A stretch of DNA of 64,000 nucleotides. Source: Cladocopium goreaui (Eukaryota; Sar; Dinophyceae; Suessiales; Symbiodiniaceae). Made by a program: the position numbers and the translations under genes. The notes beneath the pieces are model-generated. The model worked only from the letters and a program-made list of their open reading frames with translations. It was not told the DNA's origin and did not search any database. The DNA lies in contig CAMXCT020002778.1 of assembly GCA_947184155.2 (NCBI GenBank), positions 1 to 64,000 of the forward strand, read 5' to 3'. Shown piece by piece: positions 1 to 64,000 of this stretch (positions are counted from its first letter, which is position 1; every line of letters starts with the position of its first letter).

Positions 1-212
1 TTTCCCCGTATTAGGGGGCCCTGGAACCTATCCCAACACTTGTGGTCGACAGCACTCAAAGACTCTCTTTTTCTATGCGGGCTGCAGCATAGTCTTGAGC
101 CACGGAGTGGCGCAGCGGTACATGAGTGAATTACTGTAAGTATGCTACATGTCCTAATGCAGTCTGTAAAGCATTGAGTAGACACGTAAACATAAGTACA
201 AAAGAAATCACA
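1..212 (-). repeat. 3' LTR of copia-like retrotransposon (left copy, cut by window edge)
   Basis: This stretch matches 13640-13849 closely, with a few substitutions and small indels, and the two copies flank all the minus-strand retroelement ORFs. Its inner end (ATCACA) matches the end of the right copy. The outer end would begin TGAGG about 8 bases left of the window, judging by the right copy. Because the element is read on the minus strand, this is its 3' LTR. At ~219 bp it is short but within the copia range. The target-site duplication cannot be checked because the left flank is missing. Confidence 0.85.
103..118 (-). promoter_or_regulatory. LTR segment complementary to the 5' part of initiator tRNA-Met
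   Basis: The + strand reads CGGAGTGGCGCAGCGG. The last 14 bases equal the very conserved D-arm side of eukaryotic initiator tRNA-Met, recalled from human and plant sequences. The element RNA therefore carries the complement and could pair with the primer tRNA at a second place besides the PBS. The same 16 bases recur at 13739-13754. Confidence 0.5.
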
Positions 213-214
213 AA

Positions 215-231
215 CAGACACAAATTTTCTT
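215..231 (-). repeat. 17-nt repeat at the 3' end of the element (copy 1 of 2)
   Basis: CAGACACAAATTTTCTT is found here, just inside the 3' LTR, and again exactly at 5221-5237 just after the pol ORF. On the element strand it reads AAGAAAATTTGTGTCTG. Its position next to the LTR is where a polypurine tract would lie, but only its first half is purine-rich. 213-369 otherwise looks like 3' untranslated sequence. Confidence 0.6.
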
Positions 232-369
232 CGTGCCGGAGCATGCAAGATCTGCACAAGAAGCGCTCAGCTTGTGCTCTGCTGTGAGACGGTCCGAAGA
301 CAAAATCTGTACACTGTCAGCCGGGAATCGGCGTTGGACAAATTGTGGCAGCGTTGGTGTCTCTTCGGA

Positions 370-2608
370 TTAGAGACCCATGGTAAATGTGTATCCATAC
401 AAATGCAGCTCATTTCGCCTTCTAAATTCAGGTGGCTGATCGAAAAAGATGCTTTCATCGGGAGTCTGCGGGCACAGATCAATCCAAGTGCCATCATGTT
501 GTTGTCGCCATCGTTGATATGGTGCATAATATCCCTGTGCATATTCTACTGTGTTTTGTTGTTGAGCCCAGCGATAATATGGAGGTTGATAAAAGCCAGG
601 TGTTCGGCGTCCGGTTGAAGATGAGGCTTGTTCTTCTTCTCTCTGGTCAAGCCATCGTGATGCTGAAGAGTATTGAGTCCTTGGAGGTTGAGGTCGTATT
701 GGAGGTGGTGGTTCTGGCACTTCACGTGTGTTGTAAGTTGAGGCTGAGGAACGGGTGTTCCTCCAGGCTGCTTGATATCGTGGCCGTTGTTCGGCGCTTG
801 CATCTCTGTTGTAACCTCCTCCATAGTGCGACCGATCATCAGTGCGGCTACGTTCTCTGCCTCTATTATCATGCTCTCGCCAGGGAGGCGTACTGCCTGT
901 TCTGGAGCGTGGTGCTGTGTCAGGTTCTGCTGGTCTCTCAGGTCGAGGCGGAGGAACTGGCGGAGGAGCTTTTATTCTTGTAGGACGGTACTCAATTCTA
1001 GTACCTCCTTTTTGTTGCATTTCCTGGTATTTTCGTAAGGAAACTAGCGGAGCCTTAATGATCATTTTTGGTTTAGGATTATCTGTGTCGGTTGACGACG
1101 ATGTTGCATCGGGAGCCGCTGGCGGAGCTGGCGGAGCTGGCGGAGCTGGCGGAGCTGGCGGTCTTTTGGCTGTCAAAAAGCTACTTGGCACACGGCTGGC
1201 AGACCGACTACGGTGCTCGCCTACATCTCTATGGCTGTCACGCCGCAACGGCGGCATTGAGTCATGGCCTTCCCGACGTTCTTCAGCACGTTCATTTCTC
1301 CTTTCCGCATAGATGTCATTTAAACTTCTCCAGTCCTGACGTCTGCGTCGTTCACTGTCGGGATTCCGGATTCGGAGATTTTTGAACACACGGAGATTTG
1401 ACATGACCATTAACGGTGAGTGCCAATCACAATCACTATCCTTTAAACCTAAATCATAATTGAGTAAGTGTTTCAAATGTTCGATATCTGCCAACAAAAC
1501 TTCATCATCAAATGCGGATCTTGGAAGTCCATCATCCGGAGGTGCATCTCCCTTGGCCCGGGCTTCGGTGACGCCAACCTGCTTACCATAGCACAATGAA
1601 ATGAGAATCATGGAATCACAGTTAGCATTTTCACCCGACATTGCTCGAATGTATTCGGCAGCAGTGGTCGATGAGACGACATTATATGTAATGGCATTGA
1701 CCGGGCTTCGGTGTAAGTTAATTTCCATCAAAAATCTCTCAAGAATATCAATAAGGATCGACGTTCGAAAATCATAGTGATCATCACGTTTAAAATTGCG
1801 TTGACTGAACAAGTTACCGTCTCCTGTGATAAAATCCATTTGGTGGTTGACGCAGCAGGCAATGAAATTAAGCCAACGGGTGCAAGTTTCGGAATATGCC
1901 CAGGTCCAGGCATAGCTGCTCAGATGGAAAACGGCAATTCTAGTTTCAGCTAAACCGAGACGGTGTACGCTGTGGGTGACGGAGCCAGAACCTACAGGCA
2001 GAAGTGCACATTCAACAACATCAATTTTTCCTTGAATTTCAGTAATCTGATCATCTGAACCATTGGTTGTTGCTAGTGGTTCCGGATGCGGAGAAATCAG
2101 CGATTCTTCATTTACTGGAATATCAGGCATTGGTTCTCGAACTCCAGTTCTTTGATTAACAAGTTCTCCTGAAGTGTTGAGGCCAAAAGAAATTCGAAAG
2201 AGGCATCCATGAATAATCCAAAACTTGTTTTTAATCTTGTTTGTTCGCTGTATCATATTGGTGTTGTGCAAGAAGTTCTATGAATGTGCCAACGGAAGGA
2301 TCTCCACGAGCAAAAATGGCAAGGCTTTGGCTGTTGATCTCGGGGTGCACGACCATCCCCATCATGCCGTGGTCGGCAGCGACTTGCTGATGTGCAGCGA
2401 TACCGCCATGAGCGTCATGTGCCTCACATAATGTAACAATATTGGCAACATTGCGAAAAACCAAATAAGGAAGCGCACGATACTGAATGTCTTCTCTGAC
2501 CCACTTGGGGAATTTATGCTGACCGGCAATGGAAGGTTTCCGATTGATGGCACCTAAATTCAAAGAAAGAATTCCCAGAGTGTAACTATCCTTTTGTGAT
2601 TCGGCCAT
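370..2608 (-). CDS. EEP-superfamily (endonuclease/exonuclease/phosphatase)-like protein of the retroelement, one frameshift
   Basis: Reading starts at an ATG (2606-2608) only one base after the stop of the upstream ORF. The first ~125 residues end at 2231; the frame continues in the ORF running from 2271 to 370, so one +1 shift near 2231-2271 separates the halves. The pattern fits EEP folds: a SLNLGA start strand, NIVTLCEA (the usual metal-binding Glu region), SQSLAIFAR, RIAVFHLSSYA, DFITGDGN (the GDxN motif) and SDCDWHSPL near the end of the domain (like SDHxP). After ~residue 350 the protein becomes a low-complexity, Arg/Ser- and Pro-rich tail of ~300 residues. EEP proteins cut or trim nucleic acids or phosphoesters; the substrate here is unknown. 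It is not the APE endonuclease of a LINE, since no LINE RT is linked. Whether the shift is programmed, a mutation or an assembly error cannot be told. Confidence 0.6.
1119..1162 (-). repeat. 9-bp microsatellite coding a Pro-Pro-Ala run
   Basis: GGAGCTGGC is repeated about five times and encodes PPA repeats within the proline-rich tail of the EEP-like ORF. Unit length is a multiple of three, so copy-number change keeps the frame. Confidence 0.9.
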
Positions 2609-2609
2609 G

Positions 2610-5078
2610 TTATCCGATTTTCGGAGTGCAAGTCCTTGACCACATCGTTTGCCCAACATACACAAGCAAATCCTTAATTTCTTGTTCTGAAAGTTCAGGT
2701 TCTTCATAATTGAAGAAGATTTCAGGGCGCCATATTGGAAGAGATTTTTCATCTTGGCATTCAATATAACGCATTTCAAGAGAAGGGACGCGTTCGTCGT
2801 CATCAAGTGCGTAAATGAAATTGGCAAAGTCAAAATCTTCAATACCATTTTTGGCAAAGCTCTGCAAAACTGTATTGCCAAATCTCTTTTCTTTCTTTAG
2901 AATTTCCATTAAATCATCATAATTTTCTTTTCTCACTCTTGATTGTGTATCACGGTCAGCACCAAAGAATGAAGAATTTTCTAAAACAGAATCTAGGAGT
3001 TCCTGCAAATCAACGGTCGAGCCTTCAGCACCTATGCTATCAGGCATAAACTCAGAAGAGATTTCGGTAGAATAGTTAATTACATGATGCTCGCAAGCTT
3101 GGCCGTCTTTGCGGCATTGAAGGCAGAAAGCTTGGCCACAGGCGTGGCACCAAAGCATTGAATTGTCATTCTTACATTTGTCAAAATTTGTACAACATTG
3201 CGGACCAATTGGACGCGGCCACCATGTGGTGGTTTCAAATTCATGATTAAAATCATCAAAAACATTCTTAGCCGATTCGGCGTCCTTGAAAAGTTCGGAT
3301 GCATCAGTAATGGGCATTTTGGAGGATTTTCTAACCTCAGTGCGCTTGCGTGCAGTCGCCGTGGTTTCGGCAGGTGCAGAATCGGATTCAGGAGCTGTAA
3401 GCTCGGCATCAGTAGGTTGCTCCGATGTTTCGGCAGGAGGCACACCGGCTGCTTTGGATCTGGCAACTGAAGTTGGCGTTTCTTTTGATCCAGAGCTTCT
3501 TGCCGGAGCCGGTGGCGGCGTAGGCACTTTTGTGGGCATCTGTTTAGGCAAAACTGGTTTTACCGGTTGTGCATATGCCTCAGATTCCGAGGATTCGGAG
3601 ATATCAATCCTTTTGGTTTCTTTTTCAACCTTTTTATGAAAATGTTCAATGAGCTTCTGTTTAACATGATCTGATCTCCTTTCTTGCTCTGTCTTTGGGG
3701 GTCCCCGAGCCGCATCATTCGGCGTTGGGCCCTGTCGTACTGGTCGGTTTGGACGATCTGGAGCAGCATTAGGTTCAAGAATCTTTCGGAGATATGTTTC
3801 AATAGTCAATGAGTCAGACATTTGATCAGTTAAAAAGTGGCCATAATCAGATTCATCCCAATTGATCTTCTTGTCATAGTTCCCATTCCTCTTATTATAA
3901 TACATCTGGCATCTGGTAAGGTGCAGGGCTGTCTCAACAGTACCTTTAAAATTGCGCATTCGGTCAAGATCTTCCTTTGGAGGTACTTGGATCCAGATTT
4001 GATCGACCAGTGACCATATTCCGCAAATTCTGTCCCAGGGTACCCGTTGATCGGTCAGTACATAACTGGTAGTTGTTCTAATGGGACTGAGATCATCAAT
4101 GGCATCATTGCGGAAGATAAGAATAACATCATTTTCTGGTCGAATGGCATCTAACATTGTGGTCATCAGAAAATCCAAGGCAAGGTGTACGTGACATCTG
4201 CCACCTCGGGTACCTCCAGGCAACAGTCCGTTGCTTTTGATGGAGTCCAGATTTTTCTCATTGGTACCATGAAAAAGGTAGTTATCTGAAAATCGAATTG
4301 ATTCATAAGCATTGGCCGGCAAATTTACTCGAGTAGAGTGTCCGGATTCGAAGCGAATGAAAATGCTGGTGATATTCTGCGCATCAAGATAATCGGCTTG
4401 GTCTTCACGAGCTTGTTCCTCATAAAATCTGGCTGGCATAAACCAGGTATCCGGATTCGGAGTGTTTCCTGGCTCAAACTCTGCTTCTGGAATAAAACCT
4501 ACCATGCAACGGGCTTTATTGGAATCGCAAATAAGGTGAGCCAGAGGCATTAAAAATTCGAAGGTGCCCATGCGACCACGAAATCGGTGCGGAACATCGT
4601 CATAACTAACTCTCTTCAAAATGGAGTCGCAGTGCTTAGCCATTGTCTGGAGTTTCTTAGCCGTGCCGGCGTGAGCAAGTAGTTCATTAAGTGAAAGTGA
4701 TCCATCTTCATGCCAAAGGGTTGAATGTCTCATTAAATAAGATAGATGTTTTCCTGCGCCAACAAAAGTCTGATCTCTGAGGATTCGGTCACGGTCAGTT
4801 TCAGTGACCACTCCGGCCCGCTTACGCAGAACTTGGGAGATACATATGGCTAGGCATTGAGAGTTACGTTTAATTTCTAATTCGCCGGCATTAAAAGCAT
4901 TGTCAAGGGCTCGAGTGCGATATTCTCTTTCTGGATCAGGTTGACGTCTGTCCGGTCGATCGGAGCGTCCGCCTCTCGGAGTGTGATATGGGCGTTCTCC
5001 TCGGTGCGTACGAAAACCACGAGGGGTTGAGGTATCCGCGGTGGCGGAGTCTGCGTTCCTGGAAAAGACTGGCGGCAT
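2610..5078 (-). CDS. Tpt1/KptA-like RNA 2'-phosphotransferase fused to a Cys/His-rich region (retroelement cargo)
   Basis: An intact 822-residue ORF lying downstream of pol in the element. Residues ~105-340 carry the Tpt1/KptA signature order: LSYLMRH followed by DGSLSLNELL (~109-130), an RF-containing segment (~175), FHGTNEKNLDSIKSNGLLPG (~267-287), RGGRCHVHLALDF (~290-302) and a VPWDRI strand. The Arg, His and Arg-x-HVH residues expected at the NAD-binding active site are present. Known Tpt1 enzymes move a 2'-phosphate from spliced RNA to NAD+; members can also ADP-ribosylate RNA or DNA ends. Residues ~430-620 are Pro/Ser/Lys-rich linker, and ~626-665 hold a Cys/His cluster (TNFDKCKN...CHACGQAFCLQC...CEHH) that should bind zinc. 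The last 150 residues are acidic and unassigned. The stop (TAA, 2610-2612) is one base from the next ATG. Domain call is from motif order; no search was run. Confidence 0.72.
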   Translation of the reverse strand: MPPVFSRNADSATADTSTPRGFRTHRGERPYHTPRGGRSDRPDRRQPDPEREYRTRALDNAFNAGELEIKRNSQCLAICISQVLRKRAGVVTETDRDRILRDQTFVGAGKHLSYLMRHSTLWHEDGSLSLNELLAHAGTAKKLQTMAKHCDSILKRVSYDDVPHRFRGRMGTFEFLMPLAHLICDSNKARCMVGFIPEAEFEPGNTPNPDTWFMPARFYEEQAREDQADYLDAQNITSIFIRFESGHSTRVNLPANAYESIRFSDNYLFHGTNEKNLDSIKSNGLLPGGTRGGRCHVHLALDFLMTTMLDAIRPENDVILIFRNDAIDDLSPIRTTTSYVLTDQRVPWDRICGIWSLVDQIWIQVPPKEDLDRMRNFKGTVETALHLTRCQMYYNKRNGNYDKKINWDESDYGHFLTDQMSDSLTIETYLRKILEPNAAPDRPNRPVRQGPTPNDAARGPPKTEQERRSDHVKQKLIEHFHKKVEKETKRIDISESSESEAYAQPVKPVLPKQMPTKVPTPPPAPARSSGSKETPTSVARSKAAGVPPAETSEQPTDAELTAPESDSAPAETTATARKRTEVRKSSKMPITDASELFKDAESAKNVFDDFNHEFETTTWWPRPIGPQCCTNFDKCKNDNSMLWCHACGQAFCLQCRKDGQACEHHVINYSTEISSEFMPDSIGAEGSTVDLQELLDSVLENSSFFGADRDTQSRVRKENYDDLMEILKKEKRFGNTVLQSFAKNGIEDFDFANFIYALDDDERVPSLEMRYIECQDEKSLPIWRPEIFFNYEEPELSEQEIKDLLVYVGQTMWSRTCTPKIG

Positions 5079-5248
5079 GCAGCGGTGTGAGGATTTAGTG
5101 TGAACGGCGATCTAGAAAAGGATTTTTGGGTGAACGGCGATCTGAAATAGGCTTCAAGTGATAGTTTGATCGGCGGTCACAGAGTCAAGGAGTTATCGTA
5201 TCCTTTGAGCCAAGAAGTTGCAGACACAAATTTTCTTGAGACGAAAAT
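5079..5248 (-). other. Spacer between pol and the Tpt1-like ORF, with second copy of the 17-nt repeat
   Basis: About 170 bases without coding sequence. It holds the exact 17-nt repeat at 5221-5237 and, just downstream on the element strand, TTGGCTCAA, a short and inconclusive resemblance to the dinoflagellate spliced leader. It could be where an internal message for the cargo ORFs begins. Confidence 0.5.
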
Positions 5249-8200
5249 TTATTCTTCAAAATACATCATTGCAAAAACATGATCAGAAATATCTTCACAC
5301 AAAAATGATAAGACATTGTGGGGTTCATGAAGTGTTTCAATAACCCAAGTAGTCAAAAACGCTTTGTGTTTCAGCAAAGACCTAAATGGCGGATGCACGT
5401 CAACATATTCAAGCCTTCCAGTGGTAATGGACATCACAAGTTGGTCTGGCTTAGCAGTAGATTTAGTGAGTGGATCTGCAAGGCAGTATTCACTGGCAAT
5501 GTGACTCAAATCATCCAAATGTCCAGAGTTACTTTCATGTCTCAACATCTGAATTAAAGGATGAGTTTCTTTCTGTTCAGGCAAATGCGTGGTTTGAGCA
5601 GTTGTGACCAAGTTGTTTGCGTCAGTACGTATGTGTATGGGAACAATTTCACCGCTAATATCTGCCCACAAGGCTCGCAAAAACAAACAAGTACCAAAGC
5701 ATTTCATTAAGGCATTTAGTTCGGCAACAGTTGTAGACTGAGTAGTTGTTGTGATTTTATGACTTTCATAATCAGTAATTGATCCACGAGTGGAAGAGTC
5801 AGAACCGTTGTGACGGTGTGTTTGTGCATCGTAACCGGAATTGCGGTATGCGCTCTTGGACGGAAGCTTGCGATCTTCGGCAAGGAAAATGACATGTGCA
5901 CGCTGACTAGACTTATCATTGTTGTTGCGGTATGATGCATCGGGCATGCCAAGAATACGCTGTAAACTCTGTAAACCCTTTAGAGGCCAAAATCTACCAT
6001 CAACATATTGACTCTTAAGGGTTCGTACTACCTTGTTGATTTCTCTGACATCTCCGATAGTAGGACTAGCAGCGGCGGATGCACAACGTGAAAACTTGTA
6101 GCAAATGTGGACTTGGGTTCTACTCTGTAACCAATTGAGCTGTCCGAGTACGGAGCGATAAGCCGTATGAAGTTGTGGATTACATTGGACGTTATCCTTC
6201 AAAGACTTATCTATCTTAACTTCTTCAACTGCATCGACAGCAAGTTTTTGGTCAACAGAAATATAAGGTCCATATTTGTCATGTGTCTTCCATTTGATGC
6301 GTTGTCCAACAAACATAATGTCATTTTTATCTTCCGAACCAACTGCAAAGTTCTTACGCAGACTTGACAAAACCTTGGACTCAAACACCTTGTCACCTGC
6401 CATGAACAGGTCATCAACATGAAGACAAATGAAACCATGAGGTCGGCGTCCCTGTGCATTATTACGTGCAACAGGATCCATAAGATGGTCAATTGCTTCA
6501 GAGATGCTTACCTGGTCAGTGTTCACTGAACGAGGTGGTTGATATGTCTTGGTTTTGGAGGTATTGTCATACAGAACATAAGTACATCTGTCTGCGCGTG
6601 TTGGAACGAGTCCGCAATCAAGTAAGGCTTTATCAATAATCAGGTTTCTTGAGTCTAGCACCGATATACGGTGGGTAGCCGTATTCGGGCGGAATCTGGC
6701 AAATGATATCTCTTGTTTCATCATAAGCTTCACCTTGAAGAAAAGCGGTCTTAAGGTCCATATGGTACAAATCCCAGTGATAGTTAGCAGCAAGCTGCGT
6801 CGCACATCTAAATCCTGCTCTTGATGCTGCTGGGCTATCTGTTTGCTGGGTGTTCTTCTGCTTGTCTTGAAAACCTTTAAGGACCCATCGTGCCTTACAT
6901 TTTTGGAAGTTTCCATCTTTGTCCTTCTTCACTGTAAGGACCCATCTTCCAGCTACGAAATTTCTGACTCTAGTCTTTCTCATGTCAACAAGATCAAAAA
7001 CCTCATTATCAATCCATGATTGGCACTCAGCCTTTTTGGCTTCTAGAAATTGCTTGGCAAGTTGTCTCTTTTCTTGTTGTGTGGCTTCTTTTCTCTTTTT
7101 GCCAACTAGATAAGAAAATTTGTCAGTCATCGAGTACAAAGTCATAAATGCTTTATCTTCTTCATTAATACCATGATATTCTTCAATGATATCGGATCTG
7201 GTCTTGCGGCATCGTTTTCGCTGTCTGTCCGAAATGACGGAATAAGACATTCCGATTGAATTGGAAGATTCAACACTACCAAGAGCAATCGGTGAACCAT
7301 CAATCAACCTGGGAACTGAGAATGACGCAGTGTTGCTGCACAACTTTTGTTCTTGGGACGAAAGACACCATTGGGAATCATCAACGACAAGATCATTATA
7401 ATCAAGAGTCTCATCTGTATCAGTGGAACCATAAGGAAGTGTCTCATCTGTATCTTCTTCTGGTTCTTCTTCTTCTTCTTGTTGCTCTTGCTGATCTTGT
7501 GGCTCATTCTCAGGCATTGGTGCTGGATCAAATGGTTCATCTCCATCAATCGGAAGTACAGGAGGTCCATTGTGTCCTGATGGTGCAGCATCAGGGTCAG
7601 GCTCGTCATCATCAAAGTCATCAGGTGCAGCATCATCCTTGGGCTTCTTCGGTTTTGAAGTGCTAGGCGCGACAGTAACAGGTGTTGGTGTCGCGTTTGG
7701 TGTAACTGATGGCTGTGTATCACACAGCACAGGTGTTGGTGTCGCGTTTGGTGTAACTGATGGCTGTGTATCACCCCCCAAATGGTTACTAGGCTGAAAA
7801 TGGGGTGAAGGCCTAGGAGGCATTTGTGTAGATGGTCGAGCCTTAGCCTTAGACGATGGTGGTATTGGCGGATCATCAGGTGGACGCTTTGTACTCTGTG
7901 TCATAGGTATATCTTCAATATTTGGCGGAATAATCGTATTGGGCACAATAACGGCATCTGGTGCAACAGGTATGGCATTAGCTCCGGGATTCGGAGGTTG
8001 CGGAGGATCAGGTGGTGATGATGGAAATTGTGGCATTTCTGGTGAATTGTCATCAGGTGTATGCATATCTTCATCATTGTTTTCATCAGGTGGTTTCGGT
8101 GGTGATTGGAACGGTGTGTGAAACGGATCATCATCATCAGGCGGCAAGCCGGCATGCGGCGTATGTGGTGCATCAGGCATAGGCTGATCTGGATGTTGTG

Positions 8201-8648
8201 GTGATGATGGTGGCGTGTTAAATGGTTCAGGATTATTATCATCATCTGGGTTGTTATTGTGCTGTTGTGGAAGACCCGGTGGTGGGTCGACATTAGTGAC
8301 TGGTTGAGGATCATTGTCTGTATTATCTGTTGGAACACTACCATCACTGTTCCAAAACAAAATTGCAGACCAATGGCTAGCAATCAATTGCGAGAGATCA
8401 CACGGAAACAAACGCAAAGTGACATATGATGTATCTTTCTTCTTCCAGAGTAAGAGTACACCATTGGTGTGGCGGTATTCAACGCGTAAGGACTGAAAAC
8501 TACCACGAAAAATTACTGCATTGTCAAACATAGACGTACTTAGATACATCTGTCTGACGTGTGAAACATCTTGTTGTGCTTCGATCTGAACAGGATGATA
8601 AACATTACCAGCGGGTAGAGCATTGATGCGGTTGAGTAAGCGTTTCGT
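5249..8648 (-). pseudogene. pol (RT-RNase H part): copia reverse transcriptase and RNase H, broken by a small deletion
   Basis: This continues the Gag-integrase ORF in the same frame after a single TAG (8649-8651): 33 codons precede the first ATG at 8549, all open. About 500 residues of acidic, Pro/Asp-rich linker are followed by a copia-type RT (RVT_2) beginning near WIDNEVFDLVD, with RWVLTVKKDKDGNFQ, KARWVLKGF and DLKTAFLQGE. At about 6636-6645 the reading breaks: ARLKKPDY is followed at once by a stop, and a different frame resumes with DKALLDCGLVPTRADRC. Copia RTs normally have about a dozen residues (a Y-G-x-x-D-A-P-x-x-W stretch) between these points, so a small frame-changing deletion is the simplest reading. 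FICLHVDDLFMAG gives the catalytic Asp pair. RNase H follows with PDASYRN, VAELNAL, RTDANNL and LADPLTK. This copy should not make active RT unless the break is an assembly error. Confidence 0.85.
7678..7775 (-). repeat. 51-bp in-frame tandem duplication in the pol linker
   Basis: Two adjacent, nearly identical copies of a 51-bp unit encode a 17-residue block (LCDTQPSVTPNATPTPV) twice. The length is a multiple of three, so the frame is kept. Confidence 0.9.
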
Positions 8649-11600
8649 CTAGTAATCGCGCACGGGAAGACTCTGTTCGTACAAGTCAGTTGCCAAAACA
8701 GGATGCTCTGAAGCCGCTATATCGGCAAGCTGATTTTGCACACCTCGCAATTCTTCGAGATTCAAGTCTTCTAGCAGTTCAACTGCAAGCGACAGCTGTG
8801 ATGAATGGAGAGCCCGTGGATTTCCAAGTGGAAGGATGCATCGGATCAAGGTGCTACAAAAACGATATGGATAAACCTGTGCCAACTTGGTTCTAGATCC
8901 ATAACCTGGAGCACTACCTTCCAATGGTTGATGATAATGAGTTGGATCTTTCTTGAATTTGTTACTACATCTCTTGAAAATTGGATTCAAGGTTCCATCT
9001 GGAAAATTGTGAAGCAAAGATGTTGGCTTGTAGTAGTAGTAGTATCCATTTGGGTCTCTCATTCCAAAGGCGCACATATCTAATGTTCCATAGGTTACGG
9101 CATGCTTCATTAGAAGACGTTGAAAACATTTTGTAAACCAAATCTTGGAAGTCGATGGATTTTCAATGATGAAAAATCTACCATGTTCAATCTGGTATAG
9201 AGCAACTCTGGCACAAAATTCTACCATGGGAAGATACCTTTTCCTTTTCTGATAAGTGTCGGATGGATCGTTGATGTTTTGCATCTGACTCCATGGTCCA
9301 CAAACAGGTGCCATGTGGATGATCTTTGGCTGTTGTTGCTCAATGACTTCCATTGCTTTTCGCCGTCCTTCGGCAGTAAGCAAATCGTAACCTGTTCTCA
9401 AATCTATGGGTGAACCAACACGAAGTCCTTGCATGGCTGCCGATTGGCTGAGCTTGGCGGAACCACTAAACATTTCTAAGAAATCAATCTTACCTCTAGT
9501 TATGGGTTCCCAAACATATTGACCATACTGAATACCTTCAGGACCTATCTGAGAGGCATCATGTTGCATGATCTTATTGGCAAAGTCATCGGTGCGGCAT
9601 GTGGACTTCAATGTTGCTGTACAGGCATTCGTGGCCGCAGTGGCGGCGCTGGCAAGTGCGGCAGGATCAAGAGGTACGTCTACATCTTCAATTGGATTAT
9701 GGTCTTTTCGGATCTTACTGATGTTGACCTTCACAATGCTGGTTCCTAAGTCAACTCCTACCATGCTGCCATCAACTGAGACCAACTTTCCTTTAATCCA
9801 TTTTCCTCCATGTGAACCGTCTGATTTTATTTTTGATTTGTCTTCGGTCCAATAGTATACTTTGTCACCTGGAAAGAATGGTCCATCACTTAATTGGAGT
9901 TTACTTGCGATGTCTCTTCGAAGGTCATCAGATTGTTTTGCCTCAAGAAACTTTCGCATCGCCAGTGACCTTAGTGCTTCAATCTGTCTCTCAGGAGCAG
10001 GTGCCTCAGAAGTGAGCTGTGCAGGATTCATGAGTTCAGTTGCCGTTAGATCGGCAGGCCTTCTTCCGAATGCTAATTCAATTGGAGTTACACCACCTTG
10101 GGTAACCATGGTATTCCTTGAAATGCAGGCTTGTCTCAACAACTGTTTGTAAGTAATGTTGGCAAGCAATGGATCATCCTTCAAGGAAACTAGCATCAAG
10201 GAAACCTGCTTCTTAAACATGCGAATGGCTGCTTCAGCTCGATTTGGCCAATCAGTACCTGGTCCTAAAGAGATTGGCCTTATGTTGTGCCTGCTGTAGT
10301 AGTTCTCCATCTCAGTGCCCATAAATGCTTGATCGGCAACAATGTATTTTGGATTCAGCTGATATGTTTCGAAGTACTCTTGAAGATGGGAAATCGTCAC
10401 TGGATCAGACCTGTTCTGCACTACATAGGCAGTAGTGAGTGATGTGGCACCATCATACAAAAGTAGGAATTGAAGTTTGGAATGAGGATTAATAGAAACT
10501 TCTCCATGATCAATGAAAGTAAGTTCACCAAAAACTTCACTTCGAATTCCTGAAACCTTAGCCCTTGATGGTGCAATCTTGGCCTTGGAACAAGTGTCAC
10601 ATGATTTTGTGATCTGGTCAAACTTGTCATATATATCCTTCGGCAACTTCAGAGCTGATGTTCTTCTCTCAAACTGTTCAGTTGACATGTGATAATGCTT
10701 CAAATGCAATTTCAAAAGTTCAGTTGGTGATTGAAGCTTATCATGAATTCTCTGAAGTGCAAGTGACAGTGTTCCTTTGGGTGACGGTTCCTTTTTCTCT
10801 TCAAGTTTTACTTCTGCCTTTGGTTCCAACTTGACCTCTGCTTCTTCTTCGATCTGAGGTTCCCGACGTCTCGGAACTCCGTCCTTGGAACCGGAACTAG
10901 GTCCAGAGGCTACCATCGGCTCATTGTCAGGATCAAAAGGCGGATCTGGTACTTCTAATTTGTGATCAGGCTGAATTATTGTTTTGACATTGGATTTTGG
11001 AACAGACTTGGCCGTCTTCGGCGCAGGTACTGATTTCGGTGTTGATTTCGGTTTTGATTTCTGTGCTGATTCTTTAAACCTCTTGCAACCTTGTTTATTG
11101 GTATGAGGTCGATGTTTACCAGTACATGCTGGGCAAGTGATGTCTTCGGACTGAAAGCTGTACATCGGTTTCCAACTGGATGTTGCAAGAGCCATAATGT
11201 CAAGAACTGGATGGTTGGATGTACTGACCGCAAGGGCGGTGCGTTGCATTCCAAAGAGTGCACAAGTCAAAAACTCACCTACAGGAGTATGCTCAATATT
11301 CATGCGAAGATTCCTCATCTGCTCAACTGAAAATAGAATTGGAACCTTACCTTTGTCCAGAATGTCAACGCATGTTGTGATCCAACCTGTATGTGCTTGA
11401 TCATTACGAAAATGAATCACAAGTCGTTCCCTTACTGTTGATTGTTCTCCATTGGCAAATGAAAACTTGCTAGAGCATGGCTGCTTCGAAAACCAAATGT
11501 GATCACGCTTCGGATGCTGTTGGCAGGCCTGTACAAGGCGATCAATGGCAAAACGAGATCCCATTGCTCTGGTGCAACCTGAATCAAGTATGACATAAGT

Positions 11601-13499
11601 CGGATGAGAACAGAAATCTACATATTCACAAAGTAATGCTTGTTGGGCACCATGATCATAATTGAGAAAGGCAAAATCTTCCGTGATGACGGAATCGGAT
11701 GCGCTCGGATGCTGTCTGTACAAGTGCACGTTACCGGATGCGGTGGAAACACTGTTCTCAGTTGGGCGAATGCTCAAAAACAAAAACCTGCTCAAATCGG
11801 CAAAGCACTGGTACATCAAGGACAAGAACAGAAGCACGAATGCGAGTGCCTCTACAAGTTCATGTCCGTGTTTTCGGAACAAGCAAATGGCCGAAAAACA
11901 GAACCGGTTGATCTGGTCCGTCTGTCCGTCCTCAGAAATGACGTCTGAATGCTTGCTCTCGGATTTGGTCAGTTCCTCAAAGGAAGCAAAATAAGACCAA
12001 TTGTACCAATCACCTTGGGAGTAATCTCCATCATATCCATAGTAGGATTCATAACCATAACCTGACCAGTCATCTGTCCAATATGTGTCATAGTCATAAC
12101 TCCAGCTTTCTTCGGCATGGGCTGTTTCTTGTTTTTCTTGCACTTGTGGTTGAGATGCACTTGATGCTGATGATTGGGCTACATTTGCTTGTGGAGGTTG
12201 TGACATGAATGGATTTCCTCCTTTTCCTTTTGCATCTCCTTTTCCTTTGAATTTTCCTTTCCATGAAGGCATTCCTTTGAAAGAATCCTTACCTTTCATT
12301 CCTTTCTTGCCCTTTTTGCCTTTTCCTTTACCTTTTCCCCAGAAAGCCGTGTCTTGCTGGTCATCTTCATATGCTGCAAAACCTTTTCCTTTTGACCTCG
12401 GGCGGAAGCCGGGTCTTGATCTTTTTCCTTTAGATTTTCCATAACCTTTTGGTCTACCTTTTCTGAAGGAACGGCCGTGAATTCGGCGCTTAGGGTATGA
12501 TCCCTTAGCGCCAAGAACCCAAAATTCGTTCTCTGTGTAGAGTCCCGTGAAACCTTGTTCACCTGTTTCGTCATCAATGACCCAAAAACCGTGTTCACCT
12601 TCTTCGGTCTCGCCCTCGTCGACGATGTAGAACGTAGACCTCTTCCTGTGAGCGATGTTTGGATCGGCAACGCCGGTGCGTGAAACAGCGAACAGTTCTA
12701 AGAACAGTTGCTTGACACCAAGATAGGTGTATTGGGGCATTGCAATCTGACGAATGTTCATGGAGGAAACAAATCTTTCTCGCTGTTGTTCATTGAGATC
12801 TGCTTGAACGAGAAAAATAAGGGACATCAAATTGTCTGACAATGGAAATGCTCTTTGATGTTTGTTCCTTCTGTTTGTAGTGGTGGTTTCTCGAAGGGTT
12901 TGTTGATATGTCAATCTATCTTCTTCGTCGGCTATGTTGTTATATTCAGCTCTTTGTTCATTGGTGAGTGCTGCAAGAAATGCCTGAGTGCCTGCTTCCG
13001 GGAGATCGGATAAATCTAGCAGATCGGACCAAGAAGCCATCAACCGCTTCTGAGCAATCTCAAAACGCCCAATCCAGTGCACGAATTCACTCTGGCCTCG
13101 GTAAGTGCGAAACATCTGCAAGAATCGCCAAAGAAACACATGATTTACCCCCTTCACGAAGTAGGGTCTCAAAGTGTCCTTAAAATGGGCGAGGCCACGA
13201 TCCGGATCTCGGAGTAGGGCATTATCGAGCATTGACTTATAAAAAGAGGCGGAACCAATGAGGGCATTCTTTAATGATGGTCCATGTTTATCTGCATCCA
13301 ATGTTGTTATCCCGAGCCAATCATCTATTAAGTCTTCATATTCAAACCAACTAGACTGACCGTCAAATTGTGGTGGAACTTTTGGGGTCATTTTGATACC
13401 TAGCCGGTTTTCGGCGTGACTGGCAGCAAAGGCGTCAGGCTCTTCATAGGAAACGATTTGGAGTTCCTCGTCCGAATCCATGTTATGGATTTGGACCAT
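8649..13499 (-). CDS. gag-pol: Gag - protease - integrase - C5-methyltransferase-like polyprotein of a copia-like element
   Basis: A 1616-residue ORF ending in a lone TAG, after which the same frame carries RT. Residues ~1-330 look like a copia Gag (PPQFDGQSSWFEYEDLIDDW). Residues ~340-430 are a Gly/Lys-rich basic stretch (KGKGKGKKGKKGMKGK) that probably binds RNA in place of a zinc knuckle. A hydrophobic segment lies near 545-570. The aspartic protease site is VILDSGCTRAMG (~633). The pre-integrase zinc motif is HLKHYH...CDTCSKAK (~940-990). Integrase follows with Asp in FIDHGE (~995), Asp in VADQAF (~1055) and Glu in NRAEAAIRM (~1087). Residues ~1336-1500 resemble a C5 cytosine methyltransferase: DFLEMFSGSAKL, MAPVCGPWSQMQ and FIIENPS. 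Methyltransferases carried by dinoflagellate retrotransposons have been reported before. The start ATG is the first in frame; a PBS and LTR lie just upstream. Confidence 0.88.
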   Translation of the reverse strand: MVQIHNMDSDEELQIVSYEEPDAFAASHAENRLGIKMTPKVPPQFDGQSSWFEYEDLIDDWLGITTLDADKHGPSLKNALIGSASFYKSMLDNALLRDPDRGLAHFKDTLRPYFVKGVNHVFLWRFLQMFRTYRGQSEFVHWIGRFEIAQKRLMASWSDLLDLSDLPEAGTQAFLAALTNEQRAEYNNIADEEDRLTYQQTLRETTTTNRRNKHQRAFPLSDNLMSLIFLVQADLNEQQRERFVSSMNIRQIAMPQYTYLGVKQLFLELFAVSRTGVADPNIAHRKRSTFYIVDEGETEEGEHGFWVIDDETGEQGFTGLYTENEFWVLGAKGSYPKRRIHGRSFRKGRPKGYGKSKGKRSRPGFRPRSKGKGFAAYEDDQQDTAFWGKGKGKGKKGKKGMKGKDSFKGMPSWKGKFKGKGDAKGKGGNPFMSQPPQANVAQSSASSASQPQVQEKQETAHAEESWSYDYDTYWTDDWSGYGYESYYGYDGDYSQGDWYNWSYFASFEELTKSESKHSDVISEDGQTDQINRFCFSAICLFRKHGHELVEALAFVLLFLSLMYQCFADLSRFLFLSIRPTENSVSTASGNVHLYRQHPSASDSVITEDFAFLNYDHGAQQALLCEYVDFCSHPTYVILDSGCTRAMGSRFAIDRLVQACQQHPKRDHIWFSKQPCSSKFSFANGEQSTVRERLVIHFRNDQAHTGWITTCVDILDKGKVPILFSVEQMRNLRMNIEHTPVGEFLTCALFGMQRTALAVSTSNHPVLDIMALATSSWKPMYSFQSEDITCPACTGKHRPHTNKQGCKRFKESAQKSKPKSTPKSVPAPKTAKSVPKSNVKTIIQPDHKLEVPDPPFDPDNEPMVASGPSSGSKDGVPRRREPQIEEEAEVKLEPKAEVKLEEKKEPSPKGTLSLALQRIHDKLQSPTELLKLHLKHYHMSTEQFERRTSALKLPKDIYDKFDQITKSCDTCSKAKIAPSRAKVSGIRSEVFGELTFIDHGEVSINPHSKLQFLLLYDGATSLTTAYVVQNRSDPVTISHLQEYFETYQLNPKYIVADQAFMGTEMENYYSRHNIRPISLGPGTDWPNRAEAAIRMFKKQVSLMLVSLKDDPLLANITYKQLLRQACISRNTMVTQGGVTPIELAFGRRPADLTATELMNPAQLTSEAPAPERQIEALRSLAMRKFLEAKQSDDLRRDIASKLQLSDGPFFPGDKVYYWTEDKSKIKSDGSHGGKWIKGKLVSVDGSMVGVDLGTSIVKVNISKIRKDHNPIEDVDVPLDPAALASAATAATNACTATLKSTCRTDDFANKIMQHDASQIGPEGIQYGQYVWEPITRGKIDFLEMFSGSAKLSQSAAMQGLRVGSPIDLRTGYDLLTAEGRRKAMEVIEQQQPKIIHMAPVCGPWSQMQNINDPSDTYQKRKRYLPMVEFCARVALYQIEHGRFFIIENPSTSKIWFTKCFQRLLMKHAVTYGTLDMCAFGMRDPNGYYYYYKPTSLLHNFPDGTLNPIFKRCSNKFKKDPTHYHQPLEGSAPGYGSRTKLAQVYPYRFCSTLIRCILPLGNPRALHSSQLSLAVELLEDLNLEELRGVQNQLADIAASEHPVLATDLYEQSLPVRDY
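8700..9492 (-). other. C5 DNA-methyltransferase-like domain between integrase and RT
   Basis: Domain inside the polyprotein. Motif I-like FLEMFSGSA, motif IV-like PVCGPWSQ and motif VI-like IIENP occur in the right order and spacing. The catalytic Cys is preceded by Val instead of the usual Pro (PPC or GPC), so activity is doubtful. No target-recognition region is obvious. Confidence 0.55.
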
Positions 13500-13614
13500 T
13501 GCAGCTACTTCGGATTGCGACGGATTTGCGACCTACAAGTTGCCTCTGCAAGTCCGGATTCGGAGCGTATGCAGAAGTCAACGACTGCACACACTACGGG
13601 CTAGCAGAGACACA

Positions 13615-13627
13615 GGCTCCGCTACCA
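13615..13627 (-). promoter_or_regulatory. Primer binding site for initiator tRNA-Met
   Basis: On the element strand, TGGTAGCGGAGCC starts 3 bases after the predicted end of the 5' LTR. TGGTAGCG equals the start of the yeast Ty1 PBS, which pairs with initiator tRNA-Met. It predicts a tRNA acceptor 5' strand of AGCGGAG, which agrees with the CGGAG directly before the initiator-like 5' sequence in the LTR. Confidence 0.7.
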
Positions 13628-13630
13628 CTT

Positions 13631-13849
13631 TGAGGTAGCTTTCCCCGTATTAGGGGGCCCTGGAACCTATCCCAACACTTGTGGTCAGCAGCGCCAACTC
13701 TTTCCTTTTTACTGCAGGTTGCAGCAAGTCTTGAGCCACGGAGTGGCGCAGCGGTTTATGAGTGAATTACGGTAAACATGCTACATGTCCTAATGCAGAC
13801 TGTAAAGCATTGTGTAGACACGTAAACATGAATACAAAAAGAAATCACA
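13631..13849 (-). repeat. 5' LTR of copia-like retrotransposon (right copy)
   Basis: It begins TGAGG and ends ATCACA on the + strand, giving the usual TG...CA ends. It matches the left copy from 13640 on. The PBS and Gag ORF lie immediately to the left, so transcription of the element would start here and run leftwards. No clear TATA box is seen. Small differences between the LTRs show that the insertion is not brand new. Confidence 0.85.
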
Positions 13850-13880
13850 GGGGGAGGGGGGGGGGGGGGGGGGGGGGGGG
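13849..13880. repeat. Poly-G tract beside the LTR
   Basis: About 30 nearly uninterrupted G residues begin right at the outer edge of the 5' LTR. It may be the insertion site or an expanded slippage tract; its true length is uncertain in an assembly. Confidence 0.9.
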
Positions 13881-16090
13881 TGACTTGCATTCAGACGAAG
13901 CAAAAACGCGCGGGAAGAGAACAAAGGAACAAGTACAAGCCAAGAATAGAAACAAGTACAAAACAAGAACAGACACAAGCACAACACCTCACAATCAGAC
14001 ACGCCGGCAGGCCGGCGGATTAGATCGTGAGTAGTTCGAATCAGTTCGAACAAGTCGAACTACAAACTTGAAAATTTGTCAATTTCTTTAGGTCGCGCAC
14101 CGACCCAGCTCTTGGACTTGCATGGCAATGCACGGCATGGGATTGTGTAAAGTAATGGTTCAGCTACATTTTGTTGGCGCCCAGAGTGCCACAATGATTT
14201 GCTAAGATCCACAAAGGAGGAACCTGTTGCAGATCAGTTGAGCAGGAATCAAAACCTTGACATGTGCTAAGAACTCTCAACTTGAGGGTTCTCAATTGTG
14301 CGTGGTTTCAGACACTCATCGAAATCTGTGGGCAAGTTCCTGGAGTAAATCCGGAGGGAGGTTCTTTGGCGGGCTGGGATGGAGTAAGGCCGGCTGGGGC
14401 CGCCTGGCGGGCTGGGACGGCTGGGTTGCGGTCCGGTGGGAGGGTAGGGAGTGGGTATGGGGCTGACTGGGTCTCGGCTGGTGGACTGTGGGCTGGATTG
14501 GGATTGGGCTGGATTGGAATTTACCAGATTTATATAGATTTTGAAAACATATGAAGGTTTGAGTTTTCCTTTGCTTTTTTTCATGTTTTTGCTTTTTTCA
14601 TGTTTTTCATTTTTTCCTTTGCCTCTGCATTATGTTCATTTTATGTTCAGTTTATTTTCATTTTTTCGTTTTTTCATTGTTTTTATCATTCCCTTTTTTG
14701 TTTTCGTTTTTTCACAGTTTTTATCCTTCCCTGTTTCGTTTTCCTGTTTTTTTTTGTTGTTTTACATTTTTCATGTCTTTTACAATGTTTTTGAGTTTTT
14801 TTTCATTTTTCCCCTGGCTCCCGTACTATGAGCATTTCATGCTTACGAATCGGCATGCTGATTGGGAAGATGGTGTGACCCGTCATGAATACTGAGAATG
14901 AACCCACACTGCAGGGATGGTCTTCCAGTCGCTGATATTTGGCATATGAAACATTTTGTTCAACCTATGCATGAGCACGTATGACATTAGAATGTGCTTT
15001 ATTATCTTTGCTTTGAGTATGTGAGATACATTAGCATCAATGATTTTTTCGTTTTTAAACTATATTGATTCAGGATTGTTATTGGTCGAAAACACCAAAA
15101 CAAAAATCAAAGCACAGCAACACACCTTTACATGTATGGTGTACTTCTAGTTTCAGAGCATTTTTTCAAAATATGATTCATTCAGGCGAAACACAGAGCT
15201 GAATTTGGTCCTGACCTCAAAGTAGAGAAGCTTTGGCCCACAAAAGACGGGCGACCTTCAATCCGTGTCATAGCAGGTTTGCTGCTTCTGAAGGGCGGGT
15301 TTTGCATGACGCAGGCAGGGACATGGACTTGGGTTTTTGCCCCTCCACTGCCTGCGGTGCTTGAGAGAGATCGGGCGTCGACAAGTGGTGGCCTGCAGGA
15401 ACCAATTTGTTGGAGCACGCTGTTTCCTGAGTGCCCTGGGCAGAAAGTCAACTAGTTTGTTGGAAGCAGTTCCAAATGTGAGTTGGTGTTTTTTACAGCG
15501 AAAGAATCCTCCACAAACACTAATCTCTACTGAGGTTGAAGATCCACATTTCATCCTATTTGGATGTTCCAGGGCTACTCGCAGAGCGGGCAACGTCACG
15601 TGAGAGGTCCTCAACCGAGGCTCATCGAAGTTTGCAGACTGTAAAACCTTGACGGGCTTCACGGAAATCAAGTGTTTGGTTCCAGGCCTTCATCGATCAG
15701 CTTGTGCAGCTTGTCCAACATGATGAGCAGCTAGCTCAGTTCATTTTCGGTGCTGAGTGCTGAGAGCGCGGGAGAATGTGTGATACCTGATTTGCAGGCC
15801 TGCCGTGCTCGTGGCTTTTGCAGAGCTTGACGCGGGATTCTACGAAGATCGGAAAAAGATAAAGGAGGGTGAACAAGCCCTTGCAGAAAAAAACATCACC
15901 CTGTATGCGAGAGTTCAAGGACCGGGTCAGAAAAGATTACTTTCACAGAAACCGACAGAAACAACCCATGCTTAGGACTGTTTGGATATTCGACAACAAT
16001 AAAAACAGATGCTGTCACAGCTGTCCTTGAAACGACACATGCTTGTGCAGAAATTTTAGCTGCTTTGAAACTTGCACTATTACGAAACCC
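13881..16090. other. Non-coding stretch with G-rich and T-rich parts
   Basis: No convincing gene. 14340-14530 is rich in GGCTGGG-like repeats; 14540-14815 is a strongly T-rich low-complexity tract (TTTTC and TTTTTCA runs). Small ORFs here reflect skewed composition. The rest shows nothing recognisable. Confidence 0.6.
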
Positions 16091-16426
16091 TGAGGTCTCA
16101 AGAGCTTGTTCAACTCAAATCCAGATGCCATCCGCCGATGGCTGGATTGCAACAACAAAGCTTTCAACCCAGTGCTCAACGGCTTGGTGCGACATACTGT
16201 GGGGAAGTCAATGAATCTTTTGCTACTCGCCGTTGCCCGATGCATCATTGAGTATTCCACTGATGAGGTTGCCAAAAGCAATCTTGGCATTGAAGTGGTA
16301 CGCTTGTCAGATAGTTCCATACAGAGCGCGCGCGAACTTGCCAATGAAATTTTGCAGGAGCACCCCGACTGCAATTGGGAAGCCCGGGCTCCATGTCCGG
16401 CCTTGAGGTGCCTGGAAGGACCGTGA
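16091..16426 (+). CDS. Possible exon of unknown protein
   Basis: About 110 codons stay open after a stop at ~16091 and read like real protein, for example NPDAIRRWLDCNNKAFNPVL, GKSMNLLLLAVARCIIEY and SARELANEILQEHPDC. There is no ATG at the start, so it would be an internal exon or a fragment. It has the orientation of all later genes. The family is not recognised. Confidence 0.3.
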
Positions 16427-16586
16427 GTTCACTCGACAGGATCACGTCACAAAGTGAGCAGATTTCACTGGGATGGCAGAGAAACCAAAGCTTTGGACGT
16501 CGCTCTGAACTAGTTCACCACCTTGTGAGGTTTTCATTCATTCATGGGGCCACCCCCAAGCCTGGAGCGTTCGCGGGAAAACCACA

Positions 16587-17049
16587 NNNNNNNNNNNNNN
16601 NNNNNNNNNNNNNNNNNNNNNNNNNNNNNNNNNNNNNNNNNNNNNNNNNNNNNNNNNNNNNNNNNNNNNNNNNNNNNNNNNNNNNNNNNNNNNNNNNNNN
16701 NNNNNNNNNNNNNNNNNNNNNNNNNNNNNNNNNNNNNNNNNNNNNNNNNNNNNNNNNNNNNNNNNNNNNNNNNNNNNNNNNNNNNNNNNNNNNNNNNNNN
16801 NNNNNNNNNNNNNNNNNNNNNNNNNNNNNNNNNNNNNNNNNNNNNNNNNNNNNNNNNNNNNNNNNNNNNNNNNNNNNNNNNNNNNNNNNNNNNNNNNNNN
16901 NNNNNNNNNNNNNNNNNNNNNNNNNNNNNNNNNNNNNNNNNNNNNNNNNNNNNNNNNNNNNNNNNNNNNNNNNNNNNNNNNNNNNNNNNNNNNNNNNNNN
17001 NNNNNNNNNNNNNNNNNNNNNNNNNNNNNNNNNNNNNNNNNNNNNNNNN
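16587..17049. other. Assembly gap (463 N)
   Basis: A run of 463 N bases directly before a satellite. Sequence on the two sides need not be contiguous. Confidence 1.
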
Positions 17050-17528
17050 AATGGACGTTGGACGTCAAAAACTGAGGAAAAATTGCAACTTTTATTGGTC
17101 GCGCGCAACCCTTTCGCACGAAATGGACGTTGGACGTTAAAAACTGAGGAAAAATTGCGACTTTGAAGTGTCCCGCGCAACCCTTTCGCACGAAATGGAC
17201 GTTGGACGTCAAAAACTGAGGAAAAATTGCGACTTTACTTTGTCAATCGCAACCCTTACGCACGAAATGGACGTTGGACGTCAAAAACTGAGGAAAAAAA
17301 ATTGCGACTTTTGAGAAGCGTCCCGCGCGCAACCCTTTCGCACGAAATGGACGTTGGACGTTAAAAACTGAGGAAAAATTGCGACTTTGAAGTGTCCCGC
17401 GCAACCCTTTCGCACGAAATGGACGTTGGACGTCAAAAACTGAGGAAAAATTGCGACTTTACTTTGTCAATCGCAACCCTTACGCACGAAATGGACGTTG
17501 GACGTCAAAAACTGAGGAAAAATTGCGA
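17050..17528. repeat. ~72-bp satellite, locus 1
   Basis: Tandem copies of a ~72-bp unit containing AAATGGACGTTGGACGTC, then a GAGGAAAAATTGCGACTTT segment and CGCAACCCTTTCGCACG. The length is a multiple of three, which makes long false ORFs. It recurs at 53143-53690. Confidence 0.95.
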
Positions 17529-17990
17529 TGGACGCTTTCGTTTCTGTACAAGTGTCTGTGTGTAAAAGCGTCTGTGTGTAAAAGCGTTTGTGTTTGAAAG
17601 CGTGTGTGCGTGTGTAAAAAGCATCTGCGTGTAAAAGCGTCTGTGTGTAAAAGCGTTTGTGTGTCAACGCGTCTGTGTGTAAAAGCGTTTGTGTGTGAAA
17701 GCGTGTGTGCGTGTGTAAAACGTATCTGCGTGTAGAAGCGTCTGTGTGTAAAGCCGTCTCTGTGTAAAAGTTTTTGTGTGTAAAAGCGTCTGTGTGTAAA
17801 AGCGTCTGTGTGTAAAAGCGTTGCGTCTGTGTGTATAAAAGCGTTGCGTCTGTGTGTAAAAGCGTCTGTGTGTAAAAGCGTTTGTGTGTAAAGGCTTTTG
17901 TGTGTCAAAGCGTCTGTGTGTCAAAGTGTGTTTGTGTGAAAGCACCATGTGTAAAAGCGTTTGTGTGTAAAAGATTTTGTGTGTACTTTG
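17529..17990. repeat. ~17-bp satellite, locus 1
   Basis: Tandem variants of AAAGCGTCTGTGTGTAA. It follows the 72-bp satellite directly, in the same order as at 53143-54455, so the two satellites travel together. Confidence 0.95.
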
Positions 17991-18442
17991 ACCGTTCATA
18001 GTGAGCTTCACTGTTCAGTTTGCATGTCTATGCGACAATGATTTTTGCTTGTCAAACGCAGGGGTCGTGGTCTCAGGCTTCGACCAACACATTTTTTGCA
18101 TTGAATTGTGCGAGTGTGTAGCAGGTTAGTGCATGAAGTTGTACAGATTACCAAGTACCTCTTTCCTGGGATCAGACGTGGACGTAGAGACAAGATGCAT
18201 TGTGCACAGAGTGAACATCCATATGCTTATATGTACGCTGAATGTTCGTGAAACAAGTGACGATTTCTGTAGGGTCTGTCCGTGAGATTTCGAGAATTGC
18301 AGTGTTTGTTGACGATGCAGTGGATCTATGTGATGTATAGCACGAAAAACATATATGTGTTGTTTTCATTGAAATGCATGAGCAGTGGCAAAAATAATAC
18401 GGGAATCACTGCACCGTTCAATTTTGTCTGGGCCGCTCGGCA
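17991..18442 (+). repeat. Degenerate upstream cassette (partial copy)
   Basis: Pieces of two dispersed repeats seen elsewhere: one around the GTGAGCTTCACTGTTCAG motif (also near 37195, 37992, 38928, 39205 and 54585) and the 5'-flanking cassette described at 39712-40211, here internally deleted. A degraded hairpin core lies at 18266-18281. Confidence 0.6.
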
Positions 18443-18551
18443 ATGGCCGCGTGGAGACCGCCGGAGGATGAGGAAGTGGCATGGATGTTCGAAGTTGTGG
18501 GGTGCAAGCGATCTCATCTTGGAGACATGTCGGAGGATGAGTTCCGATACA
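18443..18551 (+). pseudogene. 5' fragment of the J-domain gene
   Basis: The first ~36 codons match the J-domain gene at 40212 almost exactly (MAAWRPPEDEEVAW, then GCKRSHLGDMSEDEFRY), after which the sequence switches abruptly to a GGTACC-type repeat. It lacks the HPD motif and is a dead copy. Confidence 0.8.
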
Positions 18552-18784
18552 TCTATTCAAATGAATCTCATGTGGTTTTAGTCGGCGATTCACGGTACCC
18601 ATTTGTTTTTTTGAAGTGTGTTGATTTGATGGTGTTCATTGCAGCTTTTTGAAGTGTGTTGATTTGATTTCAATGCAATCGTTGCATTGAATTGTGCGAG
18701 TGTGTAGCAGGTTTGTGTTTGTCTTTCGAAGGACTTGTCATTCTGCGGAGTCTTCTATGCTGCTGAGGTGATGTGAATGTGTGT

Positions 18785-19290
18785 GATGCAACGTTGACGC
18801 GTTCAGCCTTCAGTTTGCAGGTCTCTGCGACAGTGGTTCTTTGCCATGTCAAACTCATGAGTGGTGTTCTCAGTTTGGAAGTCACCGAACAAATTCTTTG
18901 CAGTGGATTGTGCAACGTTGCAGCGACAAGCATAGTTTACCTCTTTATCTCTTTCCTGGGCTCAGACGTGAACGTAGAGACAAGATACATTGTGCACGGA
19001 ATGAACATCCATATTTAGTCATGTACGCTGAATGTTCGAGAAACAAGTGACGATTGGCCAACAGGTATCTTTAACATTTCTTGGACTTCTCGAGGTTTCT
19101 GTAGGGGCTGTCTGTGAGATCTCGAGAATTGCATTGTGACAATGTCAGTGTTTGTTTACGATGCAGTGGATCTATGTGATGTATCGCACGAAAAAAAAAA
19201 TATATGTGATGTTTGCATTGAAATGCATGAGCAGTGGACAAAAAAAACTACGGGAATCATTGTACCGTTCAATTTTGTACCGTTCAATGT
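18785..19290 (+). repeat. ~480-bp upstream cassette (copy)
   Basis: Copy of the cassette that also precedes genes at 40212 and 56391. It contains a 5'-type hairpin at 19087-19128 (TTCTCGAG and CTCGAGAA arms around a TGTAGGGGCTGTCTGT core). It lies ~150 bp before the module gene starting at 19444. Confidence 0.75.
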
Positions 19291-19443
19291 TGTTTTGAAA
19301 TCAAGCATGTCATGGCATTGTTTTGAAAGCAAGAGAACAAATATGCATGTCTCGGAATTTCTGAATGCAAACTGTTTGGTTAAAGTCACGCACCCGTGAC
19401 GTTTGTGGACGTTTTGCGGTCGCTGTTTCATTTGCTGAAGGGA

Positions 19444-21225
19444 ATGTCTGTGCGAATGGAGCATGCGACCGCGTCATCCTCGTCGTCCGATGGCGTGGAA
19501 ATTCGGTTGCAGGAGCTGCGTAGCAGTGCTGTGACCAGGGGTCGTGAATGGCTCCAGGATGCCCTGGCAAACATTTCTGTAATGGAGCTTCGCAAAATGG
19601 CACATGCTCGGAATGTTGGCCGTGGACCGGACAACAAGTGGCTTGCGGTTGGAGAGCTGCGCGCTCGATTGCTGGATGTCTTGGCACCACGCATGCAGGT
19701 CCGGTGGGGCAGAATAGGATTGTGACGAAAGTTGCGTGTTTGTCACATGGTGCAATGTTGTAGGATGATTGTTGTTTTGTGGTGGCAGTGTGTCGGATGC
19801 TGCAGGTGGAAGAGGCATCGGCTGCCGAATTGGAAGAACTTCGCCTTGGAGCTGTTTCAGAGGGCAAGGAGTGGCTCAGTCGTGCTTTGTCGGAAATGTC
19901 GGCTCGTCAGCTTCGAGTTCTGGCTGCTGCGGGTGGTGTGGAGACACGATCCGGCAAGGCGTGGCTGCCTGTAGCAGAACTGCGCACCTCGTTGATGAAA
20001 GTCTTGGAACCTTCCACGGAGGTCGGGTTCAACCAAAAAATGTGTTGTGACATGAGTTGTTTTTGTGACCGAATTTGTCACATGGTGCGATGTTGTGGGA
20101 TGATTTTTGTTTTGTGGTGGCAGTGTGTCGGATGCCGCAGGTGGAAGAGGCATCGGCTGCCGAATTGGAAGAACTTCGCCTTGGAGCTGTTTCACAGGGC
20201 AAGGAGTGGCTCAGTCGTTCTTTGTCGGAAATGTCAGCTCGTCAGCTTCGAGTTCTGGCTGCTGCGGGTGGTGTGGAGACACGATCCGGCAAGGCGTGGC
20301 TGCCTGTAGCAGAGCTGCGCAACTCGTTGATGAAAGTCTTGGAACCTTCCACGGAGGTTGGGTTCAACCAAAAAATGTGTTGTGACATGAGTTGTTTTTG
20401 TGACCGAATTTGAATGTTTGTCACATGGTGCGATGTTGTAGGATGATGGTGGTTTTGTGGTGGCAGCGTGTCGGATGCCGCAGGTGGAAGAGGCATCGGC
20501 TGCCAAATTGGAAGAACTTCGCCTTGGCGCTGTTTCACAGGGCAAGGAGTGGCTCAGTCGTGCTTTGTACGGAATAGGAAGAGACGAGCTTCGAGTCCTG
20601 GCTACTGCGGCTGGTGTGGAGACACGATCGGGCAACGCTTGGCTGCCTGTAGCAGAGCTGCGCAACTCGTTGATGAAAGTCTTGGAACCCTCCACGGAGG
20701 TTGGGTTCAACCAAAAAATGTGTTGTGACATGAGTTGTTTTTGTGACCGAATTTGAATGTTTTTCAGACATGGCATCATGTTTGTGACATACCAAGGATC
20801 GACAAACAAATATCTTCAACATTTGTTGCATCTCTTGAGGTCTCTGTAGGGGCTGTCCGTGAGATCTCGAGAATTGCATAGTGATCATGCCAATGTTCGT
20901 TTGTGATGTAGTGGATCTATGTGTTATGTTTTCATTGATATGCATGAGCAGCGGGAAAAAGTTGTAGGATGATGGTTGTTTTGTGGTGGCGGTGTGTTCC
21001 ATGCTGTAGGTGGACGAAGCATCGGCTGCCAAATTGGAAGAACTTCACCTTGGAGCTGTTTCAGAGGGTGCGGAGTGGCTCCATCGTGCTTTGTACGAAA
21101 TAGGAAGAGACAAGCTTCGAGTCCTGGCTGCTGCGGGTGGTGTGGAGACACGATCCGACAAGGCTTGGTTGCCTGTAGCAGAGCTGCGCAGATCGTTGAT
21201 GAAAGTCTTGGCGACTTCCACGGAG
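19444..21225 (+). CDS. Modular protein, 5' exons: five related modules, four of them 216-bp exons
   Basis: Start ATG 19444 (MSVRMEHATAS). Exon 1 (19444-19698, 85 codons) ends at AG|GT. Then come four exons of exactly 216 bp each, all phase 0: 19806-20021, 20141-20356, 20484-20699 and 21010-21225. Each encodes one module with the pattern LEELRxGAV...EWLxRAL...LRVLAxAxGVETRS...WLPVAELRxSLMKVL; exon 1 is a more distant version. The helix-loop-helix pattern with a closing ELRxxL recalls SAP or Rho-N-like nucleic-acid-binding motifs, but the similarity is weak and no function can be assigned. Introns 2 and 3 are nearly identical, showing repeated tandem duplication of exon plus intron. The frame continues in phase 0 into the exon at 23850, so this may be the N-terminal part of a longer gene. 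A second copy lies at 56391. Confidence 0.7.
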
Positions 21226-21730
21226 GTTGGGTGCAACCAAAAAAAAACGGCATCATGGTACCGATGTTTTTTTGGCTATTTATGTGGGATTTATCATACA
21301 AAAATGATATAACATGTGTCGTGCACGGCATCATGGTACCGATCTTTTCTCGGCCATTTATGTGTGATTTTCCACACAAAAATGAAACCATGTGTGTCAT
21401 GCAAGACATCATGGTACTGAGCCTGTCTTGATGGTTTCTGTGGATTCTTTCCAGAAGAAAATGAGACAGTGTGTGCCATTTACTGCATTATGGTATTGGA
21501 CATTTTTTTTTTGTGTGCAAACGTATCCAGGCATATCAGTAGTGAAGTATTGTCACACGTGTGATTTACAGTCTCACGGTACTGATCTTTTTGGGCCATT
21601 TTTGTGGTAGTTTCCATACAAAAATGAAATAACATGTGTCATTCATAGCATCATGGTACTGAGCTTTTTTGGGCCATTTATGTGGGAGTTTCCATACAAA
21701 AAATGAATTAACATTTGTTGTATTTATCAG
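21226..21730 (+). repeat. Array of ~75-bp GGTACC units
   Basis: At least six units start with GGTACC/GGTACT/GGTATT at 21272, 21337, 21413, 21492, 21578 and 21656, each followed by a T tract, a GTGGGA-like block, an AAAATGAAATAA-like block and CATCAT. All are on the + strand. They occupy what is probably a large intron. Confidence 0.85.
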
Positions 21731-21734
21731 GGTT

Positions 21735-22075
21735 TCTGTGCGCAAGATGATGGAAGACGATGCAAGATGATGCAAGACAATGCAAGACGATGCAAGATAA
21801 TGTAAGAGAATGCAAGATGCTGCAAGATGGTGTAAGAGAATGCTGGGCAATGCAAGATGATGCAAGACGATGCAAGACAATGCAAGACGATGCAAGATAA
21901 TGTAAGACAATGCAAGATTCTGCAAGATGGTGTAAGAGAATGCGGGGCAATGCAAGATAATGCAAGACGATGCAAGACAATGCAAGATGATGCAGGTCAA
22001 TGCAAGACATGCAAGACAATGCAAGACAATGCAGATCATGCAAGACAATGCAAGACGATGCAAGATGATGTGTTT
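21735..22075. repeat. 10-bp-period satellite, block 1
   Basis: Tandem variants of GATGCAAGAC, each about one DNA helical turn. Long Leu/His/Ser/Cys-rich ORFs on the minus strand here are artefacts. Confidence 0.95.
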
Positions 22076-22299
22076 TTCCTAAATAAAACGAAATGGCTTA
22101 TTTCATACACTGCTTCATACCGGGCTTTTTCTGTGGTATTTTCTGTGATGAAATGAAAGAACATGTGTTATACATGGCATCATGGTACCGAACTTCTTTG
22201 AACATCATAATGCTTATATGCACACTGGATGTTTGTAAAATATCAGGGATCGGCAGACCAATATCTTCAAGATTTGTTGTATTTCTCGGAGTTTCTGTG
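22076..22299 (+). repeat. Spacer between satellite blocks
   Basis: Contains one GGTACC unit (~22185) and a piece of the upstream cassette (AATATCTTCAAGATTTG). No gene seen. Confidence 0.6.
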
Positions 22300-23325
22300 T
22301 GCAAGATGATGCAAGACAATGCGAGATGATGCAAGAGTTTGCAAGATGATGCAAGACAATGCAAGATGATGCGAGATTTTGTAAGATGATGCAAGACGAT
22401 GCAAGACAATGCAAGACGGTGCAAGAGGGTGCAAGATGATGCAAGATGATGCAAGACAATGCAAGACAATGCAAGACAATGCAAGACGATGCAAGATGGT
22501 GCAAGATGATGCGAGATGGTGCAAGTCAATGCAAGACGATGCAAGGTGATGCAAGGCGATGCAAGGGGATGCAATATGATGCAAGATGATGCAAGACAAT
22601 GCGAGACGATGCAAGAGTTTGCAAGATGATGCAAGACAATGCAAGATGATGCGAGATTTTGTAAGATGATGCAAGACGATGCAGGACAATGCAAGACGGT
22701 GCAAGAGGGTGCAAGATGATGCAAGATGATGCAAGACAATGCAAGGTGATGCAAGATGGTGCAACACAATGCAAGACGATGCAAGGCGATGCAAGATGAT
22801 GCAATATGATGCAAGAGGATGCAAGATGATGCAAGACAATGCAAGATGATGCGAGATTTTGTAAGATGATGCAAGATTTTGTAAGATGATGCAAGACAAT
22901 GCAAGACAATGCAAGACGGTGCAAGAGGGTGCAAGATGATGTAAGATGATGCGAGATAATGCAAGACAATGCAAGGTGATGCAAGACAATGCAAGATGAT
23001 GCGAGATTTTGTAAGATGATGCAAGAGAATGCAAGACAATGCAAGACTGTGCAAGAGGGTGCAAGATGATGCAAGATGATGCAAGACAATGCAAGACGGT
23101 GCAAGAGGGTGCAAGATGATGCAAGATGATGCAAGATGATGCAATATGATGCAAGACAAAGCAAGACCATGCAAGGCGATGCAAGGCGATGCGAGATGAT
23201 GCAAGATGGGGCAAGACAATGCAAGACCATGCAAGGCGATGCAAGGCGATGCGAGATGATGCAAGATGATGCAAGATGATGCAAGACAAAGCAATATGAT
23301 TGAAGGTTGTGCAAGACGATGCAAG
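22300..23325. repeat. 10-bp-period satellite, block 2
   Basis: About 1 kb of the same GATGCAAGAC-type repeat, with higher-order blocks (segments containing GTGCAAGAGGGTGCAAGATG recur every few hundred bases). Confidence 0.95.
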
Positions 23326-23849
23326 ATTATGTGTTATTTCCAAAATAAAACGAAGTGACGTATGTTATACGCACCATCATGGTACCGAGCTTTTTTGTGC
23401 CATTTGCGTGGAAGTTTCGATAATAAAATGAATTATCATGTGTCATACACAGCATCATGGTACCGAGCTGTCTTGTCCCATTTATGGGGAAATGTCCATA
23501 ATAAAATGAAATGACATATGTCATAGATGGCATCATGTTTGTGAAATACCAGGGATCGACAAACAAATATCCTCAACATTTGTTGCATCTCTTGAGGTTT
23601 CTGTAGGGGCTGTCCGTGAGATCTCGGGAATTGCATAGTGATCATGCCAATGTTCGTTTGTGATGTAGTGGATCTATGTGTTATGTTTTCATTGATATGC
23701 ATGAGCAGCGGGGGAAAAAAACTGGTTCCGTTGGGATCATTATATGGTACCGAGCTTTTGTGCTGTAGTTTTGTTGCCTGCAGGCAATTGTAGACTGTCG
23801 GCATTGCAAAAACGTCAAGTGCGGCTGTTTTGTTTGATTTTTTTAGCAG
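23326..23849 (+). repeat. GGTACC units and a hairpin before the next exon
   Basis: Two complete units (23378 and 23458), a further GGTACC at ~23756, and a hairpin copy at 23588-23630 (CTTGAGG / ATCTCGGG arms, slightly decayed). It ends in a pyrimidine-rich tract and AGCAG, which is the acceptor for the exon at 23850. Confidence 0.7.
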
Positions 23850-26084
23850 GAGCCGTGTCACGATGATGCTCTTGCGTCTGGTGCAAGTGTCTTGTGGGGC
23901 TGGCTGAAACGATGTTTGGAAAGTCCTTCGGCGCCTGATACTACATTGCTTCGAGATGCTGTTCCAGAAGGAAACGATCGCATGCGTATTTTGGCTGTTT
24001 TGGCCGACAAGACCATGGGTCAGGTGGAGGGATTGCATCTTTCGCTTGCTTCTTTGGATGCTCGTGTGGTGGATGCGACGTTGCCGCTTCTTGCTACTTT
24101 CGATGAAGTGCAGCAATCGTTGCCCAGCAAAGCTGTCATGGATTCTGTTGATTTATTGGATTTACCAGGTTACTTCGCCTCCATTGGCATGGAGCATTTG
24201 CTGCGGCATCAGGTTGTGGCATTGTTGTCCTGTGTTTTGCTGAGTGTATCGGAAGAAAGACGACTTCAATGGTGTCGTCTGGTGGGGTTCACCATCGACT
24301 CGGACATGTTGGAAGTGGCGAGCCGTTTGTGGGATGTCCACACACTTACAGCTGTTTGTGAATGGGACAGTTCTGGTGGTTATGAGGATCGTGACAATGT
24401 GGTGGAGGTGGGTGGTTGTCGAAACTATTGCATGGCTCGTGTTATTTTTTTTGTTCATGTCTTGCCGGTTCGCGGTGGTTCTGTCTTTGTGTTGCTTGCA
24501 GGTGGTCCTTGGCATCCTGTGGGGCACGAAGGCGCTGGTGGTGGATGATGAGGGCGAGGTGCGCCGGCGTCGAGGTAAGCTGGATGCTGCAGACGCGACG
24601 TACCTGCGATGCCTGATGCGGAGATATGGCTGGGAAAGATTTGAGCAGGACGTGGAGGTGTGCTATTGGTCCGAATGCTTTCCATCTGCTCGCTATGGGA
24701 CCAAGAAGTGTTTACAGTTTGCTTGGCTTTTGCTGACGCAGTTACTTCATCCTCGCGAGACGCCTGCATTGCAAGCTGTGCGCTCACGTCACGATCCAGT
24801 GACGGTCGGAGAACTCCGTGATTCCAGGACGAGTGAGTGTCGTTGTTGTATGTTTTGTGTAGTTTTCTTACCTTTGTCACCTTTGTGAATAACAACATCA
24901 TGGTACTGAGCTTTTTTTGGCAATTTATGTAGGTATTTGCATGATAAAATGAAATAATCTATGTCATGTAAAGCATAATGGTACCGAGCTTTTTTTTGCT
25001 TGATGAATGAGATAACGTACGTTATTTATGCATCATGCGCGTGATCATGGTAGCCAAATCTTTTTCGGACATCCGAAATTCTTATATGCGCGCTGGATGT
25101 TCGTGAAATATCAGGGATTGGCAAAGAGATATCTTCTCGAGGTTTCTGTAGGGGCTGTCCGTGAGGTCTCGAGGAATTGCATACTGATCATGACATCGTG
25201 TGTACAGGAGCGGAGTGTCTCCGGTTGTCGTTCAATTGGAACTGGATATACGACAATGGCAGGAAGTGCAGCAGTGCTTGCGGTTGCCGACTTCAGATGA
25301 AGACGGTGTGCTGTTCAAGCGGGTGTCGGAGTATTTGGAGAAGGAGAAGAAGGTGCGCTGTCGTTCCATGAAAGTTGCATTCCCTGGCGATGTGGACAAC
25401 ATCAAGGAGTTGAAGTTGGATTGTTTGGAGGCTTCGGATGATGCAGAGAATGGTATCAAATGGAGATCCGACACGGAACGCAACTTGATGCAGTCGATTC
25501 CTGGGTGGACTGAAGGAACTCTGTCCAAGGCCGCTTTTGTGCCATTGAGTGCCATCCTTTTCGGCGCTGGCACTTCTGTTGTGGAAGGTGTTCCGGAGGT
25601 GGATGTGGAAGGGGATGGTAATGCAGTTGTTCCTGACGGCACTGGCTCTTCATGTGTGGAAGTTGCTGAGGAGGCAGATGTGGAGATGGATGTTGCTGCG
25701 GGCATTGCTATGGAGGCTTTGCCAGAGAATTTGCGAGTTGCCAAGAAAGTTTTTGCTGTGTTGGAAAATGTGAATATGAAGTTTGAGATCAAGCTGCGTG
25801 AAGTTGCGCAGATGTTGGACTGCAGTCCAGCTATCACTGCTATTGGTGAAGCGCTGTCTCGCCTGGTGTTATGGTCTTACGATGATGATGATGTCCAGAA
25901 TCCGCTGGAGCGTTACCAGTGCAGACTGTGCAATTTTGGAACTGGCGGACAGAAAGAGTTTTTGGAACATTTAGCGGAGAAACACAGTGGAGGTGCCGAT
26001 GCCAGCCGTGTGCTCATCGAGTATCGTAAGAAGGTCATTGGACTGTTGACACACTTGGGCCCCACAGTTTCTTGTCTGCGCTGA
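23850..26084 (+). CDS. Exons of an unknown protein with a C2H2 zinc finger (probable continuation of the modular gene)
   Basis: Exon 23850-24407 (186 codons, phase 0, GAG|GTGGGT donor) joins 24502-~24831 (TTGCAG|GTGG acceptor). The third exon runs from ~25207 to a TGA at 26082. Joining exons 2 and 3 needs either a donor starting with GA or a small shift, because the GTGAGT at ~24834 leaves the wrong phase. The first part is helical and unassigned (MGQVEGLHLSLASLDARVVD). The last part is acidic (EVDVEGDG...) and carries one C2H2 finger, YQCRLCNFGT...FLEHLAEKH (C-x2-C-x12-H-x4-H), near residue 260 of that exon. It lies directly before the Helitron-type gene in the same direction and could be its N-terminal region, though the stop at 26082 argues for a separate gene. 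Confidence 0.55.
24885..25206 (+). repeat. Intron filled with GGTACC units and a hairpin
   Basis: Two units (24901 and 24980) are followed by part of the upstream cassette with a hairpin at 25134-25175 (TTCTCGAGG and GGTCTCGAGGAA arms around TGTAGGGGCTGTCCGT). The acceptor is GTGTACAG at 25206. This shows the hairpin can occur in a region removed by splicing, if the gene model is right. Confidence 0.6.
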
Positions 26085-26297
26085 CCTTTTGTGGGATCGG
26101 GGTACTGAGCTTTTTGTAGCTATCTGCGTGGAATTTGTATCATAAAGTGAGATAATAGTTTTAATTCACGGCGTCGGGGTACTGAGCTTTTTGTGTTGTA
26201 TTTCTGTTAACACGATCGGAGTAGGGTAGTGTTAAATGTTTGATGTGAGATATCATGGTACCGAGATTTGCTGATGATGTTTTCATGAAGTGATGCA
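26085..26297 (+). repeat. GGTACT/GGTACC units
   Basis: Units at about 26100, 26180 and 26256 in + orientation, ending at the CATCAG acceptor of the Helitron-type gene exon. Confidence 0.7.
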
Positions 26298-29200
26298 TCA
26301 GGTCACCAGCTTTGCTTCGCAACGTCGCCTAATGGAGAATGCTGATGAAAGGCTTCGACAGCCCGAGCAAGGAGGTCGCTTTGAAACTGCATGCGTGGTG
26401 TGTGCTCGCAGGTTTTGGCGGGAGCAGCTGAAGATGTTAATCTTATTCCAAGATCCGGCTGGCAGCACCGAGTTGGAGAATGGTGCGGTGGATGCGATTC
26501 CGTGTGGTCAACAGGAACGCTTGTGTCGAATTCTTGGAGTTGAAAGATACAGTCGAAGATGGCCGAAGATCCCTTTGGAGGCTCTGCATGCTTCGGCTGT
26601 TGAACATCCATACTGCAAGGGGGAGCATTTGCTCTTACACAAGCGTCGGATGCCGGTGGACTTGAAGGACCCTTACCACTGACTGCACGGGTTTGTTGCT
26701 GTCATTGAGGGATCACGGTATCATTTTTTTTGTAGCTAATTGTATGAATTTGTGCTTCATAAAATGAGCTAACATTTTCTGCTCACGGCATCGGATTACT
26801 CATCTTTTTTTGGGTGAAGTTCTGGTAATATGTTCGGATGTCACTGCAATTGCAGGATCCTTGCCTGGTGTGCAGTGACTGCAAGGGCTCGTTGATGTCA
26901 TCGAGTCTGACGTTGCCTCGGCACAGCTTGGCCAATGACTTTTGGATGGGCGAGCAACTGTCCGCACTGCGTGGCCTGGCCTCGGCCACGAAGCGACTCT
27001 TGCCGATGACACGGGCGTGCATGCAGGTGGTGGTATTGCAGCCCGGGCATTTGTCGCGTGAGGAACGTCAGCATGGTTTTGTAGGGAATTCGATTTTTCT
27101 CCCTCAAGCAAAGCCGTCTTCAGTGCTGACCACGCTCCCTCCAAAAGATGTTGATATGCAAGATGCAGTTTTGTTTGTTTTGGTTGGAAGCCAGAAGGAT
27201 GCAGTCAAGGGCTCTTCTTTGTTGCGTGCCCCGAGAGATGAGTACACTGCCGCTGTTGAATGTTTGAGGAAAACGAATCCTTTCTATGCGGAGGTGGAAC
27301 TGGGAGATGGCAGTGATGATCTTTTGGAGGGCTGTGTCTTGGAAACTGCGGAGGATTCTGCATTGGCGCAGGAGTTGCTGCAGCGAGGTCCTGCAGACGC
27401 ACAGGGACAAGATGCGTCGGATGATGAGAAAATGGACGGTGCGAGTGAAGAAAAGCGTGAAGGCCTAGATGCACCAGGCAGGGTTCTGAATTGAATTTGG
27501 TTTTATTGATTGCTTCATGGTAGGGACTGTCCGAATGAAGCGATCGAAAACGATGTTAATATTGAGTTTTGCTTTGTAACGTCTGCGTTTCGGAACCATT
27601 TTGTTTTGTGTGGGTGAAAGTAAATATGGAAAACTCACGCACACATTGCAGGTCATTTGATGTCTTCCATTGTTGGCTTGAACGATGGTGCGGATGAACA
27701 GAACAAGTGGGTGCGTGTGTTGAAGGATGTGGAGGAGGTCTGTGTGAGACAGGGTGGCCGGCGAAGGAGCGATGCTGCCGATGTGCTTCGCAACCGCATC
27801 AACAATGAAATGCCGGCCCCGGATGCATCTGTTCCTGGGGACCTTTTGGGTCGTGAAGGAGCTCAAGAGAGGCGAACACTTCAAAAAATTCGGAGAATTC
27901 AGAAGATTGCCCGTGGCACGGCTGAAAATGAGCGGAATGTGGAGTCAGCCATGTTCCAAGTCAAACCTTCCAAGTTGGTTGTTCCGACCAGAGACGAACC
28001 GCTGTCGATGTTTGATCCGGCCACCTGGGGCATGTCGTTTCCGGACTTGTTTCCATGGGGTGATGGCTTGCCTTTTTTGAAGCGTGAAGCCAACATGGAT
28101 GCAACAGAAGTGTTTCGATATTTGTTGCTTCGGGAAGAACTGCATTACAGTGAGGGTGATGCCCTGTTGCCAAGATGGTCGCTTTCAGCACTTTGGATTT
28201 GGTTTATGCAATTGTTGCTGAGTTTTCTGTTTTCCCAGGATGGTTTGGTAGTTGTGTTTGGGTTGTTTAAGTTTTTGAGTGTTGTGGCCTTTGTTCCAAG
28301 TATGCGGGCAGGAGACGTTGCTTCCAGTGATGTACGACGTGCAGCGTCGATTACAGTTGATGCGTGCGACGAAAGCGCATGTGATGCGTCGTGGCTTTGG
28401 CAAACATTGTCGTGTTATTTCTGAAGTCAACACGGACCAATTGCTCAAGGCAATGGCATTGCACGGAGACAATGCGGACCTCAGGGAGTTGTTGCGAGAT
28501 CCGCAGGTGGATGTGGCCTTGAAGCGAGCATTGGGAGGAGTGCTTCAGGCAACTTCGAGCATCATTGGCATGGAAGGGCATCGCAGCCAGATCCGGTTGC
28601 GTGGTCATGCGGCTGGGTGGCATTATGGTTCTGCGCATCTGTTCGTCACGCCCAACATCGCAGATATGCGCTCGTCCTTGCTACTTCAATTGCACTGGCA
28701 GAATGCAAAAGTGGAAGAGTGCAAAATTGATTTGGACTGGGAGGCGGAGATGCCAGAATTGCCCAGCGCAGCTGCTATGCGACGGATTGTCGCGAGCGAT
28801 CCCGTCGCTCAAGCGCGTTGCTTTGCCTTGATGATGGATTTGTTTTGTGAGGAGGTGTTGGGCATTCTTCCACCTTTGGCCAAGGGAAGTTTTCGTGTGG
28901 GGGTGGCAGCAACCTTCGAGGATGGCATTGCGAGTTCTCTGCAGGGAGGTGTTTTCGGTGATATTGTGGCGTTGAATGGCCGTTGGAGACTCAGGGTTGT
29001 GGTTCTTTGCACCCTCACATGCTTATTATATTGCTGGGACACGACTTGGGAGATCGCTTGCGGAAACTGATGCATCGGGTGCAGCATGGTGAGTTGGTCG
29101 TTGAGTTGCAGCGGTGGAGTCGTCGTGTTTTGGAGGCTGTGCAGCGCTTTCAGTATGATTCTCAATTGGCCTTGTCGGAGCAGTTGAGCAGTCCGACACA

Positions 29201-32200
29201 GCCACTGCCTTTGAATGAACGTCAGCGATCAGAATGCGGTCACCAGTATGAATCCACGCCTTTGGTGCCTAGGGCGGATCCGTGGCTGGCAAGGTTTTGA
29301 CATTGACCGGATGCTATGCTTCTTTGCGACCCAAGTATCTGCGACGCAGTGAGCGTTCTGCGGGAGATGGTCTCGAGTGGAAGAAAAAAATCTGTGAGGA
29401 TTACAGACGTTTGGTGATCCAGAATCATTTTCACAAATGCACGAAATCATGTTTCAAAAAGTTCCTCGCAATGAGCTTGGCAAAGTTGCCGTGGTTGTTG
29501 TGGTTGTTGTGTTGTTTTGTGGTTGTTGGTTGTGGGTGTGCTTGTTTGGTGTCGTTATTTGTGAGCTACGTGTTGTTTCGGCTTGGTCATGGTTTTTTGT
29601 TCGGTTACATGTTGCACGGTTGCTGATACGGCATCAGTTTGTGTAAAACATCTTTGTGTAGAGTGGAAAAGAGACATCTGGAGTGTACAACGTGAATAGT
29701 TGGGTGTCAATTCGAAGAAGTATGTATATGTAAACGGGAAATGTCGCTTTGGCTGAGGAAAGCCGTGAAAGGCAAACGTGGGTGTCGCTTTGGTTGCTTT
29801 CACGTTGAAATGATTCTGGGCAAGGAGGACAAGCCGAAAGTGTTGTCGGAAAGGTTGGCCTCGAGTTGCGAAAGCAGGTTTTTCTCGGTTGCAATATGAG
29901 ACAGTAGATTTGAAGGAGGTTGAAGAGTTCAAAAACGAAAACCCGCATGTGTTTCAAGCTCGGCGTGATCACCCTTTTGAAGGGATGTCGAACCCGGTGG
30001 CGCAAGCAGTGATGCGATGCAATGTGGATGTGAAGTACATTGGACGCAATTTTTCAGAAGCAGACCTTTTGAAGTTTTGTGATGGGAGCATAGACCAGGA
30101 GCCTGGAGTCGAAGTTCCTACTTCTGCATCTTCTCTGTTGGAACTGTCCGGGAGTGGATTGCAGGAGATGGAACTTCAACGCCCACTTGGTTCGTCTTCG
30201 GATGCCATATCGGGTGCTGATGCCCCACATGCAGAGCAACCTGTGTCGACTGAGTTGGATGCTTCGGATCCGCCGCCGAAGAAGCAATGCATGGGTCGTG
30301 TTTTGGACACAGAGCATAAGAAGATGCAGACGATGAGAAAGGCGCTTGATCGCATTCTGGTGGACCTTGCAAGAGATATGATGAATGTTGGTTTTTACAC
30401 TGGTGAGTATGCTGCGAAGAAGTTTGAAATTTCGCGGAGTATGTTACCTGAATTGTATGCAGGACTGCTCACTTTGGGGCGGTCGAAACGGAAACTTTTG
30501 ACGGCATTTTTTCTTACCGACTTCGTGTTGCAGTATTTTGTGCAAATGTCCTTAGTAAAGTAATGTAACATATCTGATTTGGAACATCACGGTACCGAGC
30601 TTTTTTTTGAGGATTTGTATGGGAATTCCTACAACGAAATGAGATAAAAATTGTCATTTACAACATTATGGTACTGATTATTTTTTGGCGTGTGCTTTTA
30701 ATTTTGTTCTCAGTAAATGGCAACATTGAAGGAGTGCAGCGATTGGAAGAGGAGGAAAGGGAAAAAGCAAAGGAAGCTGCAGCGGGCACCGAGCAGGAGG
30801 TCCTGGAGGGGGACAGGGACCCTACTATGACAGGGCAACAGAGGCGTGCATTGACGATTTTGAGAAGACTGGCCTTTGGAATGAATCGTTGTGTGGCCAA
30901 ATCCAACGGTGAAATGGCGTATCAGTTGCTATTCGAGCAGGAGCAACTGGTGACATATCGTGGCTACAACATGTTCTTCCGCTATGTGCCGTATGCAATC
31001 ATGCGTTGCAGACATGAGGACATGGAGGAGGTTTTGCAAGCCAGGCCGCATCTCAATGGCTCGCCCTTGGATGTGCTTCCTGACCCCGAAGCAGAGGCAC
31101 CAGTGGTGGTGGATGAGTTTGCGGAGGTTGTTGATGAGGGAGGTGATGTGCCCAGAGTCCAGCAGGTGCACGTGAACTTCAACCAGAAAGACGATTACTT
31201 GCACAGGGGCTCTTCGGTTTTGTTGCAATGCATGTCCCTTTTGATGTATTCTCGCTTCGTCCGCAGAGTTTCCAGGAACAAAGCCGGCAAGGTGGATGGA
31301 GTGAAGTTTTTCGACTTTGATGAACACTATGCCCACTTCAGTTCCTCCGTTCAGGATTGCTTGCGGTGGGTGGTCCTGTTTTTTTTTCTTACTTTGTTTG
31401 GTGTCTTTAAGTTTGATATTTGGAAAGCGTCAACAAGTTCGGGTGAAGATGTTTATTTCTGTGTTGAGGTGAAATCAAATTCGCAGGAAGTGAGAGCAGC
31501 AGATGACAGTGTAGTGGTGCCTTCAGATTTGCATCTTCCGAAGGATGCTGAGGTGCAGAAGTACGCAGCACACATGTTGGGATTATCCTTTCCATTCCCA
31601 ACGTGTTCTGGAGATTGCAGTTTGTCACATCGATGCTTTGCTTGCCACACCATGGAAGAAGATGAAAAGCAAGGCGTTCTTTTTGCTCGTTTTACGCTGC
31701 TTTGGAAGCACTGGAAAAGTCACATGTCAATGAGGAGGTGTTTGGCGGAGGAAAGAGTTTTGGCCGGTTTGTCTGCTCCGGTCATCCGGGATGTTGCATC
31801 AGTCCGTTCGTATGTTGCTGGCATCGCTGACACCAGCAGTGCTTTTAGATGTTTGGAGAAGCTGTTCGGTGGAGCAGAAGGAGCGGATTGTCGCTATCAT
31901 GACATTTTGCGCATCTGTGAGCGCGTTGCCTGGTTCGCAGCCTTGTCGGTTCCCTTTCATTACACTCAACTGACATCGCAAGAGTTCTTGGCCTATATTC
32001 AGACATCTTGGTTGGAGCGTTTCCAGCAGCACTGTGCTGCACGTCGTCTCAGCAGCAGTCGTCGGACAGCTGAGCGTTATGCTCTGATGACTGCTTTGGA
32101 CAAGGAGGAGGACCTGGAAGATGACTCGGCCCCGCCGGTCATAGAAGGACGCGAGGTCGAGGATGATCTGCTACTGCAAGAAGAGTTGGACAACTTGGAA

Positions 32201-34889
32201 CGTGCGCAGTGGCCGGTGGATGGAGAAGCACTGCACGAAGCTATGTTTCGGGAAGAGGATTGGATGAAGGTGTTGGGCAATCGAAAGCCATCTGTATTGC
32301 AGGACATGGTACCGAGATTTTTGGGCGATGTCCGTGGGAATTTCCCTGATAAAAGGAGATGATATTTTTTTTGTTTAACCTTGTTGATGATTCATCTGTC
32401 AGCGGGTGTGAGATGTGCCAATTAAAGCATGATGATGCAAATTGTTTTTGACAATTCTTGAGATATTGTTTTAATGGCTACTGGTGTTGTTCGCAGCATC
32501 GTGGTACCCTGATTTTAAATATATGCCTTGTGTTGCAACATGCGTCGCAGCATCGTGTGGCTTCGGCGTTGCAGGACGCGTTGCAGCGTTTGCGTGACTT
32601 TGTGAATGGTTTGGGAGGTGTTCCGGATGCGAGAATTGATTTGGGAATCAAAGGCAACGCAGCCTGTGGATTGGAGCGCAATTGGACGTTCGCCGAAGCC
32701 CAAAGGTCTTTGATGCTGCAGAAGCAATATTTGGAATTTTGCGTTGGAGGCGGAGCTTTACTGATCCTTTTGTTTTTTTTTGTGATTTGTTGTTGTGGAT
32801 GAGTTTTGCTTTTTTTTTGTCGTTCTTACATATAGCTGATTTGTTGAATATGTCAGTTCTGTTGTTTTTATCTTCGTTTTTTCGTTTGCTTGTTGTGTTC
32901 TCGGTGGTGGGTCTTCATGCCCCAGGTGGTGAAGAGGATACTGAGATGATGGCAGATCATGTTTTTCGGCCTTTGCCAGAGACGGAAGATGCTTTTTTGG
33001 TGGAGCTGAACCAGAGGAATGTGGGTCCGAGCGATTATGCTACTGCTTTGCTTGTGGAGCACAGTTTGAATCGCCAACAGATTTTAGCCATTGCACCCAT
33101 TGCTTGGGTCATGGAACAGATGTGGCTTAACCGGAGCAATCCGGACAATTGCATTGCGGATGGTGCGCGCAGTGAAAGGTGCAATTGTCTTTGGCTCGGA
33201 GCTGGTGGATCTGGAAAGACGTATGCATACAGCAAAGTATTGAGGCCACTCTTTCGACGTTTCTTTGGACAGGACGGTTATGTTGCTGGTGCTCCAACTC
33301 ACGCTGCTGTTCGCCTCCTGGGGCCTGAGGCCAAAACTTTGCACAAGTGGGCCAATGTGCACAAGAGCAGCAGCTTGGATCGCCGCTCCTTGCGTTCGGC
33401 GAAGAGCAAGGGCAGCCCGATCGAAAAGAAGATCGAAGGCATCATGGCTATGCTGTTGGACGAGTTGTCGATGGTGCCTTCGGATGTGTACCATGCTGCT
33501 TCGCTTCGATTTGCCACTGTTCGACAAGCTCGACTTATGCTTGACATGGGCGACTACTTGAAGCAGTGGTTTGGGAAGGTGCCCATTGGAGTGCAAGTTG
33601 CTGACTTTCTACAACTGCGACCCACTGCGCAAGCATCCTTGTGCGAATGGTTGGATGCGCCACGAGCTACTGATCCTGCACCGCCTCAAGACCAACAAGA
33701 CCAAAGCGATGCCGAAGAGGCCGTGGAGAAGGAGGCGGCTGAACGCACCAGCAATGCCTCAGAACTTGGACGGATTGCGTTCAAGGAATCGCTCCAGCGA
33801 GTTGTGCACTTCACTGGATCCGGTCGTTTTTCGAAGTGTGCATCCGGACAGCAGCTTGTGAGGATTCTTTTGTCCATGCGGCGAGGCGAACATCTGGAGG
33901 ATGAATTGTGGGAAGCTTTGGAATCTCGAGTGATCAGCCGAGAGCAACTTTTTTCTGACAATTCCTTGCGCGCAAGGTTGTTGAGTGCTCACTGGGGCGG
34001 CCTGGCGTGGGAACACGTTGCTCGTTTACAGCATTTGCGGGTGGCTTGGGAAGCTCAACAGAGGTCCACAACTCTTTTCTTGGTGCAAGCTATTGATCGC
34101 GCCTCGGGGCCCACAGATTTGACAAGGGAGCAGAGCCTGAAGGCATTACAGGTTGTGAACATGACAAGAACGCAGTATCTCATGGGCATTTGCCCTTTGT
34201 ATGAAGGGATGGCAGCACGTGTTAGTTGCATTTTGGACATGCCGATGCTGAGTCGAGAGTTGCCGGTCATTGTTCGCTCCATTAAGTTGCATCCGAAGGA
34301 ACCTGTAATTTCAAACGGCAGTGGACGTGTCGTTTTGCAATATCAGCCGTTGGCCGTCTTGGTCGAGATCGATGACCCGGAATATCGTGCCATTGAATTG
34401 CCAGATGGCAGTGCTCCGAAGGGACACGTTTGGCTGCGTCCCGTTACATGTGATCAGGCCTGGGATCTTCCTGTTGGAGGCAATCAATTTATGCAGGTTC
34501 ATCGCAAACAGTTGCCACTGGCACCTCGTCACGTTCTCACGCACTACGGTTTGCAGGGCATCACTGCGAGACAAGGGCTGGTTGCTTTCATGTCCAAACC
34601 ATCCTGGATGAGTCAAGCGGACTATGGTTTGGCTATGTACGTGATGTTGTCAAGGCCAACCAAGCTGGAAGATCTGTGGATAGTGGATTTGCCGCCTCGC
34701 AATGTGTTCGAAAAGTTTCTGCACGAACACAATCCTCTTTTGGTGCAGCGGATGCGGGAGTTTGAAGGTCAGGCCTGCGTGGACGAGCGGAAGGCCTTGA
34801 AGTATGTGCATAGACTTTCATGGCAGTGCATCCCTTGGGTGTCACAGCATTTGTCTGCAGATGAAATGTCTGATGATCTTTTTGCTTAG
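26298..34889 (+). CDS. Helitron-type replication initiator/helicase (RepHel) gene with introns
   Basis: Exons can be followed by sense through several frames. 26298-26680 (CVVCARRFWRE...RYSRRWPKIP...LLLHKRRMP) and 26855-27484 (LPRHSLANDFWMGE...) match the DUF6570-like start of Helitron proteins. 27653-28190 has SFPDLFPWGDGLPF. 28312-29300 is the Helitron_like_N domain (RGHAAGWHYGSAHLFVTPN) with the HUH nuclease motif LHPHML. ~29380-29460 has HFHKCTKSCFKK, then ~29890-30510 carries NPVAQAVMRCNVDV and the two-tyrosine motif. 30720-32305 is the middle region. 32925-34889 is a Pif1-like helicase. It would nick and unwind DNA for rolling-circle transposition. A one-base shift at ~28980 separates NG from LETQGCG, and another frame change follows 29280. 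Apart from these it looks well preserved. Introns hold GGTACC units and one hairpin. Helitron ends (TC...CTRR) were not identified, so element boundaries are unknown. Confidence 0.8.
26683..26854 (+). repeat. Intron with two degenerate GGTACC units
   Basis: Units near 26718 and 26795, the second degraded to GGATTACTCATC. The acceptor is AATTGCAG|GATCC at 26854. Confidence 0.6.
27508..27545 (+). promoter_or_regulatory. Core hairpin (intronic or end-of-exon)
   Basis: GATTGCTTCAT and ATGAAGCGATC pair over 11 bp (one G-T wobble) around the 16-nt core GGTAGGGACTGTCCGA (27519-27534). It lies 14 bases after the stop at 27492, within the Helitron-type gene. Confidence 0.85.
29010..29018 (+). other. 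HUH motif codons of the Rep nuclease
   Basis: CAC CCT CAC encodes His-Pro-His within GCGSLHPHMLI. In Helitron Rep this pair of histidines binds the metal ion for DNA nicking. It sits about 30 bases after the frameshift at ~28980. Confidence 0.75.
29301..29888 (+). other. Poorly resolved part of the Helitron-type gene
   Basis: 29380-29460 encodes a recognisable Helitron segment (DYRRLVIQNHFHKCTKSC). 29465-29640 is a GTTGTG-rich intron-like tract. 29640-29888 shows no clear coding sense until the exon at ~29890. Confidence 0.5.
30396..30410 (+). other. Two-tyrosine active site of the Rep domain
   Basis: TAC (30396) and TAT (30408) encode the two Tyr of YTGEYAAKK, i.e. Y-x3-Y-x2-K, the pattern of Helitron Rep (as in YLFKYVHK). 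These residues would form the covalent DNA link. Both are intact. Confidence 0.7.
30564..30719 (+). repeat. Intron with GGTACC units
   Basis: Units at 30590 and 30669 in + orientation; acceptor TTGTTCTCAG at ~30713. Confidence 0.7.
33198..33624 (+). other. Pif1-like helicase motifs
   Basis: GAGGSGKT (Walker A, 33198-33221), LLDELSMV (Walker B, about 33454) and VADFLQLRP (like GDFxQLPP, about 33598) occur in the right order. The Gly before Asp in the last motif is replaced by Ala. Near the end, ARQGLVAFMSK and LAMYVMLSRPT match the usual YVALSR helicase motif. Confidence 0.8.
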
Positions 34890-35009
34890 CATTGCTGGCG
34901 GGGAGCTTCGTTAGCTGCCATGTAGCGATGTTTAGATTTACCGGATGTCTTTGTTCGACATGGTCGTCTTATTTCGACGGTATACTACACTTCGACCTGA
35001 CGTATGTTT

Positions 35010-35035
35010 CTCGCGGTAGGGACTGTCCGAGCGAG
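35010..35035 (+). promoter_or_regulatory. Core hairpin after the helicase gene (copy 1)
   Basis: CTCGC and GCGAG arms around GGTAGGGACTGTCCGA, 120 bases after the RepHel stop. Confidence 0.8.
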
Positions 35036-35097
35036 GAGCAGGCGTTGTATCATGAAATTAGAGTTAGAAGATGTAAAACCTGACCTGACGTATGTTT

Positions 35098-35123
35098 CTC
35101 GCGGTAGGGACTGTCCGAGCGGG
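35098..35123 (+). promoter_or_regulatory. Core hairpin after the helicase gene (copy 2)
   Basis: Same core in an 88-bp direct repeat of the previous site. The right arm is GCGGG, so one A-to-G change turns a T-A pair into a T-G wobble. Confidence 0.75.
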
Positions 35124-35984
35124 GAGCAGGCGTTGTGTCATGAAATTAGAGTTAGGACATGTAAAACATCTACCTGACTTCAAAGGCATCCCGTAAAACT
35201 GACATTAGACCAACACTGGAGCCGGCACATTCGTTGAGTTCATCTCTGGATCTCTACACGCAACATTTACCTTGATGAAAAAGAGAAATGCACTTCTCTG
35301 TGAAGTTGAATGGGGCTTGGGTGCCTTATGATCGACTTGCTGTGTCGTGTTGTCAAAAGGTTAACGTTTAGTGATGCTGAACTTTCATGTGCTCCAGGTG
35401 TGTTGCTTCCTTGCTGTTTGGGACTCGATGTTTTGTTATCAGTTCTTTTGTGGACATGTCCATGATGATGCAGTGACATGCAGTGAAGCAGGTGTCGTCC
35501 ATGCCATCACGGTACCAATTTGTCTGTTTATCCACGTGTCTGAGATTTGTGATTGCACCAGTTTGTTCATTTTATATTGTTTCATGTTGTTTGATTCCAA
35601 GTTGAGCTGCATTTGTTTCATGCAAGAATGATATGAGCGAACGTGGTTCGATGCTGTGCGGGACGATCCTGACCTGCCGACATTTTTGAGTCGGGACCTT
35701 GAAGGTTTGGTGACGCTGAATTTTCGTCTCCTTGAAGTATGCTGTTTCCGTGTCGTCTGGAACATGTTTTTTTTCTCCAGATCGACGCGAAACGCTCAGG
35801 TGGCACTGGGATCATGGTTTCTTTCGTGTGAAGGACCGTCTGAGTTTGAAGCAACTGTGTGCTGTTAGTGTCAAAATGTCATCATTTCGATTGAAAGAAC
35901 AGTTGGGCCGATCGAATTCTTGGCACTTGTTTAGTTTCAACCTTGAAAGCATCGCTGCCCCCCCGGGGCTCAAGAAACTTTTCT

Positions 35985-36018
35985 CGAGGTTTTTGTAGGG
36001 CCTGTCCGTGAGACCTCG
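35985..36018 (+). promoter_or_regulatory. Core hairpin upstream of a start codon
   Basis: CGAGGT...ACCTCG arms around TGTAGGGCCTGTCCGT, ending 33 bases before the ATG at 36052. The left arm belongs to the CTCGAG-type set found before other genes. Confidence 0.8.
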
Positions 36019-36051
36019 TCAGTTTCAATTTGATCCTGTTCTGAACTCGCG

Positions 36052-36645
36052 ATGGTCTTGACGGAGCTGCGGACGTGGGTAGGTCTGAGCAGTGCCGATG
36101 CGGTGCGTTTATTCGAGCAACGTGAGGAGGTCGAGCCGCATTGGGGCAGTCGTTGGGGCTTGAAGCCGTCAGCGATGGAGGTGCGGACATGTAGTTCACA
36201 ACATGTGTACATTTTCAATTGTACGTCATGTTTGATAGTGTTCCCTGGGCATGTGAATGCAGGCCATTCTGCGAGCACAGCAAAGTGATCCATCGGGTGC
36301 TTCTGCCAAGGAGTTGGAAGCACACGAAATTGTCTTCACACCCGCGGGTGTGTTGAATTTGGTGGTATCTTAGCATTTGGTGATTTCGGGTTGGGTGTTT
36401 GTTCGTGTTTGTTATTTGCTGTGTCATGTTTGTGATTTCAGGTTTTTGTGTTCTTTGATGTTTCGTGATTGTTTTTCAGTTTTGTGCATTTTCGGGTGTT
36501 GTCCTCTAAGGCTGAGGGCAAACTGTGGCAATTCGAAAACTTTCCGGGATACTTTCGATTATACGACAAGTTGGCCATGGAGAAATTAGGGCCGGACGGC
36601 ACATTGTATTATACAGTGATGCCGAATGCGTTTGCCATCCACTGA
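36052..36645 (+). CDS. Small spliced gene of unknown function (three exons)
   Basis: Exon 1 is 36052-36180 (MVLTELRTWVGLSSADAVRL..., 43 codons, ending ATGGAG|GTGCGG). Exon 2 starts at 36263 after GAATGCAG (AILRAQQSDPSGASAKELEA). It can be read to a TAG at 36371, giving 79 residues. Better, a GT donor after FTPAG at ~36340 joined to the acceptor CTCTAAG (~36510) keeps phase 0 and adds AEGKLWQFENFPGYFRLYDK...PNAFAIH, ending at TGA 36643-36645. The second reading is preferred because its last exon has protein-like sequence and because a core hairpin then follows the stop by 12 bases, as for other genes here. No family recognised. Introns are short (~80 and ~170 bp). Confidence 0.55.
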
Positions 36646-36657
36646 TGTGGAGGGACA

Positions 36658-36685
36658 ACGTGCTGTAGGGTCTGTCCGTGCATGT
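36658..36685 (+). promoter_or_regulatory. Core hairpin after the small spliced gene
   Basis: ACGTGC...GCATGT arms (one wobble) around TGTAGGGTCTGTCCGT, 12 bases after the stop. Confidence 0.8.
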
Positions 36686-37454
36686 ATCCTTCTGCTTCTC
36701 GGGCTTCTGTGAGGCCATTTGTTTGTCATGCGCTGTTAACAACACGTGGAACTGTTGTTGGCGATGTGCACAGAAACACGAGTGCTGCGAATTGATGCGC
36801 GGGACATTATATAGGTTGTTTATCATCTGATGGGATTGGGAAAGTGGATGCTTCCATTGCGCGGAAGTTCTTACTTACAAATTGCATATGCGTCTTTTGT
36901 TGCCATGTCTGTTGGTAATGTTTCTTGTGACAGTTTGTCTTGTTTGTCTTTTGAAGGACTCGGCATTCTGCGGAGTCTTCTATGCTGCTGAGGTGATTTG
37001 AATGTGTGTGATGCTCGAATATCTTGAACTCATGAAGATGACAGATATAATTTATAGCATCATGGTACCGGGTTTTTTGTTTTTGTTGACAAACTGTGTG
37101 GGAAATTGTATATTCAAATGAATAACATGTGGTTTTAGTCGGCGATTCACGGTACCCGATTTTTTTGAAGTGTGTTGATTTGATGTGTTCATTGTAAGCT
37201 TCACTGTTCCGTTTGCAGGTCTCTGCGACAATGGTGTCCATGCCCAGTGTCAAACTTAGCAATTGTGCTCTGAGTTTCGAAGTCGGAGAATGAATTCTTT
37301 GCATTGGATTGTGTGAGTGCGTAGCTCACTGCATCATGGTACCGAGCTTTTTTGTGCCATATATCTGAGATTTTCCATAGTAGAATGAAATAACGGCACA
37401 TTGTATTATACAGTGATGCCGAATGCGTTTGCCATCCACTGATGTGGAGGGACA

Positions 37455-37482
37455 ACGTGCTGTAGGGTCTGTCCGTGCATGT
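37455..37482 (+). promoter_or_regulatory. Core hairpin in the duplicated 797-bp unit
   Basis: Identical to the site at 36658-36685; it lies after the copied last codons of the spliced gene but without the rest of that gene. Confidence 0.8.
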
Positions 37483-38189
37483 ATCCTTCTGCTTCTCGGG
37501 CTTCTGTGAGGCCATTTGTTTGTCATGCGCTGTTAACAACACGTGGAACTGTTGTTGGCGATGTGCACAGAAACACGAGTGCTGCGAATTGATGCGCGGG
37601 ACATTATATAGGTTGTTTATCATCTGATGGGATTGGGAAAGTGGATGCTTCCATTGCGCGGAAGTTCTTACTTACAAATTGCATATGCGTCTTTTGTTGC
37701 CATGTCTGTTGGTAATGTTTCTTGTGACAGTTTGTCTTGTTTGTCTTTTGAAGGACTCGGCATTCTGCGGAGTCTTCTATGCTGCTGAGGTGATTTGAAT
37801 GTGTGTGATGCTCGAATATCTTGAACTCATGAAGATGACAGATATAATTTATAGCATCATGGTACCGGGTTTTTTGTTTTTGTTGACAAACTGTGTGGGA
37901 AATTGTATATTCAAATGAATAACATGTGGTTTTAGTCGGCGATTCACGGTACCCGATTTTTTTGAAGTGTGTTGATTTGATGTGTTCATTGTAAGCTTCA
38001 CTGTTCCGTTTGCAGGTCTCTGCGACAATGGTGTCCATGCCCAGTGTCAAACTTAGCAATTGTGCTCTGAGTTTCGAAGTCGGAGAATGAATTCTTTGCA
38101 TTGGATTGTGTGAGTGCGTAGCTCACTGCATCATGGTACCGAGCTTTTTTGTGCCATATATCTGAGATTTGCCATAGTAGAATGAAATA

Positions 38190-38729
38190 ACGTGTTATAC
38201 ATGGCATCATGGTACTGAGCTTTTCTTCTTTAAACAACAATATTCAAGTGTGTTGGTTTGATATGTTCATAGTAAGCTTCACTGCTTAGTTTGCAGATGT
38301 ATGCGACAATGATGTGTGCAGGAAGTCAGAGAACAAATGCTTTGCAGTGGATTGTGCGACTCTGCAGCAACAAACATAGTTGACCTCTTTACCTCTTTCC
38401 TGGGCTCAGACGTGAACGGAGAGATAAGATGCATTGTGCACAGAGTTAACATCCATATTCTTACACGTATGCTGAATGTTCGTGAAACAAGTGACGATTG
38501 GCAAACAGTTATCTTTAACATTTGTTGCATTTCTCGAGGTTTCTGTAGGGGCTGTCCGTGAGATCTCGAGAATTGCAGTGTTTGTTTACGATGCAGTGGA
38601 TCTATGTGATGTATAGCAGTATAGCACGAAAAAACTATATGTGATGTTTTCATTGAAATGCGTGAGCAGTGGACAAAAAAATAATACGGGAATCATTGTA
38701 CCGTTCAATTTTGTCTGGGCCGCTCGGCA
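38190..38729 (+). repeat. Upstream cassette copy before a J-domain fragment
   Basis: GGTACT unit (38211), then the ~480-bp upstream cassette in a shortened form from ~38265, with the 5'-type hairpin at 38531-38572 (TTCTCGAG/CTCGAGAA arms). Confidence 0.7.
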
Positions 38730-38833
38730 ATGGCCGCGTGGAGACCGCCGGAGGATGAGGAAGTGGCATGGGTGTTGGAAGTTGTGGGGTGCAAGCGATC
38801 CCATTTTGGAGACATGTCGGAGGATGAGTTCTG
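38730..38833 (+). pseudogene. 5' fragment of the J-domain gene (second copy)
   Basis: The same ~35 codons as at 18443, followed by a TGA and a switch to the repeat found at 37110. Both fragments break at almost the same codon (after FRY or EF), so they probably share one truncation event. Confidence 0.8.
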
Positions 38834-39711
38834 ATACATCTATTCAAATGAATAACATGTGGTTTTAGTCGGCGATTCACGGGGCCCAATTTTTTTGAAG
38901 TGTGTTGATTTGATGTGTTCATTGTAAGCTTCACTGTTCAGTTTGCAGGTCTCTGCGACAATGGTGCCCATGCCCAGTGTCAAACTTAGCAATTGTGCTC
39001 TGAGTTTCGAAGTCGGAGAATGAATTCTTTGCATTGGATTGTGTGAGTGCGTAGCTCACTGCATCATGGTACCGAGCTTTTTTGTGCCATATATCTGAGA
39101 TTTGCCATAGTAAAATGAAATAACACGTGTTATACATGGCATCATGGTACTGAGCTTTGTTTCTTTAAACGGCGATATTCAACTGTGTTGGTTTGATATG
39201 TTCATAGTAAGCTTCACTGCTCAGTTTGCAGGTGTATGCGACAATGATGTGTGCATGTCCAACTCAGGAGCCGTGTTCTCAGGCTTCGAAGAACACATTC
39301 TTTGCATTGAATTGTGCGAGTGCGTAGCAGGTTTGCGCATGGAGGTGTAAAGGTTACCGAGCTGTTGAGTTCGTTGTACCTTTGTGCATGTTTCCTTCGA
39401 GAACGGTGTGATGCATGTAATTTGCAGCCTCATGGTACCAAGCCTTTTTTGGCAATTTGTGTGGGAAATTGTATATTAAAATGGAATCACCTGTGTCTTC
39501 CCGGCGAATTACGGTACCGTTCTTTTTCAAACCGATTTTGTGTTGATATGTTCGACAATGATGCTCATCCCAAGTGTCAAACTCACGAATTGTATTCTCA
39601 GTTTCGAAGTCCAGGATGATGCAAGATGAAACAAGGCATTGCGCGATGATGCAAGATGGTGTTGCCGAGCTGCTGAGTTTTTTGTTACCGAGCTTTGTTA
39701 AACTAGTTTTT
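38834..39711 (+). repeat. Mixed dispersed repeats
   Basis: Partial third copy of the 797-bp unit (38843-39120), GGTACC units (39069, 39147, 39435 and 39514), the CTTCACTG-type repeat (39185-39340) and a short piece of the GATGCAAGA repeat (~39615-39660). No gene seen. Confidence 0.65.
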
Positions 39712-40211
39712 TGTTGATGCGTTCAGCCTTCAGTTTGCAGGTCTGTGCGACAGTGGTTCTTTGCCATATCAAACTCATGAGTGGTGTTCTCAGTTTGGAA
39801 GTCAGAGAACAAATGCTTTGCAGTGGATTGTGCAACTCTGCAGCGACAAGCATAGTTTACCTCTTTAGCTCTTTCCTGGGCTCAGACGTGAACGGAGAGA
39901 TAAGATGCATTGTGCACAGAGTTAACATCCATATTCTTACACGTATGCTGAATGTTCGTGAAACAAGTGACGATTGGCAAACAGATATCTTTAACATTTG
40001 TTGCACTTCTCGAGGTTTCTGTAGGGGCTGTCCGTGAGATCTCGAGAATTGCATTGTGATGATGTCAGTGTTTGTTTACGATGCAGTGGATCTATGTGAT
40101 GTATAGCACAAAAAAAATATATGTGATGTATTCATTGAAATGCATGAGCAGTGGACAAAAAAATAATACGGGAATCATTGTACCGTTCAATTTTGTCTGG
40201 GCCGCTCGGCA
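39712..40211 (+). promoter_or_regulatory. ~480-bp upstream cassette of the J-domain gene
   Basis: Starts at TTGATGCGTTCAGCCTTCAG and ends at the ATG of the J-domain gene. Close copies occur at 18785, 38320, 54968 and 55752, in front of two unrelated genes. It carries the 5'-type hairpin at 40007-40048 (TTCTCGAG / CTCGAGAA around TGTAGGGGCTGTCCGT), 164 bases before the ATG. Its placement suggests a promoter or 5' UTR. Confidence 0.6.
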
Positions 40212-41057
40212 ATGGCCGCGTGGAGACCGCCGGAGGATGAGGAAGTGGCATGGGTGTTGGAAGTTGTGGGGTGCAAGCGATCCCATCTTGGAGACATGTC
40301 GGAGGATGAGTTCCGATACCTCTTGAAGCCGCGGCGGAGGCAAGTTGCATTGGCACTGCATCCGGACAAGCAAGACGCGCATAGGAGAGGGACGATGGCG
40401 GAAGCACAAATGAAACGCTGGAATGTGGCCTGGGAGAGAGTGATGCACAGTGTTCCGCCACAGTTCAAAGAGGGTGGTGCAGGCGTCGTCCCGGCGCGAA
40501 CTCAAGCTGCGCTGAATGCTCATCCTGGGATGTGGGAAGAACCGTGGTGTGTTCCTGCTTGGCTGGTTCGGAAGTGGAAACGCAGAGGTGAAGGGCATCA
40601 GGAGTCTGAGTCGGGAGATGGCGTTCCAAGTGGTTCGCAGCAGCCTGGCGCGCAGTCTGCACAGCAAGGAACAGGTGCCGGTGCTACTAGTTCGGATGGT
40701 GGTATGCCCAGTGCTTCAGCGGGGAAGGATCCAGAAGGTGATGCCGGCACTTCGCAGTCAAATTCGACCAACGCTTCGGATCCTTGCGCTGGTACCCCTC
40801 ACTGTGTTGATTTTGATACCAAGCATCGTGGAATGCCTGCTCAAAAACTGCTCGAATACAAGTTTTTGTATTCCGCGCACGGAAAATGCGTTCAGTGCAT
40901 GGATTACTACGCGAGGCAGCCCGGTCTTGATGTGACCTGTAAATCTTGCAACATGAATGCTCGTGAATGGGCTGCCAGTTCCACGAGTAGGAAAAGGCGT
41001 ACCACGGTACCCATCCCAGATGATGTGGAACGATGGCTGCAACGCCACAACTTGTGA
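40212..41057 (+). CDS. J-domain protein with a Cys-rich C-terminal domain
   Basis: Single-exon ORF of 281 residues. Residues ~8-80 look like a J domain: helix II and the loop motif HPD in VALALHPDKQD (~51), then QMKRWNVAWERVM. J domains bind and stimulate Hsp70. The middle (~115-195) is low complexity (Gly, Ser, Gln). The last ~85 residues form a domain shared with the proteins at 41704 and 44398: HCVDFD, then EYKFLYSA, CVQCMDYYARQPGLDV, CKSCNMNAREWA and a final WLQRHNL. Two CxxC pairs suggest a small zinc ribbon. Helix II before HPD is somewhat short, so this may be a J-like rather than typical J protein. No hairpin was found after the stop. Confidence 0.7.
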   Translation: MAAWRPPEDEEVAWVLEVVGCKRSHLGDMSEDEFRYLLKPRRRQVALALHPDKQDAHRRGTMAEAQMKRWNVAWERVMHSVPPQFKEGGAGVVPARTQAALNAHPGMWEEPWCVPAWLVRKWKRRGEGHQESESGDGVPSGSQQPGAQSAQQGTGAGATSSDGGMPSASAGKDPEGDAGTSQSNSTNASDPCAGTPHCVDFDTKHRGMPAQKLLEYKFLYSAHGKCVQCMDYYARQPGLDVTCKSCNMNAREWAASSTSRKRRTTVPIPDDVERWLQRHNL

Positions 41058-41703
41058 GAATGTGTATATAGTTTGTTTCGGTGGCCAACATTCCACCCGC
41101 ATTTAAAGAGACTGTTCGTGATGCGTGGTGGTTAACATAAGTGCCATATTGAAATCTGAAATGCGTCCTTCCTTCTACTCTACAATAGTTCAGCAGTTGA
41201 CAGTTGACAGCCATTGAAAATGTCGAATGCATTTTGCGCGCAGACATCTTGCAGTGATGGCATGCATTGAGAGGCACTGTTATGATATGTTTTGCCTTCA
41301 TCATTAGTTTGTTTGGAGTCGTGGTGAATTCTTGAATGTTGTGTCCCACTGAGGTTGGGCATTCAATGATGTGAGCCTGAAAGAGGCGTCCAATGCTTGC
41401 GCAGTTTCTTGCTTCTGTGGTTGTGTCGTAGTGAATCCTTCGTGATTTTGTTGTGTGTTGTAGAATGCTCGAGTTGGGCTTTCCAAGCGCATGCTCCTGT
41501 AGCTGTTTATGGGTCTGTGATCATGGTTCTCGACAATGAATTCACACGAGCTTGCAGTGCGGTTGATGTATTGGAGCACTACAACAAAGCTAAATATTTA
41601 TATATAGCACGTGTATTGTTTGGATGGTCAGCATTCCTTGATGTACATTGTTCGTGATGTGTGGTGGCATACTGTAACATTGTAGAAGAACTCGGTTCGC
41701 GAC
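41058..41703. other. Intergenic, no gene seen
   Basis: AT-rich spacer between the two Cys-domain genes. Possible faint copies of one another at ~41060-41130 and ~41580-41660 (TATATAG...GTTTGGATGGTCAGCATTCC-like) suggest old duplication of the 3' region. Confidence 0.5.
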
Positions 41704-42555
41704 ATGTCGAGCCCCAGTGTTAACGTCCAAGATCAACAAAAAATTATCGAGTTCCTGCTTTTGAAGTATCAGAATTTGCTGTTGGAGCTTGGGGTGGTGC
41801 TCGATGTAGAGGACGCATCCTTGGAAGTTGTCGAGAAAGCTGCCCGAGATGTCATGGCCTCTTATCCACAGCCTCCGAGGAACGACAGTGAAGAAGAACA
41901 TTTGCGTGAACTGAAAGGATTATTGCTGGAGTTTGAGGATTGGAAGTTGTGTGATGTCAGGGACAGACAGCACATGTTGATCTCAAGGTTCAGAAGTTTG
42001 CTTTTCAATTTGGGATGCAACGACAAGACATGCAAGGAAGTTTCGTTGCGCAGTTTGGAGGATGAGCTGGGGAATCTCGAATCGCGTGGTCATTCACTCC
42101 GATTTGTTTCGAACTTGAAGTGCATTCTTCGGGACTTCAAAGCTTGGAGATTGCTATGTGAAGGCAGGCTCAGCACTGAAATGGATGATGTTACTTTTTG
42201 GCGCAAAACGAGATTTGCACCACCGTCTCCAAGCGATGAAGACTCGGATAGTGAAGGTCCGACACTGTGTCGCGACGCTCCACATTGCAATGACTTCGAT
42301 GAGAAGTATCCTCTGGGACTTGTTACCTCGAGAAAAAGAAAGAAGACGATGACCGAGGACAAACAGATGGAATACAAATTTCTTTTTGCTGCTCAAGCTC
42401 ATTGTTTGAGGTGCCTGAAATATTATGCGGCGCAGCCCGACTTTGATGTCAATTGTGAGTCGTGCGGGAAAAATGCTCGTGATTGGGCACATTCAAACAC
42501 GACTTACAACATTCCCACAGAAATAGACGCGTGGCTCCGTGACAAGAACCTTTAG
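41704..42555 (+). CDS. Helical protein with the shared Cys-rich C-terminal domain
   Basis: Single-exon ORF of 283 residues starting MSSPSVNVQDQQKII. The N-terminal ~160 residues are predicted mostly helical and have two similar Leu-rich stretches (LKYQNLLLELGVVLDVED and RFRSLLFNLGCNDKTCKE). A Ser/Asp/Glu linker (PSPSDEDSDSEG) follows. The C-terminal domain (HCNDFDEKY...EYKFLFAA...CLRCLKYYAAQPDFDV...CESCGKNARDWA...WLRDKNL) matches the J-domain protein at 40212. So the same C-terminal domain is attached to different N-terminal parts. Function unknown. A core hairpin follows the stop by 12 bases. Confidence 0.7.
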   Translation: MSSPSVNVQDQQKIIEFLLLKYQNLLLELGVVLDVEDASLEVVEKAARDVMASYPQPPRNDSEEEHLRELKGLLLEFEDWKLCDVRDRQHMLISRFRSLLFNLGCNDKTCKEVSLRSLEDELGNLESRGHSLRFVSNLKCILRDFKAWRLLCEGRLSTEMDDVTFWRKTRFAPPSPSDEDSDSEGPTLCRDAPHCNDFDEKYPLGLVTSRKRKKTMTEDKQMEYKFLFAAQAHCLRCLKYYAAQPDFDVNCESCGKNARDWAHSNTTYNIPTEIDAWLRDKNL

Positions 42556-42567
42556 AAGCGTTTCACA

Positions 42568-42597
42568 GTGACACTGTAGGAACTGTCCGTGTGTCAC
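42568..42597 (+). promoter_or_regulatory. Core hairpin after the 41704 gene
   Basis: GTGACAC...GTGTCAC, a perfect 7-bp stem around TGTAGGAACTGTCCGT, 12 bases after the stop. Confidence 0.9.
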
Positions 42598-43180
42598 CTG
42601 AAGCTGCCCGGGATGTGATTCTTTTTTGGTATGGATCACTGGTGTGAGAAAAAAGATAACTGCTTTGTGGAGTGGCATCATGGACCCGAGTAAAATAATG
42701 TAACGTGTATCATTTGAAACATCAGGGTACCGAGCATTGTTTCCGAAGTACATGGAAATTTCTGTAATAATTTGACACAGCACATGTCATTCGCATGAAC
42801 ATGGTGCCGAGCTTTTCTGATGTAGTTTCGTTGCCGTGTCCTGGATGGTGCTCCAGGTGAGTCTTGTTAGGGCGAGAAGCAGCAGTTGAGTCTTGAGCTT
42901 GCAGGTCGTTCTCCAGAGGATGGTGCTTTCTTATCGCGAGCTCAGGAGTCGCGATCCCAGTCTCAAGCTTCACAGAGTATGCTTTGCATTGCTCCATGCT
43001 AATTCGCTGTTTCACGTTCAGACCATGTTGACCTCTTTGCTCCATAGATGTGAATTAAACATTCCTGGGCTCAGATGTGAGCAAATGGACAAGACAAGAG
43101 TCACGCATAGGGAAACAAAATACCATGCAGCATGAGCAAAGTGCAGGCATGCTTGACAAGACACCCCCAACGGTTGTTGC
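42598..43180 (+). other. Intergenic spacer with upstream cassette of the kinase-like gene
   Basis: A degenerate GGTACC unit at ~42727, then from ~42880 a ~300-bp cassette (around CTTGAGCTTGCAGGTCG) also present at 45218 and 48595, in front of the kinase-like and ankyrin genes. Confidence 0.6.
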
Positions 43181-43181
43181 A

Positions 43182-43225
43182 TTTCTCGAGATTTCTGAAG
43201 GAACTGTCCGTGAGATCTCGAGATT
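43182..43225 (+). promoter_or_regulatory. Core hairpin, 5' type
   Basis: CTCGAGATTTC...GAGATCTCGAG, 11 pairs with one wobble, around TGAAGGAACTGTCCGT. It precedes the degenerate kinase-like copy. Confidence 0.9.
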
Positions 43226-43249
43226 TTAAACTGCCGGATGATGTTCTCC

Positions 43250-43515
43250 AACATGTAGTCGTCGAAAAATTGAGTCATATCCGTTCTTTGTGCAATGGAG
43301 CCGCCATGTGGGTGGAGGCACTTTGCTCGTATAGGCTCGTTGACGCCAAGGTCACGGATCTCGAGATACCATGGGGAAAGCCTCCCGAACCAAAAAGCGG
43401 CGTCCCAACCTTTGATCCTCAAAGCTACATGCAACTGGTGTTTGGGTCCCTAGAAGATCCAGCTGCACGGCTGGATGTTCCAGGGACCCAAACACCAGCC
43501 GCACGTGTGCTTTGA
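43250..43515 (+). pseudogene. Truncated copy of the kinase-like gene
   Basis: Reads VEALCSYRLVDAKVTDLEIPW against VEALGSYRLVEANISDLEITW in the gene at 45643, then breaks in a fold-back inverted repeat and stops. The nucleotide-binding loop and catalytic part are missing. Confidence 0.75.
43435..43498 (+). repeat. Fold-back inverted repeat 1
   Basis: Perfect 17-bp arms (CTGGTGTTTGGGTCCCT and its complement) plus a further 7 bp inside (ATCCAGC/GCTGGAT). The left arm derives from the kinase-like coding sequence (CTGGTGTTT at ~45773), so the right arm is an inverted copy. Confidence 0.9.
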
Positions 43516-44007
43516 TGTATTCAAGCTGTGGTTTAAAGCTTGTTTGTATGTGGAGGCTGGTGAGCTATGGCGCATTCATCGGAGTGCAGAACCTTGCGAC
43601 AGCCCTTGTTGAATCGTGTGAGGGAGCGCTACGATGGCATCTTTTGGGTGGCCACAATCCACACCATTTGATTGTCGCATTCAATCGATCGTGCCGGAGC
43701 AGGTTGTCTATATACGCATGCTTGCAAGTTGGAGCTCCAGGTGGGTGGTCCACCTGAAGCGTCATCTTGCCATGTATGCATATGTATACATATATATGCT
43801 TAACTTGTTTGCGGGCTTTCAGCTGAATGTGGTTCAACGAATATGGATATCCTTGCAATGGGTTCAATGATGACATCTCATCTCAGATCGGATCTCATCA
43901 TTGCACCGGATGTGATGGAGAACAGACTGCACATGGGACAACATTGGGTTGCTGAAACAATTTCTACATTTACAGGATGTCTTTGTCGAACGTTGCTGTC
44001 TTGCCTG
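43516..44007 (+). other. Degenerate gene material, no intact gene
   Basis: No long coding sense. From ~43925 the sequence approaches a kinase-like paralogue (VLPAANAVASITV at 44001-44040, like LSAADAVASITV in the intact gene). Confidence 0.5.
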
Positions 44008-44076
44008 CTGCCAATGCGGTTGCGTCCATCACCGTGCACGTCTCTTGCACTGTGATTGACGCAACCGCATTGGCAG
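44008..44076 (+). repeat. Fold-back inverted repeat 2 (kinase-derived)
   Basis: 19-bp perfect arms starting CTGCCAATGCGG, then ATCAC/GTGAT and GTGCA/TGCAC separated by single mismatches, and a 7-nt loop: a 29-bp stem. The left half encodes ANAVASITV, matching the kinase-like protein mainly with third-position changes. Confidence 0.9.
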
Positions 44077-44088
44077 CTTTCCGAGAAA

Positions 44089-44174
44089 GTACCGCTCATC
44101 GAAGTCCGAGCTGGCGAAGATTCGATTACCATTGTAGTCGCACCTTCTCCGGCTCGGACTTTGATGAGCGGTTA
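44089..44174 (+). repeat. Fold-back inverted repeat 3 (from the Cys-domain gene)
   Basis: Arms GTACCGCTCATCGAAGTCC... and ...GGACTTTGATGAGCGGTTAC pair over ~22 bp with one wobble and a bulge, then GGCGAAG/CTTCTCC inside. The right arm and following ~50 bases resemble the Cys-domain genes (GACTTTGATGAG, AAGACGATCACCGAG). Confidence 0.85.
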
Positions 44175-44397
44175 CGGGAATGAAAGGAAACAAGACGATC
44201 ACCGAGAACAAGCGGATGATCCGCCGGAGGTAGCTGAAGTATTATGCGGCACAGCCAAGCTGCAGCCATGCGATTCTTTTTGACATCCATCGCTGATGTA
44301 AGAAAAGGATGGCAGCTTTGTAGAGCGGCATCATGGCACCGGGTAAAGCAATGTAACATAAATCTTTTGAAGCATGAGCTGGGTACCCTATTTGCAG

Positions 44398-44892
44398 GAT
44401 GAGCTGGGGAATCTCGAATCGCGTGGTCATTCACTCCGATTTGTTTCGAACTTGAAGTGCATTCTTCGGGACTTGAAAGCTTGGACATTGCTATGTGAAG
44501 GCAGGCTTAGCACTGAAATGGATGATGTTACTTTTTGGCGCAAAACGAGATTTGCACCACCGTCTCCAAGCGATGAAGACTCGGATGGTGAAGATCCGAC
44601 ACCGTGTCGCGACGCTCCACATTGCCAGGACTTTGATGAGAAGTATCCTCTGGGATTTGTTATCTCGAAGAAACGAAAGAAGACGATCACCGAGGACAAA
44701 CGGATGGAATACAAATTTCTTTTTGCTGCTGAGGCTCATTGTTTGAGGTGCCTGAAATATTATGCGGCACAGCCCGACTTTGATGTCAATTGTGAGTCGT
44801 GCGGGAAAAATGCTCGTGATTGGGCAGATTCAAACACGACTTACAACATTCCCACAGAAATAGACGCGTGGCTCCGTGACAAGAACCTTTAG
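44398..44892 (+). CDS. 5'-truncated copy of the Cys-rich-domain gene
   Basis: Starts where the duplicated segment begins (GATGAGCTGGGG), directly after TATTTGCAG, which looks like a splice acceptor. It keeps the C-terminal 164 residues of the 41704 protein with about a dozen changes, most conservative (for example HCQDFDEKYPLGFVIS), and no stops, so selection may still act. It lacks the N-terminal helical part; the upstream region offers only a short in-frame ATG at 44374. It could be a last exon of a new gene or a decaying copy. Hairpin follows 12 bases after the stop. Confidence 0.55.
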   Translation, partial: DELGNLESRGHSLRFVSNLKCILRDLKAWTLLCEGRLSTEMDDVTFWRKTRFAPPSPSDEDSDGEDPTPCRDAPHCQDFDEKYPLGFVISKKRKKTITEDKRMEYKFLFAAEAHCLRCLKYYAAQPDFDVNCESCGKNARDWADSNTTYNIPTEIDAWLRDKNL

Positions 44893-44904
44893 AAGCGTTT
44901 CACA

Positions 44905-44934
44905 GTGACACTGTAGGAACTGTCCGTGTGTCAC
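44905..44934 (+). promoter_or_regulatory. Core hairpin after the truncated Cys-domain gene
   Basis: Same arms and core as 42568-42597. Confidence 0.9.
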
Positions 44935-45518
44935 CTGAAGCTGCCCGGGATGTGATTCTTTTTTGGTATGGATCGCTGGTGTGAGAAAAAAGATAACTGC
45001 TTTGTGGAGTGGCATCATGGACCCGAGTAAAATAATGTAACGTGTATCATTTGAAACATCAGGGTACCGAGCATTGTTTCCGAAGTACATGGAAATTTCT
45101 GTAATAATTTGACACAGCACATGTCATTCGCATGAACATGGTGCCGAGCTTTTCTGATGTAGTTTCGTTGCCGTGTCCTGGATGGTGCTCCAGGTGAGTC
45201 TTGTTAGGGCGAGTCTCAGCAGTTGAGTCTTGAGCTTGCAGGTCGTTCTCCAGAGGATGGTGCTTTCTTATCGCGAGCTCAGGAGTCGCGATCCCAGTCT
45301 CGAGCTTCACAGAGTATGCTTTGCGTTGCTCCATGCTAATTCACTGTTTCACGTTCAGACCATGTTGACCTCTTTGCTCCATAGATGTGAATTAAATATT
45401 CCTGGGCTCAGATGTGAGCAAATGGACAAGACAAGAGTCACGCATAGGGAAACAAAATACCATGCAGCATGAGCAAAGTGCAGGCATGCTTGACAAGACA
45501 CCCCCAACGGTTGTTGCA

Positions 45519-45562
45519 TTTCTCGAGATTTCTGAAGGAACTGTCCGTGAGATCTCGAGATT
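45519..45562 (+). promoter_or_regulatory. Core hairpin upstream of the kinase-like gene
   Basis: CTCGAGATTTC...GAGATCTCGAG around TGAAGGAACTGTCCGT, ending ~80 bases before the chosen ATG. Confidence 0.9.
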
Positions 45563-45642
45563 TTAAACTGCCGGATGATGTTCTCCAACATGTAGTCGTC
45601 GAAAAATTGAGACATATCCTTTCTCTTTTCAATTGTGCCGCA

Positions 45643-46686
45643 ATGTCGGTGGAGGCACTTGGCTCGTATAGGCTCGTGGAGGCCAATATCTCGGATCTCG
45701 AGATAACATGGAGAAAGCCTTCCAAAAGAGCGGCTTCCCAAGATTTGATTCTCAAAGCAAGTGTGGTGCTGGTGTTTCGGTCTCAGGAGGACCCAAATTT
45801 GACTCGGACGTTGCGAGATGTCATGACACCTGCCGGCTCTGGCTCCTTCAAAGATGTTTACGTTTTGAACGACCATCTCCTGGTGGTGAAGATGATGTTG
45901 CAGCATCGCAATAGTGCAACGTGGCCACATGGAGGTGCAGAAGAAGAGCAGACACGGTTTGACATGTACCGTGACATTCTTTCGGACCGGATGGCCTTTT
46001 GTTATGGTCAGGTGTATCTTCGAAGTAGCTTTCCAGCTGGCAAGGATGGTATTTTGTTCCAAGGAAACAGCTTCTATGGTCAGCAAGTGCCGCGCTTGTC
46101 GGCTGCAGATGCTGTCGCATCTATCACGGTGCAGGAAAAGTTGATGGCGGTCGGATTGGAAAAGATTGGATTACTAGTTTCCAAGCAGCAGTGTGACGCC
46201 GACGGATGGTGGGAAGTCTGCAAGGAGTACATGAACATGTTGGAAGTGTTGTTCGAGTTCATGAGAGAAGGCATTTTTCCGTGGGACGCAAAGCTGGACA
46301 ACTTGGGCATCGCGCAGAGGGGCGTGGTCGGCAAGTGGGTGATGCACGATCTGGATGGTTTGCGTGCCGTGGGTGAGGAAGACAAATACAAGAATTTGGG
46401 AAAAGGGATGAGAATGATTTTCCAGAACCTTGCTTCCCAGGATCGAGTGTTCCTTGCCGAACTGCAGAAAAAAGGTTTGATGCGAGACTCTTGGCACGAG
46501 CAATTCCAGAAATTGCTTATAACCTGGTCTCCACACACCTCGCACATCATGAATTGGGCAGTTTGTATTCAGATCGGAAACAGTTGCTTGCATAAATATA
46601 TATATATAAGGTTTTCTTTGTTTAATTCTATGTTGTTAAGCTTTTTTTGTACTTCTATTAATCAAGAACGAACAATGTCAAAGTGA
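45643..46686 (+). CDS. Divergent protein-kinase-like protein
   Basis: ATG 45643 (MSVEALGSYRLVEANIS) is preferred over the ATG at 45469 because the latter would translate through the hairpin. The fold signature is kinase-like: GSGSFKDVY (glycine loop, ~67), VVKMM (the Lys, ~80), FPWDAKLDNLGI (~220, like the HRDLKxxN catalytic loop with Trp-Asp in place of Arg-Asp) and VMHDLDGL (~240, Asp-Leu-Asp where DFG would be). The Lys, Asp, Asn and second Asp are present, so it may bind ATP and be active, but the family is unclear. The last ~40 residues (IQIGNSCLHKYIYIRFSLF) look like read-through into non-coding sequence, so the true end or a splice donor lies near 46530. Confidence 0.6.
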   Translation: MSVEALGSYRLVEANISDLEITWRKPSKRAASQDLILKASVVLVFRSQEDPNLTRTLRDVMTPAGSGSFKDVYVLNDHLLVVKMMLQHRNSATWPHGGAEEEQTRFDMYRDILSDRMAFCYGQVYLRSSFPAGKDGILFQGNSFYGQQVPRLSAADAVASITVQEKLMAVGLEKIGLLVSKQQCDADGWWEVCKEYMNMLEVLFEFMREGIFPWDAKLDNLGIAQRGVVGKWVMHDLDGLRAVGEEDKYKNLGKGMRMIFQNLASQDRVFLAELQKKGLMRDSWHEQFQKLLITWSPHTSHIMNWAVCIQIGNSCLHKYIYIRFSLFNSMLLSFFCTSINQERTMSK

Positions 46687-47021
46687 AAATCAGGTTTCGA
46701 CCGGGAGAGCCGACAGAATGGACGAAGTTTCAAGATGCTGTGTCAGCTATGATCGTTGATTTTCGAGCAGTTCGTCGGAGCAATGTTCCATACCCTTGGC
46801 ACGAGGACAAACTTCCACGAACGCAGGCTGCTGGTGCTGCTTCCAGCTCTTCTTTTCATCCCAACGTCGCTAGATCTCCAGAGGTTGTTGTGCACGAGGT
46901 TCCACCTCCGAGGGAGATCGACACGTGGGGTGACACCATTTGTGTTGAACTTCTCCGGGAATCGCCGCTGGTGGTTTGCAACGTTGAAATGAGTACTGCT
47001 AGAGACGCCAAAGCACGGTGA
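46683..47021 (+). CDS. Exon-like ORF of unknown function
   Basis: Protein-like reading KIRFRPGEPTEWTKFQDAVS...WHEDKLPRTQ, then a Ser/Ala stretch and EIDTWGDTICVELLRESP. It has no ATG in the good frame near its start, so it may be an exon joined to the kinase-like gene upstream (an AG lies at ~46666). Its TGA overlaps the ATG of the next gene (TGATG). Confidence 0.45.
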   Translation: MKIRFRPGEPTEWTKFQDAVSAMIVDFRAVRRSNVPYPWHEDKLPRTQAAGAASSSSFHPNVARSPEVVVHEVPPPREIDTWGDTICVELLRESPLVVCNVEMSTARDAKAR

Positions 47022-48166
47022 TGCTGCATTGTTTTGCATCTGAAGAGCCGACACAATGGGAGGTTGTCATCTTGGCGGCGCCCAAAGAGCTTTTGATGGA
47101 GAAAGGAGAAGCCAACGTGGCGGTGTGCAAAAGACATGGTGAAATTAGGCCCGAGAGCGAAAAACTGATCTCCGGCAGTTATTTGGTTATCAATGAGTGT
47201 CTCCACCCGTCTTCGCGCATGGCTTCTTTTTTGTGGAACCAGATCACATCGGAGTGCTTCAATCCTTCACTGCAGCATTTTGCGCAGGAAGTGCTGGGTC
47301 GCATGGATTTGGACGTGTGGCAAAATGAAGTCATGAAACAAGGATTGCAAGACCTCGAAGAAAAATTTTCGGTTCGGGCTGGTCAGAAAGGTTTCTTTGC
47401 GAGGCCCAGTCGGACGGTTGAGACGCTGACGTTGGCGGAAAGACAGGAACAAGGCCACCTACCATTCGAACGTGACAAGAATAAGGATGGAAAACGTCAA
47501 AAAAGAAAGCAAAATTTGCTAGACGGCGTTTTGGACCACAATGTTCACTCGGTCACGCAGGAGTTGCCTTGGAAACCGGTGGTTTTCGCTTTCATGTTAT
47601 TTCCGTTGTTTTGGGCTTTTAGAGATGGATTTTTGCTTATTTGGCTTATGATTTTAATTGAAGTGTTTGACACCTGATGACTGGTGCTGCATGTGCAGGA
47701 TTTGATGCGAACTATTCATTCTATGCTGCCTCTGGAAAGAATTATTTGGGCCAACCGAGAGACGCCTACTGGGAAAGCCTTCTGTTGGGAAGCTACAAGT
47801 CAATGCGCCTTCAACTTTGCGAGTTCAGATCGCCTCATTGCTTTGCTGAAGCACGTGAAGGCCGAGTGGTTCTATCCCGGAGAAAAAGAAGAAGAGGGGC
47901 GCATTCGCTATGGGATTCGCCCAGATTATCTCAACGATGTGATCGAAGGCGTTTTCTGTTGGATGCTTCCAAGAGCTGGACCTTTTCTGCAGAATGTGGA
48001 GCATTGGCAAAAACACCTCTTATTCCATGACTTCAAAATGACAGCGCAGGAGATCAAGCAACTGGTTCGAGCAGCTGTGATCGTGACTTTGTTTCGATGG
48101 CAATGGATCACTTGTTGGATTGAAGTGAACAAATCTGTGCGAGATGATGCGCGGGATGCGCTGTAG
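47021..48166 (+). CDS. Two-exon gene of unknown function
   Basis: Exon 1 47021-47578 (186 codons, CCG|GTGGTT) and exon 2 47699-48166 (GTGCAG|GATTTG) join in phase 0 to give 341 residues. The start is MLHCFASEEPTQWEVVILAA; the phrase EPTxW also occurs at the start of the preceding ORF (GEPTEWTKFQ), hinting at related domains. A basic stretch (DKNKDGKRQKRKQ) near residue 165 could be a nuclear localisation signal. Exon 2 has GKAFCWEATSQCAFNFASSD and WFYPGEKEEEGRIRYGIRP. The 120-bp intron is very GTTTT-rich. No family recognised. A hairpin follows the stop by 40 bases. Confidence 0.65.
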
Positions 48167-48206
48167 TGTCATATGTTTGTTGCAGTGTGCTCTTGCGTTC
48201 AGTACT

Positions 48207-48234
48207 CATTGTCGAAGGGACTGTCCGAGCAATG
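48207..48234 (+). promoter_or_regulatory. Core hairpin after the two-exon gene
   Basis: CATTGT...GCAATG (one wobble) around CGAAGGGACTGTCCGA. Confidence 0.8.
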
Positions 48235-48594
48235 GGGAAAAAACGTAGTTCCACTGGCATCGTCTGCACGATCGCGCTTCGCGGCTCTTGCTTCAAAAAA
48301 GACAGAGGTTAGTGGTGCATCTCTGTGCGAATGGTGTGTTGTCGTCAATCGAAATATATTCTAGACGAATGCACGCATTTGAGACGCGGCATGCGGCACT
48401 GAGGATATCACGGCGTGACGCTGCATCTTGCATGAATGAGCCGTCTCAGTGAGGCGCAGCTCTCATACTCGTGCAAGTAGTGTAATATGTGTTAATTCCA
48501 GTACAGCTTGGTACCGAGCTTATTTAGTTGTTTATATGAGAATTGTCATGAAAAAAAGAGATGTTTAGAGTTCGCTCTGTAATTTGTCAGGGTG
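48235..48594. other. Intergenic, one GGTACC unit
   Basis: A GGTACCGAGCTTATTTAG unit at ~48511. Nothing else recognised. Confidence 0.55.
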
Positions 48595-48975
48595 AGAAGC
48601 AGCGGTTCAGTCTTGAGCCTGCAGGTCGTTCTCCAGAGGATGGTGCTTTGTTATCACAAGCTCAGGAGTCACGATCCCAGTCTCGAGCTTCAGCGAGTAT
48701 ACTTTGCGTTCCTTCTGGGGAATTCATTGTTTCCTGCCCAGACCATGTTGACCTCTTTGCTCCATACATTGATGTGAATTAATCATTCACGGGCTCAGAT
48801 GTGAGCAAAGTGTAGGCATTCATGGGCATGGACAAGACAAGAGTCACGCAGCGGGAAACAACGTACCATGTAGCATGAGCAAAGTGTAGGCATGCGGAAC
48901 AAGACACCCCCAAAGGTTGTTGCATTTCTCGAGATTTCTGAAGGGGCTGTCCGTGAGATCTCGAGATTTGACGCC
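48595..48975 (+). promoter_or_regulatory. Upstream cassette of the ankyrin gene
   Basis: About 350 bp matching 42880-43230 and 45218-45567, which precede the kinase-like gene and its broken copy. It has an extra ~50-bp internal duplication. It ends in the hairpin and then the ATG. Confidence 0.65.
48925..48968 (+). promoter_or_regulatory. Core hairpin just before the ankyrin gene start
   Basis: CTCGAGATTTC...GAGATCTCGAG around TGAAGGGGCTGTCCGT; the arm ends 10 bases before the ATG at 48976, so it would lie in the 5' leader of the mRNA. Confidence 0.9.
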
Positions 48976-49821
48976 ATGGACGTCCGCTACTCTGCTTCCG
49001 GTGAGCTGGTCGTGTCTCTGCCAGCCGATGTGGTGGAAGGGAAACCGGTTAGGTGGATTAAAGGCAACATCGCCGCTGGAATTGGCATGTCTCGACATCG
49101 ACAGAGATTGTTTTTGCACGAGGCATTGCTCGGCGACGATTACACGTTTGCTTGTGCCTCTGGACCATTGGTTGTGCAGCTCGTGATTTTGCCATTTGTG
49201 ACTCATGATCCGGTGGCCATGTCTGAATTGAACTTGGCTGCCACTGAAAACAATGAAATGGCGGTGGAGGAAATGTTGCAATTGCCTTTGGATCCAAACC
49301 AGGACGACTTTGATGGTGTGACACCTTTGTGTGCTGCTGCCGAAGCAGGAGCAGCGAGGACTGTTTGCTTGTTAGTCGAAGCCATGGCCGATACCGAGCG
49401 GGTGGGGCAGCGGCAAAGGACGCCGTTGCATCTCGCAGCTCAAGGCGGCCGGGATTTTGTGGTGAAGCTGTTGCTGGAGGCATCCGCGTCGACAAAGACC
49501 AGAGATGTATACGGGAGAACGGCGTTGCATGTCGCAGCGTGCAATAACTTCAGCCGGCAGGTTGCACTTCTGCTCCAGCACCGTGCAGCGGTGAGCCCAA
49601 GCGATCGATGGGGTCAGACACCTCTGTTTCTGGCAGCGGAAGAAAATGATGTGATTACTTGCAGGCTGCTGCTGGATGCAAGAGCGAATATGAGGGCAAA
49701 GGATTGCTACGGGGACACTCCACTGCATGCAGCGGTGCGTGGATGCTGCTATGAGGCTGCCGAGCTTTTGGTCGACTTGGTTGAGGAAACGCCCTTGAAA
49801 GTGAGGAGTGCCAAGTGGTAG
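48976..49821 (+). CDS. Ankyrin-repeat protein with an N-terminal ubiquitin-like region
   Basis: The ATG at 48976 (MDVRYSASGELVVSLPADVV) is chosen because the ATG at 48892 would require translating the hairpin. Residues ~1-70 resemble a ubiquitin-like fold (strands VRYSAS, LVVSLP, then RQRLFLHEALLGDDYTFA). From ~90 there are about five ankyrin repeats: DGVTPLCAAAEAG, QRTPLHLAAQGG, YGRTALHVAACNN, WGQTPLFLAAEEN and YGDTPLHAAVRG. Ankyrin repeats bind proteins. The last 16 residues (VDLVEETPLKVRSAKW) do not belong to the repeat; the same ending occurs on the RPA1-like protein at 60896. It is bracketed by hairpins on both sides. Confidence 0.85.
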   Translation: MDVRYSASGELVVSLPADVVEGKPVRWIKGNIAAGIGMSRHRQRLFLHEALLGDDYTFACASGPLVVQLVILPFVTHDPVAMSELNLAATENNEMAVEEMLQLPLDPNQDDFDGVTPLCAAAEAGAARTVCLLVEAMADTERVGQRQRTPLHLAAQGGRDFVVKLLLEASASTKTRDVYGRTALHVAACNNFSRQVALLLQHRAAVSPSDRWGQTPLFLAAEENDVITCRLLLDARANMRAKDCYGDTPLHAAVRGCCYEAAELLVDLVEETPLKVRSAKW

Positions 49822-50040
49822 TTTATTTTTTTTAGTTGCAAAATTATTGCTGACGGTGATGCTATAGGAACTGTCCGTGCATCACGCAGCGTGATTCTTT
49901 GCGCACGGCATTGTTTTCATTGCAAGCAGCGTGATGCTTCTCGACCTTCTAAGAGTGATAGGGACTGTCCGTGCTGTGGATGGTCGCAGAAGGTATGTTG
50001 CGTCCTGAAAAATGTGTCGATGCACCTCTATTGACTATTG
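49771..50040 (+). repeat. 3'-terminal cassette, copy 1
   Basis: Begins at GTCGACTTGG inside the ankyrin ORF, supplies its last 16 codons and stop, then hairpin 49856-49885, a second core (49957-49972), and GTCGCAGAAGG...TTGCGTCCTG. Copies: 60846-60995 (partial) and 60996-61245. Confidence 0.85.
49856..49885 (+). promoter_or_regulatory. Core hairpin after the ankyrin gene
   Basis: GTGATGC...GCATCAC perfect arms around TATAGGAACTGTCCGT, 34 bases after the stop. Confidence 0.9.
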
Positions 50041-50584
50041 CAAATGATGTCATCCACGGAAATCTGCAATTTCCGAGTTGGCTCTTGCGCCAGTTTGGTA
50101 CCGGCCTCGGTTTTTGATGGATGTGTTTGGTCTTGGAGTGAATCAAATTCCCGGAATTCGTCATAGAACCATTTGCCTGGAAACATGTGTGGTACAGTGA
50201 CGGCATGCACATTCATGGCTGCACCGCGTGAACATAACGTTCTTGCGCACACATCCGTTGATTTCGGGTCTGTGTTGGTTTGTGCATGCTTTTGGATATG
50301 TTTCGGCACATGGCATTCTGACAACAACCATGTACAGCATGTCGTGCAATCTGCAATTTCCGAGGTGGCTCTTGCGCCAGTTTGGTACCGGCCTCGGTTT
50401 TTGATGGATGTGTTTGGTCTTGGAGTGAATCAAATTCCCGGAATTCGTCATAGAACCATTTGCCTGGAAACATGTGTGGTACAGTGACGGCATGCACATT
50501 CATGGCTGCACCGCGTGAACATAACGTTCTTGCGCACACATCCGTTGATTTCGGGTCTGTGTTGGTTTGTGCATGCTTTTGGAT
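50041..50584 (+). repeat. 287-bp tandem duplication before the unknown gene
   Basis: The stretch around TTTCCGAG/TTGGCTCTTGCGCCAG to the TTGGATATGTTTCGGC end appears at ~50065-50303 and again at ~50352-50590. Only the second copy leads into the ORF. Confidence 0.85.
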
Positions 50585-51677
50585 ATGTTTCGGCTCAGCA
50601 TGCAAGCCGCTGCGGTCATTCATTCGTGCGGGACTGTCAGTGAATGGGGCGACAACCGTGTAAAGTCGAAGAGTTTTGGCTGTCCAAATAAAGCTTGCGT
50701 GAATTTTTTGTCGCTTCGAAATGGCCCGCACAAAGCAGACGCGGTGGATGAAGCCGCAACGGTTGCGATGGCCGAGTTGAGCGAATGTTTGCAGCAAGAG
50801 GACGAAAATGGGCACAGGATTGTCGGCTTGAGATATAGAGCTGATGTGTCTGCTTTGAAAGACGCGGTCACGTTGCTGCGAGCATCCAACTTGTCGCTTG
50901 GGAGCATCATGTTCTTGCTGCGAGCATCTAACTTGTCGCTTGGGAGCATCATGTTCTTGGCAGGTTTTCTTCACATCCTGTACTGGTCGTGGCCAACGAT
51001 GACTGCGGTCGGTCACCATGTTGCTGGAATGCACTGCTTCGAATCAAATTCGATGCTGGTGCAAATTGGATCGCGCCAAGGCCAAATGTTACTTGATGGA
51101 TGTTGGAAAGAGGTTGCATGACCTCTATGACAAAGTGTGTTGCCATCAAGGACGCTCTTTGATGTTGCGGAGCCACAAGAGAAAGCGAACTGGTGCTTTC
51201 CCAAACCCGACCATGAACCCTATGATGCGTAGAGGAAGTCGGCAGCAATGGCAGCATCTGGTGGATGATGTCAAAACTGGTGCATGGCAGAACATGTGTC
51301 AAAGCGCTGCAGTACTCATTGAAGAGAGCATCGGAAGCAATGGAATCAAAGTGTGCTACAAGACCCTTTTCGACATCATGGCGCGGTTTGATTCCACTTT
51401 GTACTCTGCCAGCTGGACGGCATCTGCCTCGCATTACAACACCGTCCATTTCATTCGAACTTTTATGTTTGCCATGGACTTGCATTCCGATCAATCGTCT
51501 GCTGACTGGGATTTGTTGAGCACCATGGGCACCGGAGTGAGAGATTCCAGCATTCCTGTCAAGACGCATGCCGTTGCAACGTATTGCGCTCGGCGTATCA
51601 GCCTCGAGCTGGGTGAGCCTTATGGCATCGAGGATCTCTGTTGTTTTCTTTGTATGTTGAAGAAACGTGATGGATGA
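50585..51677 (+). CDS. Unknown gene, copy 1 (frame changes near 50960-51020)
   Basis: Part 1 starts at ATG 50585 (MFRLSMQAAAVIHSCGTVSE) and includes an exact 42-bp tandem duplication encoding LLRASNLSLGSIMF twice (~50872-50955). Part 2 in another frame runs from ~51018 to TGA 51675 (KRLHDLYDKVCCHQGRSLML, then FDIMARFDSTLYSASW and FMFAMDLHSDQSSADWDLLS). An intron or indel must lie between. The protein is rich in Cys/Met and not recognised. Copy 2 at 57213 is nearly identical (a few substitutions, several of them changing residues), so the duplication is recent. A hairpin follows the stop by 44 bases. Confidence 0.6.
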
Positions 51678-51721
51678 GGTCGAATTTGCTTTGGCAAGAT
51701 TTGTTTTGATTTTTTGAGATC

Positions 51722-51751
51722 TTCCTACTGTTGGAACTGTCCGTGTAGGAA
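51722..51751 (+). promoter_or_regulatory. Core hairpin after unknown gene copy 1
   Basis: TTCCTAC...GTAGGAA perfect arms around TGTTGGAACTGTCCGT. Confidence 0.9.
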
Positions 51752-52220
51752 CGACGTTTCCATCCTTGCTGACAGAGCTGTGCCTGTGAAGAGAAAAGCT
51801 GCACGTGGCTCTGTGTTTATTTGGCTTGCAGCTAGATGTAAGAACTTAAACTAGCTGTTTGTGGATGCTCATTGTGAATTGTAGTTGTGTGCTTGCACTT
51901 CCTTGCCAAGATGTTGTCCTTTCACGGTGTTTGCGTTGATTGCTTCACGGTGTAGGCTCAAATCTGTTGACCAATTTGGGCATCATGTGCGAGCAAGATG
52001 TGTCAACAAAAACGAAAACAGTTGCATGTAGAATGTCAAACAAGCCACGGTTTTCTGTTGGGACTGTCCGCGAGACCGCGGCTTGTGCAAGAGCGATTGA
52101 TTCCTGCAACATAGCGTAAAATCGATTTCAAACACGCACTGTTATAATTTGTTTCTCACTTGCCTTCTTTGCTGCTGCATGCACATATTCGCGGGCCTCT
52201 TGTCACCGCGGTCTGAAAAC
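51752..52220 (+). other. Spacer between unknown gene copy 1 and RPA1-like start
   Basis: Holds the long-stem hairpin below and no gene. Identical in layout to 58380-58848. Confidence 0.6.
52041..52085 (+). promoter_or_regulatory. Core hairpin with 14-bp stem, upstream of RPA1-like start
   Basis: CAAGCCACGGTTTTC...GAGACCGCGGCTTG around TGTTGGGACTGTCCGC. 136 bases before the ATG at 52221. Confidence 0.85.
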
Positions 52221-52282
52221 ATGTCTTTGCAAGAAGTGACTTTGGACCGCATTACGAAGAGCAACACCCACATGGTCATGGT
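52221..52282 (+). pseudogene. Start of RPA1-like gene copy 1, cut by the gap
   Basis: The first 20 codons (MSLQEVTLDRITKSNTHMVM) equal the gene at 58849, then the assembly gap begins. Beyond the gap only satellite is seen, so the gene is either interrupted or lost in the assembly. Confidence 0.75.
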
Positions 52283-52382
52283 NNNNNNNNNNNNNNNNNN
52301 NNNNNNNNNNNNNNNNNNNNNNNNNNNNNNNNNNNNNNNNNNNNNNNNNNNNNNNNNNNNNNNNNNNNNNNNNNNNNNNNNN
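52283..52382. other. Assembly gap (100 N)
   Basis: Exactly 100 N, the usual placeholder for a gap of unknown size. Confidence 1.
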
Positions 52383-53090
52383 CACCTTCACACCTGCAGA
52401 TCTAGATCTTCACACCCTCACATCTTGCAGATCTAGATCTTCACACCCTCACATCTGCAGATCTTCACACCTCACATCTGCAGATCTACATCTTCACACC
52501 TTCACACCTGCAGATCTAGATCTTCACACCCTCACATCTGCAGATCTAGATCTTCACACCCTCACATCTGCAGATCTAGATCTTCACACCCTCACATCTG
52601 CAGATCTAGATCTTCACACCCTCCCACCTGCAGATCTAGATCTTCACATCCTCACACCTGCAGATGTAGATCTTCACACCCTCACATCTGCAGATCTACA
52701 TCTTCACACCTTCACACCTGCAGATCTAGATCTTCACACCCTCACACCTGCAGATCTAGATCTTCACACCCTCACATCTGCAGATCTAGATCTTCACAGC
52801 TTCACATCTGCAGATCTAGATTTTCACACCTTCACATCTGCAGATCTACATCTTCACACCTTCACATCTGCTGATCTAGATCTTCACACCCTCACATCTG
52901 CAGATCTAGATCTTCACACCCTCACACCTGCAGATCTAGATCTTCACATCCTCACACCTGCAGATCTAGATCTTCACACCCTCACATCTGCAGATCTACA
53001 TCATCACACCCTCACACCTGCAGATCTAGATCTTCACACCTTCACACCTGCAGATCTAGATCTTCACACCCTCACATCTGCAGATCTCCT
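52383..53090. repeat. 30-bp satellite
   Basis: About 24 tandem copies of a 30-bp unit built from CTTCACACCCTCACATCTGC and AGATCTAGAT. No spacers, so it is not CRISPR-like. Confidence 0.97.
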
Positions 53091-53142
53091 CTCGCTCTTC
53101 TTCTATTCTTTCTTAAGGCGGGGGCGGTGCCGCCGGAGCGCC

Positions 53143-53690
53143 ACGAAACGCAACCCTTTCGCACGAAATGGACGTTGGACGTCCAAAACCTAGGTAAAAT
53201 TGCGATTTTGAAGCGTCCCCGGCACGAAATGGATGTTGGACGTCAAAAACTGAGGAAAAATTGCGACTTTGAAGCGTCCCGCGAAACCCTTTCGCACGAA
53301 ATGGACGTTGGACGTCAAAAACAGCGGAAAAATTGCGACTTCGAGGTGTCCCGCGAAATGGACGTTGGACGTCAAAAACTGAGGAAAAATTGCGACTTTG
53401 AAGGGTCGCGTCCCGCGCAACCCTTTCGCACGAAATGGACGTTGGACGTCAAAAACTGCGGAAAAATTGCGACTTTGAGGTGTCCCGCGCAACCCTTTCG
53501 CACGAAATGGACGTTGGACGTCAAAAACTGAGGAAAAAATGCGACTTTGAAGCGTCCCGCGCAACCCTTTCGCACGAAATGGACGTTGGACGTCAAAAAT
53601 TGAGGAAAAATTGCGACTTTGAAGCGTCCCGCGCAACCCTTTCGCACGAAATGGACGTTGGACGTCAAAAACTGAGGAAAAATTGCGATG
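53143..53690. repeat. ~72-bp satellite, locus 2
   Basis: Same unit as 17050-17528, with shortened units near 53215 and 53350. Confidence 0.95.
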
Positions 53691-54455
53691 GACGCTTTCG
53701 TTTGTGTAAAAGTGTCTGTGTTTAAAGGCGTCTGTGTGTAAAAGCGTTTGTGTGTGAAAGCGTGTCTGCGTGTGTAAAAAGCATCTGCGTGTAAAAGCGT
53801 CTGTGTGTAAAAGCGTCTGTGTTTAAAGGCGTCTGTGTGTAAAAGCGTTTGTGTGTGAAAGCGTGTGTGCGTGTGTAAAACGCATCTGCATGTAAAAGCG
53901 TCTGTGTGTAAAAGCGTCTGTGTGTAAAAGCGTTCTGTGTGTAAGAGCCTTTGTGTGTAAGAGCTTTTGTGTGTAAAAGCGTCTCTGTGTAAAAGCGTCT
54001 GTGTGTAAAAGCGTTTGTGTGTGAAAGCGTGTGTGCGTGTGTAAAAGCGTATGTGCGTAAAAGTGTTTGTGTGTAAAAGCATCTGCGTGTAAAAGCGTCT
54101 GCGTGTAGAAGCGTCTGTGTGTAAACGCGTCTGTGTGTAAAAGCGTTTGTGTGTGAAAGCGTGTGTGCGTGTGTAAAACGCATCTGCGTGTAAAAGCGTC
54201 TGCGTGTAGAAGCGTCTGTGTGTAAAACCGTCTGTGTGTAAAAGCCTTTGTGTGTAAGAGCTTTTGTGTGTAAAAGCGTCTGTGTGTAAAAAGCGTCTGT
54301 GTGTAAAAGCGTCTGTGTGTAAAAGCGTTTGTGTGTGAAAGTGTGTGTGTGCGTGTGTAAAAAGCATCTGCGTGTAAAAGCGTCTGTGTGTAAAAGCGTC
54401 TGTGTGTAAAAGCGTTTGTGTGTGAAAGCGTTTGTGTGTAAAAGTTTTTGTGTGT
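53691..54455. repeat. ~17-bp satellite, locus 2
   Basis: Same AAAGCGTCTGTGTGTAA-type repeat as 17529-17990, again directly after the 72-bp satellite. Confidence 0.95.
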
Positions 54456-54967
54456 ACTTTCACCGCACGACATGGAACTGTTAGAGATTGAGGGTGAAAA
54501 TGCTTGCTAGTGCATCCGTGCTAGGACGTGCGGAGCTCGGTTCGTTTGGTGTGGTAATTTGTGTGGGAATTGATATGTTCATAGTGAGCTTCACTGTTCA
54601 GTTTGCATGTCTATGCGACAATGATGTTTGCTTGTCAAACGCAGGAGTCGTGGTCTCAGGCTTCGAAGAACGAATTCTTTGCATTGAATTGTGCGAGTGT
54701 GTAGCAGGTTAGCGCATGAAGTTGTAGAAGTTACCAAGCTGTTGGGTTCGTTGTACCTTTGTGGATGTTTCCTTCGAGAACGGTGTGATGCATGTAATTT
54801 ACAGCATGATGGTGTTCGACAATGATGCCCATCCCAAGTGTCAAACTCACGAATTGTGTTCTCAGTTTGGAAGTCCAGGATGATGCAAGATGAAACAAGG
54901 CATTGCGAGATGATGCAAGATGGTGTTGCCGAGCTGTTGAGTTTTTTGTTACCGAGCTTTGTTAAAC
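54456..54967 (+). repeat. Dispersed repeats
   Basis: CTTCACTG-type repeat (54575-54710) and sequence like 39340-39710 with part of it deleted, including a scrap of the GATGCAAGA repeat. No gene. Confidence 0.6.
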
Positions 54968-55460
54968 TAGTTTTTTGTTGATGCGTTCAGCCTTCAGTTT
55001 GCAGGTCTCTGCGACAGTGGTTCTTTGCCATGTCAAACTCATGAGTGGTGTTCTCAGTTTGGAAGTCAGAGAACAAATGCCTTGCAGTGGATTGTGCAAC
55101 TCTGCAGCGACAAGCATAGTTTACCTCTTTACCTCTTTCCTGGGCTCAGACGTGAACGTAGAGACAAGATGCAGTGTGCACAGAGTGAACATCCATATTC
55201 TTATATGTACGCTGAATGTTCGTGAAACAAGTGACGATTGGCAAGCAGGTATCTTTAACATTTCTTGCACTTCTCGAGGTTTCTGTAGGGGCTGTCCGTG
55301 AGATCTCGAGAATTGCATTGTGACAATGTCAGTGTTTGTTTACGATGCAGTGGATCTATGTGATGTATAGCACGAAAAAAATATATGTGATGTTTTCATT
55401 GAAATGCATGAGCAGTGGACGAAAAAATATTACGGGAATCATTGTACCGTTTAATTTTGT
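54968..55460 (+). repeat. ~480-bp upstream cassette (copy)
   Basis: Includes the 5'-type hairpin at 55273-55314. It leads into a truncated start of the modular gene at 55613. Confidence 0.8.
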
Positions 55461-55612
55461 TTTGAAATCAAGCGTGTCATGGCATTCTTTTGAAATTAAG
55501 CGAACAGATATGTATGTCTCGGAATTTCTGAATGTAAAATGTTTGGTTGAAGTTACGCACCCGTGACGTTTGTGGACGTTTTGTGGTCGCTGTTTCATTT
55601 GCTGACGGGAAT

Positions 55613-55680
55613 GTCCGTGCGAATGGAGCATGCGACCGCGTTATCCGCGTCGTCCGATGCCGTGGAAATTCGGTTGCAGA
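55613..55680 (+). pseudogene. 5' fragment of the modular gene
   Basis: About 22 codons (MSVRMEHATALSASSDAVEI...) equal to the starts at 19444 and 56391, then a switch to GATGATGCAAGATGG-type sequence. Confidence 0.8.
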
Positions 55681-55751
55681 GGCATTGCGAGATGATGCAA
55701 GATGGTGTTGCCGAGCTGCTGAGTTTTTTGTTATCGAGCTTTGTTAAATTA

Positions 55752-56390
55752 GTTTTTTGTTGATGCGTTTAGCCTTCAGTTTGCAGGTCTCTGCGACAGT
55801 GGTTCTTTGCCATGTCAAACTCATGAGTGGTGTTTTCAGTTTGGAAGTCAGAGAACAAATGCTTTGCAGTGGATTGTGCAACTCTGCAGCGACAAGCATA
55901 GTTTACCTCTTTACCTCTTTCCTGGGCTCAGATGTGAACGTAGAGACAAGATGCATTGTGCACAGAGTGAACATCCATATTCTTATATGTACGCTGAATG
56001 TTCGTGAAATAAGTGACGATTGGCAAACAGGTATCTTTAACATTTCTTGCGCTTCTCGAGGTTTCTGTAGGGGCTGTCTGTGATATCTCGAGGATTGCAT
56101 TGTGACAATGTCAGTGTTTGTTTACGATGCAGTGGATCTATGTGATGTATAGCACGAAAAAAATATATGTGATGTTTTCATTGAAATGCATGAGCAGTGG
56201 ACGAAAAAATACTACGGGAATTATTGTACCGTTCAATTTTCTCTTGAAATCAAGCATGTCATGGCATTGTTTTGAAAGCAAGCGAACAAATATGCATGTC
56301 TCGGAATTTCTGAATGTAAAATGTTTGGTTGAAGTCACGCACCCGTGACGTTTGTGGACGTTTTGTGGTCGCTGTTATTTGCTGAAGGGA
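55752..56390 (+). repeat. Upstream cassette of modular gene copy 2
   Basis: Copy of the ~480-bp cassette, with a slightly decayed hairpin at 56053-56094 (CTCGAGG / ATCTCGAGG; core TGTAGGGGCTGTCTGT), followed by ~150 bp also found before 19444. Confidence 0.75.
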
Positions 56391-56968
56391 ATGTCCGTGC
56401 GAATGGAGCACGCGACCGCGTCATCCGCGTCGTCCGATGCCGTGGAAATTCGGTTGCAGGAGCTGCGTAGCAGTGCTGTGACCAGGGGTCGTGAATGGCT
56501 CCAGGATGCCCTGGCAAAAATTTGTGTAATGGATCTTCGCAAAATGGCAGATGCTCGGAATGTTGGCCGTGGACCGGACAACAAGTGGCTTGCGGTTGGA
56601 GAGCTGCGCGCTCGATTACTGGATGTCTTGGCACCACGCATGCAGGTCCGGTGGGGCAGAATAGGATTGTGACGAAAGTTGCATGTTTGTTACATGGTGC
56701 AATGTTGTAGGATGATTGTTGTTTTGTGGTGGCAGTGTGTCGGATGCTGTAGGTGGACAAGGCATCGGCTGCCAAATTGGAAGAATTTCGCCTTGGAGCT
56801 GTTTTACAGGGCAAGGAGTGGCTGAGTCGTGCTTTGGACGAAATGCGAAAAGAGGAGCTTCGAGTCCTGGCTACTGCGGGTGGTGTGCAGACACATTCCA
56901 ACCGGAATTGGCTGCCTGTAGCAGAGCTGCGCAGCTCGTTGATGAAAGTCTTGGAACCCTCCACGGAG
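56391..56968 (+). CDS. Modular protein, copy 2 (two modules, then truncated)
   Basis: ATG 56391. Exon 1 is 56391-56645 (255 bp) and exon 2 is 56753-56968 (216 bp), with the same boundaries as the gene at 19444. The next intron runs to ~57086, where the sequence switches, just before the expected acceptor, to the duplicated unknown gene (from ~57096). The C-terminal part is therefore missing. The modules have several residue changes relative to copy 1 but no stops. Confidence 0.65.
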
Positions 56969-57212
56969 GTTGGGTTCAACCAAAAAATGTGTTGTGACAT
57001 GATTTGTTTTTGTGAGCGAATTTGAATGTTTGTCACATGGTGCGATGTTGTAGGATGATGGTGGTTTTGTGGTGGCAGTGTGTTTAATTATCTGGAAACA
57101 TGTGTGGTACAGTGACGGCATGCACATTCATGGCTGCACCGCGTGAACATAACGTTCTTGCGCACACATCCGTTGATTTCGGGTCTGTGTTGGTTTGTGC
57201 ATGCTTTTGGAT

Positions 57213-58305
57213 ATGTTTCGGCTCAGCATGCAAGCCGCTGCGGTCATTCATTCGTGCGGGACTGTCAGTGAATGGGGCGACAACCGTGTAAAGTCGAAGA
57301 GTTTTGGCTGTCCAAATAAAGCTTGCGTGAATTTTTTGTCGCTTCGAAATGGCCCGCACAAAGCAGACGCGGTGGATGAAGCCGCAACGGTTGCGATGGC
57401 CGAGTTGAGCGAATGTTTGCAGCAAGAGGACGAAAATGGGCACAGGATTGTCGGCTTGAGATATAGAGCTGATGTGTCTGCTTTGAAAGACGCGGTCACG
57501 TTGCTGCGAGCATCCAACTTGTCGCTTGGGAGCATCATGTTCTTGCTGCGAGCATCTAACTTGTCGCTTGGGAGCATCATGTTCTTGGCAGGTTTTCTTC
57601 ACATCCTGTACTGGTCGTGGCCAACGATGACTGCGGTCGGTCACCATGTTGCTGGAATGCACTGCTTCGAATCAAATTCGATGCTGGTGCAAATTGGATC
57701 GCGCCAAGGCCAAATGTTACTTGATGGATGTTGGAAAGAGGTTGCATGACCTCTATGACAAAGTGTGTTGCCATCAAGGACGCTCTTTGATGTTGCGGAG
57801 CCACAAGAGAAAGCGAACTGGTGCTTGCCCAAACCCGACCATGAACCCTATGATGCGTAGAGGAAGTCGGCAGCAATGGCAGCATCTGGTGGATGATGTC
57901 AAAACTGGTGCATGGCAGAACATGTGTCAAAGCACTGCAGTATTCATTGAAGACAGCATCGGAAGCAATGGAATCAAAGTGTGCTACAAGACCCTTTTCG
58001 ACATCATGGCGCGGTTTGATTCCACTTTGTACTCTGCCAGCTGGACGGTATCTACCTCGCATTACAACACCGTCCATTTCATTCGAACTTTTATGTTTGC
58101 CATGGACTTGCATTCCGATCAATCGTCTGCTGACTGGGATTTGTTGAGCACCATGGGCACCGGAGTGAGAGATTCCAGCATTCCTGTCAAGACGCATGCC
58201 GTTGCGACGTATTGCGCTCGGCGTATCAGCCTCGAGCTGGGTGAGCCTTATGGCATCGAGGATCTCTGTTGTTTTCTTTGTATGTTGAAGAAACGTGATG
58301 GATGA
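57213..58305 (+). CDS. Unknown gene, copy 2
   Basis: Same structure as 50585-51677, including the 42-bp internal duplication and the frame change near 57590-57646. Changes seen in part 2 include TGACPNP for TGAFPNP and STAVFIEDS for SAAVLIEES. That some substitutions change residues while the frame stays open fits either weak selection or very recent origin. Confidence 0.6.
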
Positions 58306-58349
58306 GGTCGAATTTGCTTTGGCAAGATTTGTTTTGATTTTTTGAGATC

Positions 58350-58379
58350 TTCCTACTGTTGGAACTGTCCGTGTAGGAA
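58350..58379 (+). promoter_or_regulatory. Core hairpin after unknown gene copy 2
   Basis: TTCCTAC...GTAGGAA around TGTTGGAACTGTCCGT. Confidence 0.9.
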
Positions 58380-58668
58380 CGACGTTTCCATCCTTGCTGA
58401 CAGAGCTGTGCCTGTGAAGAGAAAAGCTGCACGTGGCTCTGTGTTTATTTGGCTTGCAGCTAGATGTAAGAACTTAAACTAGCTGTTTGTGGATGCTCAT
58501 TGTGAATTGTAGTTGTGTGCTCGCACTTCCTTGCCAAGATGTTGTCCTTTCACGGTGTTTGCGTTGATTGCTTCACGGTGTAGGCTCAAATCTGTTGACC
58601 AATTTGGGCATCATGTGCGAGCAAGATGTGTCAACAAAAACGAAAACAGTTGCATGTAGAATGTCAAA

Positions 58669-58713
58669 CAAGCCACGGTTTTCTGTTGGGACTGTCCGCG
58701 AGACCGCGGCTTG
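58669..58713 (+). promoter_or_regulatory. Core hairpin with 14-bp stem, upstream of the RPA1-like gene
   Basis: Copy of 52041-52085; 136 bases before the ATG at 58849. Confidence 0.85.
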
Positions 58714-58848
58714 TGCAAGAGCGATTGATTCCTGTAACATAGCGTAAAATCGATGTCAAACACGCACTGTTATAATTTGTTTCTCACTTGCCTTCTTTGC
58801 TGCTGCATGCACATATTCGCGGGCCTCTTGTCACCGCGGTTTGAAAAC

Positions 58849-60896
58849 ATGTCTTTGCAAGAAGTGACTTTGGACCGCATTACGAAGAGCAACACCCACA
58901 TGGTCATGGTGGTTTTGCGTCCGGTGTACCATGAAATGAAGCAGTTGCCCGGAAAAGATAAGGGGACCTGGTGGAAGTCGATCGTTCGTCTCGTGGATCA
59001 AAAGGGACAGGGACTCTATGCAGAGATCCGGGGATTTTCTGAGGGTAGTGTTCGAAAGCGGGCCCAGGAGTTTTACCAGCCCAAATACATCCAATTGACG
59101 CAAGCTGTTGTAGTGCAGAATTCGCCTTTTTTGTCCGGTTTCTCTGCTGATGTCACGAACAAGGGGAAGGTGTCGCCAGTGGCAGAGGCTCATGCCAGTG
59201 CGATGAAGTTGCGCGGCCTTTTCCCCACCGCCAGGTCCAACTTTGGTGTTTTAGCGGAACGTTGTGAAGGGAAGGAGAGGGCGGATGTCATTGGAAAGGT
59301 GACCCGGAAGGAGACGCCAGCGATGAGAGTCCAAAAGATGACATTGTGGCTGAAGGATGAGTCTCACAGCGAACTGGCTGTGCATCTCTGGGGCGGGCGT
59401 TTTGTTTCCAAGGGCAACGAAATCGATGTTGGCTCGGTGGTACAGGTGGACAATGCTTTGTTGTCGAAGATCCGTGCCGGCATCGAGGCGAGCTGTGAGC
59501 ACTGGATGGATAGCAGCAGGAATAGGTTCAGTGCTTTGCATGTCAATCCCACGGGCAGTAGTGTCGAGAAATTGAAGGCTTTGTCTGTCACGCGGGGTGA
59601 GGCGCTGTCCGTGCCTTGGCTCCAGACTGCTTCACGTCGAATGGTGTCGGATGGCATGGAGAAGTTCATTTCGTGCTGCGCCACTGTATCTTCGTGCTCT
59701 CTGGCGCTTACGGATGCGATGTTAGAGGCCGCTGTGCTGAGCTGAACTAGCTTGTAATGAGCACGTTGAGTCCGTGTGACTGGGAGTCTTTCTTTGTTGA
59801 TTGCTTGTCGTGCTTTCCCTTTCTTTATCATTATCTGTTGTCAGGCACAGCAAGATATCATCGAAGTGCAGTTGAACTGCGTTTGGGTCACAGGCATCTT
59901 GGGGGATCCCATCTACACGGCCTGCAAGAATTGCGCGACGAAGATTGATATGACCACCGGGCATTGCAAACGTCATGAGAGTCACAACTGCCAAACGATT
60001 CGGGATGAAGAGGTATCCATCTTGGCCACAGTGACTTTGGCAGATCACACCGGTGAAGTTGACAGAGTCTTGGTGGATGGGGACAGGTTGCAGTTGCTGG
60101 CAAATGCCAAGAGCAAGCAGGATCTGGTCGCCCTCTTGACGAAGCGTGGCCCGCAGACCATGTGTTTTTGTCATCCAGTGGACGTCCGCTTGGCTACCAA
60201 TGGCCGCAAGCCAGGCGCCGGCAGATCCAAGTTGCCTGCTGCCGCGCAAGGAGTCCTCCAGTCGCAGGAGACGGATCAGGAGAATTTGCCCGAGTGTCAG
60301 TTTCAGGTGCTCGCCGCACAGCACGCTCTGTGCCAGGGGTATTCGGAGGCAAAGCGTCCGATGATCAAGAAGATAGTTCGAGTGGAGAATCAGAGGGCGA
60401 CGGGAATGAGATCGCTTGCCCTCATGAGGACCTGTTGTTCTCTGGCTTCGGTACCAAGCTGCGAGCCGCGGCAATTTTTCCCAGCTATGTCACTGTGTTG
60501 GTGCGGGCAGAAGATGAGGAAGCCAAGATCGTTGAGACGGGCACGGGGGACGACAAGGTCATCATGCTGCAGTATGAGAAGGTGGTGGCAGTGGAGGCGC
60601 AGTTTCCCAAGCATTTCCGGGTGGAGGCCTTTTGCCAATTGCAGCAGGCGATTCGCTTCAACATGTGTGACGGCAATGTGCATCTTGTCATCGGCAAGGT
60701 GACGGCGGAAGACGATGGCTCCGACATGGTTCTGGTTGCGGAAAGAGTCTTCAAATTGCAATCGGAGGAACAGGTGAAAGCGGTCATGGCCGAGCGTGCC
60801 GCCATCGCAGCTGTGCAGATGATTTCTTCGAAAAAAAAACACGCCGTCGACTTGGTTGAGGAAACGCCCTTGAAAGTGAAAAGTGCCAAGTGGTAG
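58849..60896 (+). CDS. RPA1-like single-stranded-DNA-binding protein (two exons, one frame change)
   Basis: Exon 1 58849-59733 (295 codons, GCCGCT|GTGCTG) joins exon 2 from 59845 (TTGTCAG|GCACAG) in phase 0. Exon 1 has an OB-fold pattern like RPA large subunit: DVIGKVTRKETPAMRVQKMT, LWLKDESHSELAVHLWGG, then VVQVDNALLSKI. Exon 2 starts like the RPA1 C-terminal DNA-binding domain with its zinc ribbon: YTACKNCATKIDMTTGHCKRH. RPA coats ssDNA during replication and repair; RPA-like proteins also accompany some Helitrons. Near 60300-60345 the frame shifts, continuing as FGGKASDDQEDSSSGESEGD and a final OB-like part (VIGKVTAEDDGSDMVLVAERVF). The last 16 residues come from the shared 3' cassette, right after a nine-A run. 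Confidence 0.68.
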
Positions 60897-60995
60897 TTTT
60901 CTTTTTTGAGTTGCAAAATCATTGCTGACGGTGATACTACAGGGACTGTCCGTACATCACGCAGCGTGATTCTTTGCACCACGGCATTTTTTTCA
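60846..60995 (+). repeat. 3'-terminal cassette, copy 2 (partial)
   Basis: Supplies the last codons and stop of the RPA1-like gene, then hairpin and spacer, ending at TTTTTTTCATGTCATTTG, where copy 3 begins. Confidence 0.85.
60931..60960 (+). promoter_or_regulatory. Core hairpin after the RPA1-like gene (one weakened pair)
   Basis: GTGAT...ATCAC arms around the core TACAGGGACTGTCCGT; the inner pairs GC/GC of the other copies are changed to AC/AC and mismatched. Confidence 0.75.
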
Positions 60996-61245
60996 TGTCA
61001 TTTGAGGAAACGCCCTTGAAAGTGAAGAGTGCCAAGTGGTAGTTTTCTTTTTTGAGTTGCAAAATCATTGCTGACGGTGATGCTACAGGGACTGTCCGTG
61101 CATCACGCAGCGTGATTCTTTGCACCACGGCATTTTTTTCATTCCAACCAGCGTGGTATTTCTGGATAGGAACTGTCCGTGCTGTGGAGGGTCGCAGAAG
61201 GTGTGTTGCGTCCTGAAAAATGCGTCGATGCGCCTCTCTTTCAAA
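60996..61245 (+). repeat. 3'-terminal cassette, copy 3
   Basis: Starts within the coding part (EETPLKVKSAKW and stop) without an upstream gene, so it is a free-standing gene end. Contains the hairpin 61077-61106 and a second core at ~61168-61180. Confidence 0.85.
61077..61106 (+). promoter_or_regulatory. Core hairpin in free-standing 3' cassette
   Basis: GTGATGC...GCATCAC around TACAGGGACTGTCCGT. Confidence 0.9.
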
Positions 61246-61566
61246 TAAAGTCATGAACAGCATCATGGCATTCCACTGCAGCATGGCACCACTTTTGTAG
61301 AACTATTTATAAATCAATGATATAACCTGTGTTTTTTTACAGTATCATGGTACCGAGCTTTATTGGCTATTTGAAAAGGAATTTACAGCACAAAATGTGA
61401 AGACAAATGTGATCTACGACATCATGGTACCGAGCTTTTTTTGCTATTCACGCATGGGTTTGCCATTGATTTTTCCATGGATGTTGCATTTCCGGCTTAC
61501 ATGTCAGCACTTTTTTGTTGCTTTTTGTCATTGCCCTGTGCCTCGTTCCCTGTCTTTCCGTGCAAG
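61246..61566 (+). repeat. Spacer with GGTACC units
   Basis: Units at 61350 and 61427, then a short stretch before the next ORF that may be leader or intron. Confidence 0.65.
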
Positions 61567-62004
61567 ATGGAGCCGGCAGAGGGCAAGGCCGCTGAGGCCG
61601 AGGAAATGCCACCCAAAGCAGGTGGCTGCCAGCCTCGGCATGGGCATGAAAGAATTGGTCGGAAAGATTACGGGCCAGCAGCTCTAGTGCTCAGGTCCAT
61701 CAAGCGGCGCAAGGTGCTTATGAACCTTTCGCTCAAGTACCGCTGCCTGGGTGAGAATGTGCTGGCGGAAACTTTGCCTGATCCCACTGCGTGTGCATCC
61801 AAGAGAAAATGGGAGACAGCAATACAGAAGGCACGTGAGACTCTTCGACTCATGGCCCCAGATGTCGATCCTGACGCAGATGTCGACGTGAGCCTTGCCG
61901 GCACTGATGCAGTGCCATGTATTTCAGCAGGGTGTGAGCTGGAGCTTGCTGAATCTGATGGCGCGCCAGATTTTGATGGCATGCCTGATTTTCAATGGAT
62001 TTGA
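61567..62004 (+). CDS. Small acidic protein of unknown function
   Basis: ATG 61567 (MEPAEGKAAEAEEMPPKAGG) is chosen because the upstream in-frame part is hydrophobic and spacer-like. 145 residues; a basic middle (LVLRSIKRRKVLMNLSLKYR) and an acidic end (DVDPDADVDVSLAGTD...DGMPDFQWI). No family recognised. A hairpin follows the stop by ~60 bases. Confidence 0.5.
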   Translation: MEPAEGKAAEAEEMPPKAGGCQPRHGHERIGRKDYGPAALVLRSIKRRKVLMNLSLKYRCLGENVLAETLPDPTACASKRKWETAIQKARETLRLMAPDVDPDADVDVSLAGTDAVPCISAGCELELAESDGAPDFDGMPDFQWI

Positions 62005-62063
62005 ATCTGGAGCAACTGCCCGTGTACTTACAAGCTTTGCACTTCTCGCATAATTAAGTCCTG

Positions 62064-62105
62064 TCGTTCTCGATGCTGCAAGGACTGTCTGTGCGTCGAG
62101 CGACG
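62064..62105 (+). promoter_or_regulatory. Core hairpin after the small acidic ORF, with paired changes
   Basis: GTCG(TT)CTCGATGC...GCGTCGAGCGAC around TGCAAGGACTGTCTGT. Relative to the usual core, G-to-A and C-to-T changes occur together at the two positions predicted to pair with each other. Confidence 0.85.
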
Positions 62106-62425
62106 TGATTCTCATACAAATTCGCCTGCTTTGCGGCGGTTTGCGTTCTGCACAACGAACTGCAATGCCTGCCTGCACGGTGCTTCGAAAAATGTAAGAG
62201 TGCGCTGACGCTGTCTGACACGGGCAAGTTTCTTTGACGGGCGTGTTGCAGTTACATCTGTGAAGTGTTTGCAGTGTCACACTTGGAAATGAGTAATGCA
62301 GTTGGTGATCATGGAAAAAATGCGGTGATGCATCTCTCTGAAATGCGTGTTCTGATCTTGCAGTCTGTGTCTGTAAACTATTGTTACATATGTGATCCAC
62401 GGCATCATAGCATGTAGGAATTTTC
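62106..62425. other. Intergenic, nothing recognised
   Basis: About 320 bases without coding sense or a clear repeat, apart from a weak CATCAT-type remnant near 62402. Confidence 0.5.
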
Positions 62426-63223
62426 ATGGTGAAATTACTTGGTGTGGACTGCAGTTTTAATTGCTTTGACGTCGGCGGGATTATAGCTGCTGACATGGAA
62501 CCCGGCGCCTTGCGTCTTCGTCTGGATGACATCTATCTCCATCGAAGAGAACGGCCTGGTTTGATACTGTCAGCTGTCCATAAACACGTGTCGCCGAACT
62601 TGGCGGAGACACAGCCCATGTCGGTAGAGATTTGTTTTCGTTTGAGCATCTGGCCTCTCCAGCAGCTGAGTGCCCTTCCTGAGTTTCATTTTCTATTCGA
62701 CATGGACCCACGGGATGCCAGTGTCGATCTCTTATACCAAGAGCATTTACTGCAGTGGATGACTGTGGGGGATTTGCTGGGCGACTTGGTTCGTCGCATA
62801 GAAACACATCATGGAGGACGGTGTGGCAAAAGAAACATTTGCATCACAGCGGAAGGTCATCGCCAATTCGCGGCTCGTGAGAGTTTGACTATCCTTCGTG
62901 AGCTTGCGGATGAGAATTCTGTGGTCTCTCTTGTCGCTCGCCCTTCCAGTGTTGGTAAACAAATGCTGGCTGAATTCTGGCTTCCCAAGCTTGACGCAAA
63001 GTTGGCAGCTCCAGTGTTGGCCCGACTGGACTTGCATTGTTTCCAGGTGATTCTGGCTTGGACCTCACTTTGCGGGTGGTACAACCTATGCAGAGTGAAT
63101 AGACAGTGGAGCCGCTGGCTTCGTGCAAGCCCGACCTTTCAATCTGTGGTGTCGGATGCGCGTTGGGCCAAGGATCCCGAGTTGCTGTCCATCCAACGGG
63201 AAGTGCGAGCCAATGACGAATGA
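62426..63223 (+). CDS. Unknown protein, possibly F-box-like at its C-terminus
   Basis: 265 residues from ATG 62426 (MVKLLGVDCSFNCFDVGG); a second in-frame ATG at 62495 (MEPGALRLRLDDIYLHRR) could also be the start. The last 60 residues (DLHCFQVILAWTSLCGWYNLCRVNRQWSRWLRASPTFQSV) have the Leu/Val-x-x-W spacing of an F-box, which would link to ubiquitin ligases, but the match is loose. The middle is unassigned. The stop is followed by a perfect 9-bp hairpin. Confidence 0.6.
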   Translation: MVKLLGVDCSFNCFDVGGIIAADMEPGALRLRLDDIYLHRRERPGLILSAVHKHVSPNLAETQPMSVEICFRLSIWPLQQLSALPEFHFLFDMDPRDASVDLLYQEHLLQWMTVGDLLGDLVRRIETHHGGRCGKRNICITAEGHRQFAARESLTILRELADENSVVSLVARPSSVGKQMLAEFWLPKLDAKLAAPVLARLDLHCFQVILAWTSLCGWYNLCRVNRQWSRWLRASPTFQSVVSDARWAKDPELLSIQREVRANDE

Positions 63224-63248
63224 TCTGTTAAACACGGAATTTTGACGG

Positions 63249-63282
63249 GCTCGATGCTACAGGGACTGTCCGTGCATCGAGC
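63249..63282 (+). promoter_or_regulatory. Core hairpin after the F-box-like ORF
   Basis: GCTCGATGC...GCATCGAGC, a perfect 9-bp stem around TACAGGGACTGTCCGT, 25 bases after the stop. The best-formed example. Confidence 0.95.
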
Positions 63283-63903
63283 GAAATGCAATGAAAAGGG
63301 TGTCATCCGTGCCATCATGATATGCATTCGTTTGCGCGCTTTTGTTATCCTTTGTTTACAGTTTCACTGTACAGAGAAAGTCGTGCAACTAAGGTCATCC
63401 ACTGCATCACGGTACCGAGCTTATTTGGTGAATTCTATGAGATTTTCCATATGAAAACGCGTGAACATGTGAGATCCTCGACATCATGGTATGGAGCTGT
63501 TTTTTTGGGTAATCTGTCTTGATATTCGTATATGCTCGTATGGCAGTTTTTGTTACGCATGCCATGGAGGAGGGCTGGAAACAGCAGTGGTTCTACAGCA
63601 TCATGGCATCGAGTTTCGGCTTGCAACTCAGTGTCACACTTCGAAGTAAGTACGCAGCTGGACCTCAGCGCACCTGTGGTTGAAGTTATCGTTGCGTGCT
63701 GTACCTGTAGATTGAAACAATGACCTGTAGTTGTGCATTTGCACTTCGTTGCCGCGGGAGGTAGTTTTGTTCTTGCATTGTGCTTGCATTGTCGTCGCTC
63801 GCGTGGCTTGCGGATCAATGACCTGTAGTTGTGCATTGCGGATCTGTTAAATAGCTTGCGTCGTGTTCAAGGTAGGGAACTTCTGTTCGATCACAGTTGC
63901 TGC
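63283..63903 (+). repeat. Intergenic with GGTACC units
   Basis: Units at ~63411 and ~63488 (GGTATGGAGC). An ATGACCTGTAGTTGTGCATT-like motif is repeated near 63720 and 63818. No gene seen. Confidence 0.6.
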
Positions 63904-64000
63904 CATGACCACCAGCGCTTGCGAGTGGAGAGCGGCGCGAGAAGAAGATATCAGGAAGGCTTACGCCGACAAAGAATGCTGGAATGACTTGGACCGCATT
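63904..64000 (+). CDS. Start of an ORF cut by the window end
   Basis: Open from ATG 63904 (MTTSACEWRAAREEDIRKAY) to the last base. Too short to assign. Confidence 0.4.

Follow-up and report, generated by a model that had tools for sequence, protein, structure and literature searches.

Sense-strand hairpins of large Helitron2-like transposons start shortly past the stop codon at nearly all gene ends examined

We found that large Helitron2-like transposons carry a family of sense-strand hairpins, retained in two lineages of the element, with the hairpin core starting shortly past the stop codon at nearly all gene ends examined. The hairpins are very probably a selected RNA element of the transposon transcripts. 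Overall we lean towards the explanation that such hairpins serve as 3'-end marks on transcripts of the element, by way of a trans factor. Given a selected RNA element, a role in 3'-end processing is plausible though open to real doubt; otherwise the hairpins would bind a regulatory or export protein.

The hairpin family

The window (the 64,000-nt stretch of Cladocopium goreaui DNA analysed) contained 36 matches to the core consensus on the + strand at up to 3 mismatches. The sole − strand match (60941) overlaps the + copy at 60938 (hairpins named by a single number are given by core start). Chance recurrence was rejected: 0.31 matches were expected on both strands together and none of 100 shuffles reached 37. 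The first-pass annotation had proposed a covariance model as a check, and such a model (R1) found 37 hairpins, 37/37 on the + strand, made up of the 36 core matches and one extra, overlooked in that annotation, at 41095-41128 with inner stem GAG/TTC (Table 1). Arms are poor at 49957 (19.7 bits) and 61165 (14.2 bits), and the hairpins at 30136 (23.3 bits) and 60938 (25 bits) are weak.

The arms quoted in that annotation, both wobble cases included, were found in place. Its description of about 30 copies always on the + strand was right as to strand, but many copies are plain duplicates, so that by our own count about 14 hairpins in the window are independent. Duplicate pairs have core starts at 35015/35103, 36664/37461, 42575/44912, 43196/45533, 51729/58357, 52056/58684 and 60938/61084, a triplicate lies at 19436/55603/56383, and the repeat with CTCGAG arms has 13 copies.

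In each hairpin a variable stem leads through an internal loop of 4 nt and 2 nt to an inner stem of 3 bp, which is capped by an NCUG tetraloop; an invariant G after the tetraloop lies within the internal loop. Apex positions 10-12 and 15 were constant in 43/43 hairpins and position 9 in 41/43, a conservation that is partly built in, the hairpins having been found by core or model. Rfam 15 gave 0 matches at gathering score and left the hairpins unmatched even at E up to 5, in agreement with the earlier remark that no described family fits; a tRNA search found none. A run of 4 T, and none longer, occurred within 15 nt past the model end in 2/37 window hairpins (a duplicate pair), which argues against a bacterial-type intrinsic terminator.

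Table 1. Hairpins and element features in the window (R1, score of the covariance model)
Feature	Position	Strand	R1 (bits)
Helitron2-like element, part inside window	17050..64000	+	
Hairpin, CTCGAG repeat type, one decayed arm	18259..18292	+	30.9
Hairpin, CTCGAG repeat type, element 5' region	19091..19124	+	39.6
Hairpin, arms TTTGC/GCGAA	19427..19460	+	37
Hairpin, CTCGAG repeat type	20836..20869	+	41.4
Hairpin, CTCGAG repeat type	23593..23626	+	41.7
Rep/Hel gene, 15 exon pieces placed, DUF6570 + Helitron_like_N + PIF1-like helicase	23895..34889	+	
Hairpin, Rep/Hel intron (exon matches stop 24831, resume 25197)	25138..25171	+	38.4
Hairpin, GC-AG intron between DUF6570 and Helitron_like_N exons	27510..27543	+	37.1
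Weaker hairpin, Rep/Hel coding exon, variable linker	30127..30160	+	23.3
Hairpin, core start 126 nt past Rep/Hel stop	35006..35039	+	38.8
Tandem copy of 35006..35039 hairpin, 88 nt unit	35094..35127	+	34.5
Hairpin, CTCGAG repeat type	35985..36018	+	42.3
Hairpin, arms GTGC/GCAT	36655..36688	+	34.4
Duplicate of 36655-36688	37452..37485	+	34.4
Hairpin, CTCGAG repeat type	38535..38568	+	42.7
Hairpin, CTCGAG repeat type, ahead of gene 40167	40011..40044	+	42.7
Hairpin, core 47 nt past stop 41057, inner stem GAG/TTC	41095..41128	+	
Hairpin, core 20 nt past stop 42555	42566..42599	+	39.6
Hairpin, CTCGAG type, upstream of kinase-like gene copy	43187..43220	+	43.7
Duplicate of 42566, core 20 nt past stop 44892	44903..44936	+	39.6
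Duplicate of 43187	45524..45557	+	43.7
Hairpin, core 47 nt past stop 48166	48204..48237	+	37.2
Hairpin, CTCGAG type, immediately upstream of in-frame ankyrin-gene ATG	48930..48963	+	42.9
Hairpin, core 42 nt past ankyrin-gene stop 49821	49854..49887	+	40
Core, poor arms, 94 nt beyond core of 49854..49887 hairpin	49954..49975	+	19.7
Hairpin, core 52 nt past stop 51677	51720..51753	+	37.3
Hairpin, farther downstream of gene with stop 51677	52047..52080	+	33.2
Hairpin, CTCGAG type, second 5'-end-like segment	55275..55308	+	42.7
Hairpin, TTTGC type	55594..55627	+	34.5
Hairpin, CTCGAG type	56057..56090	+	33.1
Hairpin, TTTGC type	56374..56407	+	35.2
Duplicate of 51720, core 52 nt past stop 58305	58348..58381	+	37.3
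Duplicate of 52047, upstream of RPA-like gene	58675..58708	+	33.2
RPA-like gene, REPA_OB_2 match weak, below cut-off	58738..60896	+	
Hairpin, core 42 nt past RPA-like stop 60896, two innermost pairs lost	60929..60962	+	25
Intact tandem copy of 60929..60962 hairpin, 146 nt unit	61075..61108	+	40.1
Core without good arms	61167..61180	+	14.2
Hairpin, core 73 nt past stop 62004, inner G-C to A-U	62068..62101	+	40.7
Hairpin, core 35 nt past stop 63223, diverged less than flanks	63249..63282	+	44.2
DSPc (dual-specificity-phosphatase) gene start, ends contig base 64636	63851..64000	+	

Position relative to genes

At all 12 gene ends of the contig's element, which were picked by eye with the hairpins already known and one of which (64636) lies beyond the window edge, a core started at most 130 nt past the stop (range 19-126 nt). 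Random placement in non-coding DNA reached a mean of 2.3 of 12 ends and at most 8 in 20,000 runs. Without duplicates, 9/9 gene ends had a near core (random mean 1.7). The ORFs 19764-20309, 20973-21431 and 43111-43515 (a truncated duplicate), the Rep/Hel exons and overlapping frames were left out of this test, and the coding hairpin 30136 was excluded from its window hairpin list. On C194, which carries a diverged relative of the element, 5 of the 7 gene ends picked in the same way had a core within 130 nt (random mean 1.6, fraction 0.007); the first hairpin lies 354 nt past the Rep/Hel gene end, and gene end 276545 had no hairpin within 1.8 kb.

Placement in 3' UTRs only was rejected because hairpins 25147 and 27519 are intronic and a coding linker holds a hairpin in both lineages, the one at C194:267348 being at about the same Rep/Hel linker as 30127..30160. 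Further sites away from 3' regions are an intron at C194:265520 and 5' regions. The hairpins are not introner elements either, as an exon and the regions past stops have them too. Hairpin 27519 lies in an intron that two relatives (L074 and L075) share, with no hairpin found at that junction in either, so that this hairpin is not fixed in place across lineages; a different L074 intron does have one.

A binding tag rather than a cutting site would account for hairpins in the coding linker and in introns as well as for those in 3' regions. One RNA-binding protein, of the host or the element, would then join all element transcripts as a nuclear regulon and control their export, stability, splicing or translation. 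The occurrence of hairpins in pairs speaks for this, as does the conserved apex on a free stem, which is typical of protein-bound hairpins. On its own, however, a tag leaves the closeness of the first core to the stop codon (12/12 ends) unexplained; we regard it as possible but unlikely.

The host element and its relatives

The hairpins belong to a multicopy Helitron2-like transposon of about 50 kb, at ~17 to 67.9 kb of the contig. Neither this membership nor the placement just past stop codons was recognised in the first-pass annotation. Its 5' end is probably inside the N gap 16587-17049 and its 3' end is at contig base 67876 (L039:3876), beyond the window. The asymmetric terminal inverted repeat reads CCCGAGAGCG at the 5' end and CGCTCTCGGG, then 15 nt ending in CTAG, at the 3' end. 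Both terminal repeats were present in each of the 3 copies whose two ends were observed; the window's contig likewise has the 3' end. The 3' flank begins with TT in 4/4 cases and the 5' end begins within a T run in 3/3. Terminal hairpins were recognised by eye (5' CGAAG-GGTT-CTTCG, 3' GAAAAA-CATC-TTTTTC), and neither has the internal core.

In Pfam searches the Rep/Hel gene, of which the exons from 23895 onward were placed, matched Helitron_like_N above cut-off, DUF6570, and PIF1/AAA below cut-off. PF14214 and PF20209 occurred in one protein in 6 of the 9 Rep/Hel homologs found, and 7/9 were Durusdinium or Symbiodinium proteins, in keeping with the dinoflagellate source assumed in the first-pass annotation. 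A hairpin at L039:646-679 follows the DSPc gene. Pfam scans of 30 ORF segments (28 from elements, four of these in two versions) gave no match to an RNase III, a poly(A) polymerase or an RNA-binding domain, and none to an endonuclease domain in the ORFs so scanned (part of the exons); an NCBIfam search gave nothing useful.

According to the available text of PMC5148889, Helitron2/Helentron elements have asymmetric inverted repeats, a hairpin near each end and a Rep-Hel protein, and RPA-like genes are known from several plant Helitrons. Asymmetric terminal repeats, Rep and helicase domains and a hairpin at both termini are all found here. Unlike the elements described in that text, this one is about 50 kb and has an extra gene set common to two lineages, and internal hairpins after genes have no mention there (PMC5148889). 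In the open-access literature no paper was found on dinoflagellate Helentrons or Symbiodinium Helitron stem-loops, none of the matches listed for dinoflagellates and Helitrons concerned these hairpins, and no match joined a transposon or Helitron with a covarying conserved stem-loop in an untranslated region.

The core is not confined to this scaffold; its absence elsewhere, which the first-pass annotation had named as a refutation, did not occur. Of 100 genome places listed for TRYAGGRACTGTCCGT, 97 had a listed match to Rep/Hel or the phosphatase no farther than 60 kb away; in the other genome-wide core listing, 27/100 listed places were not near a listed element gene. No hairpin was found in the window's first 18.2 kb at E up to 1 or in the 5 3' flanks searched of Helitrons at about 30% identity. 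Those five flanks and host actin loci (L079, L080, 9.5 kb) together gave one E = 1 match, in a Helitron flank, which we took as chance. Viral contigs had 0 core matches and no Rep/Hel or phosphatase relatives.

The relative on C194 shares most of its gene order with the window's element and carries 19 hairpins, all sense; matches of model R2 there were 20/20 sense. Its core differs from that of the window, and the arms mostly differ too. The sequence AACC(A/G)GAACTGTCYGA was found in 15/19 cores, with the other 4 one base off, and the cores adjoin Rep/Hel, J/Zn, kinase-like, RPA-like and phosphatase genes. Hairpins are often paired, 73-106 nt apart. Arms are near-identical after Rep/Hel, the kinase-like gene and a 203-aa ORF, and the uniformity of the C194 core may be due in part to copying; only 9/19 hairpins differ by more than 4 bases from the rows used to build the model. 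In the phosphatase gene the lineages are at dS of about 2.0 (synonymous saturation) with dN/dS 0.19. Among diverged phosphatase flanks, 14/16 had an R1 hairpin, most at 10-18 bits, which is weak alone.

A function in single-stranded DNA would suit a rolling-circle transposon: a Rep-type protein would bind or nick the apices on the displaced strand, or the sites would prime second-strand synthesis. Rep acts at stem-loop origins of small circular viruses. All hairpins are on one strand, and a core specific to a lineage would evolve in step with the Rep that the element itself encodes. Deletion-breakpoint sides outside arrays fell within 50 nt of a hairpin in 8/46 cases vs 4.1 expected (p = 0.05; hairpin 30136 left out, one of four L039 hairpins placed 3 nt off), but so marginal an excess, counted on non-independent sides, made no convincing case for recombination or capture at the hairpins. 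Against a DNA function, the element's real ends have other hairpins without the core, the frequent G-U (pair 7-12 in 17/30 hairpins) suits RNA better, and the tie to stop codons is not predicted. We consider it improbable.

Base pairing and constraint

In the 18 distinct window hairpins 91.7% of cells were paired, with a covariation score of 0.816, against 0.281 for shuffled controls and at most 0.288 with partners slid. An alignment of 30 hairpins from the sampled lineages (A3) had 91.7% of 360 cells paired and a score of 0.893 (0.294 shuffled, at most 0.227 slid); one of five measures was weak here, 44/500 shuffles having at least as many pairs with both partners changed. In 23 hand-picked hairpins with unrelated 5' arms (at most 6/9 bases alike), own arms paired at 154/161 positions, while the best of 20,000 arm permutations gave 109. 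The matching of locus-specific arms noted earlier was confirmed, with covariation well above the controls.

The pooling of 49 hairpins left 43 distinct ones, in which 301 arm cells had 38 G-U vs 3 A-C and 129 inner-stem cells, all paired, had 23 vs 0. The overall excess of G-U over A-C (61 vs 3) therefore indicates that the mRNA-sense strand folds. Among copies of hairpin 63258, 8/442 cells were changed vs 128/2932 in the flanks. The other five hairpin sets reported went in the same direction (of 12 hairpins tried, results are given for the 6 whose sets had three or more distinct rows; sets 49863 and 61084 are homologous with rows in common). Certain changes among copies disrupt a pair.

Selection for a folded RNA, one of two origins offered at first, is supported by the covariation, by the tolerance of G-U while A-C is not tolerated, and by conservation across saturated divergence. 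The other, a mobile core inserted into palindromes, is not supported, given the compensatory changes inside the core itself (GGR/YCC, GAR/YTC, AGA/TCT); the inner pair said to change at both ends is indeed a G-C to A-T swap at 62077. More broadly, such insertion, or hairpin-templated palindrome correction, would maintain the hairpins by mutation and without function. Palindrome correction can yield matching arms without selection, and part of the hairpins are in duplicated DNA. Against this, the conserved apex (set partly by how the hairpins were discovered) is non-palindromic, the inner stem is always paired, hairpins diverged less than their flanks, and placement after orthologous genes is preserved at dS of about 2, which leaves mutational upkeep very improbable. 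Mere duplication of one hairpin, with covariation from shared ancestry, could point to the copies in the window (at least 7 pairs, a triple and the 13-copy repeat) and on C194, but 0/20,000 permutations matched the pairing of the unrelated arms, which refutes it as an account of the entire set and leaves it virtually no weight.

Discussion

Histone mRNA 3' stem-loops and iron-responsive elements are cases of one hairpin motif common to the mRNAs of a regulon. Their stems are largely conserved, or their loops are different; here, in contrast, conservation is limited to the apex, and a transposon carries the motif.

Palindromes at mimivirus 3' ends show no sequence conservation and are substrates of the virus RNase III, according to the available text of PMC4402537. 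As under that 'hairpin rule', a hairpin comes soon after the coding ends of one mobile genetic system, with stems that vary by gene. Unlike there, as far as that text goes, the apex is conserved (four positions 43/43) and hairpins also lie in introns and an exon (PMC4402537). In the part of the exons scanned, no RNase III or poly(A) polymerase gave a Pfam match. The available text of PMC13183374 states that yeast Rnt1, an RNase III, needs an A/UGNN tetraloop. Its substrates resemble our hairpins in having a constant tetraloop on variable stems, in introns and mRNAs, but here an NCUG loop tops a stem of 3 bp, with an asymmetric internal loop below it (PMC13183374). The second loop base, C in 41/43 and A in 2/43, excludes an Rnt1-type A/UGNN substrate.

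In the explanation that we favour, marking of transcript 3' ends, the molecule would be (pre-)mRNA transcribed from the element itself. The hairpin's apical core would be read by a trans factor evolving together with the element lineage, since the core is alike across genes of one lineage and different between lineages, and the arms would need only to form a stem. The likeliest job would be to mark 3' ends via cleavage, 3'-end formation, or the partitioning of a long one-strand transcript into mRNAs. The palindromes ending mimivirus mRNAs and the capped stems marking yeast RNase III substrates may be analogues. Hairpins in introns and inside one coding exon fit poorly with a pure 3'-end signal.

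More speculatively, the genes of a giant Helitron2 might each end in one or two hairpins, with the apex recognised by a factor that is linked to the element and co-evolves with the lineage; the element would in this way end, release or label its own mRNAs apart from those of the host. If true, this would be, to our knowledge, the first gene-by-gene RNA code in a eukaryotic transposon, and hairpin-directed mRNA maturation outside giant viruses.

We know of no AAUAAA-like signal in dinoflagellate mRNA 3'-end formation, and a hairpin defining 3' ends would for that reason be informative. If our reading holds, transcripts of one mobile-element group are marked, across saturated divergence, by a structural RNA family that has no Rfam entry, its stems free to change while the apex evolves with the lineage. 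The hairpins could then serve to detect and classify such elements, among them short derivatives retaining the phosphatase gene. The hairpin would also be a ready bait for the factor reading the apex, and could help to explain how many genes are expressed from one strand in large dinoflagellate transposons.

Results

The hairpins are a real, selected RNA family, with no counterpart in Rfam, carried by a giant Helitron2-like transposon. A consensus search of the window for the 16-nt core (≤3 mismatches) gave 36 matches on the + strand, with 0.31 expected; the single - strand match overlapped a + copy. Arms directly adjoining the core paired at nearly all sites. The covariance model proposed by the first-pass annotation (R1, built from 18 distinct window hairpins) gave 37 window matches, again all +; roughly 30 copies, always +, had been noted there. 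One R1 match (41095-41128) had been overlooked by the consensus search because its inner stem is GAG/TTC. Many copies are duplicates of each other; we count about 14 independent hairpins. Control searches of the - strand of the window and its contig continuation (L039), of the window's first 18.2 kb and of host actin loci totalling 9.5 kb gave no hairpin match.

Among the 18 window hairpins, 91.7% of cells were paired and 11 of 12 pairs changed on both sides; the covariation score was 0.816, whereas shuffling the letters gave 0.281 and sliding the partners no more than 0.288. A set of 30 hairpins scored 0.893 (0.294 shuffled), though 44 of 500 shuffles reached its count of pairs changed on both sides, making that measure weak. 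Twenty-three hairpins with unrelated arms paired with their own arms at 154/161 positions (best of 20,000 permutations, 109). In 43 distinct hairpins there were 61 G-U cells versus 3 A-C cells, indicating folding of the sense strand. All 129 inner-stem cells were paired and core positions 10-12 and 15 were invariant, figures that are partly built in because the core or the model had been used to collect these hairpins. Between copies of one element, hairpin 63258 (named by core start) differed in 8/442 cells versus 128/2932 in its flanks, and the hairpin after the phosphatase gene in 15/476 versus 187/3225. The other four sets reported tended the same way; some changes break pairs.

At all 12 assigned gene ends of the contig's element, selected by us after the hairpins were already known, the core started 19-126 nt 3' of the stop codon; with hairpins placed at random in non-coding DNA, the mean was 2.3 ends and the maximum 8 (20,000 runs). 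With duplicates removed, 9/9 ends had a close core versus 1.7 at random. Hairpins elsewhere than behind a stop also exist, three being placed within the Rep-helicase gene (Rep/Hel) by homologous proteins.

Features of the element and its surroundings (window positions unless stated)
Feature	Position	Strand	Remark
Hairpin 25147			Rep/Hel intron
Hairpin 27519			Rep/Hel GC-AG intron joining ...APG to HLMSS
Hairpin 30136			Rep/Hel coding exon
Additional hairpin	41095-41128	+	R1 match only
Element	~17 kb to contig base 67876
N gap	16587-17049		Probably contains element's 5' end
72-nt + 16-nt (TGTAAAAGCGTCTGTG) tandem arrays	17050-17985, 53161-54456		Inside element's 5' end
16-nt array (TGTAAAAGCGTCTGTG)	L039:2881-3408		Near element's 3' end
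10-nt tandem array (TGCAAGATGA), ~100 copies	22300-23331, 21742-22065		Element's 5' part
D7, second repeat family (~78-84 nt, with CATCATGGTACCGAGCTTTTTT)	24913-24996 and 13 more, e.g. 21268, 23392, 30603, 39079, 61359		Element's introns and intergenic stretches
Near-identical duplication, spaced 6.6 kb	50.06-52.28 and 56.98-58.9 kb		Around N gap 52283-52382; second 5'-end-like segment between; may be assembly fault or nested copy
Ankyrin gene	49779-50059		Shared terminal segment of the gene
RPA-like gene	60856-61142		Shared terminal segment of the gene
Gene with Tpt1/KptA RNA 2'-phosphotransferase domain (PF01885)	2610-13499	-	Ahead of element; range covers this gene and the copia-like frame together
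Copia-like retrotransposon frame	2610-13499	-	Our reading; no Pfam match; ahead of element, in the joint range

The ankyrin and RPA-like genes have final codons (DLVEETPLKV.SAKW), 3' region and hairpin in common, as though one gene had received a copy of the other's last exon, hairpin included.

The hairpins are part of a mobile element present in multiple copies, whose ends were determined by comparing three short copies (contigs C779, C513 and C25): 5' TTTTTCCCGAGAGCG..., and 3' ...CGCTCTCGGG followed by 15 nt whose last four are CTAG, then TT. Rep/Hel combines DUF6570, Helitron_like_N and PIF1-like domains. From these ends, Rep/Hel and a weakly matched RPA-like gene, the element is classed as Helitron2-like, using traits given in PMC5148889. 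A Rep/Hel query returned nine proteins, including six from Durusdinium trenchii and one from Symbiodinium necroappetens, which makes such a dinoflagellate the likely source. The short derivatives (L041-L046), without a Rep/Hel match, retain an open dual-specificity phosphatase gene (dN/dS versus the window copy 0.31-0.42; 0.25-0.48 over 13 same-lineage copies).

In the 1.166-Gb genome, TRYAGGRACTGTCCGT occurred at 164 places versus 45 for its reversed control, and TGTAGGGNCTGTCCGT at 346 versus 37. Among 100 places listed for each, 97 of the former had a listed match to Rep/Hel or phosphatase no more than 60 kb away, and 73 of the latter had one to Rep/Hel, DUF6570 or phosphatase nearby, the other 27 having no such gene noted in the vicinity.

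The genome has a second Rep/Hel group (67-70% identity) and a third (~30%). In one part of the second (L047-L049), two hairpins with different arms and core AACC(A/G)GAACTGTCTGA lie downstream of Rep/Hel; another part has core AGCCGGAAATGTCCGA (L051, 18.2 bits; L050, 9.8 bits, not significant). The genome has 151 matches to the phosphatase gene, which lies close to the element's 3' end. In relatives at ~42-59% identity, 14/16 flanks held a coding-strand R1 match scoring 10.6-21.6 bits; most were weak taken singly, and cores were readable.

A 23.4-kb stretch of one relative (C194:264400-287750) carries Rep/Hel, J/Zn, kinase-like, RPA-like and phosphatase genes in the window's order, at 68%, 29-38%, 31-39%, 57-65% and 56% identity, respectively; window ORFs 48874, 51003, 61375 and 62411 matched no counterpart there. 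Comparison of the phosphatase gene in the two lineages gave dS ~2.0 and dN/dS 0.19. The stretch holds 19 hairpins (E ≤0.0011) and one weak match, all sense; 9/19 are >4 bases from every model row, and 10 resemble rows from sister copies. The core reads AACC(A/G)GAACTGTCYGA in 15/19. A core lies within 130 nt of 5/7 gene ends, with a second hairpin 73-106 nt farther on at those five and at Rep/Hel. Arms differ among the Rep/Hel, J/Zn, RPA-like and phosphatase genes; those behind Rep/Hel, the kinase-like gene and a 203-aa ORF are near-identical, so hairpin copying occurs too. A clear orthologous case is the RPA-like gene, with arms GTGATGC/GCATCAC in the window and GTGAAGC/GCTTCAC in C194.

Discussion

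A conserved apex, a free stem, one strand, and sites close to gene ends and inside some introns are together the anatomy of a protein-read hairpin. The first rival to a processing or partition signal is a pure binding tag; its main difficulty is the closeness of hairpins to stop codons, while that of the processing or partition reading is the intronic and exonic hairpins. No candidate reader was found among the ORFs scanned.

Mimivirus palindromes direct cutting at mRNA ends (PMC4402537) and capped stems direct cutting by yeast Rnt1 in introns or mRNAs (PMC13183374). Both may serve as working analogies, with membership in neither: mimivirus palindromes are said to be without conserved sequence, whereas this family has a conserved apex, and the Rnt1 loop is given as A/UGNN versus NCUG here. 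We infer that the hairpin is an element-specific transcript signal, whose apex would be read by a putative protein and whose job would most likely be 3'-end processing or partition of the element's transcripts.
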